The position numbers were made by a program, and so were the translations under genes. 64,000 bases of DNA from Caulobacter soli. GTDB taxonomy: Bacteria; Pseudomonadota; Alphaproteobacteria; Caulobacterales; Caulobacteraceae. The stretch lies in contig NZ_CP049200.1 of assembly GCF_011045195.1 (NCBI RefSeq), positions 62,001 through 126,000 of the forward strand, given 5' to 3'. The notes beneath the pieces are model-generated. The model was not told the origin of the DNA and ran no database searches. It worked only from the letters and a program-made list of their open reading frames with translations. Positions 1-64,000 of the stretch are shown piece after piece; the first letter of the stretch is position 1; every line of letters starts with the position of its first letter.

Positions 1-456
1 AACCTCGACCTGATTGAGGTCGAACGGATCGATGTCCGGGCTGAACAGCGCGCCAAGCGCAAAGCCGCTGGCCGCGCCGAACGGCGCGTCATCGACATAG
101 ACCCCGACCGACGGGCTGATGTCGTTGGGCCCGGTGGACAGGCCGCGGATGGTGACGCGATTGCCGTCGCCGCCGTTGTTCTGGACGGTGAGGCCCGGAA
201 CATAGGCGGCGAAATCGCCGATGCTGTTGGCCTGGAGCCGTTCGAGCAGCTGATCGTTGACGGCGGTGATGGAGGCCGGAACGGTCTGGATCTTTTCAGC
301 TCGCTTGTTGGCCGTGACGATGATCTCCTCGAGATAGGTCGATGAGGCCGCCCCGGCGTCCTGCGCGAACGCGGGCGCGGCGAGCAACGCGATCCCCGCG
401 CTGGTCGATAAAAGCATGAGCGTCCGAGCGCTCTTTTTCGAGAAATGGTTGATCAT
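1..456 (-). CDS. TonB-dependent receptor, N-terminal part (runs off the window)
   Basis: The first 152 codons of an outer-membrane TonB-dependent receptor are visible; the rest lies beyond base 1. The start at 456 gives a signal peptide (basic MINHFSKKSAR, hydrophobic stretch, cut after APAFAQ near residue 32). The plug domain begins with YLEEIIVTANKRAEKIQ and continues through VTIRGLSTGPND and VGVYVDDAPFG, hallmarks of the Caulobacter/Sphingomonas-type receptor family. Such receptors import large or scarce substrates using TonB energy. The substrate cannot be read from this part. Its upstream region carries two or three copies of the ATACA-N4-TGTAT palindrome shared with peptidase and sarcosine oxidase genes, so control by the same repressor is inferred. 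Confidence 0.9.
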   Translation of the reverse strand, partial: MINHFSKKSARTLMLLSTSAGIALLAAPAFAQDAGAASSTYLEEIIVTANKRAEKIQTVPASITAVNDQLLERLQANSIGDFAAYVPGLTVQNNGGDGNRVTIRGLSTGPNDISPSVGVYVDDAPFGAASGFALGALFSPDIDPFDLNQVEV

Positions 457-535
457 TGTCCGGCTCCCCATCGGCGTTTCGCCTTGTTGAAGGCTGCGAA
501 AATCACGTTCGCGCCTTGGCGTTCTTGACGCTGTC

Positions 536-549
536 ATACACCTCTGCAT
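536..549. promoter_or_regulatory. Operator-like palindrome, ATACACCTCTGCAT
   Basis: One mismatch from ATACA-N4-TGTAT. It lies 80 bases upstream of the TonB receptor start. With the copy at 556-569 it forms a larger imperfect inverted repeat spanning 536-569, the two sites being 20 bp apart centre to centre, about two helical turns. Confidence 0.6.
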
Positions 550-555
550 TCGTCA

Positions 556-569
556 ATGCAGGTCTGTAT
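556..569. promoter_or_regulatory. Operator-like palindrome, ATGCAGGTCTGTAT
   Basis: One mismatch from ATACA-N4-TGTAT, in the opposite half to the mismatch of its partner at 536-549. The pair suggests cooperative binding of two repressor dimers at the receptor promoter (inference). Confidence 0.6.
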
Positions 570-694
570 CGCGCGGAGACGGCGGCTCGGCATGCTCAAA
601 AAATGGATGATGTCTGCCTAAAGTCCGGCGAAAGTCCTTATTTGTAAGTGTTTTCGCGGATCAGCCGGCGCCCGAATTCGTCCTCGGCTGCAAC

Positions 695-708
695 AGACAG
701 ATATGTAT
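695..708. promoter_or_regulatory. Weak operator-like palindrome, AGACAGATATGTAT
   Basis: One mismatch from ATACA-N4-TGTAT, 239 bases upstream of the receptor start. It could be an auxiliary site, or chance in an AT-rich patch. Confidence 0.35.
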
Positions 709-783
709 GTTTCTCCCGTAATACGATCGAGCCTGGTCGGCCGACCCGGCGCGCGGCGACGTCTGGAATCCTCGCGGCGCGGA

Positions 784-1377
784 TCAAGAGGGTTGGAGGG
801 CGCGAAGAGACGACGCGTCCGCGAGCTGCCGGTCGATCTGTCCTGCGGCCTGGTTGCGCAGTCGGGTCGACATCGCGTCCGTCAGGCGCGCGTGCGCGAC
901 GATGAGCAGGTCGCCGGTCCGCAACGCATGGTGCTGGTCATAGGCCCTGATCCGGTCCGAAAGGGAGGATCCGCCAGGCTGGGGGGCCAGAGGAGGCCCG
1001 GCCGCGCCGAACTCGTCGGCGGTGACCAGGACCGGTCCCAGAGTCAGGCGGCCGCCACGATCCAAGGCGGCGGCGACATAGCCCAGAACGCAGCGGAAGG
1101 GCCTGTCGGCTCCCAACGGCGCCGCGCCGATCACCGCGGCCAGGAGGCCTTGGCCTTCGAGATCGGGGTCATGAAACGAGCGCCTGAAATGTCGGCCGAT
1201 GGAAAGCGGCGCGGTCGGCTTCTCAGGCTCGACCCGGCCGTTCAGCGGTAACGCCGCGCGGCCTTCGCCGTAGGCGACGCGAGGGGCCCACGCCGGCAGC
1301 GTGCCGGCTAGATGGCGTACGGCGCCATCCTCCAGAAGGCCCCAATCGGTTGGGCCGCCGGGATGCACAAACCTCAT
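784..1377 (-). CDS. Divergent FAH-fold protein coupled to oxidoreductase 1
   Basis: A 197-residue protein whose start codon overlaps the stop of the upstream oxidoreductase gene (ATGA-type overlap), so it is probably translated with it. The N-terminus (MRFVHPGGPTDWGLLEDG) and the middle (DLEGQGLLAAVIG, VLGYVAAALDRG, GPVLVTADEFG) follow the layout of the fumarylacetoacetate hydrolase family. That family uses Glu-x-Glu and Asp metal ligands in ExE..AVVIG and GYTVANDVSAR. Here those positions look altered (EGQ; AAALD), and the protein is shorter than the usual 220-280 residues. It may be a non-catalytic or altered FAH-fold protein; its role beside branched-chain oxoacid oxidation is unknown. Confidence 0.6.
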   Translation of the reverse strand: MRFVHPGGPTDWGLLEDGAVRHLAGTLPAWAPRVAYGEGRAALPLNGRVEPEKPTAPLSIGRHFRRSFHDPDLEGQGLLAAVIGAAPLGADRPFRCVLGYVAAALDRGGRLTLGPVLVTADEFGAAGPPLAPQPGGSSLSDRIRAYDQHHALRTGDLLIVAHARLTDAMSTRLRNQAAGQIDRQLADASSLRALQPS

Positions 1378-4300
1378 GGCTGCAGTTCCCGAGCGGCTTG
1401 GGCGGCGGCGCGGACGGGCGCGGGGCGGGGGGCCGTCGGCCGTGTCGCGAGATCCCGCAGCTCGGGCAACCTGGCCTGATAGGCGACGAGCGCGCGATGC
1501 CTGACATGGCCAAACCCGCGCAACATCTGGGGAAGCGTCGCGAGCTCCAGCATCCGATCGAAGTTCTCGGCGGTCAGATGGGAGGAGACGACCGCGAGGA
1601 TTGCGAAGAACTCGTCACGGACAAACCTTTCGGACCGCCGTTCCTGGGTCCAACCCATTGGGTCGAACCAGCGGCCACGCAGCCGCTTGAACCGCGCCAG
1701 CACGGGCATGGTCTTCAACATCCAGGGACCAAACTCTCGCGTACGCGCATGACCCGTCGACGGATCGATCCGGCTGAACAGAGGGGGAGCCAGGTTGAGG
1801 CTAAGCTTGGCCTTGCCGCCGAAATTGGCCTCGATGGCCTGCATGAACGCCGGCTCGCTATAAAGGCGCGCCACCTCATACTCGTCTTTATAGGCCATCA
1901 GCTTGTAGAGGGAGCGCGCGGCGGCCAGCGTCACCGCCGTTGATCCCGGGCGAACCTGGGATTCGGCCGTGCGAACCGCTTCGACGGCGACGGCGAAGCG
2001 TTCGGCGTAGGCCCTGTCCTGATAGGCGACGAGGTCTTCGAACCGGCGGGCGATCACGTCCTCCAGGCGCGCCGAGGGCTGGGGCGCGGAAGGCGCGAGC
2101 GCTTCGAAAACCTCGGGCCGGACCGCCGCCAGGCGGCCTAGCGCCAGGGCCTTCTTGTTCAACGCGGTCGCCGCGCCGTTTAGATCGATCGCTTGGTGAA
2201 GGGCGTCCAGCGTGATCGGGACCAGACCCCTCTGCCAAGCCAGACCCAAGAGCGTCATGTTGCCGAAGATCGCGTCGCCAAGTTGGTCGGCGGCCAGTCG
2301 GCTGGCGTCGACGGCGCTCCAGCTGCGGGCCCGGGCCTGCAGGCTCGCGGTCATGCCCTGTTCGTCATAGACGAGATCGGGCCGCGTGGTGAACTCGGCC
2401 GTCGGCGCCAGCGCGGTGTTCATCACCACGGCCGTCCGCGCCTTGCCGACCAGGGCCGCGACATTGCCGCCGTGGGCGACCACCATGTCGTTGGCGATCA
2501 GCAGGTCGGCCTGGGACGGACCAATGCGCGGCCCGGCGATATCCTCGACCGAACGCGCCAAGCGCAGGTGGACGAAGACCCCGCCGCCCTTCTGCGCCAT
2601 GCCAAGCATGTCGACGGACTTGGCGGCGGAGCCTTGAAGATGGGCGGCCATGGACAGGATGCCCGACAGGGAGGTCACCCCCTGTCCGCCGACGCCGGCC
2701 AACACCAGATTATAGGGCGAAGCGTCCAGCTGGGGGATCGTCGGCATGGCGAGATCGCCGACCGCGGCGTCCAGGTCCCGTACGTTGCGGCGTTTCTCCG
2801 GCTCGCGGATCGTCACAAAGCTGGGACAAAAGCCCTTCAGGCAGGACAGGTCGCTGTTGCACGACGACTGCTCGATCTGACGCTTGCGGCCAAATTCGGT
2901 GGCGAGGGGCTCGATGGAGATGCAGTTGGATTGAGCCGAACAGTCACCGCACCCTTCGCAGACCCGAGGATTGATGAACATCTTCACCCCGGGGTCGGGC
3001 GCCAGGCCGCGCTTGCGGCGCCGGCGAAGTTCTGTGGCGCAGGTCTGATCGTAGATGATCGCGGTGACGCCTGGACGGTCCCGCAGGTCGCGCTGGACCA
3101 CGTCGAGCGCATCACGATGATGGAGCGCGATGTCGGCGGCGAAGTCGCCGGTCTGGCGGGTTCTTTCGACATCATCGCTGACGACGACGATCGTGCGCAC
3201 GCCCTCGGCGGCCAGTTGTCGCGCGATGATCGGCGCCGTCAGAACGCCGTCGACCGCCTGGCCGCCGGTCATGGCCACCGCGTCGTTGAAGAGGATCTTG
3301 TAGGTGATGTTGACTTGCGCGGCGACCGCTTGGCGGATCGCCAGGATGCCCGAGTGAAAATAGGTGCCGTCGCCCAAGTTGACGAAGACGTGGGTCTCGT
3401 CGGTGAACGGCGCTTGGCCGACCCATGAGACCCCCTCCCCGCCCATCTGGGTGAAGGTGGAGGTGCTGCGCGGCATGGTCTGCACCATGTAGTGACAGCC
3501 GATGCCCGCCAAGGCCCGGCTGCCGGCCGGCACGACGGTCGAGGTGTTGTGGGGGCAGCCCGAGCAGAAGAAGGGCTTGCGCTCGTGAAGGTTCGGCGCG
3601 ACGGGCGCTTGAGCCCGCAGCCCATCGATGTGAGCGCGCATGGCGGGGGTGCGTTTGTGCTCGGGCAGTCGCGCGTAGATCACCTGGGCGAGGTGTGCGG
3701 CGTCCAGTTCGCCGACCTCCCTGACCAGGGGCTGGCCCAGTTCGTCGCGCTTGCCGACGATGACGGGCCGGGTGGCCAGCCCATAACAGATCTGCTTGAG
3801 CTGGCTCTCCACCAGATCGCGCCGCTCTTCGATGACAAGCACTTCGCGCAGCCCCTGGGCGAAGGCTCGCGCGCCTTCCGGCTCCAGCGGCCAGACCAGG
3901 CCGGGCTTGTAGATCCGCAATCCCAGTTGGGCCGCCAGGCGCTCGTCGACCCCCAGGTCGGCGAGCGCCTGGCGCACGTGGGCGTAGGCCTTGCCGGCGG
4001 CCAGGACGCCCAGCTCGGCGTTGGGGGCGTCGACGATCGTCTTGTCGAAGCCGTTGGCGCGAACGAAGGCCAAGGCCGCGGGCAGACGAAACTGCCGGTG
4101 GCGGATCTCCTGGGCGAGCGGCGTATCGGGAATCCGTATGTGCAGCCCATCAGGGGCGAGCAGATCAAGGCTCGGGGCGACGGTGCGATAAAACCTCGGG
4201 TCGACCTCGATCGAGGCCGCCGAATCCATGATGTCCGCCACCGTGGTCATCGCCGTCCAAAGGCCGGCGAACCGCGAGACCGCGAAGGCCTTGACCCCAA

Positions 4301-4847
4301 AGCTCAGGACCTCCTCGACGCTCGCCGGCGCGAACACCGGGATCTCAGCGTCGACGAAATTGTACTCGCTCTGCGCGGCCAGGGAGGAGGATTTCGCCCC
4401 GTGATCGTCGCCGGCGATGGCGACCACGCCGCCGTTTGGCGCCACGCCGGCGAAATTGGCGTGCTTGAAGACGTCGCCGGTGCGGTCGACGCCGGGCGCC
4501 TTGCCGTACCAGATCCCAAAGACGCCGTCGTAGCGCGCGCCGGGATAGAGCCCGACCTGCTGGGCGCCCCAGACGGCCGTGGCCCCCAGATCCTCGTTGA
4601 CGGCGGGCCGCACGACGATGTGGTGCGCGTCCAGTCGCGTCTTGGCGGCCGCCAGTTGCGAGTCATAGGTCCCCAGCGGCGATCCGCGATAGCCCGAGAT
4701 GAAGCCGGCGGTGTTGAGGCCGGCGGCTTGATCGAGCTGCCGTCGCACGATCGGCAGGCGCACCAGGGCTTGAACGCCGGTCAGAATGATCTGTCCGCGC
4801 TCCAGATCGTACTTGCTGTTGAGATCGATCGTCGCCGAACCGGCCAT
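1374..4847 (-). CDS. Fused 2-oxoacid:ferredoxin oxidoreductase (Ofo/indolepyruvate oxidoreductase family), copy 1
   Basis: This 1157-residue single-chain enzyme decarboxylates a 2-oxoacid to an acyl-CoA with ferredoxin as acceptor. The start at 4847 (MAGSATIDLN) has an AGGGGAG ribosome site; an in-frame extension to 4946 lacks one. In order: N-terminal pyrimidine-binding region, FFCSGCPHN near residue 425, thiamine diphosphate motif GDGTYFHSG..NDAVAMTGGQ near 490, ferredoxin-like 4Fe-4S cysteines CEGCGDC near 630 plus SSCNSDLSCLKGFC, gamma-type domain VLAGVGGQGV near 715, and a long C-terminal domain. Databases call such fusions indolepyruvate oxidoreductases. Lying beside the leucine operon with no BCKDH present, it is better read as a branched-chain oxoacid enzyme (inference). 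It is divergent from an Lrp gene. Confidence 0.9.
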   Translation of the reverse strand: MAGSATIDLNSKYDLERGQIILTGVQALVRLPIVRRQLDQAAGLNTAGFISGYRGSPLGTYDSQLAAAKTRLDAHHIVVRPAVNEDLGATAVWGAQQVGLYPGARYDGVFGIWYGKAPGVDRTGDVFKHANFAGVAPNGGVVAIAGDDHGAKSSSLAAQSEYNFVDAEIPVFAPASVEEVLSFGVKAFAVSRFAGLWTAMTTVADIMDSAASIEVDPRFYRTVAPSLDLLAPDGLHIRIPDTPLAQEIRHRQFRLPAALAFVRANGFDKTIVDAPNAELGVLAAGKAYAHVRQALADLGVDERLAAQLGLRIYKPGLVWPLEPEGARAFAQGLREVLVIEERRDLVESQLKQICYGLATRPVIVGKRDELGQPLVREVGELDAAHLAQVIYARLPEHKRTPAMRAHIDGLRAQAPVAPNLHERKPFFCSGCPHNTSTVVPAGSRALAGIGCHYMVQTMPRSTSTFTQMGGEGVSWVGQAPFTDETHVFVNLGDGTYFHSGILAIRQAVAAQVNITYKILFNDAVAMTGGQAVDGVLTAPIIARQLAAEGVRTIVVVSDDVERTRQTGDFAADIALHHRDALDVVQRDLRDRPGVTAIIYDQTCATELRRRRKRGLAPDPGVKMFINPRVCEGCGDCSAQSNCISIEPLATEFGRKRQIEQSSCNSDLSCLKGFCPSFVTIREPEKRRNVRDLDAAVGDLAMPTIPQLDASPYNLVLAGVGGQGVTSLSGILSMAAHLQGSAAKSVDMLGMAQKGGGVFVHLRLARSVEDIAGPRIGPSQADLLIANDMVVAHGGNVAALVGKARTAVVMNTALAPTAEFTTRPDLVYDEQGMTASLQARARSWSAVDASRLAADQLGDAIFGNMTLLGLAWQRGLVPITLDALHQAIDLNGAATALNKKALALGRLAAVRPEVFEALAPSAPQPSARLEDVIARRFEDLVAYQDRAYAERFAVAVEAVRTAESQVRPGSTAVTLAAARSLYKLMAYKDEYEVARLYSEPAFMQAIEANFGGKAKLSLNLAPPLFSRIDPSTGHARTREFGPWMLKTMPVLARFKRLRGRWFDPMGWTQERRSERFVRDEFFAILAVVSSHLTAENFDRMLELATLPQMLRGFGHVRHRALVAYQARLPELRDLATRPTAPRPAPVRAAAQAARELQP

Positions 4848-4961
4848 GGATGCTCCCCTTTGCGCAGAGGCTAAGGGAGCGGCGGGGCGCGGGTTATTTG
4901 TTGTTGCGAAAATAGGTCTTGGGATTAGATTATTTAATTCGGCCATTCAGGGGATTTCGAA
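4848..4961. promoter_or_regulatory. Divergent promoter region between oxidoreductase 1 and Lrp 1
   Basis: A 114-base gap with a conspicuously AT-rich core (about 4893-4944) between two divergent starts. This is the classic layout for an Lrp-type regulator controlling itself and its neighbour. No single palindrome stands out and the ATACA-N4-TGTAT motif is absent. Confidence 0.5.
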
Positions 4962-5441
4962 ATGGCAATTCAACCCGATCTGGATGATATCGATCTTAGG
5001 ATCCTGGATGTGCTGCAAAAGAGCCCGCCCATGTCGAGCGCCGAGCTCGCCGACCGCGTGGGGCTGTCTCAATCGCCCTGCTGGCGGCGGCTCACCCGCC
5101 TCAAGGAGGCCGGATACATCCTGGATCAGGTCACCCGGCTAAACCCGGAGAAGCTCGGGTTTCGCACGATGGTTTTCGCGAATGTGAAGCTCTCAGCGCA
5201 TGGTAGGGCCAATCTGGCGGAGTTCACCGAGGCTGTGGGTCGCCTGCCCGAAGTCCTTGAATGCCATCCGACGATGGGTCCGTTCGACTTTCTCCTTCGC
5301 GTCGTCACGGGCGACGTGGAGGACTACCGGCAATTTGTGTTCGGCAAGCTTCTCACCCTGCCCACGGTGCAGGAAATCAACTCGACCATGTCGATGGGCG
5401 CTGAGAAGTCGACCACGGTTCTGCCAATTCGCGCGCGCTGA
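4962..5441 (+). CDS. Lrp/AsnC family regulator 1
   Basis: This 159-residue regulator has an N-terminal winged helix-turn-helix (DLRILDVLQKSPPMSSAELADRVGLSQSPCWRRLTRL, cited in part: SSAELADRVGLSQSPCWRR) and a C-terminal RAM ligand-binding domain containing VLECHPTMGPFDFLLRVV. Such proteins sense amino acids or oxoacids and form octamers. Divergent pairing with oxidoreductase 1, and the leucine operon just downstream, suggest it responds to a branched-chain or aromatic amino acid (inference). A GGGG ribosome site lies upstream of the ATG. Confidence 0.93.
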   Translation: MAIQPDLDDIDLRILDVLQKSPPMSSAELADRVGLSQSPCWRRLTRLKEAGYILDQVTRLNPEKLGFRTMVFANVKLSAHGRANLAEFTEAVGRLPEVLECHPTMGPFDFLLRVVTGDVEDYRQFVFGKLLTLPTVQEINSTMSMGAEKSTTVLPIRAR

Positions 5442-5577
5442 GGGGCGGGCCTTGAGGCGAATTGTTTAATTCAAAATACGATCAAATTGACGTTTGCCGT
5501 TTCTGTATAGATGGGAGACCAATCATGCCCTTGTGAGGTCGCCGTTTCGAGGCGGCCCTCGGTGGGGAGAATGGGCT

Positions 5578-6714
5578 TTGTCCCTAGATTTTTCTTTGGG
5601 CGAGACGGCCGACGCGATCCGTGACGCCACCGCCCGCTTCGCGGCCGACCGCATCGCGCCGATCGCCGCGCAGATCGACGCCACCAACGTTTTCCCGCGC
5701 GAACTTTGGGTCCCCATGGGCGACCTGGGCCTGCACGGCATCACCGTCGAGGAGGAGTTCGGCGGCCTGGGCCTGGGCTATCTCGAACACGTGATCGCCA
5801 TGGAGGAGATCAGCCGCGCCTCGGCCTCGGTGGGCCTCAGCTACGGCGCTCACTCCAACCTGTGCGTCAACCAGATCCGCCGTTGGGCCACGCCGGAGCA
5901 GAAGCAGCGCTATCTGCCCAAGCTGATCAGCGGCGAGCACGTCGGTTCGCTGGCCATGAGCGAGGCCGGGTCGGGCTCGGACGTGGTGTCGATGAAGTTG
6001 AAGGCCGAGCAGGTCGGCGACCGCTACGTGCTGAACGGCGCCAAGTTCTGGATCACCAACGCGCCGCACGCCGACACCCTGGTGGTGTACGCCAAGACGG
6101 ACGAACGCCGGATCACGGCCTTCCTGATCGAGAAAGGCATGAAGGGCTTCAGCGTCAGCAAGAAGCTCGACAAGTTCGGCATGCGCGGTTCGGACACCGC
6201 CGAGTTGGTGTTCGAGGACTGCGAAGTTCCGGAAGAGAACGTCATGGGTCCGGTGGGCGGCGGGGTCGGGGTGCTGATGAGCGGCCTCGACTATGAGCGC
6301 GCCGTGCTGTCGGCTGGCCCGCTGGGCATCATGCAGGCCTGTCTCGATGTCGTCCTGCCCTATGTCCGCGATCGCAAGCAGTTCGGCCAGGCCATCGGCT
6401 CGTTCCAGCTGATGCAGGGCAAGATCGCCGACATGTACGTCGCTCTGAACTCGGCCCGAGCCTACGTCTACGCCGTGGCCCGCGCTTGCGACGCCGGCAA
6501 GACCACGCGGTTCGACGCGGCGGGCGCGATCCTGATGGCCTCGGAGAACGCGGTGCGGGTGTCGTTGGAAGCCATCCAGGCCCTGGGCGGGGCGGGCTAC
6601 ACCAAGGAATGGCCGGTCGAGCGCCTGATGCGCGACGCCAAGCTCTACGACATCGGCGCGGGCACCAACGAGATCCGCCGTTTCCTGATCGGGCGTGAGC
6701 TGGTGGGGGCTTGA
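5578..6714 (+). CDS. ivd: Isovaleryl-CoA dehydrogenase
   Basis: A flavin acyl-CoA dehydrogenase oxidising isovaleryl-CoA to 3-methylcrotonyl-CoA in leucine catabolism. The TTG start at 5578 is chosen because GGGGAG lies eight bases upstream and the family begins with (S)LDFSLGE; upstream in-frame codons encode nothing conserved. The 378 residues match the family. FAD-binding MSEAGSGSD and FWITN motifs are visible. The catalytic Glu sits in [14 protein letters not shown] near residue 240, the position characteristic of isovaleryl-CoA rather than short-chain dehydrogenases. The C-terminus carries [22 protein letters not shown]. It is the first gene of ivd-mccB-mccA-maoC-citE. Confidence 0.95.
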
Positions 6715-6790
6715 GGCCGATCTTCCGCTTCGTCCCGCCCGCTGTCCTTGGCGAAACTCTCCGCTCCTGCCTCCCCGGCGCGGAGTCCCT

Positions 6791-6820
6791 GCCGGCCGAG
6801 GCGTTTGCGCCTCGGCCGGC
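6791..6820. terminator. Perfect 13-bp hairpin before mccB
   Basis: Arms 6791-6803 and 6808-6820 are perfectly complementary around a TTTG loop and are followed by TCTCTTCT (6821-6828). It looks like an intrinsic terminator on the plus strand, yet sits inside an apparent operon 18 bases before the mccB ATG. It may act as a partial terminator, attenuator or mRNA-stability element. Confidence 0.6.
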
Positions 6821-6838
6821 TCTCTTCTGAGCGATTCC

Positions 6839-8449
6839 ATGGTCAAACTGACATCGCAGCTGCGCGCCGACGGCGACGCCTGGCGCGCCAACGCCGCGCA
6901 CAACCAGGTCCTGGTCGAGACCCTGCGCGACAAGATCGCCAAGGCCGCCCTGGGCGGCCCGGAGAGCTCCCGCCAGCGCCACGCCGCGCGCGGCAAGCTG
7001 CTGCCCCGCGAGCGGGTCGAGCGCCTGCTGGATCCCGGCTCGCCGTTCCTGGAGATCGGCGCCCTGGCCGCCGACGGCCTGTACGGCGACGAGGCGCCCG
7101 GCGCCGGCCTGATCTGCGGCGTGGGCCGCGTTTCGGGGCGCGAGGTGATGATCGTCTGCAACGACCCGACCGTGAAGGGCGGCGCGTATTTCCCGATGAC
7201 GGTGAAGAAGCATCTGCGCGCCCAGGAGATCGCCGAGCAGAACCATCTGCCGTGCGTCTATCTGGTCGACAGCGGCGGCGCGAACCTTCCGCACCAGGCC
7301 GAGGTGTTTCCCGACCGTGACCACTTCGGCCGGATCTTCTTCAACCAGGCGCGGATGAGCGCCCTGGGCATCGCCCAGATCGCCTGCGTCATGGGCTCGT
7401 GCACGGCCGGCGGCGCCTACGTCCCGGCCATGAGCGACGAGTCGATCATCGTCCAGAACCAGGGCACGATCTTCCTGGGCGGCCCGCCGCTGGTGAAGGC
7501 CGCGACCGGCGAGATCATCTCGGCCGAGGAACTGGGCGGCGCCGACACCCACGGCCGCAGGTCCGGGGTGGTCGACCACGTGGCCGCCAACGACGAGCAC
7601 GCCCTGCAGATCGTCCGCGACATCGTCGCGGGCCTCAACCGCAACAAGCGCATCGACCTGGAACTGGCCGAGCCGGTCCCGCCGGCCCTCGATCCGCAGG
7701 AACTGTACGGCGTCGTGCCGACCGACGTGCGCGCGCCCTACGATGTGCGCGAGGTGATCGCCCGCATCGTCGACGGTTCGGACTTCCAGGAGTTCAAGGC
7801 GCTGTACGGCACGACCCTGGTCTGCGGCTTCGCCCGCATCTGGGGCATGCCGGTGGCCATCCTGGCCAACAACGGCGTGCTATTTTCCGAGAGCGCCCTG
7901 AAGGGCGCGCACTTCATCGAGCTGGCCTGCCAGCGCAAGATCCCGCTGGTGTTCCTGCAGAACATCTCGGGCTTCATGGTCGGCGGCAAGTACGAGGCCG
8001 GCGGCATCGCCAAGGACGGCGCCAAGCTGGTCACGGCCGTCGCCACCGCCAACGTGCCCAAGTTCACCGTGCTGATCGGCGGCTCGTTCGGGGCCGGCAA
8101 CTACGGCATGTGCGGCCGAGCCTACAGCCCGCGCTTCCTGTTCTCCTGGCCCAATTCTCGGATCAGCGTGATGGGGGGTGAACAGGCCGCCAGCGTGCTC
8201 TCCACGATCAAGCGCGACGGCCTGGAAGCCAAGGGCGGGACCTGGTCCACCGAGGACGAGGACGCCTTCAAGGCCCCGATCCGCGCCCGCTACGAGGCCG
8301 AAGGCGACCCCTACTACGCCACCGCCCGGCTCTGGGACGACGGGGTGATCGACCCGGCCCAGACCCGCGACGTCCTTGGCCTGGCGATCAGCGCCAGCCT
8401 CAACGCCCCTGTCGTCGAAGCCCCGCGCTTCGGCGTGTTCCGGATGTAG
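6839..8449 (+). CDS. mccB: 3-methylcrotonyl-CoA carboxylase, carboxyltransferase (beta) subunit
   Basis: The 536-residue carboxyltransferase moves CO2 from biotin to 3-methylcrotonyl-CoA. ATG at 6839 ([11 protein letters not shown]) is the family's start. Visible motifs include [21 protein letters not shown], which is typical of MCC beta and differs from PCC beta, [16 protein letters not shown], and [16 protein letters not shown] with [16 protein letters not shown] near the C-terminus. mccA follows four bases after the stop. A perfect hairpin lies just upstream and may set the level of this gene relative to ivd. Confidence 0.96.
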
Positions 8450-8453
8450 CCCG

Positions 8454-10328
8454 ATGATCGAAAGCGTCCTGATCGCCAACCGCGGCGAGATCGCCTGCCG
8501 GATCATCAAGACCGCCCGCCGCCTGGGCGTGCGGACGATCGCCGTCTACTCCGAGGCCGACGCCGAGGCGCCGCACGTGCGCCTGGCCGACGAGGCGGTG
8601 CTGCTGGGCCCGGCCCCGGCCCGCGAGAGCTATCTGGTCGCCGACAGGATCCTGGCCGCGGCCAAGGCGACCGGCGCGGCGGCCATCCACCCGGGCTACG
8701 GCTTCCTGTCGGAGAACGCCCAGTTCGCCCAAGCCGTGATCGACGCCGGCCTGGTCTGGGTCGGCCCACCGCCTTCGGCGATCCTGGCCATGGGCCTGAA
8801 GGACGCGGCCAAGACGCTGATGCAGAAGGCCGGCGTGCCGGTCACCCCCGGCTATCTGGGCGAGGACCAGGATCCCGAGCGGCTGCGCCGCGAGGCCGAC
8901 GCCATCGGCTATCCGGTGCTGATCAAGGCCGTGGCCGGCGGCGGGGGCAAGGGCATGCGCAAGGTCGAGCGCGGCGAGGACTTCGACGCGGCCCTGACCT
9001 CGTGCCGCCGCGAAGCCGCCGCCAGCTTCGGCGACGATCGTGTGCTGATCGAGAAATACATCACCCGTCCGCGCCACATCGAGGTGCAGGTCTTCGCCGA
9101 TCGCCACGGCCAGGTGGTGCACCTGTTCGAGCGCGACTGCTCGGTGCAGCGCCGTCACCAGAAGGTCATCGAGGAGGCTCCGGCTCCCGGCATGACGCAG
9201 GCGGCGCGAGCGGCGGTCACCGAAGCGGCGGTGCGCGCGGCCCGGGCCGTCAACTACGAGGGCGCCGGCACCATCGAGTTCATCGCCGACGGCTCCGAAG
9301 GGCTCCAGCCCGACCGGATCTGGTTCATGGAGATGAACACCCGCCTGCAGGTCGAGCATCCGGTCACCGAAAGGGTCACCGGCCAGGACCTGGTCGAATG
9401 GCAGCTGCGCGTGGCCTCGGGCGAGCCCCTGCCGCTGAAGCAGGACGAGATCACGCTCACCGGCTGGGCCATGGAGGCGCGGCTCTACGCCGAGTCCCCC
9501 GAGGCCGGTTTCCTGCCCTCGACCGGACCGCTACGCCGCTTCCGCCTGCCGGACGACGTGCGCATCGACACCGGCGTGGAGGAGGGCGGCGAGGTCACCC
9601 CGTTCTACGATCCGATGATCGCCAAGCTGATCGTCTCGGGCCCCACGCGCGAGGCCGCCGCCCGCCGCCTGGCCAAGGCCTGCCGCGCGGTCGAGGTCTA
9701 TCCGGTCAAGACCAACGCCGGCTTCCTGGCCCGGGTGCTGGACCATCCGGACTTCCTGTCGGGCGCCGCCGACACCGGCTTCATCGAGCGCCATGCCGAG
9801 GCGCTGGTCCCGGCCGCCGCCGCGCCGCCCGCCGCCGCCCAGCAGGCCGCCGCGCGCCTGCGCGTGGCGCGGTCGGCGGGCGTCTCGGCCGATCCCTGGC
9901 GCGGGGCTGTCGGCTTCCGCATCGGCGGGCCGCGCCCGATCGTCGTGGCCCTGAAGGCCCGCGACGAGATCCTGCAGGTCACGATCGACGACCAGCCCGC
10001 GCCGGACGCCGTGCTGATCGACGACGCCTATGTCGCCTTCGTCGACGGCGAGGCCCACGGCTTCGGCGAGCCCCGGGTCAGCGGCGCGCTGGACGGCGGG
10101 GTGGCCGGCGGCGGGGTGCTGTCGCCCATGCCCGGCAAGGTCGTGGCCCTGCTGGTCGAAGCGGGGGCCTCCGTGGAACTTGGCCAGCCCCTGGTCACGG
10201 TCGAGGCCATGAAGATGGAGCACACCCTGACCGCGCCCGTGGCGGGCGTGGTGGCCGAGGCATTGGCGCGGGTCGGCGACCAGGTCACCGAGGGGCAACT
10301 GCTGGTGCGGCTTGAGAAGAAGGGCTAG
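8454..10328 (+). CDS. mccA: 3-methylcrotonyl-CoA carboxylase, biotin carboxylase/carrier (alpha) subunit
   Basis: This 624-residue subunit has an N-terminal biotin carboxylase (MIESVLIANRGEIACRIIKT; ATP-grasp loop AGGGGKGMRKV near residue 162; EMNTRLQVEHPVTE) and a C-terminal biotinyl domain with VEAMKMEH near residue 582, where the Lys carries biotin. Pairing with mccB identifies the substrate. ATG 8454 lies four bases after the mccB stop. It depends on biotin; bioB is in this window at 21672-22691. Confidence 0.96.
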   Translation: MIESVLIANRGEIACRIIKTARRLGVRTIAVYSEADAEAPHVRLADEAVLLGPAPARESYLVADRILAAAKATGAAAIHPGYGFLSENAQFAQAVIDAGLVWVGPPPSAILAMGLKDAAKTLMQKAGVPVTPGYLGEDQDPERLRREADAIGYPVLIKAVAGGGGKGMRKVERGEDFDAALTSCRREAAASFGDDRVLIEKYITRPRHIEVQVFADRHGQVVHLFERDCSVQRRHQKVIEEAPAPGMTQAARAAVTEAAVRAARAVNYEGAGTIEFIADGSEGLQPDRIWFMEMNTRLQVEHPVTERVTGQDLVEWQLRVASGEPLPLKQDEITLTGWAMEARLYAESPEAGFLPSTGPLRRFRLPDDVRIDTGVEEGGEVTPFYDPMIAKLIVSGPTREAAARRLAKACRAVEVYPVKTNAGFLARVLDHPDFLSGAADTGFIERHAEALVPAAAAPPAAAQQAAARLRVARSAGVSADPWRGAVGFRIGGPRPIVVALKARDEILQVTIDDQPAPDAVLIDDAYVAFVDGEAHGFGEPRVSGALDGGVAGGGVLSPMPGKVVALLVEAGASVELGQPLVTVEAMKMEHTLTAPVAGVVAEALARVGDQVTEGQLLVRLEKKG

Positions 10329-10332
10329 GCGA

Positions 10333-10785
10333 TTGGCTGGACGATATTTCGATGAGTGGGCCGTGGACGACACGGTGGTTCACGATTTGCGGCGCACGGT
10401 CACGCAGACCGACAACCTGCTGGTCACGACCCTCACCCACAACACCCAGCCCCTGCACCTGGACGCGGAGGCGGCCGAGGCCAGCGAGTTTGGCCAGATC
10501 CTGGTCAATGGGATCTACACCTTCGGGCTGATGATCGGCATTTCGGTGGGCGACACCACCTTGGGGACCTTGGTGGCCAATCTGGGCTATGACGCGGTCG
10601 TCATGCCCAAGCCGGTGTTCATCGGCGACACGTTGCGGGTCGAGACGACGGTCCTGGCGCTTCGGCCCAGCCGCTCGCGGCCGCAGGCTGGGGTGGTGGT
10701 GTTCGAACACCGTGCTCTCAATCAGCGTGACGAACTGGTGTGCCGTTGCACCCGCACGGCCATGTTGAAGCGGCGCGCCGCATGA
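10333..10785 (+). CDS. MaoC-family hydratase, candidate 3-methylglutaconyl-CoA hydratase
   Basis: A 150-residue hotdog-fold hydratase (GRYFDEWAVDDTVVH; LTHNTQPLHLDAEAA; PKPVFIGDTLRVETTVL). TTG at 10333 is chosen because AAGAAGG lies about ten bases upstream, overlapping the end of mccA; TTG at 10312 is the alternative. The order acyl-CoA dehydrogenase, carboxylase, MaoC, CitE matches the Mycobacterium tuberculosis Rv2498c-Rv2502c cluster, where the CitE-like enzyme cleaves (R)-HMG-CoA in leucine breakdown. By analogy this protein would replace the crotonase-type hydratase LiuC. The substrate is inferred from context. Confidence 0.85.
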   Translation: MAGRYFDEWAVDDTVVHDLRRTVTQTDNLLVTTLTHNTQPLHLDAEAAEASEFGQILVNGIYTFGLMIGISVGDTTLGTLVANLGYDAVVMPKPVFIGDTLRVETTVLALRPSRSRPQAGVVVFEHRALNQRDELVCRCTRTAMLKRRAA

Positions 10786-11672
10786 CCCCGCGTTCCTGGC
10801 TCTTCGTGCCCGGCGACAGCCCCGCCAAGATGGCCAAGGCTCTGTCCTCCGAGGCGGACGCCCTGATCCTGGATCTTGAGGACTCCGTGGCTCCCCCCGC
10901 CAAGATCGACGCCCGCGACCAGGTCGCCGGCTTTCTCCGATCCCAGGGCGCGCGGGCTGCGGGGCCCCAGCTGTGGGTTCGGATCAACCCCCTCAAGACG
11001 GGCCTGGCGGAGGGCGACTTGGCCTCGATCCTGGCGGAACGGCCCCATGGCGTCGTGCTGCCAAAGATCGACGGCGCCGAGGACCTTCTGGTCCTGGACG
11101 ATCTGCTCAACCTCCTGGAACGCGATGTCGGAATGTTCGAGGATCGCACGGCCGTGCTGCCCATCGCGACCGAAACCCCGTTGTCGATCTTCAACCTTCA
11201 CACCTACGGCGCATCCACCGCCAGACTGGCGGGCCTGACCTGGGGCGCGGAGGACTTGGCCGCGGCGATCGGCGCGGTCAGCGCCCGCGCCGAGAACGGG
11301 GCTTATACCCCGCTCTATGATTTGGCCCGCAGCCTCTGCCTGGCTGGGGCCGCCCACGCCCAGGTCCCGGCCGTCGAAACAGTCTATCCCGATTTTCGAG
11401 ATCTGGACGGCCTGGGCGCCTATCTCGCGCGCGGCCGCCGGGACGGCTTCGTCGGCATGATGGCGATCCACCCGTCTCAGGTGGGGCCGATCAACGCCGC
11501 GTTCACGCCGACCGAGGTCGAGCTGGCGCGCGCCGAACGGATCGTCGCGCTTTTCGAAGCCAATCCCGGCGTGGGCGCGCTCGCCCTCGACGGCCAGATG
11601 CTGGATGCGCCTCACCTGCTGCAAGCTCGGCGGGTTCTGGCTCGCCGACGACGATATACGGCGTCCGCCTAG
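10782..11672 (+). CDS. CitE-like beta-hydroxyacyl-CoA lyase, candidate (R)-HMG-CoA/citramalyl-CoA lyase
   Basis: A 296-residue HpcH/HpaI aldolase-fold lyase: SWLFVPGDSPAKMAKA, LILDLEDSVAPPAK with the metal-binding acidic residues, LWVRINP, GVVLPKID, PIATETPLSIFNL, LTWGAEDLAAAIGA, and GFVGMMAIHPSQVGPIN. The ATG overlaps the maoC stop (ATGA), indicating translational coupling. No HMG-CoA lyase of the LiuE/MvaB type lies nearby, so this enzyme probably does the final step, giving acetyl-CoA and acetoacetate. It could also act on citramalyl-CoA. It ends 11 bases from a convergent Lrp-like gene. Confidence 0.87.
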   Translation: MTPRSWLFVPGDSPAKMAKALSSEADALILDLEDSVAPPAKIDARDQVAGFLRSQGARAAGPQLWVRINPLKTGLAEGDLASILAERPHGVVLPKIDGAEDLLVLDDLLNLLERDVGMFEDRTAVLPIATETPLSIFNLHTYGASTARLAGLTWGAEDLAAAIGAVSARAENGAYTPLYDLARSLCLAGAAHAQVPAVETVYPDFRDLDGLGAYLARGRRDGFVGMMAIHPSQVGPINAAFTPTEVELARAERIVALFEANPGVGALALDGQMLDAPHLLQARRVLARRRRYTASA

Positions 11673-11683
11673 GCGCGGATGGT

Positions 11684-12268
11684 TCAGGCCTCTGGATCGC
11701 CGCCGGGCTTCGACCCCAGTATGGCGGCGGCCGTGGCGATGCGTCTGAGCACCGTCCGGGTAAACCGCAATTCGCCCTGGCCCACCGCCTTGTCCGTCAG
11801 CAGGCTTCGAAACCAGGCCTGGGCGGTTGCGACATCTGGATGCACGGCCTCGATGCGATAGTCGTGCGCCCCGGCGATCTGGGCGACGACCATGACCGAC
11901 CGGTCGCGGGTCAGGCGGCCTTCGAACTCGCCCAAAGCGGCGGCATCGACCATTCGCCCCCGCACATAGGCGACGCATTCGCAGGCGTCCTCGCCGGGTC
12001 GCGTCAGCATCTCGGTGCGCAGAACGCCGCTCTGGCGCAGAAGGGCCATGGCGTTGGCGGCGGCTTTCCGCGACACGCCAAGGGCGGCGGCCAATTGCTC
12101 GCCCGTCGGCCAGGGCGCGCCTTCAAGACGCGCCAGCAAGGTCAGCAGCGAGCGGGTAGGAACGCCGCGCGCCAGATCTCGCATGGCCGCCAGGTTTCGC
12201 GCGCGCGTCAAGGGCGCCGCGACCGCCGGGCGATCGGGGGGCGACCTGGACGCGGCGCGCTGGCTCAC
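11684..12268 (-). CDS. Lrp/AsnC-type regulator with atypical N-terminus
   Basis: The GTG start at 12268 overlaps the TGA of the upstream dehydrogenase gene, so it is likely co-translated. The 194-residue product has an N-terminal helix-turn-helix (PTGEQLAAALGVSRKAAANAMALLRQ near residues 60-80) and a C-terminal half resembling the RAM domain (LTRDRSVMVVAQIAGAHDYRIEAVHPDVATAQAWF). The N-terminus is longer than in ordinary Lrp proteins. As last gene of the oxidoreductase 2 operon it probably feeds back on branched-chain amino acid use. Family assignment is fair, function inferred. Confidence 0.75.
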   Translation of the reverse strand: MSQRAASRSPPDRPAVAAPLTRARNLAAMRDLARGVPTRSLLTLLARLEGAPWPTGEQLAAALGVSRKAAANAMALLRQSGVLRTEMLTRPGEDACECVAYVRGRMVDAAALGEFEGRLTRDRSVMVVAQIAGAHDYRIEAVHPDVATAQAWFRSLLTDKAVGQGELRFTRTVLRRIATAAAILGSKPGGDPEA

Positions 12269-13320
12269 GCCTCGACCCTGGCCAGGACCGGGGCGGCCAG
12301 GATGTCGTCGACCATGGCCTGGGCGACGCGGAACGGCGCCCTGCCCTGCTGGTCGGCCAGACGCAGGATGTCGCCGACCCGCGGTCCGATCACGCGCACT
12401 TTTTCGTCCACCCGATCGGCGTTGCGCCCGCGAAATTCCTCCACGGCGCAAATGATCCCGCCAGCGTTGGCCACGTAGTCCGGAACGTAGAGAACGCCAC
12501 GCTGCGCCAGCTGGTCGCCGTCTTCCGGCGTGGCCAGCTGGTTGTTGGCGGCGCCCACCACATATTGCGCGTTGAGGTCGGGGATGGTTTGCGGGTTGAG
12601 GATCCCGCCAAGCGCGCAGGGCGCCAGAATGTCGACGGGCGCGCGCAGGATCAGGCTCGGATCGACCATCACCGCGCTATAGCGCTCGGCGACCTCCATG
12701 GCGCGGTCGCCCGACACGTCGCTGACGATCAGGTCCGCCCCGGCCTCGGCCAACAGCCCGCATAGACGCCCGCCGACCGCGCCCAATCCCTGCACCGCGA
12801 CCTTCACGCCGCGCCAAGGACGTCCGGCATCGTCGAGGACCGCCTGCATCGCGCAAAACACGCCCAGGGCCGTCCAGGGCGACGGATCTCCGCCCGCGCG
12901 GCCTTCGGCCGGCGGCAGGCCCGCGATGTGGCGCGTGCGCGTCCGGACGACCTGCATGTCGGCGACGGAGGTGCCCACGTCCTCGGCCGAGATGTACCGC
13001 CCGCCGAGCTCCTCAAGAATGTCGCCAAAGGCCGTGAAGATCGCCGCGCGCGACGCCTTGCCCGGTTCGCGAAGCCACAGGACGGATTTGCCGCCGCCCA
13101 CGTCGAGTTCGGCCATGGCGTTCTTGTAGGTCATGCCCTCGGAGAGACGCAGGGCGTCGGAGAGGGCGTCGGCCTCGGTCTGGTATCGCCACATCCGAGC
13201 GCCGCCGAACGCCGGGCCCAGGCGTGTGGAGTGAAGGGCTATGAAGAAGGTCACGCCAAGGTCGGGACGGTCCGCGCGATAGACCGCCTCGTGCGTCTGG
13301 GAGGGGATTTGTTCGAGCAT
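12265..13320 (-). CDS. Leucine/valine (Glu/Leu/Phe/Val) dehydrogenase
   Basis: A 351-residue NAD-dependent amino acid dehydrogenase deaminating a branched-chain amino acid to its 2-oxoacid. The substrate region shows GGARMWRYQTEADALSDALRLSEGMTYKN (in part) and the catalytic-lysine motif DVGGGKSVLW. The Rossmann motif is VAVQGLGAVGGRLCGLL, followed by ILAPCALGGILN and VVGAANNQLATPEDG. ATG 13320 (MLEQIPS) is the family's start. It lies 37 bases downstream of the aminotransferase gene, so the operon encodes two deamination routes. Exact specificity cannot be read. Confidence 0.93.
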   Translation of the reverse strand: MLEQIPSQTHEAVYRADRPDLGVTFFIALHSTRLGPAFGGARMWRYQTEADALSDALRLSEGMTYKNAMAELDVGGGKSVLWLREPGKASRAAIFTAFGDILEELGGRYISAEDVGTSVADMQVVRTRTRHIAGLPPAEGRAGGDPSPWTALGVFCAMQAVLDDAGRPWRGVKVAVQGLGAVGGRLCGLLAEAGADLIVSDVSGDRAMEVAERYSAVMVDPSLILRAPVDILAPCALGGILNPQTIPDLNAQYVVGAANNQLATPEDGDQLAQRGVLYVPDYVANAGGIICAVEEFRGRNADRVDEKVRVIGPRVGDILRLADQQGRAPFRVAQAMVDDILAAPVLARVEA

Positions 13321-13357
13321 GGTGTCGTTTCCGCTGAAGTGAGACCGCCGCCGGCGG

Positions 13358-14434
13358 CTAAGAGGCCGTGACCGGGTGCAGCCAGGCGTGGGGATCGGGG
13401 GCCGCGCCGCGCTGGATGGCGACGAGCTGCTCGCGCAGGCGGCGCGTGATCGGGCCGTCGGTCCGGTCACCGATGGGGAAGGCTCCGCCGGCGTGACGCA
13501 CCTCGCCGACGGCCGCGACGACCGCGGCCGTGCCGCAGGCGAAGACCTCGCGCAGCCGTCCGCTGGCCGCGTCGGCCCGCCAGCTGTCGAACCCGTAGGG
13601 CCGCTCCTCGACGCGAAGACCGGCGTCCTGGGCCAGGGCGATGATCGAGGCGCGGGTGATCCCCGGCAGGATCGCGCCGCTGAGCGGCGGGGTGACCAGC
13701 ACCTCGTCGAACACGAAGAAGATGTTCATGCCGCCCAATTCCTCGACCCAGCGATGTTCGGCCGCGTCGAGGAAGACCACCTGATCGCAGCCGTTTCGGG
13801 TCGCCTCGGCCTGGGCGATCAGGCTGCCGGCGTAGTTGCCGCCGCACTTGGCGTCGCCGGTGCCTCCCGGCGCGGCGCGGGTGTAGTCGTCGGAGACCCA
13901 GAGGGTGATGGCCTTGGCCCCGCCCTTGAAATAGGCCCCCACCGGGCAGGCGATGACGCAGAAGGTGTATGCCTCCGCCGGCCGCACGCCCAGAAAGGCT
14001 TCGCTGGCGAACATGAACGGCCGCAGGTAGAGGCTGCCCTCCCCTCCTGGAATCCAGTCGGCGTCGATCTTCACCAGCGCCTCGACCGCCTGAAGGAACA
14101 GGGCTTGGGGCACCGCGGGCATGGCCAGCCGCTCGGCCGACCGGGCGAAACGCCGCGCGTTCTCGGCGGGACGGAACAGGGCCACGCCGCCGTCGGCGGT
14201 CTTGTAGGCCTTCATGCCCTCGAAGACTTCCTGGGCGTAGTGCAGCACGGCCGCCGCCGGATCGAGCATGAAGGGCTCGCGCGCGCGCACCTGGCCGTCG
14301 TGCCAGCCCTGATCGGAGGTCCAGCGAAGGGTCACCATGTGGTCGGTGAACACCTTGCCGAAACCGGGGTTTTCCAGCAGGGCCGCGCGGAGGTCGGCGG
14401 GCGTCGCGCGAGGGTGCGGCAGGGTGGTGAACAT
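13358..14434 (-). CDS. ilvE: Branched-chain amino acid aminotransferase
   Basis: A 358-residue fold-type IV PLP enzyme interconverting Leu/Ile/Val and their oxoacids. The PLP lysine is in GDAKCGGNYAGSLIAQ near residue 197. Other family signatures are MFEGMKAY-like VFEGMKAYKTADGGVALFRP, RPFMFASEAFLGV, WVEELGGMNIFFVFD and PLSGAILPGITR. It sits among degradation genes, so it probably works in catabolism, though biosynthetic use is possible. The gene begins 33 bases after the SDR gene. Confidence 0.94.
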   Translation of the reverse strand: MFTTLPHPRATPADLRAALLENPGFGKVFTDHMVTLRWTSDQGWHDGQVRAREPFMLDPAAAVLHYAQEVFEGMKAYKTADGGVALFRPAENARRFARSAERLAMPAVPQALFLQAVEALVKIDADWIPGGEGSLYLRPFMFASEAFLGVRPAEAYTFCVIACPVGAYFKGGAKAITLWVSDDYTRAAPGGTGDAKCGGNYAGSLIAQAEATRNGCDQVVFLDAAEHRWVEELGGMNIFFVFDEVLVTPPLSGAILPGITRASIIALAQDAGLRVEERPYGFDSWRADAASGRLREVFACGTAAVVAAVGEVRHAGGAFPIGDRTDGPITRRLREQLVAIQRGAAPDPHAWLHPVTAS

Positions 14435-14467
14435 GGCTTCAATCTCGGCGGTTGAGAGGCGGCGGAC

Positions 14468-15229
14468 CTAGCGGGGCGCCATGCGCAGGGCGGCGTCGAG
14501 CCGAATGGTCTCGCCGTTGAGCATGGGGTTGGTGATGATGGCCTCGACCAGCTGGGCGTATTCGCCAGGCTGGCCCAGGCGATTGGGGTGCGGGGCCTTC
14601 TGACCCAGGGAGTCCTGGGCCGCCTGCGGCAGGCCCGCCAGCATCGGGGTCCAGAACAGGCCCGGCGCGATCGTCATCACCCGGATCCTGGAGGCGGCCA
14701 GCTCGCGCGCCACCGGCAGGGTCAGGCCCGCGACGCCGGCCTTGGACGCGGCGTAGGCGGCCTGTCCGATCTGGCCGTCGAAGGCGGCGATCGAGGCGGT
14801 GTTGACGATCACGCCCCGCTCCTCGCCCACCGGCTCGGCGGCCTGCAGGCGTGCGGAAAAGCGCGATAGGACCAGGAAGGTGCCGACCAGGTTGATCTCG
14901 ATCGCCTTGCGAAAGGCGTCGATCGGATGGGGCTTGGCCTCGCGGCCGACTGTCTTGATGGCCGGGGCGACCCCCGCGCAATTGACCAGGATGCGCGCCG
15001 GGCCATGCGCGGCCTGGGCGGCGTCCAGCCCGGCCTCGACGCTGGCCTCATCGGTGACGTCGACAGGGTGGTAGAGCCCGCCGATCTCGTCGGCGACGGC
15101 CTGGCCCTCGGCGGCGTTGGGGTCGAAGACGGCGACCTTGGCGCCGCGGCGGGCCAGCAGGCGGGCCGTGGCGGCCCCGAGGCCCGAGGCGGCGCCGGTG
15201 ACGATCGCCGATGTTCCTTGGATATTCAT
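14468..15229 (-). CDS. SDR 3-hydroxyacyl-CoA dehydrogenase (HSD10-like)
   Basis: A 253-residue short-chain dehydrogenase with TGAASGLGAATARLL near the N-terminus (NAD binding), NCAGVAPA, VNTASIAAFDGQIGQAAYAASK with the catalytic Ser, Tyr and Lys, and IAPGLFWTPMLAGLP. The last motif is typical of HSD17B10-like enzymes, which oxidise 2-methyl-3-hydroxybutyryl-CoA in isoleucine breakdown. Next to a thiolase and acyl-CoA dehydrogenase, that step fits. No enoyl-CoA hydratase is present in this operon. Confidence 0.9.
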   Translation of the reverse strand: MNIQGTSAIVTGAASGLGAATARLLARRGAKVAVFDPNAAEGQAVADEIGGLYHPVDVTDEASVEAGLDAAQAAHGPARILVNCAGVAPAIKTVGREAKPHPIDAFRKAIEINLVGTFLVLSRFSARLQAAEPVGEERGVIVNTASIAAFDGQIGQAAYAASKAGVAGLTLPVARELAASRIRVMTIAPGLFWTPMLAGLPQAAQDSLGQKAPHPNRLGQPGEYAQLVEAIITNPMLNGETIRLDAALRMAPR

Positions 15230-15241
15230 GGGTCGTGGTTC

Positions 15242-16423
15242 CTAGATCAGTTCCAGCGCCACGGCGGTCGCCTCGCCGCCGCCGATGCACAGGGCCGCGA
15301 CTCCGCGCTTGAGGCCCCGGGCCTGCAGCGCCGCGACCAGGGTGGCCAGCACTCGCGCGCCCGAAGCGCCGATCGGGTGTCCCAGGGCCGTGGCCCCGCC
15401 GTTGACGTTGAGGCGCGCGTGATCGACGCCGAGATCCCGCATGGCGATCATCGCCACGACCGCGAAGGCCTCGTTGACCTCGAACAGATCGACGTCCTGG
15501 ATGTGCCAGCCGGCCTTGACCAGCGCCTTGCGGATGGCGAACACCGGCGCGGTCGTGAACAGCGCCGGCTCGTGGGCGTGGGCGGCGGTGGCGACGATGC
15601 GGGCGGCCTGGGCCAGGCCCAGGCGCTGCGCCACGCTCTGGCGGGTCAGCACCAGGGCGGCCGCGCCGTCGGAGATCGAGGCCGAGGTCGCCGCGGTGAT
15701 CGTGCCGTCCTTGGCGAAGGCGGGCCGCAGGCCCGGCGCCTTGGCCGGATCGATCTTGCCCGGCTGCTCGTCCTGGGAGACCAGGATCTCGCCGCCGCGC
15801 GTCTTGACGCTGACCGGGACGATCTCGGCGTCGAACGTGCCGCTGGAAATGGCCCGCGTCGCCCGCGTCAGGGTCTCCAGCGCATAGGCGTCCTGGTCGG
15901 CGCGGCTGAACCGGTAGGCCGCGGCCGTGGCTTCGGCGAAGGCCCCCATCGGCCGACCGGGCTCATAGGCGTCTTCCAGCCCGTCCATCATCATCGTGTC
16001 GATGATCCGGTCATGGCCGATGCGCGCCCCCGAGCGGTGTTTGGGCAGGGCGTAGGGGGCGTTGGTCATGCTCTCCATGCCGCCGGCCACGATCAGATCG
16101 ACCGCGCCGCTGGTCAGGGCCTCGCCGGCCATGATCGCCGCCTGCATGCCGCTGCCGCACATCTTGTTGACGGTGGTGGCCTCGACGCTGCGCGGCAGGC
16201 CGGCGGCCAGGGCCGCTTGGCGAGCCGGGGCCTGGCCCAGGGCGGCCGGCAGCACGCAGCCCATATAGATGCGCTCGACCGCGGCCGGGTCGGCGCCCGA
16301 CCGCGCCACGGCGGCGCGCACGGCCGCGGCCCCCAGGTCGACGGCGCTCAAACCGGAAAAGGCGCCCTGGAAAGCCCCCATGGGCGTGCGGGCGAAGCTG
16401 GAGATGACGATGGGATCGGACAT
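15242..16423 (-). CDS. Acetyl-CoA acetyltransferase (thiolase), probably 2-methylacetoacetyl-CoA thiolase
   Basis: The 393-residue thiolase starts at 16423 (MSDPIVISSFARTPMGAFQGA). The nucleophilic Cys is in VNKMCGSGMQA near residue 91, the substrate motif is AGGMESMTNAPYAL, and the active-site His and second Cys lie in NVNGGATALGHPIGASGAR and CIGGGEATAVALE. In this operon it would split 2-methylacetoacetyl-CoA into acetyl-CoA and propionyl-CoA, feeding the propionyl-CoA carboxylase at 23689-27559. Acetoacetyl-CoA is another likely substrate. Confidence 0.93.
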   Translation of the reverse strand: MSDPIVISSFARTPMGAFQGAFSGLSAVDLGAAAVRAAVARSGADPAAVERIYMGCVLPAALGQAPARQAALAAGLPRSVEATTVNKMCGSGMQAAIMAGEALTSGAVDLIVAGGMESMTNAPYALPKHRSGARIGHDRIIDTMMMDGLEDAYEPGRPMGAFAEATAAAYRFSRADQDAYALETLTRATRAISSGTFDAEIVPVSVKTRGGEILVSQDEQPGKIDPAKAPGLRPAFAKDGTITAATSASISDGAAALVLTRQSVAQRLGLAQAARIVATAAHAHEPALFTTAPVFAIRKALVKAGWHIQDVDLFEVNEAFAVVAMIAMRDLGVDHARLNVNGGATALGHPIGASGARVLATLVAALQARGLKRGVAALCIGGGEATAVALELI

Positions 16424-16433
16424 GAGGGTCTCC

Positions 16434-17561
16434 TTAGAGCGCGCGGGCGATGACCAGGCGCTGGATGTCGGAGGCGCCCTCATAGATCTGGCAGACCCGG
16501 ACATCGCGATAGATCTTGGCCAGGCCGAACTCCTCCAGATAGCCGTAGCCGCCCAGGGTCTGAATCGCGCCCGACACCACGGCCTCGGCCGTCTCGGAGG
16601 CGAACAGCTTGGCCATCGAAGCCTGGGTCAGGCAGGGCTCGCCGGCGTCCTTCAAGGCGGCGGCCGACAACACCAGTTGCCGCGCGGCCTCCAGACGGGT
16701 GGCCAGGTCGGCCAGACGGAAGCCCACGGCCTGGTGGTCGATGATCGCCTTGCCGAAGGTCTTGCGCTCCTTGGCGTAGCCGACGGCGATCTCCAGCGCC
16801 GCACGCGCCATGCCCACGCTCTGGGCGGCGATGCCGATGCGGCCGGCTTCCAGATTGGACAGGGCGATGCGATAGCCCTCGCCCTCCCCGCCCAGCCGCA
16901 GGTCCTCTTCCAGGAAAAGATCGTCGAAGCGGATGGCGCAAGTGTCCGAGGCCCCCTGCCCTAGCTTGTGCTCGACCTTGTCGACGCCATAGCCGGGCCG
17001 ATCGGTGGGGACCAGGAAGGCGGTGATGCCGCGCTTGCCGGCGGCCGGATCGGTGACGGCGAAGACCATGGCGAGACCCGCGATCTTGCCCGAGGTGATG
17101 AACTGCTTGGACCCGGTCAGACGGTAGCCGCCCTCCGTCCTGACCGCGCGCGTGCGGATCGCCGAAGCGTCGGAGCCGGCGTCGGCTTCGGTCAGGGCGA
17201 AGGCCCCGATCGTCCGGCCGGCGATCAGGTCGGGCAAGAAGCGGGCCTTTTGGGCGGCGTCGCCGTCCTTGAGCAGGCCGCCGACGATCAGGCTGTTCTG
17301 GATCGAGACGATCGTCGACAGGGCTCCGTCGGCGGCCGCCAGTTCGATCAGGGCCAGGGCGTAGGAGACATAGTCGGCGCCGACGCCGCCTTCGGACTCC
17401 GGGACGACAAAGCCCATCAGACCCAATTCCGCCAACGCCCGCAGCAATTGCGGCGGATAGCCGCCAGCCTGTTCGAAGGCGGCGCTGTGCGGACGAATCT
17501 CCGCTTGCGCGAAGCTGCCGACAGCGTCGCGCAGGGCCTGTTGAGTATCGGTCAGCAGCAT
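16434..17561 (-). CDS. Acyl-CoA dehydrogenase (short/branched-chain type)
   Basis: A 375-residue flavin dehydrogenase (MLLTDTQQALRDAVGSFA). Motifs: FALTEADAGSDASAIRT, QFITSGKIAG, RKTFGKAIIDHQAVGF and IQTLGGYGYLEEFGLAKIYRDVR, ending with VCQIYEGASDIQRLVIAR; the catalytic Glu is in QIYEGASD, the common short-chain position. It starts only two bases after oxidoreductase 2 stops. Likely substrates are 2-methylbutyryl-CoA or isobutyryl-CoA, complementing the leucine-specific ivd. This is inferred from operon context. Confidence 0.92.
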   Translation of the reverse strand: MLLTDTQQALRDAVGSFAQAEIRPHSAAFEQAGGYPPQLLRALAELGLMGFVVPESEGGVGADYVSYALALIELAAADGALSTIVSIQNSLIVGGLLKDGDAAQKARFLPDLIAGRTIGAFALTEADAGSDASAIRTRAVRTEGGYRLTGSKQFITSGKIAGLAMVFAVTDPAAGKRGITAFLVPTDRPGYGVDKVEHKLGQGASDTCAIRFDDLFLEEDLRLGGEGEGYRIALSNLEAGRIGIAAQSVGMARAALEIAVGYAKERKTFGKAIIDHQAVGFRLADLATRLEAARQLVLSAAALKDAGEPCLTQASMAKLFASETAEAVVSGAIQTLGGYGYLEEFGLAKIYRDVRVCQIYEGASDIQRLVIARAL

Positions 17562-17563
17562 GG

Positions 17564-20500
17564 TCAGGCGACTCGGGTGACGGGTGGAACCGACAGGGCG
17601 CAGGCCTGGATCAGCTTGGCGCGACGTTCGGCGTAGAGCTTCATGGCCTCCTCCTTCACCGGTCCGTAGCCGCGCACCATGTCCGGCAACTGGGCCAGGG
17701 CGGTGGCGGTGCTCAGGCCGACCTGGTCGAGACGGGCGCAGAGCTGGCCGATGGTCGCGGCGTACTCCCGCGCCAGCGCTCGCTCGGCCCGGCGCTCGGC
17801 GGTGGCGCCGAAGGGGTCGGCCCAGGTCCCGCGCAAGCCCTTCATCGCCGCCAGCAGGCCGAAGGCCTTGAAGATCCACGGGCCGAACTTGCGTTTGGCC
17901 GGACGGCCGGTGACAGGGTCGACGCGCGACAGGATCGGCGGGGCCAGCCAGACCGACAGCTTGCCGACTCCGGAGAACTGCGCCTCGAGCGCCTCTCGGA
18001 AGGCCGGCTCGGCATAGAGCCGCGCCACCTCGTACTCGTCCTTGTAGGCCATCAGCCGATAGGCGTTGACCGCGACGGCCCGCACGAAGGCCTCGCCCTT
18101 GACGCTCAACGGCGCGGCGGCGGCCTGGGCGCGCGCGACCAGCGTCCGGTAGCGCTCGGCGTAGGCGGCGTCCTGGTAGGCGGTCAGGTCGGCGACCCGG
18201 CGGGCGATCAGCGCGTCGATCGCTTCGTCGGCGGGCTTGGCGACCGGCGCGGCGGCGGCAAGACCCGCCATCGTCTCGACGGCGGCCAGGTCGACGGCGG
18301 CCATGCGCCCCCAGGCGAAGGCGCGCTTGTTCAACTCGACCGCCGCGCCGTTGGCCTCGATGGCCCGTTCGAAGGCTCGGGCCGAGACCGGGACAAGGCC
18401 CTTCTGCCAAGCGTAGCCGACCAGGAAGGTGTTGGCCGCGACGTTGTTGCCAAACAGGCCCTCGGCGATGCGGGTGGCGCTGACCAGGAAGCCCTTGTCG
18501 CCGGCCCGGCCCAGCAGGGTCTCGATCATCCGCGCGCTGGGCAGGGCCGCGTCGCGGTTGGTGACCCCGTCGGCGGTCGGGGTCTCGTCGCCGTTGAGAA
18601 CGATGGCGCCGCGTCCCTCGCCAAACTTGACCAGGGCGTCGGGGCTGGCGGCCACCACGCTGTCGGCGCCCAGCAGCAGGTCGACTTCACCGGCCCCGAT
18701 GCGCACGGCGTGAATGGCGTCGCTGCCCGAGGCGATGCGCACCTGGCTGACGACCGCCCCGTTCTTTTGGGCCAGGCCGGTGAAGTCCAGCACCGTGGCG
18801 GCCGCGCCGTCCAGGTGCGCGGCCGTGCCCAACAGAGCGCCGACCGTCAGCACGCCAAGACCGCCGATCCCGGCGACATAGATGTTGTAGACCCCTTGCG
18901 GCGTTGGGACAGAGGGTTCGGGCAGCGCGCCGAAGCGTTCAATCTCGAAGGCCTTGATCCGTGCGCCGTCGGGCTTGCGCAGCCTGGGCGCGGCGACTTC
19001 GACGAAGCTGGGGCAAAAGCCTTTGACGCAGGAAAAGTCCTTGTTGCAGCTGGACTGGTTGATCTTGCGCTTGCGGCCGAACGCGGTCTCCAGCGGCTCG
19101 ACGGCGATGCAGTTGGACTGAACCGAGCAATCGCCGCAGCCCTCGCAGACCCGCGGGTTGATGAACAGGCGCATGTCCGGGTCGGGGAAGTCGCCGCGCT
19201 TGCGACGGCGACGCTTCTCGGCCGCGCAGGTCTGCTCGTAGACGATGGCGGTGACGCCCGGAATCTGGCGCATCTCGCGCTGCAGGGCGTCCATCTCGTC
19301 GCGATGCTGGATGCGCACGCCGGCGGGAACCGTGCCGGCCTGGCGCCACTTGCCCGGGTCGTCGCTGACCAGACGGACCTGGCCCACGCCCTCGGCCAGC
19401 AGCTGGGCGATGATTTTCTCGGGCGTTGGCGAGCCTTCGGCCACCTGGCCGCCGGTCATGGCCACCGCGTCGTTGTAGAGGATCTTGTAGGTGATGTTGG
19501 CCTTGCCGGCGATCGCCGCGCGGATCGCCAGCAGGCCGCTGTGCTGATAGGTGCCGTCGCCCAGGTTCTGGAAGATGTGGCCGGTCGTGGAGAACGGCGC
19601 CGCGCCCAGCCATTGCATGCCCTCCCCGCCCATCTGGCTGATGGTCGAGGTCTTCAGCAGCGGTTGGGAGACGGCCATCACGTGGCAGCCGATGCCGCCG
19701 CCGGAGATCGAGCCGTCTGGGGTCTTGGTCGAGCTGTTGTGCGGGCAGCCCGAGCAGAAGAACGGCTGGCGCGCCGGGAAGGCGATGACCTTTCCGCTCG
19801 ACCGCCGGGTCGTCAGCCGCGCCAGGCGGTCGACCAGGCCGACAGGATCCTCGCCCTTCAGGCGGCTGACCAGGGCCGTGGCCACCATGTCGGGGGTGAA
19901 TTCCGAAATGACCGGCAACAGTTGGGCGCCGGCGTCGTCGGTCTTGCCGGTCACCCGGGTCCGCGCGGCGTTGCGGTTGAACAGCGCCGCCTTGATCTGA
20001 TCCTCGACCGTCGGGTTCTTTTCCTCGACGACGAGGATTTCCTGGGCGCCGTCGGCGAAGGCCAGCAGGGGTTCGACGGCCAGGGGCCAGCTCATCGCCA
20101 CCTTGTAGACCGACAGGCCCAGGGCCTCGGCCTCCTGCGCGCCCACGCCCAGGTCGGTCAGGGCCTGCATCAGATCCTGGTGGGCCTTGCCGACGGTGAC
20201 GACGCACAGGCGCTTGCGGCGGCTGGCCAGGATCGGGCGGTCCAGGCCGTTGGCCGCCGCCCAGCCGATCGCGGCGGGCAGGCGCTCCTCGATGGCCCGG
20301 CGCTCATACTCGGCGCGCTGGCCCGGCCAGGCAAGGCCCGGATCCCAGTTCAGGCCGTGGGCCGGGACCAGGTGATCGGGGCGAATGAAACGGGGATAGG
20401 CGTCCGGCAGCTCGAACGAGGCGGCGCTTTCGACCACCTCGGCGATGGTCTTCATGCCCACCCACAGGCCGCTGAACCGCGACAGGGCGATGCCCGCCAG

Positions 20501-21052
20501 GCCCAGGGTCAGGATCTCCGACACGTCGGCCGGCTGCAGCACCGGCATCAGCACCGCCTGGAAGATGCCGTCGGTCTGATGGGGAAAGATGGATGACTGG
20601 GCGGCGTGGTCATCGCCCCCAACGGCGAGCACGCCGCCCAGTCCCGACGTCCCGGTCATGTTGGCCATGCGAAACGCATCGCCCGTCCGGTCGACCCCGT
20701 TGCCCTTGCCGTACCAGATGCCGAACACGCCATCGACCTTGGCCGGCCCGAAGGCCTTGTGCATCTGGGCGCCCCACAGGGCGGTGGCGGCCAGATCCTC
20801 GTTGAGGCCCGGCTGGAACACCACGTCGTGGGCCGCCAGATGCTTCTGGGCCTTCCACAATTGTTGGTCATAGGCGCCCAGGGGCGAGCCGCGATAACCC
20901 GACACCAGCCCGCCGGTGTTCAGACCCATCGAACGGTCCAGCCGGCGCTGCATCATCGGCAGACGCACCAGGGCCTGGATGCCGGTCATGAAGGTGGGAC
21001 CGCTCTCCGCGTTGTAAATCGCGTCCAGGCTGGTGATCCGTTCCGCGGTCAT
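17564..21052 (-). CDS. Fused 2-oxoacid:ferredoxin oxidoreductase, copy 2
   Basis: A 1162-residue paralogue of the enzyme at 1374-4847 with the same order: FFCSGCPHN near residue 431, GIGCHVMAVSQP, thiamine diphosphate loop GDGTYQHSG..NDAVAMTGGQ, 4Fe-4S cysteines CEGCGDC near 634 and SSCNKDFSCVKGFC, gamma-type domain IYVAGIGGLGVLTVG, and the C-terminal domain with YKDEYEVARLYAEPAF. The start at 21052 (MTAERITSLD) has GGGAGC upstream; a longer in-frame extension is unlikely. It heads an operon running to 11684. The ATACA-N4-TGTAT operator lies 56 bases upstream, and a divergent Lrp gene begins at 21173. Confidence 0.92.
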   Translation of the reverse strand: MTAERITSLDAIYNAESGPTFMTGIQALVRLPMMQRRLDRSMGLNTGGLVSGYRGSPLGAYDQQLWKAQKHLAAHDVVFQPGLNEDLAATALWGAQMHKAFGPAKVDGVFGIWYGKGNGVDRTGDAFRMANMTGTSGLGGVLAVGGDDHAAQSSIFPHQTDGIFQAVLMPVLQPADVSEILTLGLAGIALSRFSGLWVGMKTIAEVVESAASFELPDAYPRFIRPDHLVPAHGLNWDPGLAWPGQRAEYERRAIEERLPAAIGWAAANGLDRPILASRRKRLCVVTVGKAHQDLMQALTDLGVGAQEAEALGLSVYKVAMSWPLAVEPLLAFADGAQEILVVEEKNPTVEDQIKAALFNRNAARTRVTGKTDDAGAQLLPVISEFTPDMVATALVSRLKGEDPVGLVDRLARLTTRRSSGKVIAFPARQPFFCSGCPHNSSTKTPDGSISGGGIGCHVMAVSQPLLKTSTISQMGGEGMQWLGAAPFSTTGHIFQNLGDGTYQHSGLLAIRAAIAGKANITYKILYNDAVAMTGGQVAEGSPTPEKIIAQLLAEGVGQVRLVSDDPGKWRQAGTVPAGVRIQHRDEMDALQREMRQIPGVTAIVYEQTCAAEKRRRRKRGDFPDPDMRLFINPRVCEGCGDCSVQSNCIAVEPLETAFGRKRKINQSSCNKDFSCVKGFCPSFVEVAAPRLRKPDGARIKAFEIERFGALPEPSVPTPQGVYNIYVAGIGGLGVLTVGALLGTAAHLDGAAATVLDFTGLAQKNGAVVSQVRIASGSDAIHAVRIGAGEVDLLLGADSVVAASPDALVKFGEGRGAIVLNGDETPTADGVTNRDAALPSARMIETLLGRAGDKGFLVSATRIAEGLFGNNVAANTFLVGYAWQKGLVPVSARAFERAIEANGAAVELNKRAFAWGRMAAVDLAAVETMAGLAAAAPVAKPADEAIDALIARRVADLTAYQDAAYAERYRTLVARAQAAAAPLSVKGEAFVRAVAVNAYRLMAYKDEYEVARLYAEPAFREALEAQFSGVGKLSVWLAPPILSRVDPVTGRPAKRKFGPWIFKAFGLLAAMKGLRGTWADPFGATAERRAERALAREYAATIGQLCARLDQVGLSTATALAQLPDMVRGYGPVKEEAMKLYAERRAKLIQACALSVPPVTRVA

Positions 21053-21107
21053 GCTCTTGCTCCCTATCGGCGGAAAATAGCCGAAAAGAGGATGAGATAT
21101 CGACCAA

Positions 21108-21121
21108 ATACACCTCTGTAT
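21108..21121. promoter_or_regulatory. Operator palindrome ATACACCTCTGTAT
   Basis: Exact match to ATACA-N4-TGTAT in the divergent gap between oxidoreductase 2 (start 21052) and Lrp 2 (start 21173). It lies beside a second, unrelated palindrome at 21134-21148, suggesting dual TetR and Lrp input. Confidence 0.7.
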
Positions 21122-21133
21122 CGCGAAGGGTTT

Positions 21134-21148
21134 TGGTGGATTCCACCA
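21134..21148. promoter_or_regulatory. Palindrome TGGTGGATTCCACCA, candidate Lrp site
   Basis: A 15-base palindrome (seven-base arms, one central base) located 25 bases before the Lrp 2 start and 82 bases before the oxidoreductase 2 start. The position fits autoregulation by the adjacent Lrp-family protein. I do not see this sequence at the Lrp 1 promoter. Confidence 0.5.
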
Positions 21149-21172
21149 CGATTTTTCGATAAACGAGCGGAT

Positions 21173-21655
21173 ATGACCACACGCCGAAAACTCGATCCGA
21201 TCGACCTGCGCATTCTCAAGGCGCTGAGCCGGGACGGACGCATCGCCTGGAGCGAACTGGCCGACGAGGTGGGCCTGTCGACGAGCCCGACCCTGCGCCG
21301 CGTGCGTCTGATGGAGGAGGAAGGGATCATCAAGGGCTACGCCGCGCGCCTGGATGAAACGCGGCTGATCGGCGAGATCCCGGTGTTTGTCTCGGTGACG
21401 CTGGAACGCCAGGTCCGCGACGTCCTGGCCCGGTTCGAGGCCGCCGTCTCGATCCTCCCGGAGGTGATGGGCGGCTATCTGATGAGCGGCAGCCAGGACT
21501 ACATGCTGCACGCCTTCGTGCGTGATCTGGCGCACTATCGCGACCTTCTGGATCGGCTGACCGAGATGGAGGGGATCGCCCACATCCAATCCAGCTTCGT
21601 CCTGAAGAGCTTCCTGTCGCGGACCGCGCCTTTGCTCGGCGACACCGCGGCCTAG
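21173..21655 (+). CDS. Lrp/AsnC family regulator 2
   Basis: A 160-residue regulator with the Lrp winged helix-turn-helix (LDPIDLRILKALSRDGR; WSELADEVGLSTSPTLRRVR) and RAM domain (VMGGYLMSGSQDYMLHAFVRDL). The ATG at 21173 follows GAGCGG. It is divergent from the oxidoreductase 2 operon, mirroring the Lrp 1/oxidoreductase 1 pair. Regulation of that operon by a branched-chain amino acid is the natural inference. It ends 16 bases from the convergent bioB stop. Confidence 0.93.
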   Translation: MTTRRKLDPIDLRILKALSRDGRIAWSELADEVGLSTSPTLRRVRLMEEEGIIKGYAARLDETRLIGEIPVFVSVTLERQVRDVLARFEAAVSILPEVMGGYLMSGSQDYMLHAFVRDLAHYRDLLDRLTEMEGIAHIQSSFVLKSFLSRTAPLLGDTAA

Positions 21656-21671
21656 GCAAGCTGTTCGCCCG

Positions 21672-22691
21672 TCAGGCGATCCCCATGAGCTCGACGCTTC
21701 GCAGCTTTTGGTCGACCGGACCTGCCGCCCGCATGGGCCGCAGGTCCAGGTCCTGGAAGAGAGCGCTGTCCTCGTCCTGGCCGGGCAGAGGCGTGGTCAG
21801 CAGCTTGCCGCCGACGAAGATCGAGTTGGCGCCGGCCATGAAACACAGGGCCTGCAGCTCGCGGCTCATGTCGTCGCGACCGGCCGACAGGCGGACCATC
21901 GACTTGGGGCAGACGATCCGGGCCACGGCCACGGTGCGCACGAACTCCAGGCCGTCGATTTCGCCCTCGCGCTTGACCTTGTCGCCCAGCGGCGTGCCCG
22001 CGACGGGGACCAGGGCGTTGACCGGCAGGCTGTCGGGATGGCTGGGCAGGGTGGCCAGCTGGTGCAGCAGGCTGGCGCGGTCGCGGCGGGTCTCGCCCAT
22101 GCCGACGATGCCGCCGCAGCAGGTGCTCATGCCCGCGTCGCGGACATAGGCCAGGGTGTCGAGCCGCTCCTGGTAGGTGCGGGTTGTGACCACGTCGCCG
22201 TAGTATTCCGGGCCGGTGTCGAGGTTGTGGTTGTAGTAGTCCAGGCCGGCGTCCTTCAGCGACTTGGCCTGCTCGGGCGTCAGCATGCCCAGGGTGGCGC
22301 AGGTCTCCAGGCCCAGGGCCTTCACGCCGCCGATCATCGCCGCCAGCTTGGGCAGGTCGCGGTCCTTCAGTTCGCGCCAGGCCGCGCCCATGCAGAAGCG
22401 CTGGGCTCCGCCGTCGCGGGCCTCGCGGGCCTTGGCGATCACCACGTCGGCGTCCAGCAGCTTCTCGGCCTTCAGGCCGGTCTTGAAGTGGGCCGACTGG
22501 CTGCAATAGCCGCAGTTCTCGGCGCAGCCGCCGGTCTTGACCGACAGCAGCTGCGACAGCTGCACTTCCGAAGGGTCGAACCAGGCCCGGTGCACGGTCG
22601 CGGCCTGAAACACCAGCTCCATGAAGGGCAGGTCGAACAGGGCTTCCACCTGGGGAAGCGTCCAGTCGTGGCGGGGCTGATCATCGGTCAT
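21672..22691 (-). CDS. bioB: Biotin synthase
   Basis: The 339-residue radical SAM enzyme inserts sulfur into dethiobiotin. The SAM/4Fe-4S motif is [12 protein letters not shown] near residues 58-70. Other signatures are [34 protein letters not shown] (with the substrate-site Asn/Asp), [10 protein letters not shown] and SAGRDDM. It follows merR with a three-base gap and is the last gene of pccB-orf-pccA-merR-merR-bioB. The other biotin genes (bioA, D, F) are not here. Placement ties cofactor supply to the biotin carboxylases. Confidence 0.97.
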
Positions 22692-22694
22692 GGT

Positions 22695-23183
22695 CTAGGC
22701 CTTCAGGCGGGAAAGATAGCTGACGATCGCATCGCGCTGCTGATCCAGGCTCAATAGCCGAGCTTCCAGCCGGCTCCGTATCTCCGGTGAGGGCCCGCCG
22801 TCGTCGGCCAACAGCACGACGATTTCGGAAATCGCCAGGCCCAACCGCTTGAGCTCGACGATCGTCCCGAGCTTCGCCTGGGTGGACGCGGTCAGGATGC
22901 GCATGTTCTTGTAACCGCGCTCGCATTCGATCAGGCCCATGTCCTCGTAGAGCCGGATGGTCCGCAGGGTCAGGCCCAGTTGTCGGCTGACCTCACTGAT
23001 GGTCGAGCACGCGGGCCCGGTCCTGGGGGCCGGGTCCCGGGGGCCAAGGGGCGATTGGACCGTCATCGGACGCGGCTGGGTTTGGGGTCGTTGAAGCGGT
23101 TGGACGCCGCGTCGACGATGACGTTCCAGCAGGGCCAAGGCGGCCTTGGTGCGAGGACCGGGGATCGGCAGGTCTTGATCCAT
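22695..23183 (-). CDS. MerR-family regulator B
   Basis: A 162-residue protein with a MerR winged helix-turn-helix from about residue 60 (TISEVSRQLGLTLRTIRLYEDMGLIECER) followed by a coiled-coil helix ending QQRDAIVSYLSRLKA. The ATG at 23183 shares a base with the stop of the previous merR, giving a low-conservation N-terminal extension of about 55 residues. ATG 23063 (MTVQSPLG) would be a shorter alternative. MerR proteins of this type (LiuR in other proteobacteria) control leucine and fatty-acid catabolism; no metal-binding cysteines are visible. Confidence 0.82.
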   Translation of the reverse strand: MDQDLPIPGPRTKAALALLERHRRRGVQPLQRPQTQPRPMTVQSPLGPRDPAPRTGPACSTISEVSRQLGLTLRTIRLYEDMGLIECERGYKNMRILTASTQAKLGTIVELKRLGLAISEIVVLLADDGGPSPEIRSRLEARLLSLDQQRDAIVSYLSRLKA

Positions 23184-23688
23184 CACGCCGGCTCCACAAG
23201 CGCCTTGGGCCTGACGAACCTGAACCGGGTCGATGGCGGCAACGGGCTGGCGTCGGCGCCGGAAGCGGCGTTCTGGCGCGGCTCGTCGACGGGACTTGGG
23301 GGCGGACCGCACGCTTGATCGGTCGCCGGCGGGGGCAAGACCCGCAGCATGGCGTCGATCCTGGCGATCTGGCGCTGTCGGTCGGCCTGGACGTCAAGCA
23401 GCGCGACGCGCAGGGCCTCAGCCTGGGCCTGGGGCTGCTTCTGTAAGAGGAGAATGGCGCGGATCCTGGCGATCGGCAGATCGATGTCGCGCAGGGCGAC
23501 AATGGTCTCGATGGTCGCCACGGTGTCGGCGTCGTAGGCCCGGGTGTTGTGGGCGATGCGGCGCGAACGGATCAGGCCCTGATCCTGGTAGTGGCGCAGG
23601 GTGCGCGGCGTCACGTTCAGCCGGCGGGCCAGCTCCGCGATCGGAACCAGGCTGGTCGGGACACCGGGCGTCAAGGCAGGGCCGTTCC

Positions 23689-23692
<4 letters not shown>
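23183..23692 (-). CDS. MerR-family regulator A
   Basis: A 169-residue regulator with an N-terminal MerR domain (IAELARRLNVTPRTLRHYQDQGLIRSRR), typical HNTRAYDADTVATIETIVALRDI and a coiled-coil, then a Pro/Ala-rich tail. Its ATG overlaps the pccA stop (ATGA) and its stop overlaps merR B. Two different MerR genes translated in tandem is unusual; they might form a heterodimer or act on separate promoters. LiuR-like control of branched-chain or odd-chain acyl-CoA catabolism is inferred from context. Confidence 0.87.
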
Positions 23693-25700
<2,008 letters not shown>

Positions 25701-25701
<1 letters not shown>

Positions 25702-25994
25702 CACAGGGGCTCCCAGTTGACCAGGGGCGTGCGGACGACGCGGCGCGTGGTCGAGAGATTTTGGATCTGGCCTTCGGCGTCGACGACGAGGATCTGACCA
25801 TTGACAATCATGACCCCGTCGTCGGCGCGATGCAGGGACGCGGGCCGCGCGGCGCCTTGCTCGCGCAGCCAACGGCCCACGCGCCAGGCGATCTGTTGAT
25901 GGCGGGACCGCGGCGGCAGGCCGCCGTCAAATCCGCGCTGGAGCACGGCCATCGCGTCTTCGAGCGGCATGGAGGGGGGCTTCGGCGCGGTCAT
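25701..25994 (-). CDS. Conserved-looking small protein between pccB and pccA
   Basis: A 97-residue protein of unknown function overlapping both neighbours by stop/start sharing (pccB stop at 25991, pccA start at 25701), so it is almost certainly translated. It contains [15 protein letters not shown] and a C-terminal beta-rich segment [20 protein letters not shown]. No transmembrane segment or metal motif is visible. Its place suggests a carboxylase-associated factor or accessory subunit, but nothing in the sequence proves it. Confidence 0.75.
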
Positions 25995-27559
25995 AGCGGG
26001 ATGTTGTCGTGCTTCTTCCAGGGGTTGGAGAGTTCCTTGCCCTTCAAGCTCTTCAACGCCCGGACGACGCGCTTGCGGGTGCCGTGCGGCATGATCACGT
26101 CGTCGATATAGCCGCGCGAGGCCGCGACGAACGGGTTGGCGAAGCAGTCCTTGTACTCGGCCTCACGAGCGGCCAGGGCCTCGGGGTCCTTGGCCTCCTG
26201 GCGGAAGATGATCTCGACCGCGCCCTTGGCCCCCATCACCGCGATCTCAGCGGTGGGCCAGGCGTAGTTGAAGTCGCCGCGCAGGTGCTTGGAGCTCATC
26301 ACGTCATAGGCCCCGCCATAGGCCTTGCGGGTGATCAGGGTGATCTTCGGCACGGTGGCCTCGGCGTAGGCGAAGAGCAGCTTGGCGCCGTGTTTGATCA
26401 AACCGCCGTACTCCTGCTTGGTGCCCGGCATGAAGCCCGGCACGTCCACCAGCGTGATGATCGGGATGTTGAAGGCGTCGCAGAACCGCACGAAGCGGGC
26501 GGCCTTGCGCGAGCTGTCGATGTCCAGAACGCCGGCCAGCACCTGAGGCTGGTTGGCGACGATGCCGACGCTCTCGCCGTCCATGCGGGCGAAGCCGCAG
26601 ACGATGTTCTTGGCCCACTCGCTGGAGATCTCGAAGAAGTCGGCCTCGTCGACGATCTTCAGGATCAGTTCCTTCATGTCGTAGGGCTTGCCCGGATCGC
26701 TGGGGATCAGGCTGTCCAGGCTGGGCTCGGCCCGGTAGGCCTCGTCGAAGCTCTCGCGCTCCGGCGCGGTCTCTCGATTGGAGGACGGCAGGAAGTCGAT
26801 CAGCCGCCTGACCTGGGTCAGGGCCTCCAGGTCGTTCTCGAACGCCCCCTCGGCCACGCCGGACTTGGAGGCATGCACCCGGGCCCCGCCCAGTTCCTCG
26901 GCGGTGACCACCTCGTTGGTGACGGTCTTGACCACGTCGGGCCCCGTCACGAACATGTAGCTGGTGTCCTTCACCATGAAGATGAAGTCGGTCATGGCCG
27001 GCGAATAGACGTCGCCGCCGGCGCAGGGCCCCATGATCACGCTGATCTGCGGCACCACGCCCGAGGCCATGACGTTTTCCAAGAAGATGTCGGCATAGCC
27101 GGCCAGGCTGTCGACGCCCTCCTGGATGCGGGCGCCGCCCGCGTCGAACAGGCCGATGATCGGCGCGCCGACCTTCATGGCCTGGCGCTGGACCTTGACG
27201 ATCTTGGCCGCGTGGGCCCCGCTCAGCGAGCCGCCGAACACCGTGAAGTCCTTGGAGAAGACGTAGACCACCTTGCCGTTGATGGTGCCCCAGCCGGTGA
27301 CGACGCCGTCGCCGGAGATCTTCTGCTCGGCCATGCCGAACTCGACGCCGCGGTGCTCGACGAACATGTCGAACTCCTCGAAGCTGTCCTCGTCCAGCAG
27401 CAGGTCAATCCGCTCGCGCGCGGTCAGCTTGCCCTTGGCGTGCTGGGCGGCCACCCGCTTCTCGCCGCCACCGGCCCGGGCCTCTTCGCGACGCCGATCG
27501 AGTTCCTCGAGAACCGATTTGACGCCGGCGGCCGGAGCGCCGCGAAGCTGCTGGTTCAC
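25991..27559 (-). CDS. pccB: Propionyl-CoA carboxylase, carboxyltransferase (beta) subunit
   Basis: A 522-residue carboxyltransferase: [43 protein letters not shown] [77 protein letters not shown] and [19 protein letters not shown]. These are the classical PCC beta signatures. It is first in its operon. The 328 bases upstream hold no gene but contain a perfect hairpin at 27759-27797. Confidence 0.97.
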
Positions 27560-27887
27560 GCTCCGGCCCTCGTTGCACGCCGACCGCGATCGCGCGCCGC
27601 GGCCTTGGGCTGGGAGCCGAGCGCCTCACAAATTGAAGCCGCCGTGAGATGCATTCATCCTGTCCTGTTCGATGGAGTCGTGGGGCGCTCTTGGCCGGGG
27701 CGTGCGCCGCCTTCAAAGGCGTCCTCCCGCGGAGGTGTCGCCGCGCCGCAAGACGAATCTGTCGTTGTCGCACCCGGTCACGGCGCGACAACGACAGGTC
27801 GTCGTAAGCGGAAGATGTTCAGATCGTCGTCAGGCGCCGTTGCGTTCCTGGCCAGCCGCGTAGGGCCGGACCAGGAACCCGCGGCGG
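27560..27887. other. Intergenic region upstream of pccB
   Basis: This 328-base gap lies between pccB (start 27559) and the S9 peptidase end (27888). It should hold the pccB promoter and the peptidase terminator. The only clear structure is the perfect inverted repeat at 27759-27797. No ATACA-N4-TGTAT site is seen. Confidence 0.5.
27759..27797. terminator. Perfect 13-bp inverted repeat downstream of the S9 peptidase
   Basis: Arms 27759-27771 (CTGTCGTTGTCGC) and 27785-27797 are exact complements with a 13-base spacer. It lies 91 bases past the peptidase stop and 200 bases before pccB. There is no T-run on either side, so it may be a factor-dependent terminator, or an operator for a dimeric regulator such as a MerR protein. 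Confidence 0.5.
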
Positions 27888-30350
27888 CTATTTCGCGGCG
27901 GTGATCGAGAAGTCCTTGGGCGGCGAGCCGCTTTGCAGATTGCGGACGAAGAAGTTCCACATCCGCTGAACGACGTAGGGATCCCACATCTCGGCGTGGA
28001 CGTGGTTGGGCATGATGATCAGGTCGAACTCCTTGTTGGCCTTGGCCAGGGCGTCGGCCAGGGCCAGGGTTTGGGCCGGCGGGGCGTTTTCGTCGACGTC
28101 GCCCGCGGCGAGGGTCAAGGCGCCCTTCAGGTTGGGGGCCAGTTTGGTCAGGTCGGTGTCGGCGTAGTTGGTCGGCACCGCCTCGCCCGGCGTCGCCCCG
28201 GGGGCGTAGACGGGTTTGCCTTGGTAGACCTCCAGGGCGTTGCTGTAGAGCGCCGGCATCTGGTAGGGCCCGGCCACCGAGAAGGCGGCGTGGAAGGCCT
28301 CGGGGTGACGCAGCACGGCATTGGCCGAATAGTAGCCGCCGAACGACGCGCCGTAGATCCCGACCCGCGACAGGTCCAGTTCGGGGTTGCGCTCGGCCAG
28401 CTGCTTCATCGCGGCGATATGATCGGGGATGCCCGCGTCGGCGAAAGCCCCGTAGACGCTGTCGTGGAACGCCTTGTCGCGTCCGGCCGTGCCGCGCGCG
28501 TCGAGCACGAAGACGGCGAAGCCGAGCCGGGCCAGGGCGGCGGGCGCGGTGGCCGCGGTGTTGAACGCGCCCAGGAAGTTGTGGGGCACGGCCGAGACCT
28601 GGGGACCGTTATAGATGCCGTCGACCACCGGGATGCGTTGGCCGGACTTGCGGTTGGGCGGCCAGTAGATCACGCCGTAGAGATCGGTCTTGCCGTCCGC
28701 GGCCTTGACCGTGAAGGGTTCGGGCGGGACGTAACCCAGGGCGTCCAGCGCGGTCGTGTCGGCCGTCGCCAGACGCGTGACCTCGCGTCCGTCGCGCGTC
28801 GAGCGAATGACGCTGACTGGCGCCTTGCCGACCGTCGAGGCGGTGTCGACGAAATACTGGAAGTTGCTCGACACCGAGGACGGCGACACCTGCGCGCCCA
28901 TCAGCATGGCGAACAGACGGCTCGGCGCGGCGGCGACCGCGTGGTCCAGACCCGGCGGGGTCAGGCGCACGGGCGCGCCGCGATCGAGCGAGACGCGATA
29001 GAGCATCCGCTCATAGGGATTGCCCTCCCCGGCCTTCACGCTGCCAGTGTAATAGAGCTCGCGGCGCTTTTCATCGACGGCGATGACATCGAACACCACC
29101 GACGGACCGGGGGTGAGCAGACGCTTAAGACGCCCGGCCCCGTCATAGAGATAGAGATGGCCATAGCCGTCGCGCTCGGAGAACCAGACGACTTCCTTGC
29201 CGCCGCCAAGAACGCGCACGTTCGGGCCGTTATAGATGGCGACATTGGTCTGGGAATAGGTGCGCGCGGTGGGCTCGTCGATGATCGTGCGAACCGCTCC
29301 GCTGGCCGCGTCGATTTCGAGCAACGAGAGCGTCTTGTTGTCGGACGTGCTGCCCAGGGCGAAGATCTTGGATTGATCGCTCGACCACCAGTCCGCGCCG
29401 TCCTGCACGCCGACGATCAGCGCGGTGGGGACCTCGACCTTGCGCTTGGCGCCCGTCGCCACGTCGATCACGAAGTTTTCCGTGATGGTCTGGTTGACGT
29501 CGCCGAGCTGGGCGCGGCGAATGGCGTAGGCTACCGGCGCCATGCCCTTGTCGGGCACCGACTGCAGATAGGGATAGGCGCGCACGGCGCGTTCGTCGAT
29601 GCGCGGGACCAGCAGGCGGCTGGAATCCGGCGACCAGATCAGGCCGATCGGCGGCAGCTGCATGCCGTAGCGCTGAATGCGGACGGCCATCAGGCTGGCG
29701 TCCGACAGCTTGCCATAGCTGAGATAGGGCGCGCCATCGTCGGTCAGGGCGCGCTCGGCCCCGGTCTGGACGTCGCGGATCCACAGGTTGTCGGCCTTGC
29801 GGAAAGCGGCCCAGCGGCCGTCGGGCGAAAGGCTCTCGTTGAAGCGCGCCGCCGGCGGCTTGGCCGGGACGGCCGCGCCGGTCTGCGTCGTCCGGTCCCA
29901 GGTCAGGACGTGGGCCTTGGTGGTGATGGTGACTGTGCGGCGGTCAGGGCTGAACTGCAGATCGGCGACCGGCAGGCCGGAGGCGGCGGCGGTCTCGCCA
30001 GCCTTGGTCAGGGCGGCGGCCACGGCGGCGGCGTCGAAGGCCGGTTCGCTCTTGCCGCTGGCGGCGTCGACCAGGAGGAACTCCGAGCCGGCGGCCGCGT
30101 CACGCTGATACCAGGCCCACTGAGTGTCGCCGATCCAGTGCACGCTCGGCTTGCCGTTCTTGACCGCGGCCAGCAGGCGCGTCGGCATCAGTTTCGCCGC
30201 GGCCTGGTAGTCGGCCAGCGTCGGGCCGGTCTGGGCGAGCGCCGGCGCGCCGGCGCTCAGCAGCACGAACGAGGACACGCACAGGGCTCGGCGCAGGAGC
30301 CTTCCCATGCCCGGCGTTGTCGTCGATCTGGACTTTTCCTTAAGCATCAT
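27888..30350 (-). CDS. Exported S9 family peptidase (dipeptidyl-peptidase IV type)
   Basis: An 820-residue serine peptidase with an N-terminal signal peptide (hydrophobic run LCVSSFVLLSAGAPALAQ, cleavage near residue 39), so it acts in the periplasm. A beta-propeller DPP-IV N-domain (repeats such as SPDGRWAAFRKADNLW, GLIWSPDSSRLL, GYGHLYLYDGAG) precedes the catalytic hydrolase. The nucleophile is in GIYGASFGGYYSA, with Asp in LAAGDVDENAPP and His in MPNHVHAEMWD. It probably removes dipeptides from peptide N-termini. GGGGAGACATC precedes ATG 30350. The exact operator ATACAGTTCTGTAT lies 82 bases upstream. Confidence 0.93.
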   Translation of the reverse strand: MMLKEKSRSTTTPGMGRLLRRALCVSSFVLLSAGAPALAQTGPTLADYQAAAKLMPTRLLAAVKNGKPSVHWIGDTQWAWYQRDAAAGSEFLLVDAASGKSEPAFDAAAVAAALTKAGETAAASGLPVADLQFSPDRRTVTITTKAHVLTWDRTTQTGAAVPAKPPAARFNESLSPDGRWAAFRKADNLWIRDVQTGAERALTDDGAPYLSYGKLSDASLMAVRIQRYGMQLPPIGLIWSPDSSRLLVPRIDERAVRAYPYLQSVPDKGMAPVAYAIRRAQLGDVNQTITENFVIDVATGAKRKVEVPTALIVGVQDGADWWSSDQSKIFALGSTSDNKTLSLLEIDAASGAVRTIIDEPTARTYSQTNVAIYNGPNVRVLGGGKEVVWFSERDGYGHLYLYDGAGRLKRLLTPGPSVVFDVIAVDEKRRELYYTGSVKAGEGNPYERMLYRVSLDRGAPVRLTPPGLDHAVAAAPSRLFAMLMGAQVSPSSVSSNFQYFVDTASTVGKAPVSVIRSTRDGREVTRLATADTTALDALGYVPPEPFTVKAADGKTDLYGVIYWPPNRKSGQRIPVVDGIYNGPQVSAVPHNFLGAFNTAATAPAALARLGFAVFVLDARGTAGRDKAFHDSVYGAFADAGIPDHIAAMKQLAERNPELDLSRVGIYGASFGGYYSANAVLRHPEAFHAAFSVAGPYQMPALYSNALEVYQGKPVYAPGATPGEAVPTNYADTDLTKLAPNLKGALTLAAGDVDENAPPAQTLALADALAKANKEFDLIIMPNHVHAEMWDPYVVQRMWNFFVRNLQSGSPPKDFSITAAK

Positions 30351-30431
30351 GATGTCTCCCCGCGCGGCCCGTGCTGCGCCTCGCCGGTTCGTCCCGAGCA
30401 GGCTTGCCGCTTAAGCTTTGATGACAATTCC

Positions 30432-30445
30432 ATACAGTTCTGTAT
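30432..30445. promoter_or_regulatory. Operator palindrome ATACAGTTCTGTAT
   Basis: Exact match, nearer the minus-strand peptidase (start 30350). The 14 bases are identical to the site at 45001-45014 before the GGT-family gene, including the four spacer bases. Confidence 0.75.
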
Positions 30446-30559
30446 TTCGCAAGTCGGCAATTGCCGCCTCGCCCGCGGCGAGAAGGCGCCGGAGTTCGCA
30501 CGCTCAGGTGCTGTCCGCGCTGAGCCTGATCGAAGTATCTTGCGCGGGCGCGGATCTCA

Positions 30560-30573
30560 ATACACAAATGTAT
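30560..30573. promoter_or_regulatory. Operator palindrome ATACACAAATGTAT
   Basis: Exact match to ATACA-N4-TGTAT, 88 bases upstream of the plus-strand prolyl oligopeptidase start (30662). Confidence 0.7.
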
Positions 30574-30661
30574 CAAACGTCGTGGGAGAGACGCGGGGGC
30601 AATGACGGACGCCGGTTCGCCGCCCTCGATCCCATGTCGATCACAGGATGGGAGCTTTCAC

Positions 30662-32731
30662 ATGACGCGCATCGATTATCCGTCGACCCGCACGACCTCC
30701 GCGACCGACGAGCGCTGCGGCGTCGTCTTTCAGGATCCCTACCATTGGCTGGAGGAAGACACCCAGGAGGTCCGCGATTGGCAGCGCGCCCAGGCGACGC
30801 TCGCCAGCGATCATGTCCGCGCCTGGCCGCACTATGACGCGCTCAAGCAGAGCGTCGGCCGCTATCTTGGTTCGCGCTTTGGCGCGCCGCCCCGCGAGGC
30901 CAACGGCCTGTGGTTCCGCACCGAGGCGCCCGCGGGGACGACCCAGGCTTGCGTGCTCGTCGCCGACACGCTTCTGGGCGAGGGCCGGATCGTGTTCGAT
31001 CCGCGTTGGGAAAATCCGCAATCCCCGCCGTTCGTCTCGTGGATCGCCCCCTCGCCCGACGGCAAGGTTCTGGCCGTGGGCGTCTGCGCCGACGGCAGTG
31101 AAAACAACACCATACGCCTGATCGACGTCGATACCGCGACCTTGCGCGGCGACGCTCCGACCGAGCTGCTGATGGACAGCTGGCTGGGCGGCGTGCAGTG
31201 GCTGGGCGATTCCAGCGGGTTCTATTTCACCGGATTGACCGGCCCCAAGCACGCCTTTCGCCAGCAAGTCTTCCTTCACCGTCTTGGCGCTGCCGCGGCC
31301 GAGCCGATCCAGGTGCCGCTGCCGGCGGACTCCCAGGAATATCGGGGCGTCACCGTCTCGCGCTGCGGCCGCTGGGCGGTCCTCCACTATCGCCTTGGCA
31401 GCCCCGCTCCAGCGGCCCTGCTGGATCTCTCCGACCCATCCGGCGGCTGGCGGCCCTTCGTCTCCAAGCTTGAGGGCACCGTGGCCGGACTGGTGGTGGG
31501 CGACCGCTACATCGCGGCCACCGATGTGGGCGCGGCGCGCGGCAGGGTCGTGGCCATCCCTCTGGACAGCCCCACGCCGAACGATCCGGCCACCTGGGAG
31601 GTCCTGGTTCCCGAATCCGAATCGGTGGTGCGCAGCCTCAAGCTGGTCGGCGAGCATCTCTATGTGAACGAATTCGTCGACACCTACGCCCGCGTCAGCA
31701 TCGTCACCCTGGACGGCGCGCCGGTGGGCCAGGTGCCCCTGCCGGGCAAGGGGGCTATTTCGGAACTGCCGTTCCTGATCATGCATGTGTTCGGGGTGAC
31801 CGCGTCGGATCAGTTCCTGTTTGGCTTTTCCACCCTCACCAGCGCCTGGGGCGTCTACCTGCACAAGCCCGGGGCCGATCATGTCGAAACGGTCAAGGCG
31901 CCCGACGTCACGATCGAGAACGCCGTGATCGAGGACCATTGGGCGATATCGGCCGACGGGAGCCGGGTGCCCTACCATACCGTGCGGCTGGCCAGTGTTG
32001 ACGTCACCAAGCCGCAACCGACCCTGATCTACGCCTATGGCGGGTTCAACGCCCCCTGGCTTCCCCAGTTTCCAGGCCCGATGGCCGCCTTCGTCGCCGC
32101 GGGCGGCGTCTACGTCCACGGGCATCTCCGCGGCGGCGGCGAGCTGGGCCTGGACTGGTGGCGCGGCGGGAGCTTGAAGAACAAGCACAACGGCTATCTG
32201 GATCTCTACGCCATCGCCGAGGACCTGATCGCCAGCGACAGGACGACGCCTCAGCTTCTGGGCGTGACCGGCGGATCCAACGGCGGGTTGCTGGCCGGCG
32301 TGGCGATCACCCAGCGGCCGCACCTTTGGCGCGTCGCCATTCCGCGGGTTCCGCTCTTTGATGTCATCGGCGCGATGCGCGACGCCTATGGCCGCTACGT
32401 GATCGCGTTCGAGTTTGGCGATCCCGACGACGCGGACGAGGTGCGCCGCATGGCCAGCTTCTCGCCCTATCACCTGGTGAAGAAGGGCGTGACCTATCCG
32501 GCGGTCTTCATCGACGCGGGCGACACCGATCCGCGCTGCCCGCCGTGGCACGCGCGCAAGTTCGCCGCGCGGCTGCAGGCCGCTCAGGGCGGCGACGCGC
32601 CGATCCTCGTTCATATCTGGGAAAACGTCGGCCATGGGTGGGCCACGCCCAAGGACATCCAGATCGAGGAGAACACCGAATGGCTCGCCTTCGCCATGCA
32701 ATGCCTGGGCCTGACGCCGCCCGCGCCTTGA
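30662..32731 (+). CDS. Prolyl oligopeptidase (S9A), cytoplasmic
   Basis: A 689-residue S9A peptidase without signal peptide. ATG 30662 (MTRIDYPSTR) has GGGAGC upstream; ATG 30602 is a possible alternative. The N-terminal segment DPYHWLEEDTQEVRDWQRAQ is the S9A signature, followed by a seven-bladed propeller. The nucleophile is in GVTGGSNGGLLAG, Asp in DAGDTDPRCPPWHARK, and His in ENVGHGWATP. It cleaves short peptides after proline inside the cell. It is divergent from the exported DPP-type peptidase and carries its own operator. Confidence 0.93.
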   Translation: MTRIDYPSTRTTSATDERCGVVFQDPYHWLEEDTQEVRDWQRAQATLASDHVRAWPHYDALKQSVGRYLGSRFGAPPREANGLWFRTEAPAGTTQACVLVADTLLGEGRIVFDPRWENPQSPPFVSWIAPSPDGKVLAVGVCADGSENNTIRLIDVDTATLRGDAPTELLMDSWLGGVQWLGDSSGFYFTGLTGPKHAFRQQVFLHRLGAAAAEPIQVPLPADSQEYRGVTVSRCGRWAVLHYRLGSPAPAALLDLSDPSGGWRPFVSKLEGTVAGLVVGDRYIAATDVGAARGRVVAIPLDSPTPNDPATWEVLVPESESVVRSLKLVGEHLYVNEFVDTYARVSIVTLDGAPVGQVPLPGKGAISELPFLIMHVFGVTASDQFLFGFSTLTSAWGVYLHKPGADHVETVKAPDVTIENAVIEDHWAISADGSRVPYHTVRLASVDVTKPQPTLIYAYGGFNAPWLPQFPGPMAAFVAAGGVYVHGHLRGGGELGLDWWRGGSLKNKHNGYLDLYAIAEDLIASDRTTPQLLGVTGGSNGGLLAGVAITQRPHLWRVAIPRVPLFDVIGAMRDAYGRYVIAFEFGDPDDADEVRRMASFSPYHLVKKGVTYPAVFIDAGDTDPRCPPWHARKFAARLQAAQGGDAPILVHIWENVGHGWATPKDIQIEENTEWLAFAMQCLGLTPPAP

Positions 32732-32785
32732 TCCAGACCCGGTCGGCGATCGGATGTCGGCCGGGCCTTTGACCGTTCAGAACCT

Positions 32786-32816
32786 GGCCGACGAGCGGCG
32801 ACGCCGCTCGTCGGCC
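32786..32816. terminator. Perfect GC-rich hairpin before the S9C peptidase
   Basis: A 31-base palindrome (13 or more base pairs, 5-base loop) in the gap after the prolyl oligopeptidase, ending 16 bases before ATG 32833. No T-run follows. It is placed like the hairpin before mccB. Confidence 0.55.
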
Positions 32817-32832
32817 GCGCATGGGAGTTGAG

Positions 32833-34830
32833 ATGAAACCCGACGTTCGCGACACGCCGCGATTTGCCGATATCGAGCAGCGCTTCAGCAAGTGGCTAAG
32901 ACCCGGCCAGGGGGTCATCGCCGAACTGCTCGACGCGGCGGTTTCGCCCGTGGGCGATGTGGCCGTCGGCACGGCGGTCGTCTGCGACGCCCTGCGCGGC
33001 ATGCCTTCGACCCGGATCGTCCAGATCGATCTCGAAGACGGCGCGACGATGGTTCTAACGCACGGGCCCAATTCGGACCGCTCGCCCCGATGGTCCCCCG
33101 ACGGCGGGGCCATCGCCTTTCTCTCGGACCGAGATCAGCCCTTCCTCTTCCAGCCCTACATCCTGGACCTGCGCACCGGCGTGGAGCGGGCGATCGGCGG
33201 AATTCAGGGCTTTGTCGAGTATCTTCACTGGTCGGCCGACGGCCGGCGGCTGCTGTTGGGCGTCGCGGGCCTGGAGGCCGATCTGGCCGGCGCCCAGGGC
33301 GGCTTCTCGGTGGCTCAGCCGCAGGCCGACAAGGCCGATTGGATGCCGGAGATCGAGAGCGGCGTGGCCGCGGGCAGCTGGCGCAGCGCCTGGGTCTACG
33401 ATCTGACGACAGGCAAGGCCGTCCGCGTCTCGCCCGACGGCGTCAACATCTGGGAAGCGACGTGGTGCGGGCAAGAGGCCTTCGTGGCGATCTGTTCGGA
33501 CGCGCCCGGGGAGGAGGCCTGGTATCGGGCCGACTTGCGTCATTTCCCGCTCGACGGGCGGGCGGCGCGGACCCTGCTGGCGCCGTCCGATCAGTTGGGG
33601 TGGCTGTCGGCCGCGCCCTCGGGCTTGCGCGTCGCCGTCGTCGAGGCCGTCTGCAGCGACCGTACGATCGTCGCGGGCGACCTGCGGCTGATCGACGTCC
33701 AGTCCGGCGTTGTCCGCCGTCCCGGCGCCGAGGGCGGCGATGTGACCTCCACCGCCTGGCGGGGAGAAGATCATCTGCTGCTGACCGCCCTGAGAGGCCC
33801 TGAGAATCTCATCCTCCTGCACGACCGCCTCGTCGAGGCGACCCGGACGCTTTGGATCGGGCGCGACACCACGCCCGGCGGCCTGCGTTTTCCGGAGGTC
33901 TTCCCTCTGGGCTCCGACCCCGCGGACTGTCTTTTCCTGCGCGAAGGCTGGTTCGAACGACCGACCCTGATCGCCCTGCGCGCGGGCGAGGAACGCGAGG
34001 TCTGTCATTTTGGAAGCGACGCCCTGCAGCGGGACATCGAAGCTTTGGGGCAGGCCCGGTCCGTGAGCTGGCGGGCGCCGGACGGGCTCGATATTCACGG
34101 TTGGCTCCTCACTCCGCCCGGCGAGGGGCCGCATGGACTGGTGTTGAACATCCATGGCGGGCCGGTCTGGATGCTGCGGCCGCGATATCTGGGCAAGCAT
34201 TTCATGCACCAAGCCCTGCTGGCGGCCGGCTTGGCCGTTCTCGACGTCAATCCCCGCGGCTCGTCGGGCCGCGGACAGGCTTTCGCGCGCCAGGTGTTCG
34301 GCGACATGGGCGGCGCGGACACCCATGATTTTCTGTCAGGCCTCGACCATCTCGTCGCCGAAGGACTCGCCGATGCCAGACGTCTGGGCGTAACCGGCGG
34401 AAGCTATGGCGGCTACATGTCCTCTTGGCTGATCACTCAGGACCAGCGGTTCGCCGCGGCCGTGCCCGTCGCGCCGGTGACCAACTGGGTCAGCGAGCAT
34501 CTGACCTGTCATATCCCCTATTTCTGCGGGGTGTTCCTCGACGACGACATCGACAATGCGTCGGGAAAATACTTTACGCGCAGCCCCGTCCACTACGCTT
34601 CGCGCGTCACCACGCCAACGCTCAACATCTGCGGCGCCCTCGACAAGAACACGCCTCCGGGCCAGGCGCTGGAGTTCCACCACGCCCTGCTGCGCCAAGG
34701 GGTTGAATCCGCCTTGCTGACCTACCCTCAAGAAGGTCACGGCATAAGGCAGATGCCCGCGATCTTCGACTATCTGACGCGTCTGGTGGACTGGTTTGTC
34801 GATCACATGCCGGCTGATCGTCGCGCCTAG
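32833..34830 (+). CDS. S9C-type acylaminoacyl peptidase, copy 1
   Basis: A 665-residue cytoplasmic S9 peptidase starting at 32833 (MKPDVRDTPRFA) behind GGGAGTTGAG. The propeller blades contain SPRWSPDGGAIAFLSDRD and YLHWSADGRRLLLGV. The catalytic domain has LNIHGGPVW, VNPRGSSGRGQAFA, nucleophile GGSYGGYMSSWL, Asp in CGALDKNTPPGQA, and His in YPQEGHGIRQ. It is a close paralogue of the protein at 41962-43944, sharing segments such as ALDKNTPP. It removes N-terminal (acyl-)amino acids from peptides, and probably shares a promoter with the upstream prolyl oligopeptidase. Confidence 0.92.
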   Translation: MKPDVRDTPRFADIEQRFSKWLRPGQGVIAELLDAAVSPVGDVAVGTAVVCDALRGMPSTRIVQIDLEDGATMVLTHGPNSDRSPRWSPDGGAIAFLSDRDQPFLFQPYILDLRTGVERAIGGIQGFVEYLHWSADGRRLLLGVAGLEADLAGAQGGFSVAQPQADKADWMPEIESGVAAGSWRSAWVYDLTTGKAVRVSPDGVNIWEATWCGQEAFVAICSDAPGEEAWYRADLRHFPLDGRAARTLLAPSDQLGWLSAAPSGLRVAVVEAVCSDRTIVAGDLRLIDVQSGVVRRPGAEGGDVTSTAWRGEDHLLLTALRGPENLILLHDRLVEATRTLWIGRDTTPGGLRFPEVFPLGSDPADCLFLREGWFERPTLIALRAGEEREVCHFGSDALQRDIEALGQARSVSWRAPDGLDIHGWLLTPPGEGPHGLVLNIHGGPVWMLRPRYLGKHFMHQALLAAGLAVLDVNPRGSSGRGQAFARQVFGDMGGADTHDFLSGLDHLVAEGLADARRLGVTGGSYGGYMSSWLITQDQRFAAAVPVAPVTNWVSEHLTCHIPYFCGVFLDDDIDNASGKYFTRSPVHYASRVTTPTLNICGALDKNTPPGQALEFHHALLRQGVESALLTYPQEGHGIRQMPAIFDYLTRLVDWFVDHMPADRRA

Positions 34831-34840
34831 GCGGGTCGGG

Positions 34841-34865
34841 TTGGCGGACCGGAGAGATCCGCCAA
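34841..34865. terminator. Stem-loop after the S9C peptidase (convergent gap)
   Basis: TTGGCGGA (34841-34848) pairs with TCCGCCAA (34858-34865) around a nine-base loop, just after the peptidase stop. A second stem (34888-34894 with 34906-34912) follows. Between convergent genes these are likely transcription end structures, though neither has a T-run. Confidence 0.5.
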
Positions 34866-35016
34866 CGGTCGACCGGAAAAGGACGGCCGCCAGGCCAACG
34901 TGCGACCTGGCGACCGGAGTTTTCCAGATCGGGAGGCGATCCGGATCGGCGTGACAGCCGCCCCGCCGAGCCTGATCCGGCCTGGCCGCGCCGAGCGCGC
35001 ACGCCAGGCCGGGATG

Positions 35017-35889
35017 TCACGACGGGGTCGTCACGCCCTGTCGGGCCTGGGCGGCCATCAGCGTGTTGAGCATCAGGCAAGCGATGGTCATCGGCCCGAC
35101 ACCGCCCGGCACGGGCGTGATGGCCCCGGCGACCTTGCTGACTTCGTCGAAGGCGACGTCTCCGACCAGCCGCGAGCCGCCGTCGGCCGTGGCCACCCGG
35201 TTGATGCCGACGTCGATGACGATGGCGCGCGGCTTGACCCAATCGGCCCTGACCAGCTCCGGCTTGCCCACCGCGGTCACCAGGATGTCGGCGCCCCGGC
35301 ACAGGAATGGCGTGTCGCGCGTATGGATATGGGCGACCGTGACCGTCGCCCGCTCGGCCAGCAGCAGCGCCGCCATCGGTTTGCCGACGATGTTGGAACT
35401 GCCCAGCACCACGGCGTTCATGCCCGTCAGGTCCGGCGCGACGGACTTGATCAGCATCATGCACCCCAGCGGGGTGCATGGGGTCAGAGCGTTGACGCCG
35501 CCCTGCGAAACCTTGCCGGCGTTCAGGGCGTGCAGGCCGTCGACGTCCTTGTCCGGATCGATCGCCGCCATGACCCGCAGGGTGTTGACCTGATCGGGCA
35601 ACGGCAGCTGCACCAGGATGCCGTCAATGTCGGCGGCGGCGTTGAAGGCGGCGACTTGGCTGAGGATCTCCGCCTCGGTGACGTCGGTGGAAAACCGCGC
35701 GATGCGGTTTTCGAAGCCGACCTCGGCCGCCCGCTTGAGCTTGCTGCGGACATAGACGTGACTGGCCGGATCGTCGCCGACCAGGATCACCGCCAGTCCT
35801 GGCGGCCGCCCCAGACGGTTGGCCTTGTCGCGCACCTCGGCGATCAGCGACTGGGCCATCGCCGTTCCGTCGATCCTGAGCGCGGTCAT
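35017..35889 (-). CDS. folD: Bifunctional methylenetetrahydrofolate dehydrogenase/cyclohydrolase
   Basis: A 290-residue FolD homologue converting 5,10-methylene-THF to 10-formyl-THF. The catalytic Lys is in YVRSKLKRAAEVG near residue 52, with DGILVQLPLP, KDVDGLHALNAGK, NALTPCTPLG and ITPVPGGVGPMTIACLM. The usual GRSxIVGKP nucleotide-binding motif reads GSSNIVGKP here, so the Arg generally linked to NADP binding is Ser; cofactor preference may differ. As last gene after soxBDAG-purU it would process the one-carbon unit released from sarcosine. It is likely a specialised copy. Confidence 0.94.
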   Translation of the reverse strand: MTALRIDGTAMAQSLIAEVRDKANRLGRPPGLAVILVGDDPASHVYVRSKLKRAAEVGFENRIARFSTDVTEAEILSQVAAFNAAADIDGILVQLPLPDQVNTLRVMAAIDPDKDVDGLHALNAGKVSQGGVNALTPCTPLGCMMLIKSVAPDLTGMNAVVLGSSNIVGKPMAALLLAERATVTVAHIHTRDTPFLCRGADILVTAVGKPELVRADWVKPRAIVIDVGINRVATADGGSRLVGDVAFDEVSKVAGAITPVPGGVGPMTIACLMLNTLMAAQARQGVTTPS

Positions 35890-35923
35890 GTTCCCGGCCT
35901 CGCCGGAAGATTTCGCTCGCTCA

Positions 35924-36784
35924 TCAGCTGAACACCACCGTGCGCTGACCGTTGATGCTGACGCGATGCTCGACATGCCAGGTCACCGCGCGGGCCAGCA
36001 CCGCGCATTCGATGTCTTGGCCGATGGTCACCAGGTTCGCCGCGGACTTGGCGTGGCTGACGCGCTCCACGCCCTGTTCGATGATCGGGCCTTCGTCCAG
36101 GTCGGTCGTCACATAGTGCGCCGTGGCGCCGATGATCTTCACGCCGCGAGCATGGGCCTGGTGATAGGGCTTGGCCCCCTTGAAGCTGGGCAGGAAGGAG
36201 TGATGGATGTTGATGCAGCGACCGGCGAGCGCCGCGCACATCTCCTCCGACAGGATCTGCATGTAGCGGGCCAGCACCACCAGATCGACCTGCAGGTCCT
36301 CGACCAGTTGCAGGAACTGTTGCTCCTGCGGCCGCTTGTTCCCCTTCTCGACCGGCAGGTGGTGATAGGGCAGTCCGCTCCATTCGACGAAAGAGCGCAT
36401 GTCGTCGTGATTGGACACCACCCCGACGATGTCGACCGGCAGCAAACCGGCGCGCCAGCGGTGCAGCAGGTCGAACAGGCAGTGGCCAAATTTGGAGACC
36501 GCGATCAGGACCTTGGGCCGTTGGCGCATGTCAAACAGCTTCCACTCGATCTGGAAGCGATCGGCCACGGCAAGGAACGCCTCGCCCAACCGAGCCAGGT
36601 CGAACGCCGACTCGCTTTCCGGCGCGAAGGTGGTGCGCATGAAGAACCGGCCCGTCTCCTGATCGAGAAACTGGTGGGACTCTTCGATCGAGCAGCGGTT
36701 TTGGGCCAGAAAGCCGGACACCGCGGCCACGACGCCGAGCGTGTCGGGGCATTTGACGAGCATCACATAGGGCGTAGCGGTCAT
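35924..36784 (-). CDS. purU: Formyltetrahydrofolate deformylase
   Basis: A 286-residue enzyme hydrolysing 10-formyl-THF to formate and THF. An N-terminal ACT domain (MLVKCPDTLGVVAAVSGFLA; CSIEESHQFLDQETGRFFMR) precedes the formyltransferase-like domain (VLIAVSKFGHCLFDLLHRW; NIHHSFLPSFKGAKPYHQA; GATAHYVTTDLDEGPII, with the catalytic Asn, His and Asp). ATG 36784 overlaps the soxG stop. Together with FolD it can dispose of surplus one-carbon units from sarcosine oxidation and regenerate THF. Confidence 0.95.
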   Translation of the reverse strand: MTATPYVMLVKCPDTLGVVAAVSGFLAQNRCSIEESHQFLDQETGRFFMRTTFAPESESAFDLARLGEAFLAVADRFQIEWKLFDMRQRPKVLIAVSKFGHCLFDLLHRWRAGLLPVDIVGVVSNHDDMRSFVEWSGLPYHHLPVEKGNKRPQEQQFLQLVEDLQVDLVVLARYMQILSEEMCAALAGRCINIHHSFLPSFKGAKPYHQAHARGVKIIGATAHYVTTDLDEGPIIEQGVERVSHAKSAANLVTIGQDIECAVLARAVTWHVEHRVSINGQRTVVFS

Positions 36785-37320
36785 GGAATGAACTCCTGGG
36801 CGGCCTGGAGGAACCAGGCCCGCAGATGGCCGGCGAAACTCGCATCGGCCACGATGTCGAAGGTGGAGATCGCCGGCTGGGCGACGAGAAGAACGGGCGC
36901 CTGGGTCAGAAGCGACTGGGCGCAGTGAAGACCGGTCATCACGCTGGGATGAGTGTCCAGGCTGCAGCCCTTGGCGATCACCGCCCGGCTGGCCGAACCT
37001 GAAATTCGCCACAGGCGGCGGCCGGCCGAGACGTCCGACAGGTGATGAAGCCGACCCGAACAGGCTTGCGCGACCTGGTCGGCGACCTGGTCGGCGGGCG
37101 CGAACAGCGCCCACTCGCCGGGCGCCAGACAGGCCACGCGGAAGCCGACCTCCACGATGGTGTTGGGCGCGAGCGGCCACGGGGCGCCGAAGGCCGCGCC
37201 CAAGGGCGCGGCGGCCTCGACGTCATCGCGCGGCACGCGAAGGATCGAAAGCGACACCGCCGACTCGACAATGAAAAGGTCGGGTCTTCGCAGGGACCAG
37301 GGCGCACGGACCTCAGCCAT
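36781..37320 (-). CDS. soxG: Sarcosine oxidase gamma subunit
   Basis: A 179-residue subunit of heterotetrameric sarcosine oxidase. ATG 37320 (MAEVRAPWSL) overlaps the soxA end by eight bases. Visible features include VACLAPGEWALFAP, DVSAGRRLWRISGSASRAVIAKGCSLD and FDIVADASFAGHLRAWFLQAA, which follow the gamma-subunit pattern. It has no cofactor motif; in the known complex it is structural and resembles part of the GcvT fold. Position after soxA supports the call. Confidence 0.88.
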   Translation of the reverse strand: MAEVRAPWSLRRPDLFIVESAVSLSILRVPRDDVEAAAPLGAAFGAPWPLAPNTIVEVGFRVACLAPGEWALFAPADQVADQVAQACSGRLHHLSDVSAGRRLWRISGSASRAVIAKGCSLDTHPSVMTGLHCAQSLLTQAPVLLVAQPAISTFDIVADASFAGHLRAWFLQAAQEFIP

Positions 37321-40237
37321 TGAGGCGCTCTCCATCGATGTCGTAGACTCCAGGCTTGGTGATGCGGACGCGTTGGCCGACCAGGCCGCCGGTGACGATC
37401 TCCAGCTCCTCGCCGTGGCGGGCCTGGCCGCCGCGCACCATGCCCAACGCCACGCCGCGGCCCAGCGCCGGACTGAAGCCGGCGGAGGTCACGAACCCTT
37501 CGCTGCCCTCTGCGACGCCCGGGCCGCGCAGGTGGGCTCCGATCGGCAGGGCGTCCGTCGAGCCGACGAGCTCCAGGCCGACAAACTGCAACCGATCCTC
37601 GCGCAGGTTGTCTGGCCGGGTGAGCGAGCGGCGACCCACGAAATCGTGCTTGCGCTTGAGCACCGTTCCCCAGCCGACATCGACCGGCGAGGTCGTGCCG
37701 TCGGTGTCCGCTCCAATGTGCAGGAAGCCCTTTTCGGTGCGCAGCACCATCCAGGCGTCGATCCCGACCGGCGTCAGACCGAACGGCGCGCCCGCCGCGG
37801 TCAGGCGGTCCCAAAGCTCGTCCGACCGGTCGGCGGGAACGTTGACCTCATAGGTCACCTCGCCCGTGAAGCTGGCGCGAACCACCCGTGCGGGGACGCC
37901 CCCGACATGACCCTCCTTGAACGTCATGTGCGGGAAGTCCTCGGGGCCGATCGGGAAGTCGACGCCGGCGGCCGCGAGAACCTCGCGGGCCCGCGGACCG
38001 CTGAGGGTCAAGACCCCCCAGGCTGTCGAGATCGGGGCGACCAGAACCTTCAAGTCGCGCCACTCACATTGCAGCCACTCTTCCAGCCAGGCGGCGATGC
38101 GGTCGGCGCCGCCGCCCGTGGTGCCGACCAGGAAGCGTTCCTCGTCCAGGCGCAGGGTGACGCCGTCGTCGATCAGCACGCCCAGCTCGTTGAGCATCAG
38201 GCCATAGCGCGCGCGTCCCGCCTTCAAGGTCGACATGGTGTTGGCGTAGATCCGATCGAGGAACTCGGCCGCGTCGGGGCCGACCACTTCGATCTTGCCC
38301 AGCGGCGAGCCCTCGAAGATCCCGACCGCCTGGCGCACGACCTGGGCCTCGCGCTGTTCGGCGGCGTGCGGGCTTTCGCCAGCCTTGGGATAGTAGGCCG
38401 GCCGCAGCCAGCCGCCATAGTCCTCGAACACCGCCCCGGCCGCGGCCTGGCGCTCGTGGGTGGGCAGCCTGCGGTAGGGGCGGAAGAGATCGCCTCGGGT
38501 CTGCCCGCCCAGGGCAGCCAGACTCAGCGGCGTGAACGGGAAGCGAAAGCGCGTGGTGCCGGCCTGCGCCACGCTCTGCCCCGTCAGTTCCGACATGATC
38601 GCCAGGGCGTTGACGTTTGAGGTCTTGCCCTGGTCGGGCGCCATGCCCAGGGTCGTGTAGCGCTTGAGATGCTCGACCGAGACGAAGGCCTCGCGCTTGG
38701 CCAGGGCGATGTCGGCGGCGGTGACGTCGTGCTGGAAGTCGACGAACGCCTTGCCTGGCGCTTGGACCCGCCACAGCGGCTCGATGGTCCAGACCGGCGC
38801 GGCGTCCAGCGCCGCGGGCGCCTCGGCCGTCCCGCCGCCCGCCGCCCAGCCGGCCGACAGAGCCGTCCCAAGGGCGAACTGCCCGTTGGCCGCGCCGACC
38901 GAAACCTCGGCCTGCACCGACACGTCGGGGCGGAACGCGGCGATCTGGTCGTCCCAGCCCAGCTTGCCGCCCGACTGCGAGAACAGATGCACGGTGGGGT
39001 TCCAGCCGCCGGACATCGCCAGGACGTCGCAATGGACGCGCGACAGGCGCCCGCTCCATTCCCGAACCGTGACGCCCTCAAGCGCCAGATCGCCATGCGC
39101 CTTGGTGACCACGGCGTCGGTGATCACCTTGACGCCGCGCGACGACAAGCTCTTGACCAGCGTGGCCGGCGGCGTCTTGCGGCTGTCGATCAGACAGGGC
39201 ACCTCGGCGCCGGCGTCGAGCAGGGCCTGGGCGACGCCATAGGCGCTGTCGTTGTTGGTGAACAGGCTCGTGGCCTGGCCGGGCAGCACCGCCCAACGAT
39301 TGAGGTATTGCCGGACCGCCGAGGCCAGCATCACGCCGGGGACGTCATTGCCCGGGAACACCAGGGGACGTTCCAGGGCGCCGGTGGCCAGGATCACTTG
39401 CTTGGCGCGCACCGTCCACAGCCGTTGGCGCAGGACCGGCTTGGGCGCCCGGCGGCCGGGATGGTCGTCCAGCCGTTGCAGCAGGGTCAGGCTGTTGTGA
39501 TCGAAATAGCCCAGGGCCGTGGTCCGGGTCAGGACCTGGACGTCGGCGCGCGCGCCCAACTCGCGCTTGACGCCGTCGAGCCAGCCGATGCCGTCCTGGC
39601 CGTCGATGCGGGCCGAGGCCGACAGCACCGAGCCGCCCAGTTCGGTGTCCTGCTCGACCAGAATAACCCGCGCCTTGCGGCGGCCGGCCGCCAGGGCGGC
39701 GGCCAGGCCGGCCGGCCCCGAGCCCACGACCAGGACGTCGCAATGGGCGTACTGATGTTCGTAGCGATCCGGATCTGGCGCCTGTGACGCCCGGCCCAGA
39801 CCCGCGGCCTTGCGGATGAAGGGCTCGAACAGGTGCCAGTCGGGCCACATGAAGGTCTTGTAGTAGAAGCCCGCCGGGATGAAGCGGCTCAGCAGATTGT
39901 TGACCGCCCCGACGTCGAAACGGACGCTGGGCCAGCAGTTGACGGGGCGCGCCACCAGGCCTTCGGTCAGTTCGATCTCGGTCGCGCGCGGATTGGGCGT
40001 GGAGCGGTCGGCCTCGCCGACCTGCATCAGGGCGCTGGCTTCCTCGACGCCGGCGGCCAGCAGGCCGCGAGGCCGATGGTACTTGAAGGAGCGGCCGACG
40101 ACCTTGACGCCGTTGGCCAGCAGCGCCGAGGCCAGCGTGTCGCCCGCAAAGCCCTTGAGCTTGCGTCCCTCGAACTCGAAATTGACCACGCGGCCGCGGT
40201 CGATCAGGCCGCCGCGCGGCAGACGACGCCCGCTCAT
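37313..40237 (-). CDS. soxA: Sarcosine oxidase alpha subunit
   Basis: The 974-residue subunit has an N-terminal ferredoxin-like fold domain (VVNFEFEGRKLKGFAGDTL; SFKYHRPRGLLAAGVEE), then a nucleotide-binding domain (CDVLVVGSGPAGLAAALAAG near residue 172), and a C-terminal GcvT-like folate domain (EVVGPDAAEFLDRIYANTMS, VGWGTVLKRKHDFVGRRSL). In the holoenzyme it binds NAD and tetrahydrofolate, which accepts the methyl carbon as methylene-THF. Length and domain order match the family. The start overlaps the soxD stop. Confidence 0.96.
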   Translation of the reverse strand: MSGRRLPRGGLIDRGRVVNFEFEGRKLKGFAGDTLASALLANGVKVVGRSFKYHRPRGLLAAGVEEASALMQVGEADRSTPNPRATEIELTEGLVARPVNCWPSVRFDVGAVNNLLSRFIPAGFYYKTFMWPDWHLFEPFIRKAAGLGRASQAPDPDRYEHQYAHCDVLVVGSGPAGLAAALAAGRRKARVILVEQDTELGGSVLSASARIDGQDGIGWLDGVKRELGARADVQVLTRTTALGYFDHNSLTLLQRLDDHPGRRAPKPVLRQRLWTVRAKQVILATGALERPLVFPGNDVPGVMLASAVRQYLNRWAVLPGQATSLFTNNDSAYGVAQALLDAGAEVPCLIDSRKTPPATLVKSLSSRGVKVITDAVVTKAHGDLALEGVTVREWSGRLSRVHCDVLAMSGGWNPTVHLFSQSGGKLGWDDQIAAFRPDVSVQAEVSVGAANGQFALGTALSAGWAAGGGTAEAPAALDAAPVWTIEPLWRVQAPGKAFVDFQHDVTAADIALAKREAFVSVEHLKRYTTLGMAPDQGKTSNVNALAIMSELTGQSVAQAGTTRFRFPFTPLSLAALGGQTRGDLFRPYRRLPTHERQAAAGAVFEDYGGWLRPAYYPKAGESPHAAEQREAQVVRQAVGIFEGSPLGKIEVVGPDAAEFLDRIYANTMSTLKAGRARYGLMLNELGVLIDDGVTLRLDEERFLVGTTGGGADRIAAWLEEWLQCEWRDLKVLVAPISTAWGVLTLSGPRAREVLAAAGVDFPIGPEDFPHMTFKEGHVGGVPARVVRASFTGEVTYEVNVPADRSDELWDRLTAAGAPFGLTPVGIDAWMVLRTEKGFLHIGADTDGTTSPVDVGWGTVLKRKHDFVGRRSLTRPDNLREDRLQFVGLELVGSTDALPIGAHLRGPGVAEGSEGFVTSAGFSPALGRGVALGMVRGGQARHGEELEIVTGGLVGQRVRITKPGVYDIDGERLNG

Positions 40238-40527
40238 TGCGCCGCTCCTGTCGTGAGTGAGGGCGCGCCCTCGCCCATCGGATAGACGGCGCGGATCTCA
40301 TGGGTGACGGTGTCGCGCGCCACGTTGAACCACTGGCGGCAACCGGCCGCGTGGACCCAACGCTCGAGGCTGAGGCCCTTTGGATTGACCCGGGTGAACA
40401 GATAGTCGCCCCATTGCTTGTCGGAAACCGCCTCGGGCGGCTCTGGACGGGTGATGTGGGCCTGGCCGCCGCAGCGGAACTCGAATTCGTCACGAGGCCC
40501 GCAGCACGGGCAATTGATGAGCAGCAT
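40234..40527 (-). CDS. soxD: Sarcosine oxidase delta subunit
   Basis: A 97-residue subunit binding zinc: MLLINCPCCGPRDEFEFRCGG at the N-terminus and HAAGCRQWFNVARDTVTHEI towards the C-terminus supply the cysteines and histidine. The segment RVNPKGLSLERWVHAAG is typical. It lies between soxB (10-base gap) and soxA (overlap), the usual order in soxBDAG operons. Confidence 0.96.
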   Translation of the reverse strand: MLLINCPCCGPRDEFEFRCGGQAHITRPEPPEAVSDKQWGDYLFTRVNPKGLSLERWVHAAGCRQWFNVARDTVTHEIRAVYPMGEGAPSLTTGAAQ

Positions 40528-40537
40528 GTTCGCCTCG

Positions 40538-41791
40538 TCAGTGCGCGATGCCGGAGGCCGCGGCCTCGTCGATCAAGGCGCCCGTGAAAAACCTGTTCAG
40601 GCCGAAGGGCGCGGCGATGTCGTGCGCCTGGCCGGTCGCCAGATGGTGGGCCAGGAGGTACCCGCCGGCCGGAATGGCCTTGAAGCCGCCGGTCCCCCAA
40701 CCGCAGTTGATGTAGACGCCCGGCGTCGGGGTCTCTCCGAGGATGGGGCTGGAATCCTGGACGACGTCGACGATGCCGGCCCAATGGCGCGCCAGGCGCA
40801 CCCGTCCCAGCGAGGGCATCTGGTCGGCCAGGGCCCCGGCGACCTGACGGATGGTCGGCGAGTTTCCGCGCTGGGCGTAGGAGGCGTAGTGGTCCAGCGC
40901 GCCGCCAAACACCAGCCCGCCCTTGTCCGACTGGCTGATATAGAGCCCGGTCGCCAGCGACAGCATCACCGTGTCGATGACCGGCTTGAGCGGTTCGGAC
41001 ACGAAGGCCTGCAGCGCATAGCTGGTGATCGGCAGTTCGAAGCCGGCCAACTGCGCCATGACCGATGAATGGCCCGCCACCGCCATGCCGACCTTGTCGG
41101 TCTCGATGACGCCGAGATTGGTTTCCACGCCGGTGACCCGGCCGGTCTGGTTCTTGAGGAAGCCGCGAACTTCGCAGTTTTGGATGATGTCGACGCCGAG
41201 CGCGTCGGCGGCCCGCGCGTAGCCCCAGGCCACCGCGTCATGGCGCGCCGTGCCGGCGCGCTTTTGCATGAAGCCGCCCCAGATCGGGTAGCGGGCGCCC
41301 GGCGAAGCGTCCAGCACCGGCAAGCGGCGCTTGACCTCGTCGGCCGAGATCATCTCGGCGTCGACGCCGTTGAGCTGCATGGCCCCCACCCAGCGCTGGG
41401 CGCCTTCCAGGTCGTGGCGGCTATGGGCGACCATGACCATGCCGCGCTGGCTGAACATCACATTGTAGTTTAGCTCGCGCGACAGCCCCTCATAGAGCTT
41501 CAGCGAGAAGTCATAGAGGCGCGCGCTGGCCGGATAATAGTAGTTTGACCGGATCACCGTGGTGTTGCGGCCGGTGTTGCCGCCGCCGAGCCATCCGCGC
41601 TCCAGGACCGCCACATTGCGCACGCCGTGGACCTTGGCCAGGTAGTAGGCGGTGGCCAGGCCGTGGCCGCCGCCGCCGATGATGATCACGTCGTATCGGC
41701 GCTTGGGCTGGGGCGAACGCCAGGCCGGCGACCACCCCTGCTGACCGCCCAGGCCTTCCAGAAACACTTTGAACGCGGAGTATTTTGTCAT
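40538..41791 (-). CDS. soxB: Sarcosine oxidase beta subunit
   Basis: A 417-residue flavoprotein catalysing oxidation of sarcosine to glycine with H2O2. FAD-binding motif YDVIIIGGGGHGLATAYYLA lies near residue 33. The histidine that covalently holds FMN in known enzymes is matched in TARHDAVAWGYARAADALG. The C-terminal INCGWGTGGFKAIPAGG is characteristic. ATG 41791 (MTKYSAFKVF) is chosen over an upstream TTG at 41809 that falls in the operator. The exact operator at 41809-41822 overlaps the expected -10 region downstream of a TTGACG (41849-41844). Confidence 0.96.
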   Translation of the reverse strand: MTKYSAFKVFLEGLGGQQGWSPAWRSPQPKRRYDVIIIGGGGHGLATAYYLAKVHGVRNVAVLERGWLGGGNTGRNTTVIRSNYYYPASARLYDFSLKLYEGLSRELNYNVMFSQRGMVMVAHSRHDLEGAQRWVGAMQLNGVDAEMISADEVKRRLPVLDASPGARYPIWGGFMQKRAGTARHDAVAWGYARAADALGVDIIQNCEVRGFLKNQTGRVTGVETNLGVIETDKVGMAVAGHSSVMAQLAGFELPITSYALQAFVSEPLKPVIDTVMLSLATGLYISQSDKGGLVFGGALDHYASYAQRGNSPTIRQVAGALADQMPSLGRVRLARHWAGIVDVVQDSSPILGETPTPGVYINCGWGTGGFKAIPAGGYLLAHHLATGQAHDIAAPFGLNRFFTGALIDEAAASGIAH

Positions 41792-41808
41792 CTGCGTGAC
41801 CGGCCCCA

Positions 41809-41822
41809 ATACAGTAGTGTAT
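41809..41822. promoter_or_regulatory. Operator palindrome ATACAGTAGTGTAT before soxB
   Basis: Exact ATACA-N4-TGTAT match starting 17 bases upstream of the soxB ATG. On the minus strand a TTGACG (41849-41844), the -35 form of Caulobacter housekeeping promoters, precedes it, so a bound repressor would cover the -10 or start site. Confidence 0.72.
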
Positions 41823-41961
41823 CGTGAAAGCCGACCTTCCTTTCGTCAAGTTCAAATTCGCGGGACAAAGGCTCGCAAGGGCCGCCGGGGTCGCGAACTG
41901 CCGTGGGGCGCGGGATTTCTATTCCAAACAGGACTGCATGGCTTAGCCGCCAGGCTCGGCG

Positions 41962-43944
41962 TCAGGGCGCCGCTTGCAGGCGAAGGTGCTCGCCGAACCA
42001 GGACAGGATCCTGGCGGCGCTATCGAGATAGGCTGGATAGCCCCGCAGGCTGTGTCCATCGTTGGGATAGGTGACCAGCACGCTCTTGGCCCCCGCTTCG
42101 CAAAGCGACTGGTGAAATTCCAGGGCCTGGGTCGGCGGGGTGTTCTTGTCGAGCGCCCCGGCCATGACCAGGCAGGGCGTGGTGACGCGGTCGGCGAACA
42201 TCACCGGGCTGCGGCTGAAGAACAATCCGTCCGTCCGGCTGGACGAGCCGTCGAGAAACGCCAGGTCGAAATGCGGGATCTGGCTGGTTCGGTGCTGGCT
42301 GAACCAGTCGGTCACCGGCGAGATCGGCGCGGCGGCCGCGAAGCGCGTGTCCTGGGTCACCAGCCAGGCGGACATGTAGCCGCCATAGCTGGTGCCCGTG
42401 CAGGCCAGGCGTTCGGGGTCTGCCAGGCCGCTGGCGACCAGGTGATCGACGGCCGACAGCAGGTCGCCGGTGTCGGCGCCGCCCATGTCCCCTCTGACCA
42501 GGCGCGCGAAATCCTGGCCGCGGGTCGAGCTGCCGCGCGGATTGGGATAGAGAACCGCGCAGCCCAAGGCCGCCAGCAGCGGCGCGGCCCGGCCCCGGCC
42601 CATCCAGCGGCCGCGATTGGCCCAGATGGGGCCGCCATGAATATCCAGCACCAGCGGCGCGGGCCCTTTGGCGTCGTCGGGCGTCACCAGCCAGCCGTGG
42701 ATCTCCAGGCCGTCGGGCGCGGTCCAGACCGCCGGTCCCATCGTCCCGCGGCCGGTCATGGCCTCGGCCGCGGCCGGCGCGGCCAGCGATCGTACGGTGC
42801 GCGGCGTCCCCGCCTCGATGATCGCCACCCGAGGGGCCTGGTCATAGGCCTCGGCGACCACCAGGCTGCGCCCTCCGGGCAGGGGTTTGGCCGAGGGATA
42901 CCAGGCGCCGCAGGTCAGGCCGCTCGAGCGCCACAGTTCGCTCGCCTGGCCGTCGGCCAGGCGATAGTCGCCGATCACCGTGTCGAACGCCGCCTGGCCG
43001 GCATAATGCAGGACATCGTCGTCCCTCCAGGCCAGGCTGGAGACTTCCACCTCGCCGGTCGGGATCGGCCGGGCCGCGCCGTCGGCGCCGATCACCATCG
43101 CCTGGCCGCAGATGATGCCGCGATCGCTGCAGAGGGCCTCGACAAAGGCTAGGCGGCGCCCGTCGGGCGACCCCGTCGCCAGGCCGATCTGGTCGCGGGG
43201 GCGATAGACGATCTCCTCGGCCCCGTCGTCGAGCGCGATGCGCCGCAGGCTGGAAGCGTACCACGTCCCCTCGCTATGGTCGTCGCTGCACACCGCCGCG
43301 ATATGGGCCGGACCCCACCAGGTCGCCTCCCAGACGTTGGTTTCGGCGCGGGAGACCCGAGAAAGGTTCGACGACTCCACATCGAGCACCCACAGCCTTC
43401 GCCACAGATGGCCTTCCTGTCCGGTGCGCACCTCGGGCAGCCAGGCGGGGCCTTGCGCGGCGGCCTTGGTGGCCAGGCCGCCCTGATAGCCGGCCAGGTC
43501 CGCGCCGAGCCCCGCCACGACCATCAGCAGCCGCCGCCCGTCGGGCGACCATTCCAACTGCTCGACCAGGCCCTCGATCTGGCGCGTGAGCATCGGGCGA
43601 GCGTCCGCCGCGAACACGCTCAACAGCTCCTCGCCGGACGCGTTCGACACCATGCAGGCCAGCCGCGATCCGTTCGGACAAGGCCGCGCCATGCGGCTGG
43701 CGCGGCCAAACAGGTCGTTCAGCGCCCCGGTCTGCAGATCGATCTCATAGAGCCGTTCCGACGGGCCGTCGGCCAGCGCCCCGTGGAAGGCCTGGCCGTT
43801 GAAATAGGCGCGCCGCCCGTCGGCGGTCGGCGCGCAGTCGTCGGCGGAATAGACGTGGCCGACGCCCGGCGCGAACAGCGCGGTGTAGAAATCCTCGACG
43901 GCCTTGAAGGCCGTCGATTGTCGAATATCGCTCTGCATGGCCAT
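41962..43944 (-). CDS. S9C-type acylaminoacyl peptidase, copy 2
   Basis: A 660-residue cytoplasmic S9 peptidase. Propeller motifs QLEWSPDGRRLLMVVAG and TGSPDGRRLAFVEALCSD precede the catalytic domain: LDIHGGPIWANRGRW, YPNPRGSSTRGQDFARL, nucleophile TGTSYGGYMSAWL, Asp in AGALDKNTPPTQALEF and His in YPNDGHSLRGY. It is a paralogue of 32833-34830; the two flank the sarcosine oxidase block. ATG 43938 (MQSDIRQ) is an alternative start. An operator copy lies 59 bases upstream at 44004-44017, in the divergent gap with a TetR gene. Confidence 0.92.
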   Translation of the reverse strand: MAMQSDIRQSTAFKAVEDFYTALFAPGVGHVYSADDCAPTADGRRAYFNGQAFHGALADGPSERLYEIDLQTGALNDLFGRASRMARPCPNGSRLACMVSNASGEELLSVFAADARPMLTRQIEGLVEQLEWSPDGRRLLMVVAGLGADLAGYQGGLATKAAAQGPAWLPEVRTGQEGHLWRRLWVLDVESSNLSRVSRAETNVWEATWWGPAHIAAVCSDDHSEGTWYASSLRRIALDDGAEEIVYRPRDQIGLATGSPDGRRLAFVEALCSDRGIICGQAMVIGADGAARPIPTGEVEVSSLAWRDDDVLHYAGQAAFDTVIGDYRLADGQASELWRSSGLTCGAWYPSAKPLPGGRSLVVAEAYDQAPRVAIIEAGTPRTVRSLAAPAAAEAMTGRGTMGPAVWTAPDGLEIHGWLVTPDDAKGPAPLVLDIHGGPIWANRGRWMGRGRAAPLLAALGCAVLYPNPRGSSTRGQDFARLVRGDMGGADTGDLLSAVDHLVASGLADPERLACTGTSYGGYMSAWLVTQDTRFAAAAPISPVTDWFSQHRTSQIPHFDLAFLDGSSSRTDGLFFSRSPVMFADRVTTPCLVMAGALDKNTPPTQALEFHQSLCEAGAKSVLVTYPNDGHSLRGYPAYLDSAARILSWFGEHLRLQAAP

Positions 43945-44003
43945 CCCGCCCTACCGCCCTGGGGCCGACGCCGCGCGCCCGTCCCGTTCTTGCTGGCCAT
44001 TGA

Positions 44004-44017
44004 ATACAGTCCTGTAC
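44004..44017. promoter_or_regulatory. Operator-like palindrome ATACAGTCCTGTAC
   Basis: One mismatch at the last base; the inner TACAG-TC-CTGTA is a perfect palindrome. It lies in the gap between the S9C peptidase (start 43944) and the divergent TetR gene (start 44126), the standard place for a TetR operator. Confidence 0.68.
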
Positions 44018-44125
44018 TAGATTGGCAACACGTCGCGGCGACCAAGGCCCTTGCGCCGCCCTTTGGCGCGCTGGCGCCGGGTGGCCAAAGACGATAGTGT
44101 TTTGATTCAAGACGCGATCACAGGG

Positions 44126-44782
44126 ATGCCAATCGTGCTCAAAAGCACCGCCGAGCGGGGGATTTCCACCGAGGACTGGATCGCGGTGGCCAAGGCCACC
44201 CTGATCAAGGAGGGCATCGCCGGGGTGAAGATCGACCGGTTGGCCAAGAAGGCCGGCGTGACGCGGGGCGGGTTCTATTATCGCTTCAAAAGCCTGCAGG
44301 GCATGCTTGACGCGCTGATCGAGGATTGGCGGGCCACCAACCATCAACCCATCATCGACACGCTCGATGCGCCCGGCTCGCCGCCGGAGCGCTTCCGGTC
44401 GCTGATGCGGCTATGGATGGACGAGCGCAACTACAACCCCGACTACGACGCGGCGATCCGGGCCTGGTCACGGGTTTCGCCCAAGGTCGCCGATGTCGTG
44501 CACGAGGTCGACGACCTGCGGATCGAGGCGTTCAAGCGCCTGTTCGTCGACGCCGGCTATGATGAGGACGAAGCCTTCGTCCGAGCCCGGATCACCTACT
44601 TCCACCAGGTGGGCTACTACGCCATGGGCATGCGCGAGTCGGCCAAGCGGCGCGAGGAGCTCAGCGAGTTCTATTATCGTGTGCTGACCGGCTTTCGCGG
44701 CGGTGAGTTCAAGCATCGTCCGCCGACGCCGGAGCCCGCCGCGCGGGCCAAGGCCTCGCGCCGCCGGGACGTGAGCGCCTAG
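44126..44782 (+). CDS. TetR/AcrR family regulator A
   Basis: A 218-residue regulator starting at 44126 (MPIVLKSTAERG) behind AGGG; a longer start at 44051 is less likely. The N-terminal helix-turn-helix is IDRLAKKAGVTRGGFYYRFKS, followed by a ligand-binding domain with RAWSRVSPKVADVVHEVDDL and ITYFHQVGYYAMGM. The tail is Arg/Lys-rich. Operator-like palindromes lie on both sides (44004-44017 and 44791-44804). It is one of two candidates for the repressor binding ATACA-N4-TGTAT in this window. Confidence 0.9.
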   Translation: MPIVLKSTAERGISTEDWIAVAKATLIKEGIAGVKIDRLAKKAGVTRGGFYYRFKSLQGMLDALIEDWRATNHQPIIDTLDAPGSPPERFRSLMRLWMDERNYNPDYDAAIRAWSRVSPKVADVVHEVDDLRIEAFKRLFVDAGYDEDEAFVRARITYFHQVGYYAMGMRESAKRREELSEFYYRVLTGFRGGEFKHRPPTPEPAARAKASRRRDVSA

Positions 44783-44790
44783 ACGATCGA

Positions 44791-44804
44791 ATACAGGCCT
44801 GAAT
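44791..44804. promoter_or_regulatory. Operator-like palindrome ATACAGGCCTGAAT
   Basis: One mismatch from the consensus, with a perfect CAGGCCTG core, nine bases after the TetR A stop and about 210 bases before the exact site at 45001-45014. It could be an auxiliary site for the GGT-family promoter. Confidence 0.5.
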
Positions 44805-45000
44805 CGCGCGTCGCCGTCGGATCCTGACGGCGCGCGGGTCCCGCGGCCTGGTCGCTCGGCCGGGCGGTCGCTTGATGCCCCCGCGCCGCCAAAATACGCA
44901 CCGACTTGGGCAAACCGCCGCTCATCGCGGCGCCGGCCCGATTTCGCCGCCGTCGCGCTTGCCCATGCAGATTCCGCTTTTCCCCCGTGTGAATTTGATA

Positions 45001-45014
45001 ATACAGTTCTGTAT
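45001..45014. promoter_or_regulatory. Operator palindrome ATACAGTTCTGTAT
   Basis: Exact match, 54 bases before the GGT-family ATG (45069) and overlapping an AT-rich TTTGATAAT that could be a -10 element. Identical in all 14 bases to 30432-30445. Confidence 0.75.
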
Positions 45015-45068
45015 CGCCCGGGTGTCATCGCCGTCGGGGCCAGAAGAACACGCATGGGGAGATCCGAC

Positions 45069-46799
45069 ATGGCTCACAGCTCGCCCACCGACGCCGCGGC
45101 GATCGCCGCGAACCTGAGGGACTTCGACTACATCGTGAACCCCGGCCCCAAGGCCCCGGTCACCGGGCTGAAGGCCGCGGTCAGCACCGACAACGCCATC
45201 GTCACCGAAACCATGTTGCGGGTGCTGCGCGAGGGCGGCAACGCCGTCGACGCGGGCATCGCCGGCTGCCTGGTGCAGGCCGCGGTCGAGCCGTTCATGA
45301 CCAACCACACCGGCACGGTGACCTTCCTCTACTATGAGGCCAAGACCGGCCAGTACCACCAGCTCGACAGCGCCGGCTTCATGCCCTCGGGCCTGGCGCC
45401 GTTCAAGCCGGTGCCGCCGCAGCCCGCCGGCTACGCGTCCATGCCGCCCAGCGCCTGCATTCCCGGCTACATGCCCGGCCTGAAGGCCATCTTCGAACGC
45501 TTCGCCACCCGGCCCTGGGCCGAGCTTTGCGCCGACGCGATCCGTTGGGCCGAGGACGGCCACCCCGTGTCCAGCTTCGAATACTACGTCAACACCTGGG
45601 GCGCGGACTTCACCACCTTCTTCTCCGAGGGCCGGGCCTTTTACCGCCCCGACGGCCACTTCACGCCCGTCGGACACCGTTTCCGTCCGCCGGGCATGGC
45701 CGAGACGCTGCGCAAGGTGGCCGAGCACGGCCCCGACCACATGATCACCGGCGACTGGGCCAGGGCGTTTGTCGCCAAGGCCAACGACATGGGCTGGAAG
45801 ATCACGCTTGATCACATGACCGAGACGCCGCCCCGCTGGCTGGAGCCCTTGCGTTTCCGGCACCGCGATCACGAGATCGTCTCGTTGAACGTTCCCCAGC
45901 AGCAGGGCGCCTATATCGCCCTGGCCCTGGGCGTGCTGCGCGAGCTGGACCTGAAGGACGTCGAGCCGCAGTCCGCCGAGCACTACTATTATCTAGGCCA
46001 CGCGCTGCGTCTGGCGCAGATCCACAGCGGCTTCATCACCGACACCACCGTGGCCGACGCGGCGGTGGACGTCGTCACCAACCCCGAGCATCACAAGCAG
46101 TTGGCGCGCCTGATCAAGGGCCTCATGCCGAAGGTCGACCTGACCGAGCACAGCCGCCTGGTCGGCGGGCCCGGCATGGTCAGCGGCCTGTCGCTCTATG
46201 GCGGCCTGGGCAAGCCGACCCGCGGCCGCAGCGACAGCAAACAGCCGACCGGCAGCTGCGAGCTGTCCATCGTCGACGCCGAGGGCAACTGGGTGCAGAT
46301 GATGAACACCCTGCAGTCGGGCGGCATCCCGGGCATGGTGGTGGAAGGCATTCCGATGGTCGGCACCCACGCCACCTTCGGCGGCCTGACCACGGCGATC
46401 GACGGGCGCCTGTTCAAGGGCGCGCGTCTGCGCCAGTGCATCGGCAACACCTTCGTGCTCAAGGACGGCAAGCCGGTCTTCTCCCTCGGCTCGCCGGGGA
46501 ACGTCCACTGCACCGTGCCCCAGGTCCTGGCCTATCTGCTGGAGTTCGGCTACGGGCCCGACGACGCGGTGGCCGCGCCCCGGATCCTGCCGATGGGCGA
46601 GGACAGCTCCCTGGTGCTCGAGGATCGGCTCAGCGACGAGACCATCGACGGCCTCGCGGCCCTGGGCCTCAACGTCAAGGTCAGCGAAGCCTGGGACTTC
46701 CACATGGGGTCCTTCGCCATGTGCTACCGCGACGACGACGGCTTGATCGGCACGGTCGCCGATCCCCGCCGCTGCGCCGTCGCCGACGGACTGCGCTGA
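45069..46799 (+). CDS. Gamma-glutamyltransferase family protein with altered nucleophile region
   Basis: A 576-residue Ntn-hydrolase family protein: STDNAIVTETMLRVLREGGNAVDAGIAG, NHTGTVTFLYY, SPGNVHCTVPQVLAYLLEFG. ATG 45069 is preceded by GGGGAGAT; an in-frame ATG at 45054 contains that site. Classical enzymes self-cleave before the Thr of TTHYSVVD. Here the aligned stretch reads SCELSIVDAEGNW, so Ser (or the nearby Thr of PTGS) would be the nucleophile if processing occurs. No signal peptide is evident, unlike periplasmic GGT. It may hydrolyse gamma-glutamyl or other amides. It heads GGT-M32-amidohydrolase under an exact operator. Confidence 0.85.
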   Translation: MAHSSPTDAAAIAANLRDFDYIVNPGPKAPVTGLKAAVSTDNAIVTETMLRVLREGGNAVDAGIAGCLVQAAVEPFMTNHTGTVTFLYYEAKTGQYHQLDSAGFMPSGLAPFKPVPPQPAGYASMPPSACIPGYMPGLKAIFERFATRPWAELCADAIRWAEDGHPVSSFEYYVNTWGADFTTFFSEGRAFYRPDGHFTPVGHRFRPPGMAETLRKVAEHGPDHMITGDWARAFVAKANDMGWKITLDHMTETPPRWLEPLRFRHRDHEIVSLNVPQQQGAYIALALGVLRELDLKDVEPQSAEHYYYLGHALRLAQIHSGFITDTTVADAAVDVVTNPEHHKQLARLIKGLMPKVDLTEHSRLVGGPGMVSGLSLYGGLGKPTRGRSDSKQPTGSCELSIVDAEGNWVQMMNTLQSGGIPGMVVEGIPMVGTHATFGGLTTAIDGRLFKGARLRQCIGNTFVLKDGKPVFSLGSPGNVHCTVPQVLAYLLEFGYGPDDAVAAPRILPMGEDSSLVLEDRLSDETIDGLAALGLNVKVSEAWDFHMGSFAMCYRDDDGLIGTVADPRRCAVADGLR

Positions 46800-46870
46800 C
46801 CCTGATCTGAACCCTCACTGTTCGGCGGCGCGCCTGGGGCTCGCCGTCGAAATCGAACAGGACCCGCTCC

Positions 46871-48397
46871 ATGACCGACCGCCCCAACGACAACCGCGCC
46901 TACGCCACCCTCAGCGAGCGCTTCTCCACGGCCAGCAAGCTGGCCGGAGCCCGCGCGCTGCTGTTCTGGGACAGCCAGACCAACATGCCCGCCGGCGGCG
47001 CCTGGGCGCGCGGGGAGGAGATGGCCGCCATCGACGCGGTGTCGTCCGACCTGCTGGCCGCGCCGGACTCCATGGACCTGCTGGAGGCGGCCGACGAGGC
47101 TCTCGACGCCCTGAGCCCGCCTGAACGGGCCAACCTGGTCGAGATGCGGCGCATCGCCCGTCACCAGGCCGCCGCGCCCAAGGCGCTGCAGGTCGAAAAG
47201 GCGCGCCTGATCGCGGCCCTGCAGCAGGACTGGCTGGCCGCCAAGCAGGACGATGATTTTCTGCGCTTCGCCAGGGGCTTTGAGAAGCTGTTGCCCGTCC
47301 ACCGCGAAATCGCGGCCCTGAAGGGTCAGGCGCTGGGCCTGTCGCCCTACGACGCCTTGATGGACGAGGTCGATCCGGGGCTGACGACCGCGACGGTCGA
47401 TCCCATCTTCGCCGACCTTGAGGCGTATCTGCCGGCCCTGCTGACCGAGGTGGTCGAACGCCAGGCCGGCTGGCCGGACCCCATCCCTTTCCAGGGCGAT
47501 TTCTCGGTCGAGCGCCAACGCGCCCTGGCCCAGGCGCTGCTGGAGGCGGTCGGACACACCAACGCCAACTGCCGGATCGACAACGCGCCCCATCCCTTCG
47601 CCCTGGCCGGCTCGCCCGGCGACAACCGCTTCACCACCCGGTTCGACGCCGACAACATCCGCTTTGCGATCCTGGCCACGCTGCACGAGGCGGGGCATTC
47701 GCTCTATGAGGCGGGGTTGCCGCGCGACCTGGCCTTCAGTCCGGTCGGCGCGGCGCGGGGCGCCACCGCCCACGAGAGTCAGTCGCTGATGGTGGAGATG
47801 CAGGCGGGCCGCAGCCGGGAGTTCATCGGTTGGCTGGCGCCCCAGATGCAGGCGGCGTTCGGCGGGCCGGCCGAAGGCTGGACGGTCTCCAACGTCCTCA
47901 ACGCCTATCGGCGGGTCGGTCAGGGCTACATTCGGGTCGAGGCCGATGAGATCTCCTATCCCCTGCACATCATCCTGCGCTACCGGCTCGAGCAGGGCCT
48001 GCTGTCGGGCGATCTGAAGGTCGCCGATCTGCCGGAGGCGTGGAACGCGCTGTCCCAGCGATTGTTTGGCCGCCGCCCCCCCAACAACGCGCAAGGCTGC
48101 CTGCAGGACATCCACTGGGCCATGGGATTGTTCGGCTATTTTCCCAACTACGCCCTGGGCGCGACCTTCGCCGCCCAGCTGTTCGAACGGGCCAACCAGG
48201 ACGATCCGGGCATACGGGCGGGGCTGGCCGACGGCGACTTTGGCCCCTATCGCGACTGGGTGCGCCCGCGCATCCACCAGCGCGCCAGCCAGGTCTCCTT
48301 CGCCGACCTCGTCCAGGACGCCACCGGAGCGCCGTTCTCGGCCGAGGCGCTCAAGCGCCACCTTCGTCACCGCTACCTGGAAGAAGAAGCGCCCTAG
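46871..48397 (+). CDS. Carboxypeptidase Taq, M32 family
   Basis: A 508-residue zinc carboxypeptidase. The metal motif HEAGH lies near residue 272, followed by HESQSLMVEMQAGRS with the third ligand, then RRVGQGYIRVEADEISYPLHI (in part EADEISYPLHI) and DIHWAMGLFGYFPNYALGA, all M32 signatures. It releases C-terminal residues of broad specificity from peptides in the cytoplasm. The gap after the GGT-family gene is 71 bases and contains an imperfect inverted repeat (CTGTTCG..CGAACAG, 46818-46860). Confidence 0.95.
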   Translation: MTDRPNDNRAYATLSERFSTASKLAGARALLFWDSQTNMPAGGAWARGEEMAAIDAVSSDLLAAPDSMDLLEAADEALDALSPPERANLVEMRRIARHQAAAPKALQVEKARLIAALQQDWLAAKQDDDFLRFARGFEKLLPVHREIAALKGQALGLSPYDALMDEVDPGLTTATVDPIFADLEAYLPALLTEVVERQAGWPDPIPFQGDFSVERQRALAQALLEAVGHTNANCRIDNAPHPFALAGSPGDNRFTTRFDADNIRFAILATLHEAGHSLYEAGLPRDLAFSPVGAARGATAHESQSLMVEMQAGRSREFIGWLAPQMQAAFGGPAEGWTVSNVLNAYRRVGQGYIRVEADEISYPLHIILRYRLEQGLLSGDLKVADLPEAWNALSQRLFGRRPPNNAQGCLQDIHWAMGLFGYFPNYALGATFAAQLFERANQDDPGIRAGLADGDFGPYRDWVRPRIHQRASQVSFADLVQDATGAPFSAEALKRHLRHRYLEEEAP

Positions 48398-48465
48398 GGA
48401 TCGCCTTGGCGATCGGCGCCGCCGACCATGATCCATCGACTTCACCATCTCGCGAGGACCGCGTC

Positions 48466-49710
48466 ATGAGTTCTGTGCTTTTCACCAACGCGGCGCTGTT
48501 CGACGGCGTTGGTCCTGACTTGCGCCGCGGCGCCAGCGTCCTGGTCGCCGACGGCCTGATCCAGGAGGTCGCCGACGGCCCCCTTCCCGCCCCGGCCGGG
48601 GCGGAGGTGATCGATCTGGCCGGCCGCACCCTGATGCCCGGCCTCATCGACGCCCATGTCCACATCTGGTGGACCGATCTGGACATCACCCGGGTGATCA
48701 CCCGCCGCAGTGAATACCTGGCCGGATTCGCCTTTCGGGCCCTGAGCCGGATGCTCAACCGCGGCTTCACCACGGTGCGCGACGCGGGCGGCACCGACGT
48801 GGCCTATGTGCTGGCCATGCAGGACGGCCTGCAGCCGGGGCCCCGGCTGCTGCACGCGGGGCGGTTCATGTCCCAGACCGGCGGCCACGGCGACTTCCGT
48901 CGCTTCGGCGATTTCGACGGCATGTGCGGATGCGGTCTGCGCCATCATGGCATGGGACGGATGTCGGCCATCGTCGACGGCCCCGACGCCATGCGCGCGG
49001 CGATCCGCGAGGAATTCCGACTGGGCGCGCGCCAGATCAAGCTGATGGGCTCGGGCGGCGCCAGCAGTCCCGCCGATCCGCTTCATCAACAGCAGTTCAG
49101 CGACGCGGAGATCCTGGCGGCGGTCGAGGAATGCGCCCGTCACGAGTCCTATGTGATGGCTCATTGCCATCCGCCCGAGGCCATCGCCCGCTGCGCGCGC
49201 CTGGGGGTTCGCTCCATCGAGCACGCCACCCTGATCAATCAAGCGGCGGCCGACGAGGTGCTGGCCGCCGGCGCCTACGTGGTTCCGACCTTGGCGGTCA
49301 TTTTCGCTTTGCTCGACGACGGCGCGGCCCTGGGCATGCCGCCCGCCAATGTCGAGAAGGTGAGGATCGCCGCGGCGGGGGCCCTGGAAGGGTTGCAGAT
49401 CATGCGTCAGACCGGCCTCAAGGTCGGGTTCGGCACCGATCTGCTGGGCCCTCAGCAAGACCGCCAAGGCAGCGAATTTGGCCTGCGGGCCCAGGTCTTC
49501 TCACCGATCGAGATCCTGCGCCAGGTGACCAGCGTCAACGCCGAGCTTCTGCAGATGGGCGGCCAGATCGGCGTGGTGGCCCCGGGAGCCGTCGCCGATC
49601 TGATCGTCGTCGACGGCGATCCGCTGCAGGACATCACCTGTCTGGGCCAGGGCGGCGACAACCTGCCGATCATCCTGCAGGGCGGACGGTTCCACAAGCG
49701 GACACTCTAA
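48466..49710 (+). CDS. Amidohydrolase, dipeptidase/prolidase-like
   Basis: A 414-residue metal-dependent amidohydrolase: LIDAHVHIWW (HxH, near residue 62), RQIKLMGSGGAS (candidate carboxylated Lys near 191), YVMAHCHPPEAI, GVRSIEHATLI and GFGTDLLGPQ (His, His, Asp ligands). The group includes Caulobacter proteins annotated as Xaa-Pro dipeptidases and shown to be dipeptidases of other specificity. No signal peptide is seen. It follows the M32 gene by 68 bases and fits the final step of peptide breakdown; its exact dipeptide substrate is unknown. Confidence 0.88.
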   Translation: MSSVLFTNAALFDGVGPDLRRGASVLVADGLIQEVADGPLPAPAGAEVIDLAGRTLMPGLIDAHVHIWWTDLDITRVITRRSEYLAGFAFRALSRMLNRGFTTVRDAGGTDVAYVLAMQDGLQPGPRLLHAGRFMSQTGGHGDFRRFGDFDGMCGCGLRHHGMGRMSAIVDGPDAMRAAIREEFRLGARQIKLMGSGGASSPADPLHQQQFSDAEILAAVEECARHESYVMAHCHPPEAIARCARLGVRSIEHATLINQAAADEVLAAGAYVVPTLAVIFALLDDGAALGMPPANVEKVRIAAAGALEGLQIMRQTGLKVGFGTDLLGPQQDRQGSEFGLRAQVFSPIEILRQVTSVNAELLQMGGQIGVVAPGAVADLIVVDGDPLQDITCLGQGGDNLPIILQGGRFHKRTL

Positions 49711-49776
49711 GCGGCGGCGTTGGCGCGGTCCGTGACGGGGCCGGTCGATCGCGCGCTTCCATCAAGGAGCAACCCG

Positions 49777-50841
49777 ATGAACGCACTGGCCTTGCGCCGC
49801 GCCGAGCGGCCGGCTCCATTCCGACCCTGGAGCCTGCGGTTGGCCCAGCCCACCATCGATCTGGCCGCCAGCATCCTGTCTTCGCGCCCCTTCCTCGGGT
49901 TTGAGACGTGGGCGCGGGGCGCGGTCACCCGGCGGAGCCTGTCCTCGGTGATCCAACGCTACCAGGTCCAGGGCCAGACGCGCGGGCGCCAGGATCATGT
50001 CGTCCTGGCGCCCGACGCCTCGCTGATCGTCAGCGACCTGGACCATGTCCCCGACTGCCCCTACACCCTGACCAGCACCCTGCCGTTGTTTTTCGCCCAG
50101 TTCCGCGTCGCCGGAACCGTGACCATGAGCGGCGACGGCCGGTCGCTGACGGTCGACCATCGCGTCTGCCTGTTCAGCCGTTTCGCTCCTGGGGACGAGC
50201 GGCAGGTCCATGTCGCCGAGGGCGCCTGGCGCGCGGTGGCCCTGGTTTGCAGCGAAGCGGCCCTGCGGCGCTGGGGTCTGGCCGAAAGCGCGCTGGCCCT
50301 GCTGAGCGGCGGGGCCGTGACCGCCATCCCGATGCCCCGCGCCGCTTCAGAGGCGATCCGCGACCTGCTGGAATGCCGCTATGATGGAGATCTGCGCCGG
50401 CCCTTTGTCGAAGCCAAGCTCCTGGAGGCCCTGTGCGGGGTGCTGGGCGCGGCCGCCCAGAGCCGCGCGGCGCCGTCGACGACCTTCAGTCCCAGCGAGC
50501 TGCGTCGGGTGACCCAGGCGGCCGAACTGATCCAATCGTCATTCGACGAACCGCTGACGCTGCAACGGGTCGCCCGCCGGGTCGGCCTCAACAGGTCAAG
50601 GCTCGCCGCCGGTTTCAAGGCCGTTTTCGAAACCACCTTCTACGAACGTCTGCGCGAGGTTCGCATGATCGAGGCGCGCCGCCTGCTGGATCGCGGCGGC
50701 GCGGTGTCCATGGCCGCCGCGGCGGTCGGCTATGAAAGCGCCTGCAGTTTTTCGCGGGCGTTCAAGGCGCGCTATGGCGTCGCGCCCAGTGAACGGCTGG
50801 CCGCCGCGCGCCTGAGCCTGCGCCATCGGCTGCACGCCTAG
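49777..50841 (+). CDS. AraC family regulator
   Basis: A 354-residue regulator starting at 49777 behind AAGGAGC. An N-terminal AraC-binding-like domain (LSSVIQRYQVQGQ, VDHRVCLFSRFAPGDERQVH) precedes the paired helix-turn-helix domain from about residue 245: LTLQRVARRVGLNRSRLAAGFKAVF and VSMAAAAVGYESACSFSRAFKARYGVAPSE (quoted in part). It lies between the dipeptidase and a TonB receptor and is the obvious candidate to control the receptor-MFS pair downstream. Confidence 0.93.
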   Translation: MNALALRRAERPAPFRPWSLRLAQPTIDLAASILSSRPFLGFETWARGAVTRRSLSSVIQRYQVQGQTRGRQDHVVLAPDASLIVSDLDHVPDCPYTLTSTLPLFFAQFRVAGTVTMSGDGRSLTVDHRVCLFSRFAPGDERQVHVAEGAWRAVALVCSEAALRRWGLAESALALLSGGAVTAIPMPRAASEAIRDLLECRYDGDLRRPFVEAKLLEALCGVLGAAAQSRAAPSTTFSPSELRRVTQAAELIQSSFDEPLTLQRVARRVGLNRSRLAAGFKAVFETTFYERLREVRMIEARRLLDRGGAVSMAAAAVGYESACSFSRAFKARYGVAPSERLAAARLSLRHRLHA

Positions 50842-50995
50842 AGCCGGTGATCGGCCGCGAACGAGGGAAAAAGACGTTCTGCGTGATGGTTCGCACGATC
50901 TGCACATCGCCTGGGGCGGCGGCCGTCATCCTCCGTCTTCGGCGCCGCCAAGGCGCCCCCCTTTTGGGGAAAAGGGACGGAGGGAAATCACACCT

Positions 50996-53248
50996 ATGAC
51001 CAAGTTGCACAATGTCCTGCTGGGCGCCACCGGCCTGGCCTTGATCCTCGCCGCGACGCCGATGACCGCCGCGGCGCAATCGCAGCCCGCGGCCGCGTCC
51101 ACGGTCGAGGAGGTGGTGGTGACGGCCCGCAAGCGGGCGGAAAGTCTGCTGGACGTGCCGATGTCGGTGAGCGCCTTTTCCGGCGAGCAATTGCGGGCCG
51201 CCGGCGTCAAAAGCGCCAACGATCTCTACGGCCGGGCGCCGGGGCTGTATTTCAGCAACGCCGGGGCCGCCGCGCCGACCTCGGACTTCGTCTATCTGTC
51301 GTTCCGCGGCGTGGGCGCCAACGCCGGCCAGGAACCGGCCGCGGGGGTGTTCATCGACGGGATGTACCAGCCGCAGCTGGGCTTCGACATCGGCTTTCTG
51401 GACCTGGCGCAGCTGGAGGTCCTGCGTGGTCCGCAAGGCACGTTGTTTGGACGCAACACCGAGGCGGGCGCGCTCAATCTGGTGACCCGTAAGCCCGACC
51501 AGGATCTGCACGTGCGTCTTGAGGGCGAGGCGGCGCGGTTCGACGCCTGGCGCCTGTTCGGCGCGGTCAGCGGGCCGCTGTCGGACAAGGTCGCCGCCGG
51601 GATCAGCGCCGAACATGCCGACGGCGACGGCTTCACTTATAATCCCGCGACCGGCAAGCCGCAGTCCCCGACCCGCCGGTCGAGCGTCCGCGGCGCGCTG
51701 CGCTTCACCCCGACCGATCAACTCGACATCGTGTTGTCGGCCGACGCCACCCGCCGCAAGGGCAATGAGATCGCCTTTGGCGCCCCGCTCGAGTGCCACT
51801 GCTACGCCGTCTACGCCGACAACGATCAGACCGACACCAAGGACACCTCGGGCGTTCAGCTCAACATCGACTGGAAGTTTGGGCCCGGCCTGACGCTGAC
51901 CTCGATCACCGGCCTGCGCAAAGCCAAGTCCGATATCGGCTTTGACTTCGACGGCACGCCCACGGGGCAGCAACCGACCACGGCCAACGGCGTGACCGGT
52001 TCAACCGTCGCGCCGGGCCCGGTCACCTTCGGCGGCATGTTCCAGCGCCTGCGGCTGAACCAGACTTTCAAGAGCCAGGAACTGAGGCTGGCCGGCGACG
52101 ACGGTCGTTTCACCTGGTTGATCGGCCTCTACGGCTTCAAGCAAGACCAGCATCAGGTCCGCGATTTCGACGTCGGGGCCGGCGTGGCCCACGATCCGGC
52201 CGTCGCCTATCTGATCCCGCTCTACATCCGCGAAGACTTCACCAATGATCGCAAGGGCTGGGCGGCCTTCGGCCAGGCCAGCTGGCGGCCGGCGGACCGT
52301 GTGGAGCTGACCGGCGGCTTGCGTTGGTCCGACGAGTCTGTCGACATCGGCGGCCAACGGGTCCGCAACATCGTGCAGTTGGAGAACGCCCATCCGACCT
52401 TCTTCGCCCTGGCCGGCGACAAGGACTTCTCCAACCTCTCCAGCATGGTGTCGATCCGCTACGATCTGACCCCGAGCGTGAAGCCCTATTTCACGATTTC
52501 TCAGGGCTGGAAGGCGGGCGGCTACAACCGGTTTCCCAGCACCGCGGCCGCCGCCCTGCCCTATGACAGCGAAAGCTCGGTCAATTACGAGCTGGGCCTG
52601 AAGGGCAGCTTCCTCGACCGCCGCCTGACCGCCAATCTGGCCGCCTTCCACATCGACATCAGCGACCAGCAGCTGCTGACCGTGACCCCCGACGCCAGCG
52701 GCGTGCCGGTGACCACCATCACCAACGCCGGCAAGAGCAAGAGCCAGGGCGTCGAGGCCGAGCTGTCCTTGGCGGCGAGCCAGGGCCTGCGCCTGTCCTT
52801 GGCCGGCGGCTACACGCGGGCGCGCTATGTGCATTTCCTGCAGTGCGCGGCCGCCAACGTCTGCATTTCGCGGGACGGCGATCCCTTCGAATACACCCCT
52901 GAACTGACCGGCACCGCGGCGATCGACTATCAGCGGCCCCTGGGCGGGGCCTGGACCTTGGAGGCCCATGCCGACTATCGCTATGTCGGCGGCTCCCTGG
53001 CGCCCAACGGCTCGTTCCTCGCCGCCCTGGGCGAGGAGATCAAGGTGCCCGCCTACCGTCGCGCCAATCTGCGCGTCTCGGCCGTCCACGACCGCCTCAA
53101 GCTGACCGGCTATGTCGAGAACCTTTTCGACACCTATGACTACACCGTCGTCCAGGGCGCCTCGTTCTTCCCGACCGGGCCCGGCCAGACCTTCGTGCAA
53201 CCCTTGGCGCCCCGCACCGTCGGCGTCGTGATCTCCTACCAATTCTAG
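50996..53248 (+). CDS. TonB-dependent receptor
   Basis: A complete 750-residue outer-membrane receptor: signal peptide to about residue 27 (cleavage after MTAAAQ), plug domain beginning VEEVVVTARKRAESLLDVPMS, FRGVGANAGQEPAAGVFIDG and LRGPQGTLFGRNTEAGALN, and a barrel ending VGVVISYQF with the terminal Phe of outer-membrane proteins. GGACGGAGGG precedes the ATG. Beside a GC-rich hairpin it is followed by an MFS transporter, suggesting a two-membrane uptake route. No ATACA-N4-TGTAT site is seen upstream. Confidence 0.95.
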   Translation: MTKLHNVLLGATGLALILAATPMTAAAQSQPAAASTVEEVVVTARKRAESLLDVPMSVSAFSGEQLRAAGVKSANDLYGRAPGLYFSNAGAAAPTSDFVYLSFRGVGANAGQEPAAGVFIDGMYQPQLGFDIGFLDLAQLEVLRGPQGTLFGRNTEAGALNLVTRKPDQDLHVRLEGEAARFDAWRLFGAVSGPLSDKVAAGISAEHADGDGFTYNPATGKPQSPTRRSSVRGALRFTPTDQLDIVLSADATRRKGNEIAFGAPLECHCYAVYADNDQTDTKDTSGVQLNIDWKFGPGLTLTSITGLRKAKSDIGFDFDGTPTGQQPTTANGVTGSTVAPGPVTFGGMFQRLRLNQTFKSQELRLAGDDGRFTWLIGLYGFKQDQHQVRDFDVGAGVAHDPAVAYLIPLYIREDFTNDRKGWAAFGQASWRPADRVELTGGLRWSDESVDIGGQRVRNIVQLENAHPTFFALAGDKDFSNLSSMVSIRYDLTPSVKPYFTISQGWKAGGYNRFPSTAAAALPYDSESSVNYELGLKGSFLDRRLTANLAAFHIDISDQQLLTVTPDASGVPVTTITNAGKSKSQGVEAELSLAASQGLRLSLAGGYTRARYVHFLQCAAANVCISRDGDPFEYTPELTGTAAIDYQRPLGGAWTLEAHADYRYVGGSLAPNGSFLAALGEEIKVPAYRRANLRVSAVHDRLKLTGYVENLFDTYDYTVVQGASFFPTGPGQTFVQPLAPRTVGVVISYQF

Positions 53249-53260
53249 AAAGGGAAGTTC

Positions 53261-53286
53261 GTCCCCGCGCCCCAGGGCGCGGGGAC
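53261..53286. terminator. GC-rich hairpin abutting the MFS start
   Basis: Eleven base pairs (arms 53261-53271 and 53276-53286) around a CCAG loop, three bases before ATG 53290 and 12 after the receptor stop. It could end most receptor transcripts or limit translation of the transporter, explaining unequal expression of the pair. Confidence 0.55.
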
Positions 53287-53289
53287 GCC

Positions 53290-54585
53290 ATGGACATGAC
53301 CGACCACAATGCCATTTCGCCCCTGCGCCGCTGGACGGCGCTTTTTCTATTCACCCTGGTCCTGGGCTGTAACTATCTGGATCGGTTCCTGCTTTCGATC
53401 CTGCTGGAGCCGATCAAGACCGACCTGGCGATCAGCGACACCCAGGCGGGCCTGCTGACCGGCGCGGCCTTCGCCCTGTTCTATTCGGCCTTCGCGATTC
53501 CGCTCGCCCGATTGGCCGAGCGCGTCAATCGGGTATGGGTCCTGGCCGCGAGCCTGCTGCTGTGGAGCGTGGCCACCGCCCTTTGCGGCGCGGTCACCGG
53601 TTTTGTCACGCTGTTGCTGGCGCGGATGCTGGTCGGCGTCGGCGAGGCGGGCGGCATACCGCCGTCCCATTCGATGGTCGCCGATCTCTTCGCGCCCACC
53701 CAGCGCGGCGGGGCCATGTCGATCCTGGCCCTGGGCGTGGCGGCCGGAGCCACCTTGGCGCCGCTGATCGGCGGCCCGCTGGAGGCGATGGTCGGCTGGC
53801 GTCTGACCTTCGTCATCCTGGGCGCGCCAGGCGCCCTGCTGGCCCTGGCCCTGGCGGCCTTCGTGCGCGAGCCCCCGCGCGGCCATTCGGAGGGGCTTGT
53901 CCATCACGGAGCCCCCGCGCCGCTGTGGGCCACGGTGCTGACGCTTTGGCGGCGACGCGCCTTTCGCAACCTGGTCCTGGGCATGGCCCTGCTGGCGCTG
54001 TGCGAGTACAGCCTGTTTCTGTGGCTGCCGACGGTTTTTCGACGCAGCTTTGGCCTGACCGGCGTGGAGTTGGGGGCGGGCTTGGCGCTGTTCCAAGGGC
54101 TTCCCTACGCGGTCGCCACCTTGGCGGGCGGCATGATCAGCGATCGTCTCTATCGCCGCGATCGACGCTGGGCCGCCTGGGTTCCGCTGATCAGCGCCCT
54201 GGTCGCGCTTCCGGCCGTCGCCGCCCTGAGCTTGGCCTCCACGCCGCTGCTGGCCTTCGTCCTGATCGTGCCGCCCTTCCTGGCCAGCGGCCTGGCGCTG
54301 GGTCCCTGCTACGCCATGATCCAGAGCCTGGCCGAGGTGCGATCGCGCGCCACCGCCACGGCGATCCTGCTTTTCGCGGTCAATATCGTCGGCGGGGCCC
54401 TGGGGCCGTTGATGATCGGCATGCTCAGCGACGCGCTGACCGCCCGGTTCGGGGAACAGGCCTTGCGGTTCGCCTTCCTGGCGTTGACGCCGCTCTATCT
54501 GGGCGGAGCCCTGGCCTTCTTCGCCGTCGGTCGGTCCCTCGAAGCGGGCCTGCGGGAGGCCGCCGGCGACGAAGGCGGCGGCTGA
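53290..54585 (+). CDS. MFS transporter
   Basis: A 431-residue major facilitator with twelve predicted hydrophobic segments. Signature GCNYLDRFLLSILLEPIK lies in helix 1, followed by LARLAERVNRVWVLA (loop 2-3 motif) and ARMLVGVGEAGGIPPSHSMVAD in helix 4, as in spinster-like MFS proteins. ATG 53296 is an alternative start that moves away from the hairpin. Its substrate is unknown; next to the TonB receptor and peptidase genes it may carry a peptide or amino acid derivative across the inner membrane. Confidence 0.92.
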   Translation: MDMTDHNAISPLRRWTALFLFTLVLGCNYLDRFLLSILLEPIKTDLAISDTQAGLLTGAAFALFYSAFAIPLARLAERVNRVWVLAASLLLWSVATALCGAVTGFVTLLLARMLVGVGEAGGIPPSHSMVADLFAPTQRGGAMSILALGVAAGATLAPLIGGPLEAMVGWRLTFVILGAPGALLALALAAFVREPPRGHSEGLVHHGAPAPLWATVLTLWRRRAFRNLVLGMALLALCEYSLFLWLPTVFRRSFGLTGVELGAGLALFQGLPYAVATLAGGMISDRLYRRDRRWAAWVPLISALVALPAVAALSLASTPLLAFVLIVPPFLASGLALGPCYAMIQSLAEVRSRATATAILLFAVNIVGGALGPLMIGMLSDALTARFGEQALRFAFLALTPLYLGGALAFFAVGRSLEAGLREAAGDEGGG

Positions 54586-54590
54586 CGGGC

Positions 54591-55562
54591 CTACTTCCAG
54601 ACCCGCTCGGCCACGCGCGTCCAGTTGCCGCCGAGGATCTTGGCCAAGTCGGCGTCGCCATAGCCCTTGGCGACCAGGGCCGCGGCGATGCCGGGAAAGC
54701 GCTCGGGTTCGACAAACTGGATGTCGGCCGCGTAGGTCGCGTCGTGGGGAAACGTCTGACGCATCTTCTGCAGATAGTCGACGAGCTCGGTCATGTCGAA
54801 GACGTAGTCGAGGCCCAGGCCGACATGGTCGGGGCCGACCAGCTGCACCATGTGATCGACATGGGCCACCAGGGTCTGGGTGGAGGCGTCGTTGTCGCCC
54901 AGGAAGGCGCCGACGCCGTTGACCCCCACCACCCCGCCGCTGGCGGCGACGGCCTTGATCACCCGATCGGAGACGTTTCGCGTGTGGTCGAAGACCGCCT
55001 TGGCGTTGGAATGGGACACGATCACCGGGGCCCGAGCGGCCTCGATCACCTCCAGGGCCGAACGCTCGCCGGTGTGCGAGCAGCATACGAGCATGCCCAC
55101 GCGCTCCATTTCGGCTAGAACCTGACGGCCAAAGGCCGTCAGGCCGCCGTCGGTCTCGTCGTAGCAACCCGAGCCCACCGCGGTCTGACGGTTGTACGCC
55201 ATCAGCATCCAGCGCACGCCCAGGTCGTAGAACAGCTGCACCAGGCCCAGGTCTCCGGCGTCGAGCGGCCCGGTGCCCTCGATGTCGAAGAACACGGCCA
55301 GCTTGCCCGCCGCGGCGGCCGCGCGGGCCTCCGCGATCGTGCCGACCAGAACATAGCGATCAGCATGGTCGGTCAGCCACCGACGAAACCAGGCCAGGAC
55401 GCGGACATGCTCCTCGAGGCTCTGGAGGCCAAAGCCGACGTTCAGCCCGACGACGTCGATCCCGCTGGCCCGATAGCGTTCCAGCTGCGGCAGGAAATCG
55501 CCGTCCCCCGCCCGGAGCGGCATGCAGCCGTGGTTGTCCCAGACCAGAGGCCGGCCGCTCAC
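54591..55562 (-). CDS. Membrane dipeptidase (M19) family protein with altered first metal motif
   Basis: A 323-residue renal-dipeptidase-fold enzyme. Metal-ligand regions are VWDNHGCMPLR near the N-terminus, FFDIEGTGPLD (bridging Glu), VCCSHTGER and IVSHSNAKAVFDH. Canonical members have HxD in the first motif; here it is His-Gly-Cys, so one ligand Asp is replaced. Later LGLDYVFD and ILGGNWTRVAERVW match the family. It may still be an active dipeptidase with different metal or substrate preference. It converges with the MFS gene, five bases apart. Confidence 0.88.
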   Translation of the reverse strand: MSGRPLVWDNHGCMPLRAGDGDFLPQLERYRASGIDVVGLNVGFGLQSLEEHVRVLAWFRRWLTDHADRYVLVGTIAEARAAAAAGKLAVFFDIEGTGPLDAGDLGLVQLFYDLGVRWMLMAYNRQTAVGSGCYDETDGGLTAFGRQVLAEMERVGMLVCCSHTGERSALEVIEAARAPVIVSHSNAKAVFDHTRNVSDRVIKAVAASGGVVGVNGVGAFLGDNDASTQTLVAHVDHMVQLVGPDHVGLGLDYVFDMTELVDYLQKMRQTFPHDATYAADIQFVEPERFPGIAAALVAKGYGDADLAKILGGNWTRVAERVWK

Positions 55563-55844
55563 GCCCGGCCTCCGGCGATCGCGCCCCCGGCCCTGGTCCC
55601 GCCGGCCAGTCGGAGGGCTCTGGCCGGTTTGAGGTCGCGATCCACGGCGATGTCTCCTTGCAGCTTGGCGAGGCCCTCGGCGGACCGCTTGCGCCTATTG
55701 TGACAAAAAGGGCGATCGGCGGCTTTGCAGATCGTCCTTGGGGGCCGACAGATCGTCTGATTTTTCGCACCGGGCGCCAAGGCCCGTGCAATCGCGCCGC
55801 GCGCTTCTTGCATGGGCCGCGCACGCGCGCATGGTGGGCGGACC

Positions 55845-56105
55845 ATGACCAAGTATGATCCTCTCCGACGCCATCTGGCGCGCGCCAAGGTCGCTTCGCT
55901 CGATCTGGATTTCACCGATGTCGAACGCATCATCGGCCGTCTGCTGCCCAAGGCCGCCCGAGACGAGGCCTGGTGGCGCGAGCCGCCGCTCTCGTCCGTC
56001 GCGCCGCAGATCGAGGCCTGGACGGCGGCCGGCTATCGCGCCCGACTGCTCGGCGCGGAGACGGTGCGTTTCGAACGTGTTGATCCGCGCGCCAAGTCGA
56101 GCTGA
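55845..56105 (+). CDS. Small DUF7662-like protein
   Basis: An 86-residue protein (MTKYDPLRRHLARAKV; FTDVERIIGRLLPKAAR; AWWREPPLSSVAPQIEAWTAAGYRARLL). The pattern of YDPL at the N-terminus, a LxxxArxxxxWW centre and an aromatic C-terminus is common in small uncharacterised bacterial proteins of this type. The start at 55845 (MTKYDPL) is preferred over an upstream in-frame ATG at 55812. Function unknown. The 282 bases before it, back to the M19 start, hold nothing I recognise. Confidence 0.75.
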   Translation: MTKYDPLRRHLARAKVASLDLDFTDVERIIGRLLPKAARDEAWWREPPLSSVAPQIEAWTAAGYRARLLGAETVRFERVDPRAKSS

Positions 56106-56178
56106 GGTCGGCGGCTTGGCGCTTGCCCCCGGGCCTCCTGATGGGCATGGAAGGCGCTGCTTCCAATCCGCGCCGCCG

Positions 56179-56679
56179 ATGATGACGCCCCAAGCCTTTC
56201 GCGCCCTCGCCCTTCGTCCCGTTCGACGCTCCGAGCGCCGCCTCGCCCGGACATGCGCGGTCGCCGGCGCGGTCCTGGCCTTGGCCGCGGCGCTGCGGGC
56301 CGGGCCTGTTCTTGCCGATCCCTGCGCCGCCATCCCCGACAAGGGACCGCTGCCGGCCTATCTCTCACGTGGGGCCAGCTTCTCGGGGCCGGTGACCTAT
56401 GTCGGAGACGGCGACAGCCTCTGCGTGGCGCTGGGACCTCATCCCGACCGCTGGGTCGAGGTGCGTTTGGCCGACTTCTACGCGCCGGAGCTGCGCGCGC
56501 CGGGCGGCGCGGCGGCCAAGGCCGCGCTCGACCGGCTGACGGCCGGACAGCAAGTGCGTTGCACGGCCGATCATCGCAGCTATGACCGGATCGTGGCGAT
56601 TTGCCGGATCAACGCTCGCTCGCTGGGTGATCTGCTGCGCGCCCAGGGCGTTGTCGAAGGCGGGCGCGGGCGAAAATGA
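56179..56679 (+). CDS. Staphylococcal nuclease-like (thermonuclease family) protein
   Basis: A 166-residue protein with an N-terminal hydrophobic segment (AVAGAVLALAAALRAGPVLA), so exported or anchored. The mature part has the SNase fold motif YVGDGDSLCVALG, VEVRLADFYAPELR, and SYDRIVAICRI, then SLGDLLRAQGVVE. In canonical SNase the second motif is RLxxxDxPE; here the Asp position is Tyr (RLADFYAPE), while both Arg positions are kept. Activity is uncertain. It follows the small DUF gene by 73 bases. Confidence 0.8.
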   Translation: MMTPQAFRALALRPVRRSERRLARTCAVAGAVLALAAALRAGPVLADPCAAIPDKGPLPAYLSRGASFSGPVTYVGDGDSLCVALGPHPDRWVEVRLADFYAPELRAPGGAAAKAALDRLTAGQQVRCTADHRSYDRIVAICRINARSLGDLLRAQGVVEGGRGRK

Positions 56680-56769
56680 GCTCTCAAGCCCTGGTCCGAT
56701 CAGCGCGTCCCGCCCTGCGGCGGCGGCGGACGGGGGCCGCGAGGGCCAGCAGGCCCTAGGGCCGCGAAC

Positions 56770-57405
56770 CTAGGCTGGATCGGACGCAGGCGAGAGCGCG
56801 ACGGACCCGATGTCATAGGCCCGGGCGAAGGTCTCGACCGCCGCGGCCGCCGCCTCGACCAGGTCCGCGTCGGGGGCCGAGGCGATCGCGCCCTCCAGCA
56901 AGCGTTGGAACGGGCCAGCCTCGATCAAGGCGTGGAACTGCACGACCGCGCGCCAGGGGTCGGCGCGGCGCATGCGGCCCTCGTCCATGGCGACGGCGAA
57001 ATCTTCGGCCAGACGCGAGAGGCCTGGTTTGCGGCCGTTTTCGAAGAACAGCTTGCCAAGATCCGAACGCGGGCCTTCGGCATAGATGACCCTGCGAAAC
57101 CCCAGGATCTCATCCTGGGCGATGAAGCGCAGGAACTTGATCGCAAAATCGGCCAAGGCAGCGCGCAGATCCTGGTTCTGGTGGAAGCTGTCGAACAACG
57201 GACCGACCTGGGCCGCGCCCTTTTCCAGCATGACCGCGACGAACAGCGCCTCCTTGGAGCCGAAGTAGTGATAGAGCGTCTGCTTGGATCCGCCGGCCCG
57301 CACGGCCACCTCGGCCATGCTCGCCGCGTCGTAGCCGCGTTCGAGGAAGACGCTCTTGCCGGCTTCCAGAATGGCCAGGCGGCGCTTTTCGCTTTTGACC
57401 CTCAT
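56770..57405 (-). CDS. TetR/AcrR family regulator B
   Basis: A 211-residue TetR protein: RRLAILEAGKSVFLERGYDAASM, helix-turn-helix MAEVAVRAGGSKQTLYHYFGSKEALF near residues 30-55, then a ligand-binding domain. Its only upstream motif is the exact palindrome ATACACTTTTGTAT at 57444-57457, 38 bases before the ATG, the textbook position for an autorepressor. It is therefore the strongest candidate to recognise all the ATACA-N4-TGTAT sites. It lies after pcaD but has its own promoter region. Confidence 0.93.
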   Translation of the reverse strand: MRVKSEKRRLAILEAGKSVFLERGYDAASMAEVAVRAGGSKQTLYHYFGSKEALFVAVMLEKGAAQVGPLFDSFHQNQDLRAALADFAIKFLRFIAQDEILGFRRVIYAEGPRSDLGKLFFENGRKPGLSRLAEDFAVAMDEGRMRRADPWRAVVQFHALIEAGPFQRLLEGAIASAPDADLVEAAAAAVETFARAYDIGSVALSPASDPA

Positions 57406-57443
57406 CGTTCTCTCGCGCTGGATCTTGTTGGTTGGACCGACCC

Positions 57444-57457
57444 ATACACTTTTGTAT
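57444..57457. promoter_or_regulatory. Operator palindrome ATACACTTTTGTAT before TetR B
   Basis: Exact match to ATACA-N4-TGTAT in the 65-base gap between pcaD (end 57471) and TetR B (start 57405). It probably mediates autoregulation and links TetR B to the same sites near peptidase and sarcosine genes. Confidence 0.75.
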
Positions 57458-57470
57458 GGAGTCGTCGCGC

Positions 57471-58256
57471 CTAAAGGCTTGAGTCAAAGTCCAGCACGGC
57501 CCGGGTGAAGCCTTCCGGGTCTTCGATCGAAGGCAGATGCCCGGTTTCCAAAAAGGCGACGCGGGCGTTCTGGACTCCCCGCACGATCGTCTCGCCGTGG
57601 CCGGCATAGGGCGTGGAGACGTCCTGGGTCCCGCAAAGGACCAGGCAGGGCGCTGAAATCTCGGCCAGGCGAGACGCCAGGCGCATGTCGCGGATCGCCG
57701 CCGCGCAGCCCGCATAGCCCTTGGCGTCCATGCCGATCAGGGTCGAACGAACCGCGCCGACCTGCGGCGCATGGCTGTTGCGAAACCCCGCCGAGAAGAA
57801 GCGCTCCAAGGCCAGGTCGGCGATGCTGGCCATGCCTTGATCCAGGACCAGGTCCCTGCGGGCCTGCCAGGCGGCGGGATCCATCTGGGCCGAGGTGCAG
57901 GCCAGGACCATGGCCGGGACGCGCTCGGGGGCCGACAGCGCCATCTGCATCGCGATCATCCCGCCCAGCGACGTCCCGCACAGCAGAACGGGCTGCGTCC
58001 CGCTTTCGTCGATCACGGCCCAGATATCGGCGGCCAGACGCTCCAGGCTGTAGTCGCCGTCCGGCGCGTCGGAGGCGCCGTGGCCGCGCGTGTCGATCCG
58101 CAGGACCCGAAACCGTTCCGTCAGCAGCGGGACAGCGCGGTCGTACAGCCCGATGTCGGTTCCAATGGAGTTCAGGAGGACCAGGGTCGGGCGGGGCTCG
58201 GCGCCGTCCAGCCGCCAGTGCAGGCGGGTCCCATCCTCGGTGCGCGTGAAGGCCAT
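57471..58256 (-). CDS. pcaD: 3-oxoadipate enol-lactonase
   Basis: A 261-residue alpha/beta hydrolase cutting 3-oxoadipate enol-lactone to 3-oxoadipate. The nucleophile elbow is LLCGTSLGGMIAMQMAL near residue 95, with Asp in LCGTQDVSTPYAGHGE and His in LETGHLPSIEDPEGF. RIDTRGHGASDAPDGDYSLE is typical of PcaD/CatD enzymes. It is the last gene of the ben/cat cluster, separated from catJ by a small reading frame and about 170 bases. Confidence 0.9.
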   Translation of the reverse strand: MAFTRTEDGTRLHWRLDGAEPRPTLVLLNSIGTDIGLYDRAVPLLTERFRVLRIDTRGHGASDAPDGDYSLERLAADIWAVIDESGTQPVLLCGTSLGGMIAMQMALSAPERVPAMVLACTSAQMDPAAWQARRDLVLDQGMASIADLALERFFSAGFRNSHAPQVGAVRSTLIGMDAKGYAGCAAAIRDMRLASRLAEISAPCLVLCGTQDVSTPYAGHGETIVRGVQNARVAFLETGHLPSIEDPEGFTRAVLDFDSSL

Positions 58257-58428
58257 GGCGGGTTTCCTCTTTGACGGTCAGGCGGGTCGAAGGCCGGCGA
58301 TCCCGTCGGGCTCGATCGCGCTCGCCGACCGGTCATCGACGGCGACCTTGGCGGGGCCGCCGCCTCGGTTGAAGGGGGCGCGGAGCCCGGCGCGGGAGGT
58401 CAGGGGTCATGACGAACCGGGTTGAAGG

Positions 58429-58563
58429 TCAGATATAACCGCGCGCGACGTCCCAGGCGGGGTCGCGGGCCTGGGGCGGGCGCGGCCGGCGCGCCAGGAC
58501 CGGAGCCTCGGCGTGGCCCAAGACCCGCCGCCAGCGCCGCCAAGCTCGCAGCAAGGCGGTCAT
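58429..58563 (-). CDS. Possible small protein coupled to catJ
   Basis: A 44-codon frame whose ATG overlaps the catJ stop (ATGA), encoding [20 protein letters not shown] and ending [11 protein letters not shown]. It is very basic and Arg/Trp-rich. The overlap mirrors the coupling seen across the window, but the length and high GC leave a chance that it is fortuitous. No function is suggested. Confidence 0.35.
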
Positions 58564-59222
58564 GCGAAAGCGGCCGCGTCGAACTCAGCTTCCGTCCTGG
58601 TCCTGACCTCATCCAGGGCGACGCCCGGCGCCAGTTCGATCAATGTCAGGCCGCCGCCCTCTTGCCCGCCCTTTTGGCGATCCAGGTGGAAGACGCACAG
58701 GTCGGTGATCACCATGTCCACGCACGCCGCGCCGGTCAGCGGCAGGGCGCAGCGCTTGAGCACCTTGCTGTCGCCGGCCTTGTTGGCGTGGTCCATGACC
58801 ACGATCACCCGCTTGACGCCGGCCACCAGGTCCATGGCCCCGCCCATGCCCTTGACCATCTTGCCGGGGATCGTCCAGTTGGCGATGTCGCCGTTCTGAG
58901 CCACTTCCATCGCGCCCAGCACCGTCAGGTCGATGTGGCCGCCGCGGATCATCGCGAAGCTCTGGGCGCTGTCGAAGAAGCTAGAGGTCGGCAGCTTGGT
59001 GATCGTCTGCTTGCCGGCGTTGATCAGGTCCGGATCGGCCTCGCCCTCGTAGGGGAAGGGCCCCATGCCCAGCATGCCGTTCTCGCTCTGCAGGGTGACG
59101 TGCACGCCGGCCGGAATGTGGTTGGCCACCAGGGTCGGGATGCCGATGCCCAGATTGACGTAGAAGCCGTCCTGCAGCTCGCGGGCGGCGCGGGCCGCCA
59201 TCTCGTCGCGGGTCCAGGCCAT
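58560..59222 (-). CDS. catJ: 3-oxoadipate (3-oxoacid) CoA-transferase subunit B
   Basis: A 220-residue subunit with the catalytic Glu in [14 protein letters not shown] near residue 46, preceded by [17 protein letters not shown] and followed by [29 protein letters not shown]. These motifs are shared with acetoacetate-specific ScoB, so specificity comes from context: between benD/catI and pcaD, succinyl-CoA:3-oxoadipate transfer is most likely. It could also activate acetoacetate from leucine breakdown. ATG overlaps the catI stop. Confidence 0.9.
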
Positions 59223-59944
59223 CAGACGGCTTCTCCATGGAGCTTGCGTTGGCGCGTCGTCAGCTTCTCGATCCGCTTTTCATTGATCGTCGAGGCGATG
59301 ATGCGGTTCACATAGATGCCGGGGGTATGGATGCTGTTGGCGTCCAATTCGCCGGCCTCGACGATCTCCTCGACCTCGACGATGGTGACCTTGCCGGCCG
59401 TGGCCATCACCGGGTTGAAGTTGCGGGCCGTCATCCGGAACATCAGGTTGCCCTCGGGATCGGCCTTCCAGGCCTTGACGATGGCGAGGTCGGCGCGCAG
59501 CCAGGTCTCGCGGACATAGTCCTCGCCCTCGAAGGTCTCGACGGGCTTGCCCTCGGCCACCACCGTCCCGACGCCGGTCTTGGTGTAGAAGGCCGGGATG
59601 CCCGCCCCGCCGGCCCGGATGCGCTCGGCCAGGGTGCCCTGCGGGTTCAGCTCCAGCTCCAGGTCGCCCGACAGATAGAGCTGCTCGAACAGCTTGTTCT
59701 CGCCGACATAGCTGGAGATCATCTTCTTGATCTGGCCGTTGTTCAGCAACTGCCAGAGGCCAAAGCCGTCGGCGCCGCAATTGTTGCTGATCACGGTCAG
59801 GCCCTTGACGCCGGTGTCCTTGAGGGCGGGGATCAGGGTCTCGGGATTGCCCGACAGGCCAAAGCCGCCCGACATCAGCGTCATGCCGTCGAAGACGACG
59901 CCCTTAAGCGCCGCGGCGGCGCTGTCGTAGATCTTGCTTTTCAT
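59222..59944 (-). CDS. catI: 3-oxoadipate (3-oxoacid) CoA-transferase subunit A
   Basis: A 240-residue subunit starting at 59944 ([20 protein letters not shown]). CoA-binding motif [14 protein letters not shown], then [58 protein letters not shown] and [20 protein letters not shown]. It forms a complex with the following catJ. The gap to benD is eight bases, so the ben and cat genes are one unit. Confidence 0.91.
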
Positions 59945-59952
59945 GACGGCTC

Positions 59953-60729
59953 CTAGCCGTTGTCGCCACCGGCCACGGGAAGCACCGCGCCGGTGATGTA
60001 GGCGGCCTCGTCGGAGGCCAGAAACAGGATCGGCGCGATCTGCTCTTCCAGCGTCGCGTAGCGCTTGAGGAAGTTGGACTGGGTCACCTGCGCGACCGCC
60101 TCGGCCATCCAGGTCTGCTCCTGGGCGGTGTCGCCCTCGGCGTTGCGCGGCACGCGCCGGGCTGGCGCGGCGGTGCCGCCGGGCGCGGTGGCGACCACAC
60201 GGATCCCCGCCTGGCCATATTCCATGGCCAGGGCCTGGGTCAGGGCGTTGACCCCGCCCTTGGCGGCCGAATAGGGCCCTCGGCGGATGCCGCGCGTGGC
60301 GTTGGACGAGACGTTGACGATCACCCCGCCGCCCTGGTCCAGCATCACCGGCAGCACGGCGTGGCAGCCCCACAGGGTGGGAAACAGCGATCGGCGGATC
60401 TCCGCCTCGATCTGCTCGGGCGAGAACTCGGCGAAGGGCCGCATGCGAATGGCGCCGCCGACATTGTTGACCAGGATGTCGACGCGGCCAAACCGCGCCT
60501 GGGCCGCGGCGATCGCGTCCTGGGCGCCCTGACTGGTCTCCAGATCGCACTGGAAGCCGACCGTCTCCCCCGTCGCCTCCGCGGCCACCGCCTCGACGAA
60601 GTCGGCCCGGTCGGCCAGCAGCACCCTGGCGCCCTCGGCCGCGGCCCGCAGGCCCACGCCCCGGCCAATGCCCTGGGCGCCGCCGGTGACGACCATGACC
60701 TTTCCCTCGAAACGTCCCGGAAAGGTCAT
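59953..60729 (-). CDS. benD: Dihydroxycyclohexadienecarboxylate dehydrogenase
   Basis: A 258-residue SDR that oxidises benzoate cis-dihydrodiol to catechol with CO2 release. Motifs: VMVVTGGAQGIGRGVGLRAA, VDILVNNVGGAIRMRPF, IVNVSSNATRGIRRGPYSAAK (catalytic Ser, Tyr, Lys) and VATAPGGTAAPARRVPRN, the last typical of BenD/XylL. ATG 60729 overlaps the benC stop by four bases. The dihydrodiol comes from BenABC. Confidence 0.94.
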   Translation of the reverse strand: MTFPGRFEGKVMVVTGGAQGIGRGVGLRAAAEGARVLLADRADFVEAVAAEATGETVGFQCDLETSQGAQDAIAAAQARFGRVDILVNNVGGAIRMRPFAEFSPEQIEAEIRRSLFPTLWGCHAVLPVMLDQGGGVIVNVSSNATRGIRRGPYSAAKGGVNALTQALAMEYGQAGIRVVATAPGGTAAPARRVPRNAEGDTAQEQTWMAEAVAQVTQSNFLKRYATLEEQIAPILFLASDEAAYITGAVLPVAGGDNG

Positions 60730-61742
60730 GCCGCCTCGCTGGGCGCGAATTTTTCGTAGTGGAAGGCGGCGGGCGCCATCCCCTTGTCCTGGAAGAACTG
60801 GCGCACCGCCTCGACCATCGGCGGGGGGCCGCACAGATAGACGTCGCAATCGCCGGCGTTGAGGTGATGGTCGGCCAGGTGCTCGGTCACATAGCCCTTC
60901 AGGGGCTGGGCGCTTTGCGGATCGGCCACGCAGACCGACCAGGTCAGGGTCGGCAGCCTGGCGGCCAGCGCCTCGAGCCTGGGCAGTTCGACCAGATCGC
61001 CGTCGCGGGTCACGCCATAGATCAGGTGGACCGGCTGATCGACGCCCTGGTCGGCGAGGACCTCGAGCATCGACAGCAGCGGCGCCAGACCCGTGCCGCC
61101 CGCCAGCATCACGATCGGGCGACGAACCGGGCGCAGGAAGAAGACGCCGTTGGGCCCGACAAACGTCATGCGCGCGCCGGGCTGGGCCTGATCGACGAGC
61201 CAGCCGCTCATCAGGCCGCCCGGAACGTTGCGGATCAGGAAGCGGGCCTGCCGTTCGCCGGGCTTGGAGCTGAACGAATAGGCCCGATGCTGCGTCGAGC
61301 CCGGGACCTCCAGGTTCACATACTGGCCGGGCAGGAAGTCGAGGGTCTCCGGCGCGTCCAGGTCCAGGGTCAGGAGGATCGAACTGTCGGACGCCAGCTC
61401 CACCGCCGACACCGTCGCCGCGAACCGAGCCGGCGCGACCTTGCAGGCGCTGGACGGGGCCGGGACGGCCAGAACGCAATCGGAAAAGACCTCCATCTGA
61501 CAGGTCAGGACGAGGCCTTCGGCGGCCTCGTCGGCGCTGAGCGCATAGTCGAGATAGTCCTCGCCAAGATTGTAGTCGCCCTGCTCGCACCGACATTTGC
61601 AGGTGCCGCAAACGCCGTCCGAGCAGTCCATCGGCAGGTTGATCTTGTGGCGGTATGCCGCCTCCAGAACCTTTTCGCCGGCGTTACAGTCGATGAAGCG
61701 CGTCGCGCCATCCTCGAAGTTCAGTACAATACGATAACCCAT
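60726..61742 (-). CDS. benC: Benzoate 1,2-dioxygenase electron-transfer component
   Basis: A 338-residue NADH reductase with N-terminal plant-type 2Fe-2S ferredoxin (CSDGVCGTCKCRCEQGDY, later LTCQM), FAD domain (HRAYSFSSKPGE; PGGLMSGWL) and NAD domain (MLAGGTGLAPLLSML; YLCGPPPMVEAVRQFF). Length and domain order match BenC/XylZ. It passes electrons to BenAB. The gap to benB is 25 bases. Confidence 0.96.
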   Translation of the reverse strand: MGYRIVLNFEDGATRFIDCNAGEKVLEAAYRHKINLPMDCSDGVCGTCKCRCEQGDYNLGEDYLDYALSADEAAEGLVLTCQMEVFSDCVLAVPAPSSACKVAPARFAATVSAVELASDSSILLTLDLDAPETLDFLPGQYVNLEVPGSTQHRAYSFSSKPGERQARFLIRNVPGGLMSGWLVDQAQPGARMTFVGPNGVFFLRPVRRPIVMLAGGTGLAPLLSMLEVLADQGVDQPVHLIYGVTRDGDLVELPRLEALAARLPTLTWSVCVADPQSAQPLKGYVTEHLADHHLNAGDCDVYLCGPPPMVEAVRQFFQDKGMAPAAFHYEKFAPSEAA

Positions 61743-61767
61743 GTTTTCACCTCGACACCGGTCGGCT

Positions 61768-62256
61768 CTAGACGTGGTAGACGTCGATGACCTGGTGGAT
61801 GTAGTCGTCCTTGAGGATCACCTTCTTGCTGAGGATCAGCGGCGGCTCGGTGCTGACGTCGAGCGTGTAGAACGACACCCCGAAGAAGCTGTCGGTGACC
61901 TTGTAGCGGTGGCTCAGCGTGTGCCAGTTGAACCGCAGGTCCACCTGCCCTTCCCGCTCCTCCAGCACCTCGATGTTGCTGATCAGGTGGGCGGTGCGCG
62001 GCTCGGGCATGCTCGCGCCCGACCGCTCGGTCTTGATGCGGAAGACGCGGTCCTCCAGCCCCTCGCGGCTGGGGTAGTAGATCAGCGAGACGTGCTGCTG
62101 GGGATCCTCCACCAGTTGGTCGTCATCGTCCCAGGACGGCATCCAGAAGGTGGCGCTGGACGCATAGCAGGTCAGCCACTCGTCCCATCGCCGGTCATCG
62201 AGCAGGCGCGCCTCGCGGTAGAGGAACGCCGACAGCGCCTGGTGGCTCGCGCTCAT
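61768..62256 (-). CDS. benB: Benzoate 1,2-dioxygenase small subunit
   Basis: A 162-residue ring-hydroxylating dioxygenase beta subunit: FLYREARLLDDRRWDEWLTCY, FWMPSWDDDDQLVEDPQQHVS, LIYYPSREGLEDRVFRIKTER. These are standard for BenB/XylY. It is structural in the alpha3-beta3 oxygenase. Its ATG overlaps the benA stop. Confidence 0.96.
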   Translation of the reverse strand: MSASHQALSAFLYREARLLDDRRWDEWLTCYASSATFWMPSWDDDDQLVEDPQQHVSLIYYPSREGLEDRVFRIKTERSGASMPEPRTAHLISNIEVLEEREGQVDLRFNWHTLSHRYKVTDSFFGVSFYTLDVSTEPPLILSKKVILKDDYIHQVIDVYHV

Positions 62257-63632
62257 GCGGCCACCAGGGTCTTGCCGGCCGCGGCCGAACCGCCGCCGCC
62301 GCCGTCCTGGCGGTCGAGCGCGGCGATCAGGGTCTGGGCCCAGTATTCATGCTGGCGCACGAACAGGCCCTCGTCCTCGCTGCGCTCGCCGCTGAGGATC
62401 GGGGTGAGGCCCAGGGCCGCGGCGTTGGCGTCGGGCCCTTCGATCCACCGGGTCGCGCCGCGGCTCAGATCGTTCCACAGCTCGCCCGCGCCCTCGTAGG
62501 CGTTCTGGCAGGCGCGAAATTCCTCCAGATCGTCGGGCGTGCCCATGCCGCTGACGTTGAAGAAGTCCTCGTACTGGCGAAGACGCAGGCTCCGCTCGGC
62601 CAGGCTTTCGCCCTTGGGGGCGAAGCAATAGATGGTCACCTCGGTCTTATCGACGCTGACGGGCCGCACGACCCGGATCTGGGTCGAGAACTGGTCCATC
62701 AGATAGACATTGGGGTAGAGGCCAAGGTTGCGGCTCTGGGCGACGATCTGGTCGGCGCGGGTCGGTCCCAGGCGCTCGGCCAGCGCCTGGCGGTGGGCGT
62801 AGACCGGCCGGACCTCGGGATTGAGCAGGTTGGTCCACAGCAGGATGTGGCCGTGCTCGAAGCTGTAGACGCCGCCCACGCTCTTGGACCAGCCGTTGGC
62901 GTCGACGGTGCGCGTGCCCTGGGCCTCGTAGTTGCGCCGCCCCATGGTCGCCGAATAGTTCCAGTGCACGGCGCTGACGTGATAGCCGTCCGCGCCGTTC
63001 TCCATCTGGAGCTTCCAGTTGCCGTCATAGACATAGGAAGAGTTGCCGCGCAGCACCTCCAGGCCGTCGGGCGCCTGGTCGACCATCTGGTCGATGATCA
63101 CCCGGGTCGAGCCCAGATGGTCCTCCAGAGGCATCACATCGGGATTGAGGCTGGCGAACAGGAAGCCGCGATAGGTCTCGAAACGGGCCACCTTCTTGAG
63201 ATCGTGGGAGCCTTCGGTGTTGAACGTCGGCGGATAGTCCGCCCCCTTGGCGTCCTTGACCTTCAGAAGCTTGCCGGTGTTGCTGAACGTCCAGCCGTGG
63301 AACTGGCAGGTAAAGCTGCCCTTGTTGCCGTGCTTGCGCCGGCACAGCATCGCGCCGCGATGGGCGCAGGCGTTGATCACCGCATGCAGCTGTCCGGTCC
63401 TGTCGCGGGTGACGACGACGGGCTGGCGGCCGATCCAGGTGGTGAAGTAGTCGTTGGGTTCGGGGATCTGGCTCTCGTGCGCCAGAAACACCCAGTTGCC
63501 CTCGAAGATCGTCTTCATCTCCAGTTCGAAGATCTCGGCGCTGGTGAAGATGTCGCGGCGGCAACGAAACACCCCCGCCGCCTTGTCTTCGACCACAGCG
63601 CCGGCCAGCTGTTCCTTGAGCGTCGTCGTCAT
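62253..63632 (-). CDS. benA: Benzoate 1,2-dioxygenase large subunit
   Basis: A 459-residue Rieske oxygenase alpha subunit. The 2Fe-2S centre is bound by CAHRGAMLC and CQFHGWTF near residues 88-115 and the catalytic iron by MENGADGYHVSAVHW (Asp-x2-His-x4-His spacing read from ADGYHVSAVH) near residue 210. WVFLAHESQIPEPNDYFTTWIG is typical of BenA/XylX. It adds O2 across benzoate. It lies 24 bases after catA. Confidence 0.97.
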   Translation of the reverse strand: MTTTLKEQLAGAVVEDKAAGVFRCRRDIFTSAEIFELEMKTIFEGNWVFLAHESQIPEPNDYFTTWIGRQPVVVTRDRTGQLHAVINACAHRGAMLCRRKHGNKGSFTCQFHGWTFSNTGKLLKVKDAKGADYPPTFNTEGSHDLKKVARFETYRGFLFASLNPDVMPLEDHLGSTRVIIDQMVDQAPDGLEVLRGNSSYVYDGNWKLQMENGADGYHVSAVHWNYSATMGRRNYEAQGTRTVDANGWSKSVGGVYSFEHGHILLWTNLLNPEVRPVYAHRQALAERLGPTRADQIVAQSRNLGLYPNVYLMDQFSTQIRVVRPVSVDKTEVTIYCFAPKGESLAERSLRLRQYEDFFNVSGMGTPDDLEEFRACQNAYEGAGELWNDLSRGATRWIEGPDANAAALGLTPILSGERSEDEGLFVRQHEYWAQTLIAALDRQDGGGGGSAAAGKTLVAA

Positions 63633-63656
63633 GTCGAGCCTCCTAAAGGTCCAGGG

Positions 63657-64000
63657 TCAGTCGACCAGCACGCGCGGGCGTTCGGACAGCACCTCTTCCT
63701 GGGCCTGGCTGGCCGGGGTCAGGGTGAAGTCGAAGGCGATCTGGGCGAACGGCGCGTTCAGGCCCGCGGCGTGGATGTCGGCGGGGTCGGACTTGCGCTC
63801 CACCGGCGGGATCAGGTCGTCGCGCGTGGCGTAGGCGAAGTCGTCGTGCAGGAAGGGGTCGCCGTCGATGTTGATCTGGGTGGTCAGGTGGCGAAAGCCC
63901 GGCGCGCGAACGAAGAAGTGGATATGGGCCGGGCGGTTGCCATGGCGGCCCACGGCCTTGAGGATCTGATCGGTGCTGCCGCCGGGCGGCACGCTGTAGC
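63657..64000 (-). CDS. catA: Catechol 1,2-dioxygenase, C-terminal part (runs off the window)
   Basis: The last 114 codons of an intradiol dioxygenase. The frame enters at base 64000 with YSVPPGGS, where the Tyr matches an iron ligand, and the His ligands lie in GRHGNRPAHIHFFVRAPGF. TTQINIDGDPFLHDDFAYATR and the ending follow catechol 1,2-dioxygenases. It cleaves catechol made by BenABCD. The start and any catB/catC lie beyond the window. Confidence 0.92.
   Translation of the reverse strand, partial: YSVPPGGSTDQILKAVGRHGNRPAHIHFFVRAPGFRHLTTQINIDGDPFLHDDFAYATRDDLIPPVERKSDPADIHAAGLNAPFAQIAFDFTLTPASQAQEEVLSERPRVLVD

Follow-up and report, generated by a model that had tools for sequence, protein, structure and literature searches.

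We propose that the palindrome ATACA-N4-TGTAT is the operator of a TetR-type regulator, TetR A, and/or its paralogue TetR C, serving genes for the use of peptides and N-methyl amino acids; taken as a whole, we consider this explanation very likely. Directly observed in the DNA are the sites and their placement, their bias to one replicon, their link to TetR genes of the TetR A family (A family), a change of the operator with a residue of the recognition helix, and recurring gene partners. The window analyzed here is the whole stretch of 64,000 nucleotides. A rescan of it confirmed the positions and mismatch counts of all 11 sites in the original prediction, namely six exact copies (21108, 30432, 30560, 41809, 45001, and 57444) and five copies with one mismatch (536, 556, 695, 44004, and 44791). 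The earlier estimate of far below one exact chance match in 64 kb agrees with 100 dinucleotide shuffles, which gave 0.05 sites per window (maximum 1) at up to one mismatch, compared with the 11 found. The GC content of about 68 percent assumed for that estimate was close to the 66-71 percent measured in 4-kb windows.

All 11 sites lie outside the hand-edited gene calls, as had been claimed, and the noncoding share of the window is 6.1 percent (p about 5e-14, assuming independent sites); the count depends on placing the start of oxidoreductase 2 at 21052 instead of at the longest-ORF start. With start codons set by hand, every site is located 17-249 bp upstream of a start, and 9 of the 11 are within about 100 bp. 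The two more distant ones are 44791 (249 bp before the gamma-glutamyltranspeptidase [GGT] gene) and 695 (239 bp before a TonB receptor gene). The flanks of 108 distinct sites contained no clear conserved -35/-10 beside the sites, and only a symmetric AC/GT extension was conserved. Sites and genes outside the sox operon and the tetR loci are the following.

536..569, predicted double operator made of ATACA-N4-TGCAT and ATGCA-N4-TGTAT with a 6-bp spacer, about 80 and 100 bp upstream of a TonB receptor gene
Start about 456, running leftwards out of the window, TonB receptor
695..708, operator-like site with one mismatch, about 239 bp upstream of that TonB receptor gene (start about 456)
17564..21052, minus strand, fused 2-oxoacid:ferredoxin oxidoreductase (POR + DUF6537; oxidoreductase 2), by Pfam, start set from sequence
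21108..21121, exact predicted operator, 55 bp upstream of the oxidoreductase 2 gene
27888..30350, minus strand, DPP-IV-like S9 peptidase, signal-like N-terminus by eye
30432..30445, exact predicted operator, 81 bp upstream of the DPP-type peptidase gene
30560..30573, exact predicted operator, 28 bp upstream of the prolyl oligopeptidase gene
30602..32731, plus strand, prolyl oligopeptidase (S9A), by Pfam
32821..34830, plus strand, S9 peptidase, by Pfam
41962..43944, minus strand, S9 peptidase (S9C-like), by Pfam
44791..44804, operator-like site, one mismatch, just after tetR A and 249 bp before GGT
45001..45014, predicted operator, exact, 39 bp before GGT
45054..46799, plus strand, GGT homologue, by Pfam and PDB relatives
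46871..48397, plus strand, M32 carboxypeptidase, by Pfam
48040..49710, plus strand, amidohydrolase ORF, by Pfam, true start later than 48040

Judged from its place, the S9 peptidase at 32821..34830 probably shares an operon with the prolyl oligopeptidase, and the M32 carboxypeptidase probably belongs to the GGT operon. The nearest solved relatives of the amidohydrolase ORF are 3mkv and 3feq, and one among the nearest is named a prolidase. The fused oxidoreductase is the first gene in a run of same-strand genes. The proposed link of branched-chain oxo-acid oxidation to the regulon is based on a single site in this genome (21108); a homologue of the oxidoreductase was found in 1 of 80 relatives' loci.

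The proposed regulator is encoded next to the S9C-like peptidase gene.

44081..44782, plus strand, TetR A, proposed regulator, 233 aa, GTG start, recognition helix VTRGGFY with Arg62
44004..44017, predicted operator with one mismatch, located between the divergent genes for TetR A (63 bp upstream) and the S9C-like peptidase (59 bp upstream)

Thus, a palindromic site is present at TetR A's own promoter. The N-terminus of TetR A is a TetR_N helix-turn-helix (PF00440, 42.1 bits with a cut-off of 24, E 7e-11); its C-terminal half matched no Pfam family at E 0.001, and no NCBIfam model came close to its cut-off. In the predicted structure (pLDDT 85.7), helices span residues 51-58 and 63-68, the latter being the recognition helix, and the ligand-domain region is all-helical from residue 72 to 203 (pLDDT about 86-98 per ten-residue block). 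Foldseek matched the model to TetR-family chains with TM of about 0.5-0.6. TetR C is encoded on the same replicon (C2:5768-6427) and is 39 percent identical to TetR A over 204 residues.

Of the 80 A-family loci, 33 carried an exact site close to the TetR gene (range counted, -500 to +950 bp relative to the match), and 48 carried a site with up to one mismatch (range counted, -500 bp to 300 bp beyond the end of the gene). The 19 permuted palindromes each scored 0/80. When all 1024 pentamers with gaps 0-9 were ranked, ATACA-N4-TGTAT came first with 33 A-family loci, and the runner-up reached 12. Over the whole loci, 88 sites were present in 54 of the 80, compared with 6 for the 19 permutations combined. 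These counts are not independent, because many homologues share recent ancestry. Among more distant homologues in a class-wide sample, only 6 of 29 loci had an exact site. In 12 Mesorhizobium/Kaistia-type loci, the site was found about 1.2 kb upstream, in front of a nucleoside hydrolase gene collinear with the TetR gene, and the targets are not peptide genes. By this cross-genome comparison, binding of the motif by a TetR A-family protein is well supported, as the original prediction of a TetR-type regulator would have it. The regulator is very probably TetR A and/or TetR C, not the second TetR protein of the window, TetR B.

The operator was also found to co-vary with residue 62: Arg goes with ATACA, Lys with ATACG, and Thr, Val, or Gly with ATAGR. 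In the Arg-Gly class, ATACA was present in 42 of 94 loci and ATACG or ATAGR in none; the other 52 were without an exact site within 700 bp. ATACG was found in 7 of 9 Lys-class loci and ATAGR in 4 of 6 Thr/Val/Gly-class loci, the ATAGR pattern having been picked after inspection of four loci. This makes a regulator-operator pair testable across Pseudomonadota and predicts a one-residue specificity switch. In the R-S/T subfamily (28 rows with SRSSFY/SRTSFY-type helices), the ATACA site was absent within 700 bp. The best candidate operator in that subfamily is GACCA-N4-TGGTC, seen in 5 of 11 SRT rows.

The exact site at 41809 precedes a sox operon.

41809..41822, predicted operator, exact, 17 bp before soxB
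40538..41791, minus strand, soxB-type beta subunit, TIGR01373 667.7 bits (cut-off 529), PDB 3ada/1vrq, in the TetR A-linked clade
40234..40527, minus strand, soxD, Pfam SoxD 2e-37, TIGR01374 above cut-off
37313..40237, minus strand, soxA, TIGR01372 above cut-off, PDB 1vrq/2gag
36781..37335, minus strand, soxG, PF04268 40.3 bits (cut-off 21), TIGR01375 75 bits, under its cut-off of 144
35924..36781, minus strand, purU, formyl-THF deformylase, TIGR00655 above cut-off; the longest ORF reaches too far (to 37180)
35017..35976, minus strand, folD, by Pfam

The gene order soxB-D-A-G-purU is that of soxBDAG-purU operons, and SoxA and SoxB match heterotetrameric sarcosine oxidase best. The alpha, beta, and delta subunits of this enzyme are present, with soxA, soxB, and soxD passing the NCBIfam cut-offs; the gamma subunit is present by PF04268, its TIGR01375 match being under the cut-off. 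In relatives, sox genes were found near 50 of 80 A-family TetRs. We compared these with 40 sox loci from 38 genomes lacking this TetR. The control loci were picked by hand among the matches listed, from 114 genomes with a SoxD match; the choice fell on high-scoring matches, most of them distant from contig starts, in genomes for which no A-family TetR was listed. Four of the loci span less than 16 kb, and the TetR A query matched 0/40. TonB receptors occurred in 21 of 50 A-linked loci versus 0/40 controls, peptidases in 22 of 50 versus 1/40, and PurU/FolD in 28 of 50 versus 0/40, all counted with queries derived from the window and from C2 only. The comparison had been redone with these queries because queries from relatives' loci were circular. 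The motif was absent from the 40 control loci and from 20 other genome stretches (12 genomes, places chosen by hand, not program-random). Prolyl-subset peptidases were not clearly enriched (27/80 A-family loci versus 3/20 other same-genome stretches, p 0.17). Genes at exact sites in relatives include the TetR gene itself, TonB receptors, soxB, purU, folD, a POT transporter, S15, M3, and S10. The recurrence of A-linked sox loci in other genomes argues for the predicted single regulon, in which peptide use would be tied to sarcosine-type demethylation.

A tree was built from SoxB pieces over 300 aa (36 A-linked rows and 42 control rows). In it, 35 of the 36 A-linked proteins share one branch (100/98), and the structurally solved enzyme 3ADA lies apart with 38 control rows (99/98), so that the window SoxB does not group with it. 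One segment reads FKAIPxGG in the A-linked clade and FKATPGSG-like or FKGTPGAG in the control rows shown, a comparison that omits L101 and the control rows L249, L252, L257, and L258, which fall outside the two main groups. We infer that the linked SoxBDAG enzyme demethylates an N-methyl amino acid, sarcosine oxidation itself being putative. A subfamily of SoxB that carries the sarcosine oxidase annotation is thereby placed in the context of peptide use, which suggests a route for N-methylated peptide breakdown.

The most serious alternative, possible if somewhat unlikely, is a regulon for scavenging peptides and amino acids in general, in which sox would represent ordinary sarcosine or glycine-betaine catabolism sharing the regulator. 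It would fit targets such as phenylalanine hydroxylase, the 2-oxoacid oxidoreductase, GGTs, and an esterase, the NCBIfam sarcosine-oxidase assignments of SoxA, SoxB, and SoxD, and the occurrence of PurU beside soxBDAG, already on record in the part of the source available (PMC3691474). However, sox lies near 50 of 80 A-family TetRs, the 40 sox loci without this TetR contained one peptidase and no TonB receptor, and the linked SoxB forms a clade separate from the solved enzyme. Our preferred reading is a repressor that would govern import and breakdown of peptides with N-methyl or proline residues. A TetR dimer would most likely occupy promoters, in most cases 17-100 bp ahead of the start codon, and repress them, its own included, until freed from DNA by a small molecule from peptide or N-methyl amino acid breakdown. 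TonB receptors would then import peptides, to be cut by the S9 prolyl peptidases and by GGT, the latter in an operon with M32 and the prolidase-like hydrolase. A SoxBDAG-type enzyme would demethylate the N-methyl amino acid and feed FolD/PurU, with some amino-acid oxidation joining in. Repression, release by a ligand, the nature of that ligand, and the exact substrate are our proposals.

More speculatively, and with considerable doubt, these loci may form a widespread and so far undescribed catabolic system for N-methylated (tertiary-amide) peptides, with TonB import, N-methyl-tolerant prolyl-type peptidases, a distinct SoxBDAG clade that would remove the N-methyl group and pass it to folate, and a TetR class coded by one residue. 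If true, N-methyl peptide use would be placed under one TetR class whose operator is readable from a single recognition-helix residue.

TetR B was the other regulator candidate.

56770..57405, minus strand, TetR B, AefR-like C-terminal domain by Pfam, probable target, not binder
57444..57457, exact predicted operator, 38 bp upstream of tetR B

Binding of the sites by TetR B, or by both TetR proteins of the window, would fit the exact site 38 bp before tetR B, as with an autoregulated TetR. We consider it improbable: TetR B aligns with TetR A in short stretches only and has a C-terminal domain of another family, and the motif was absent from 26 of 26 TetR B homologue loci, even at one mismatch. 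These homologues include same-genus ones 66-67 percent identical and one paralogue on the genome's own contig C1. TetR B thus looks like a target, and its predicted role as a binder was given up. An AraC gene at 49732 is located further along the GGT-side gene run; it and two Lrp genes were set aside as regulators because the A-family link explains the sites.

The genome (5.68 Mb) consists of contig C1 (5.26 Mb) and contig C2, a 420-kb replicon containing the window. A genome-wide scan, the refuting check named with the original prediction, placed 9/9 exact sites on C2 and none on C1. At up to one mismatch, 27 sites were found, of which C2 has 21 and C1 has 6; those of C1 are at background level, since the motif read backwards, used as a control, gave 14 matches genome-wide. 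Further C2 sites precede two more GGT genes, phenylalanine hydroxylase, an esterase, and another TonB receptor gene; these and TetR C had been missed because they lie outside the window. That the motif serves C2 as a replicon-maintenance or DNA-structural element is extremely unlikely despite this confinement, because the sites lie close to the start codons of metabolic genes, recur beside A-family TetR genes in other genomes, including the complete chromosome record L145, and change with the TetR helix residue. We rejected the motif as a genus-wide feature, with exact sites in only 5 of 60 other same-genus genomes. Of 200 genomes searched, 172 gave no match; among the genomes listed by name, no other member of the genus matched TetR A with an E value of 1e-20 or lower. 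A single weak match from the genus (G037) stood at 1e-21.

TetR A resembles TetR/AcrR one-component repressors in its TetR_N domain, all-helical model, and site before its own gene. The nearest solved proteins are TtgR, Mce3R, MtrR, and AcrR by sequence (N-terminal part only) and EthR, DarR, FasR, and others by fold. Unlike these relatives, its C-terminal half is without a Pfam family, and its targets are catabolic and on one replicon. In open-licence PMC literature, no TetR controlling such loci was found among the matches listed, by titles and abstract starts, which does not prove novelty. The nearest case is AmtR of Corynebacterium glutamicum, a nitrogen regulator of the TetR family that acts on genes for the use of creatine and creatinine; genes leading to sarcosine are under its control, according to the accessible part of the source (PMC8864220). 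It differs in its operator, quoted there for AmtR homologues as TAtCTGTCa-n2-cGACAGATAT, and in belonging to Actinomycetota, and that part mentions neither TonB receptors nor peptidases. Regulators discussed for sarcosine/betaine genes, in the excerpts available, are AraC-type GbdR, XRE-family candidates, and sigma-54/SoxR of Bacillus thuringiensis. Regulation by a GbdR-type AraC-family activator was not found here, the linked regulator being a TetR, and the window sox genes further differ from known sarcosine oxidase operons in the adjoining TonB receptors and peptidases and the separate SoxB clade. PheR of Sphingobium was rejected as prior art, being treated as IclR-family in the available portion of its source. 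OphP, a prolyl oligopeptidase with the POP fold, accepts N-methylglycine, N-methylalanine, or Pro at P1 and acts on peptides with an N-methylated backbone, so such peptidase chemistry exists, as far as the accessible text describes it (PMC12235650). It differs in being a fungal biosynthetic macrocyclase, and N-methyl activity of the window peptidases is putative.

A literature search on a microcystin link returned nothing useful. Some of the A-family loci belong to sphingomonads that have microcystin in their names or were obtained from blooms; strains of this kind degrade microcystins. The origin of these loci hints that cyanobacteria may be one natural source of the peptides.

A search of the window returned the 11 copies of the palindrome ATACA-N4-TGTAT listed in the original prediction, every position and mismatch count being right; dinucleotide-keeping shuffles of the window give 0.05 expected matches. 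All 11 sites lie outside the gene calls (hand-edited; the non-genic share of the window is 6.1 percent), and the distance to the downstream start codon is 17 to 249 bp in each case. The genome comprises two contigs (5.68 Mb). When it was scanned as a whole, as had been proposed with the prediction, 9 of 9 exact sites fell on C2 (420,517 bp), the contig that carries the window. Allowing one mismatch raised the total to 27 sites, 21 of them on C2. The six on the other contig, C1, are at background level, because the backwards control pattern TATGT-N4-ACATA gave 14 matches genome-wide. C2 is probably circular, since the open frame of a gamma-glutamyltranspeptidase homologue (GGT) runs over its end into its start. 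The C2 sites are positioned as follows (window positions unless C2 is given).

536, 556 and 695: upstream of a TonB receptor gene
21108: upstream of a fused 2-oxoacid oxidoreductase gene
30432 and 30560: upstream of divergent DPP-IV-like peptidase and prolyl oligopeptidase genes
41809: upstream of the soxB-D-A-G-purU-folD run
44004: upstream of an S9C-like peptidase gene, divergent from TetR A (44081-44782, + strand)
45001: upstream of a GGT gene, followed by M32 and prolidase-like hydrolase genes
57444: upstream of TetR B (56770-57405, - strand)
C2:6707: upstream of an esterase gene
C2:8869: upstream of a phenylalanine hydroxylase gene, divergent from an Lrp gene
C2:19029 and C2:19049: upstream of a second GGT gene
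C2:296516 (one mismatch; position 7516 of locus L021): about 78 bp upstream of a bestrophin-family gene
C2:304769: upstream of a TonB receptor gene, followed by an amidase gene
C2:419848: upstream of a third GGT gene
C2:19309 and C2:259532: further sites
C2:416215: further site, within an ORF

A double site of the form ATACA-N4-TGCAT-TGACG(A/G)-ATGCA-N4-TGTAT, with a common 20-bp period and a near-identical spacer, occurs at two places. These are window positions 536-569, before the TonB receptor, and positions 19029-19062 of the C2 locus L016, before GGT (6-bp spacers TGACGA/TGACGG). The pairs are perhaps cooperative, or perhaps a recent copy. C2 also encodes two fused indolepyruvate-oxidoreductase-like enzymes (window 1374-4946 and 17564-21052), and a site precedes the second only. 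Among same-genus genomes, the backwards pattern has 92 exact copies in G018, where it is an unrelated repeated palindrome, 19 in G039, 16 in G013, 13 in G037 and 0 to 4 in the others scanned. Exact ATACA-N4-TGTAT sites in the same-genus genomes G036 and G013 are confined to one locus each (L027 and L028, respectively), with two sites 48-49 bp apart.

TetR A homologues are scarce: of the 200 genomes of the order, 8 have one, the own genome counted. The eight 3.5-kb loci from other genomes contained an exact site in four cases and a one-mismatch site in two more. From an alignment of 10, we assembled a set of homologues (A-family) and fetched 80 named loci, the best 80 of 203 relatives. An exact site was found close to the TetR gene in 33 of the 80, and one with at most one mismatch in 48; each of 19 other palindromes of the same letters was found there in none. 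An unbiased scan of all pentamers with gaps of 0-9 ranked ATACA with gap 4 first (33 loci), the runner-up being GC-rich (12 loci). Over their whole length, 54 of the 80 A-family loci contained the motif in exact form, 88 sites altogether, against six for all other permutations together. Loci of distant TetR A homologues from a class-wide sample contained the motif in 6 of 29 cases. The prediction that TetR B, which has an AefR-like C-terminal domain, binds the motif was not borne out: none of 26 TetR B homologue loci contained it, one-mismatch copies included. Same-genus TetR B homologues of 66-67 percent identity exist. C2 encodes a TetR A paralogue, TetR C (C2:5768-6427; 39 percent identity over 204 residues), and TetR A and TetR C are indistinguishable as candidate binders from these sequence data. 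We infer repression from the TetR family and the site positions. The regulator is most likely an autoregulated TetR repressor that a small breakdown product would release from its operator.

In the TetR A model (mean pLDDT 85.7), helices span residues 51-58 and 63-68, and Arg62 stands directly before the recognition helix. Across A-family and related TetR rows, operator type splits by this residue. Among 94 distinct proteins with Arg then Gly, ATACA was found in 42 and the other two operator types in none; 52 had no exact site within 700 bp. Lys rows had ATACG in 7 of 9, ATACC in one more and none in one, and an unbiased scan of these rows also placed ATACG with gap 4 first (7 of 9). Thr/Val/Gly rows had ATAGR in 4 of 6, a pattern defined after those loci were seen. 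None of the ATACA, ATACG and ATAGR types was found in 28 rows with Arg then Ser or Thr. TetRs with an SRSSFY/SRTSFY-type helix (L058-L060, L064-L067, L070, L072, L073, L079 and part of L193-L218) lack the motif, and GACCA-N4-TGGTC is a candidate operator in 5 of 11 SRT rows. In the TetR tree, Thr/Val/Gly rows are nested within Arg rows, and L074, an Arg row with ATACA, lies inside the Lys clade on a long branch. The sequences suggest perhaps two to four changes, each in the expected direction, kin rows not being independent events.

The relatives contained 119 ORFs beside the 88 exact sites; families were read from one representative per cluster, with small clusters scanned in part. TetR itself (24), TonB receptors (17), soxB-type ORFs (14, and one more from the DAO family at large) and Rieske oxygenases (5) were found, as were, in a Mesorhizobium/Kaistia-type branch, nucleoside hydrolases (12) and 2OG-Fe oxygenases (8). 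Lower counts were obtained for POT peptide transporters, S15, M3 and S10 peptidases, purU, folD, MFS and alpha/beta hydrolases. Within up to 8 kb on each side, sox genes were present in 50 of 80 A-family loci. These A-linked sox loci were compared with 40 sox loci without an A-family TetR, using queries from the window and own C2 only. TonB receptors were present in 21 of 50 vs 0 of 40, peptidases in 22 of 50 vs 1 of 40 and PurU/FolD in 28 of 50 vs 0 of 40, with taxonomy a possible confounder, as many A-family loci are from sphingomonads and the controls belong to different families of that class. Of 20 stretches taken elsewhere in 12 A-family genomes, 0, 3 and 0 carried these genes, respectively. 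The motif was in none of the 40 controls or 20 stretches. Prolyl-type hydrolases alone showed no significant excess (27 of 80 A-family loci vs 3 of 20 stretches, p = 0.17).

HMM searches detected all four SoxBDAG subunits. In the SoxB tree, the window SoxB and 34 of 35 other A-linked SoxB form a single branch (support 100/98), and 3ADA, the structure of a heterotetrameric sarcosine oxidase, groups with 38 of the SoxB rows from control loci (99/98). Neither branch includes L101 or the other four controls. Five alignment positions strongly split A-linked from 3ADA-type SoxB, two of them directly after the conserved GTGGFK: A-linked SoxB has FKAIPxGG, whereas controls mostly have FKATPGSG and 3ADA has FKGTPGAG. 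Prolyl-type peptidases might cut peptides at N-methyl or proline residues, after which the SoxBDAG-type enzyme would demethylate the released products, passing the methyl group to the folate pool (FolD, PurU). This chain is made plausible by published work on the prolyl oligopeptidase OphP, for which the P1 residue can be N-methylglycine, N-methylalanine or proline (PMC12235650). Ordinary sarcosine use, with a peptide-scavenging regulator over the sox genes, explains the data almost as well.

Regulators of sarcosine/betaine genes described in the literature found are AraC-type GbdR and XRE candidates (PMC3691474) and, in Bacillus, sigma-54/SoxR (PMC4941409). Corynebacterium creatine genes are under AmtR (PMC8864220), which is of the TetR family like TetR A, but its operator, as given there, differs from ATACA-N4-TGTAT. 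Among the matches listed, no paper showed a TetR regulator of peptide/TonB/sox loci like these. A local TetR regulon is a known kind of system. What looks new is the class of regulator, the code of its operator and the link that joins peptide use to a distinct clade of SoxB.

In 12 loci of the Mesorhizobium/Kaistia type (L123, L133, L137, L145, L147-L150, L152, L153, L156 and L160), an exact site lies about 1.2 kb upstream of TetR. This far-upstream site precedes the nucleoside hydrolase and 2OG-Fe oxygenase genes. A nucleoside hydrolase-TetR pair is also present in all three plasmid loci (L279-L281; Aminobacter, Pseudosulfitobacter), in one of them with amino acid transporter genes.
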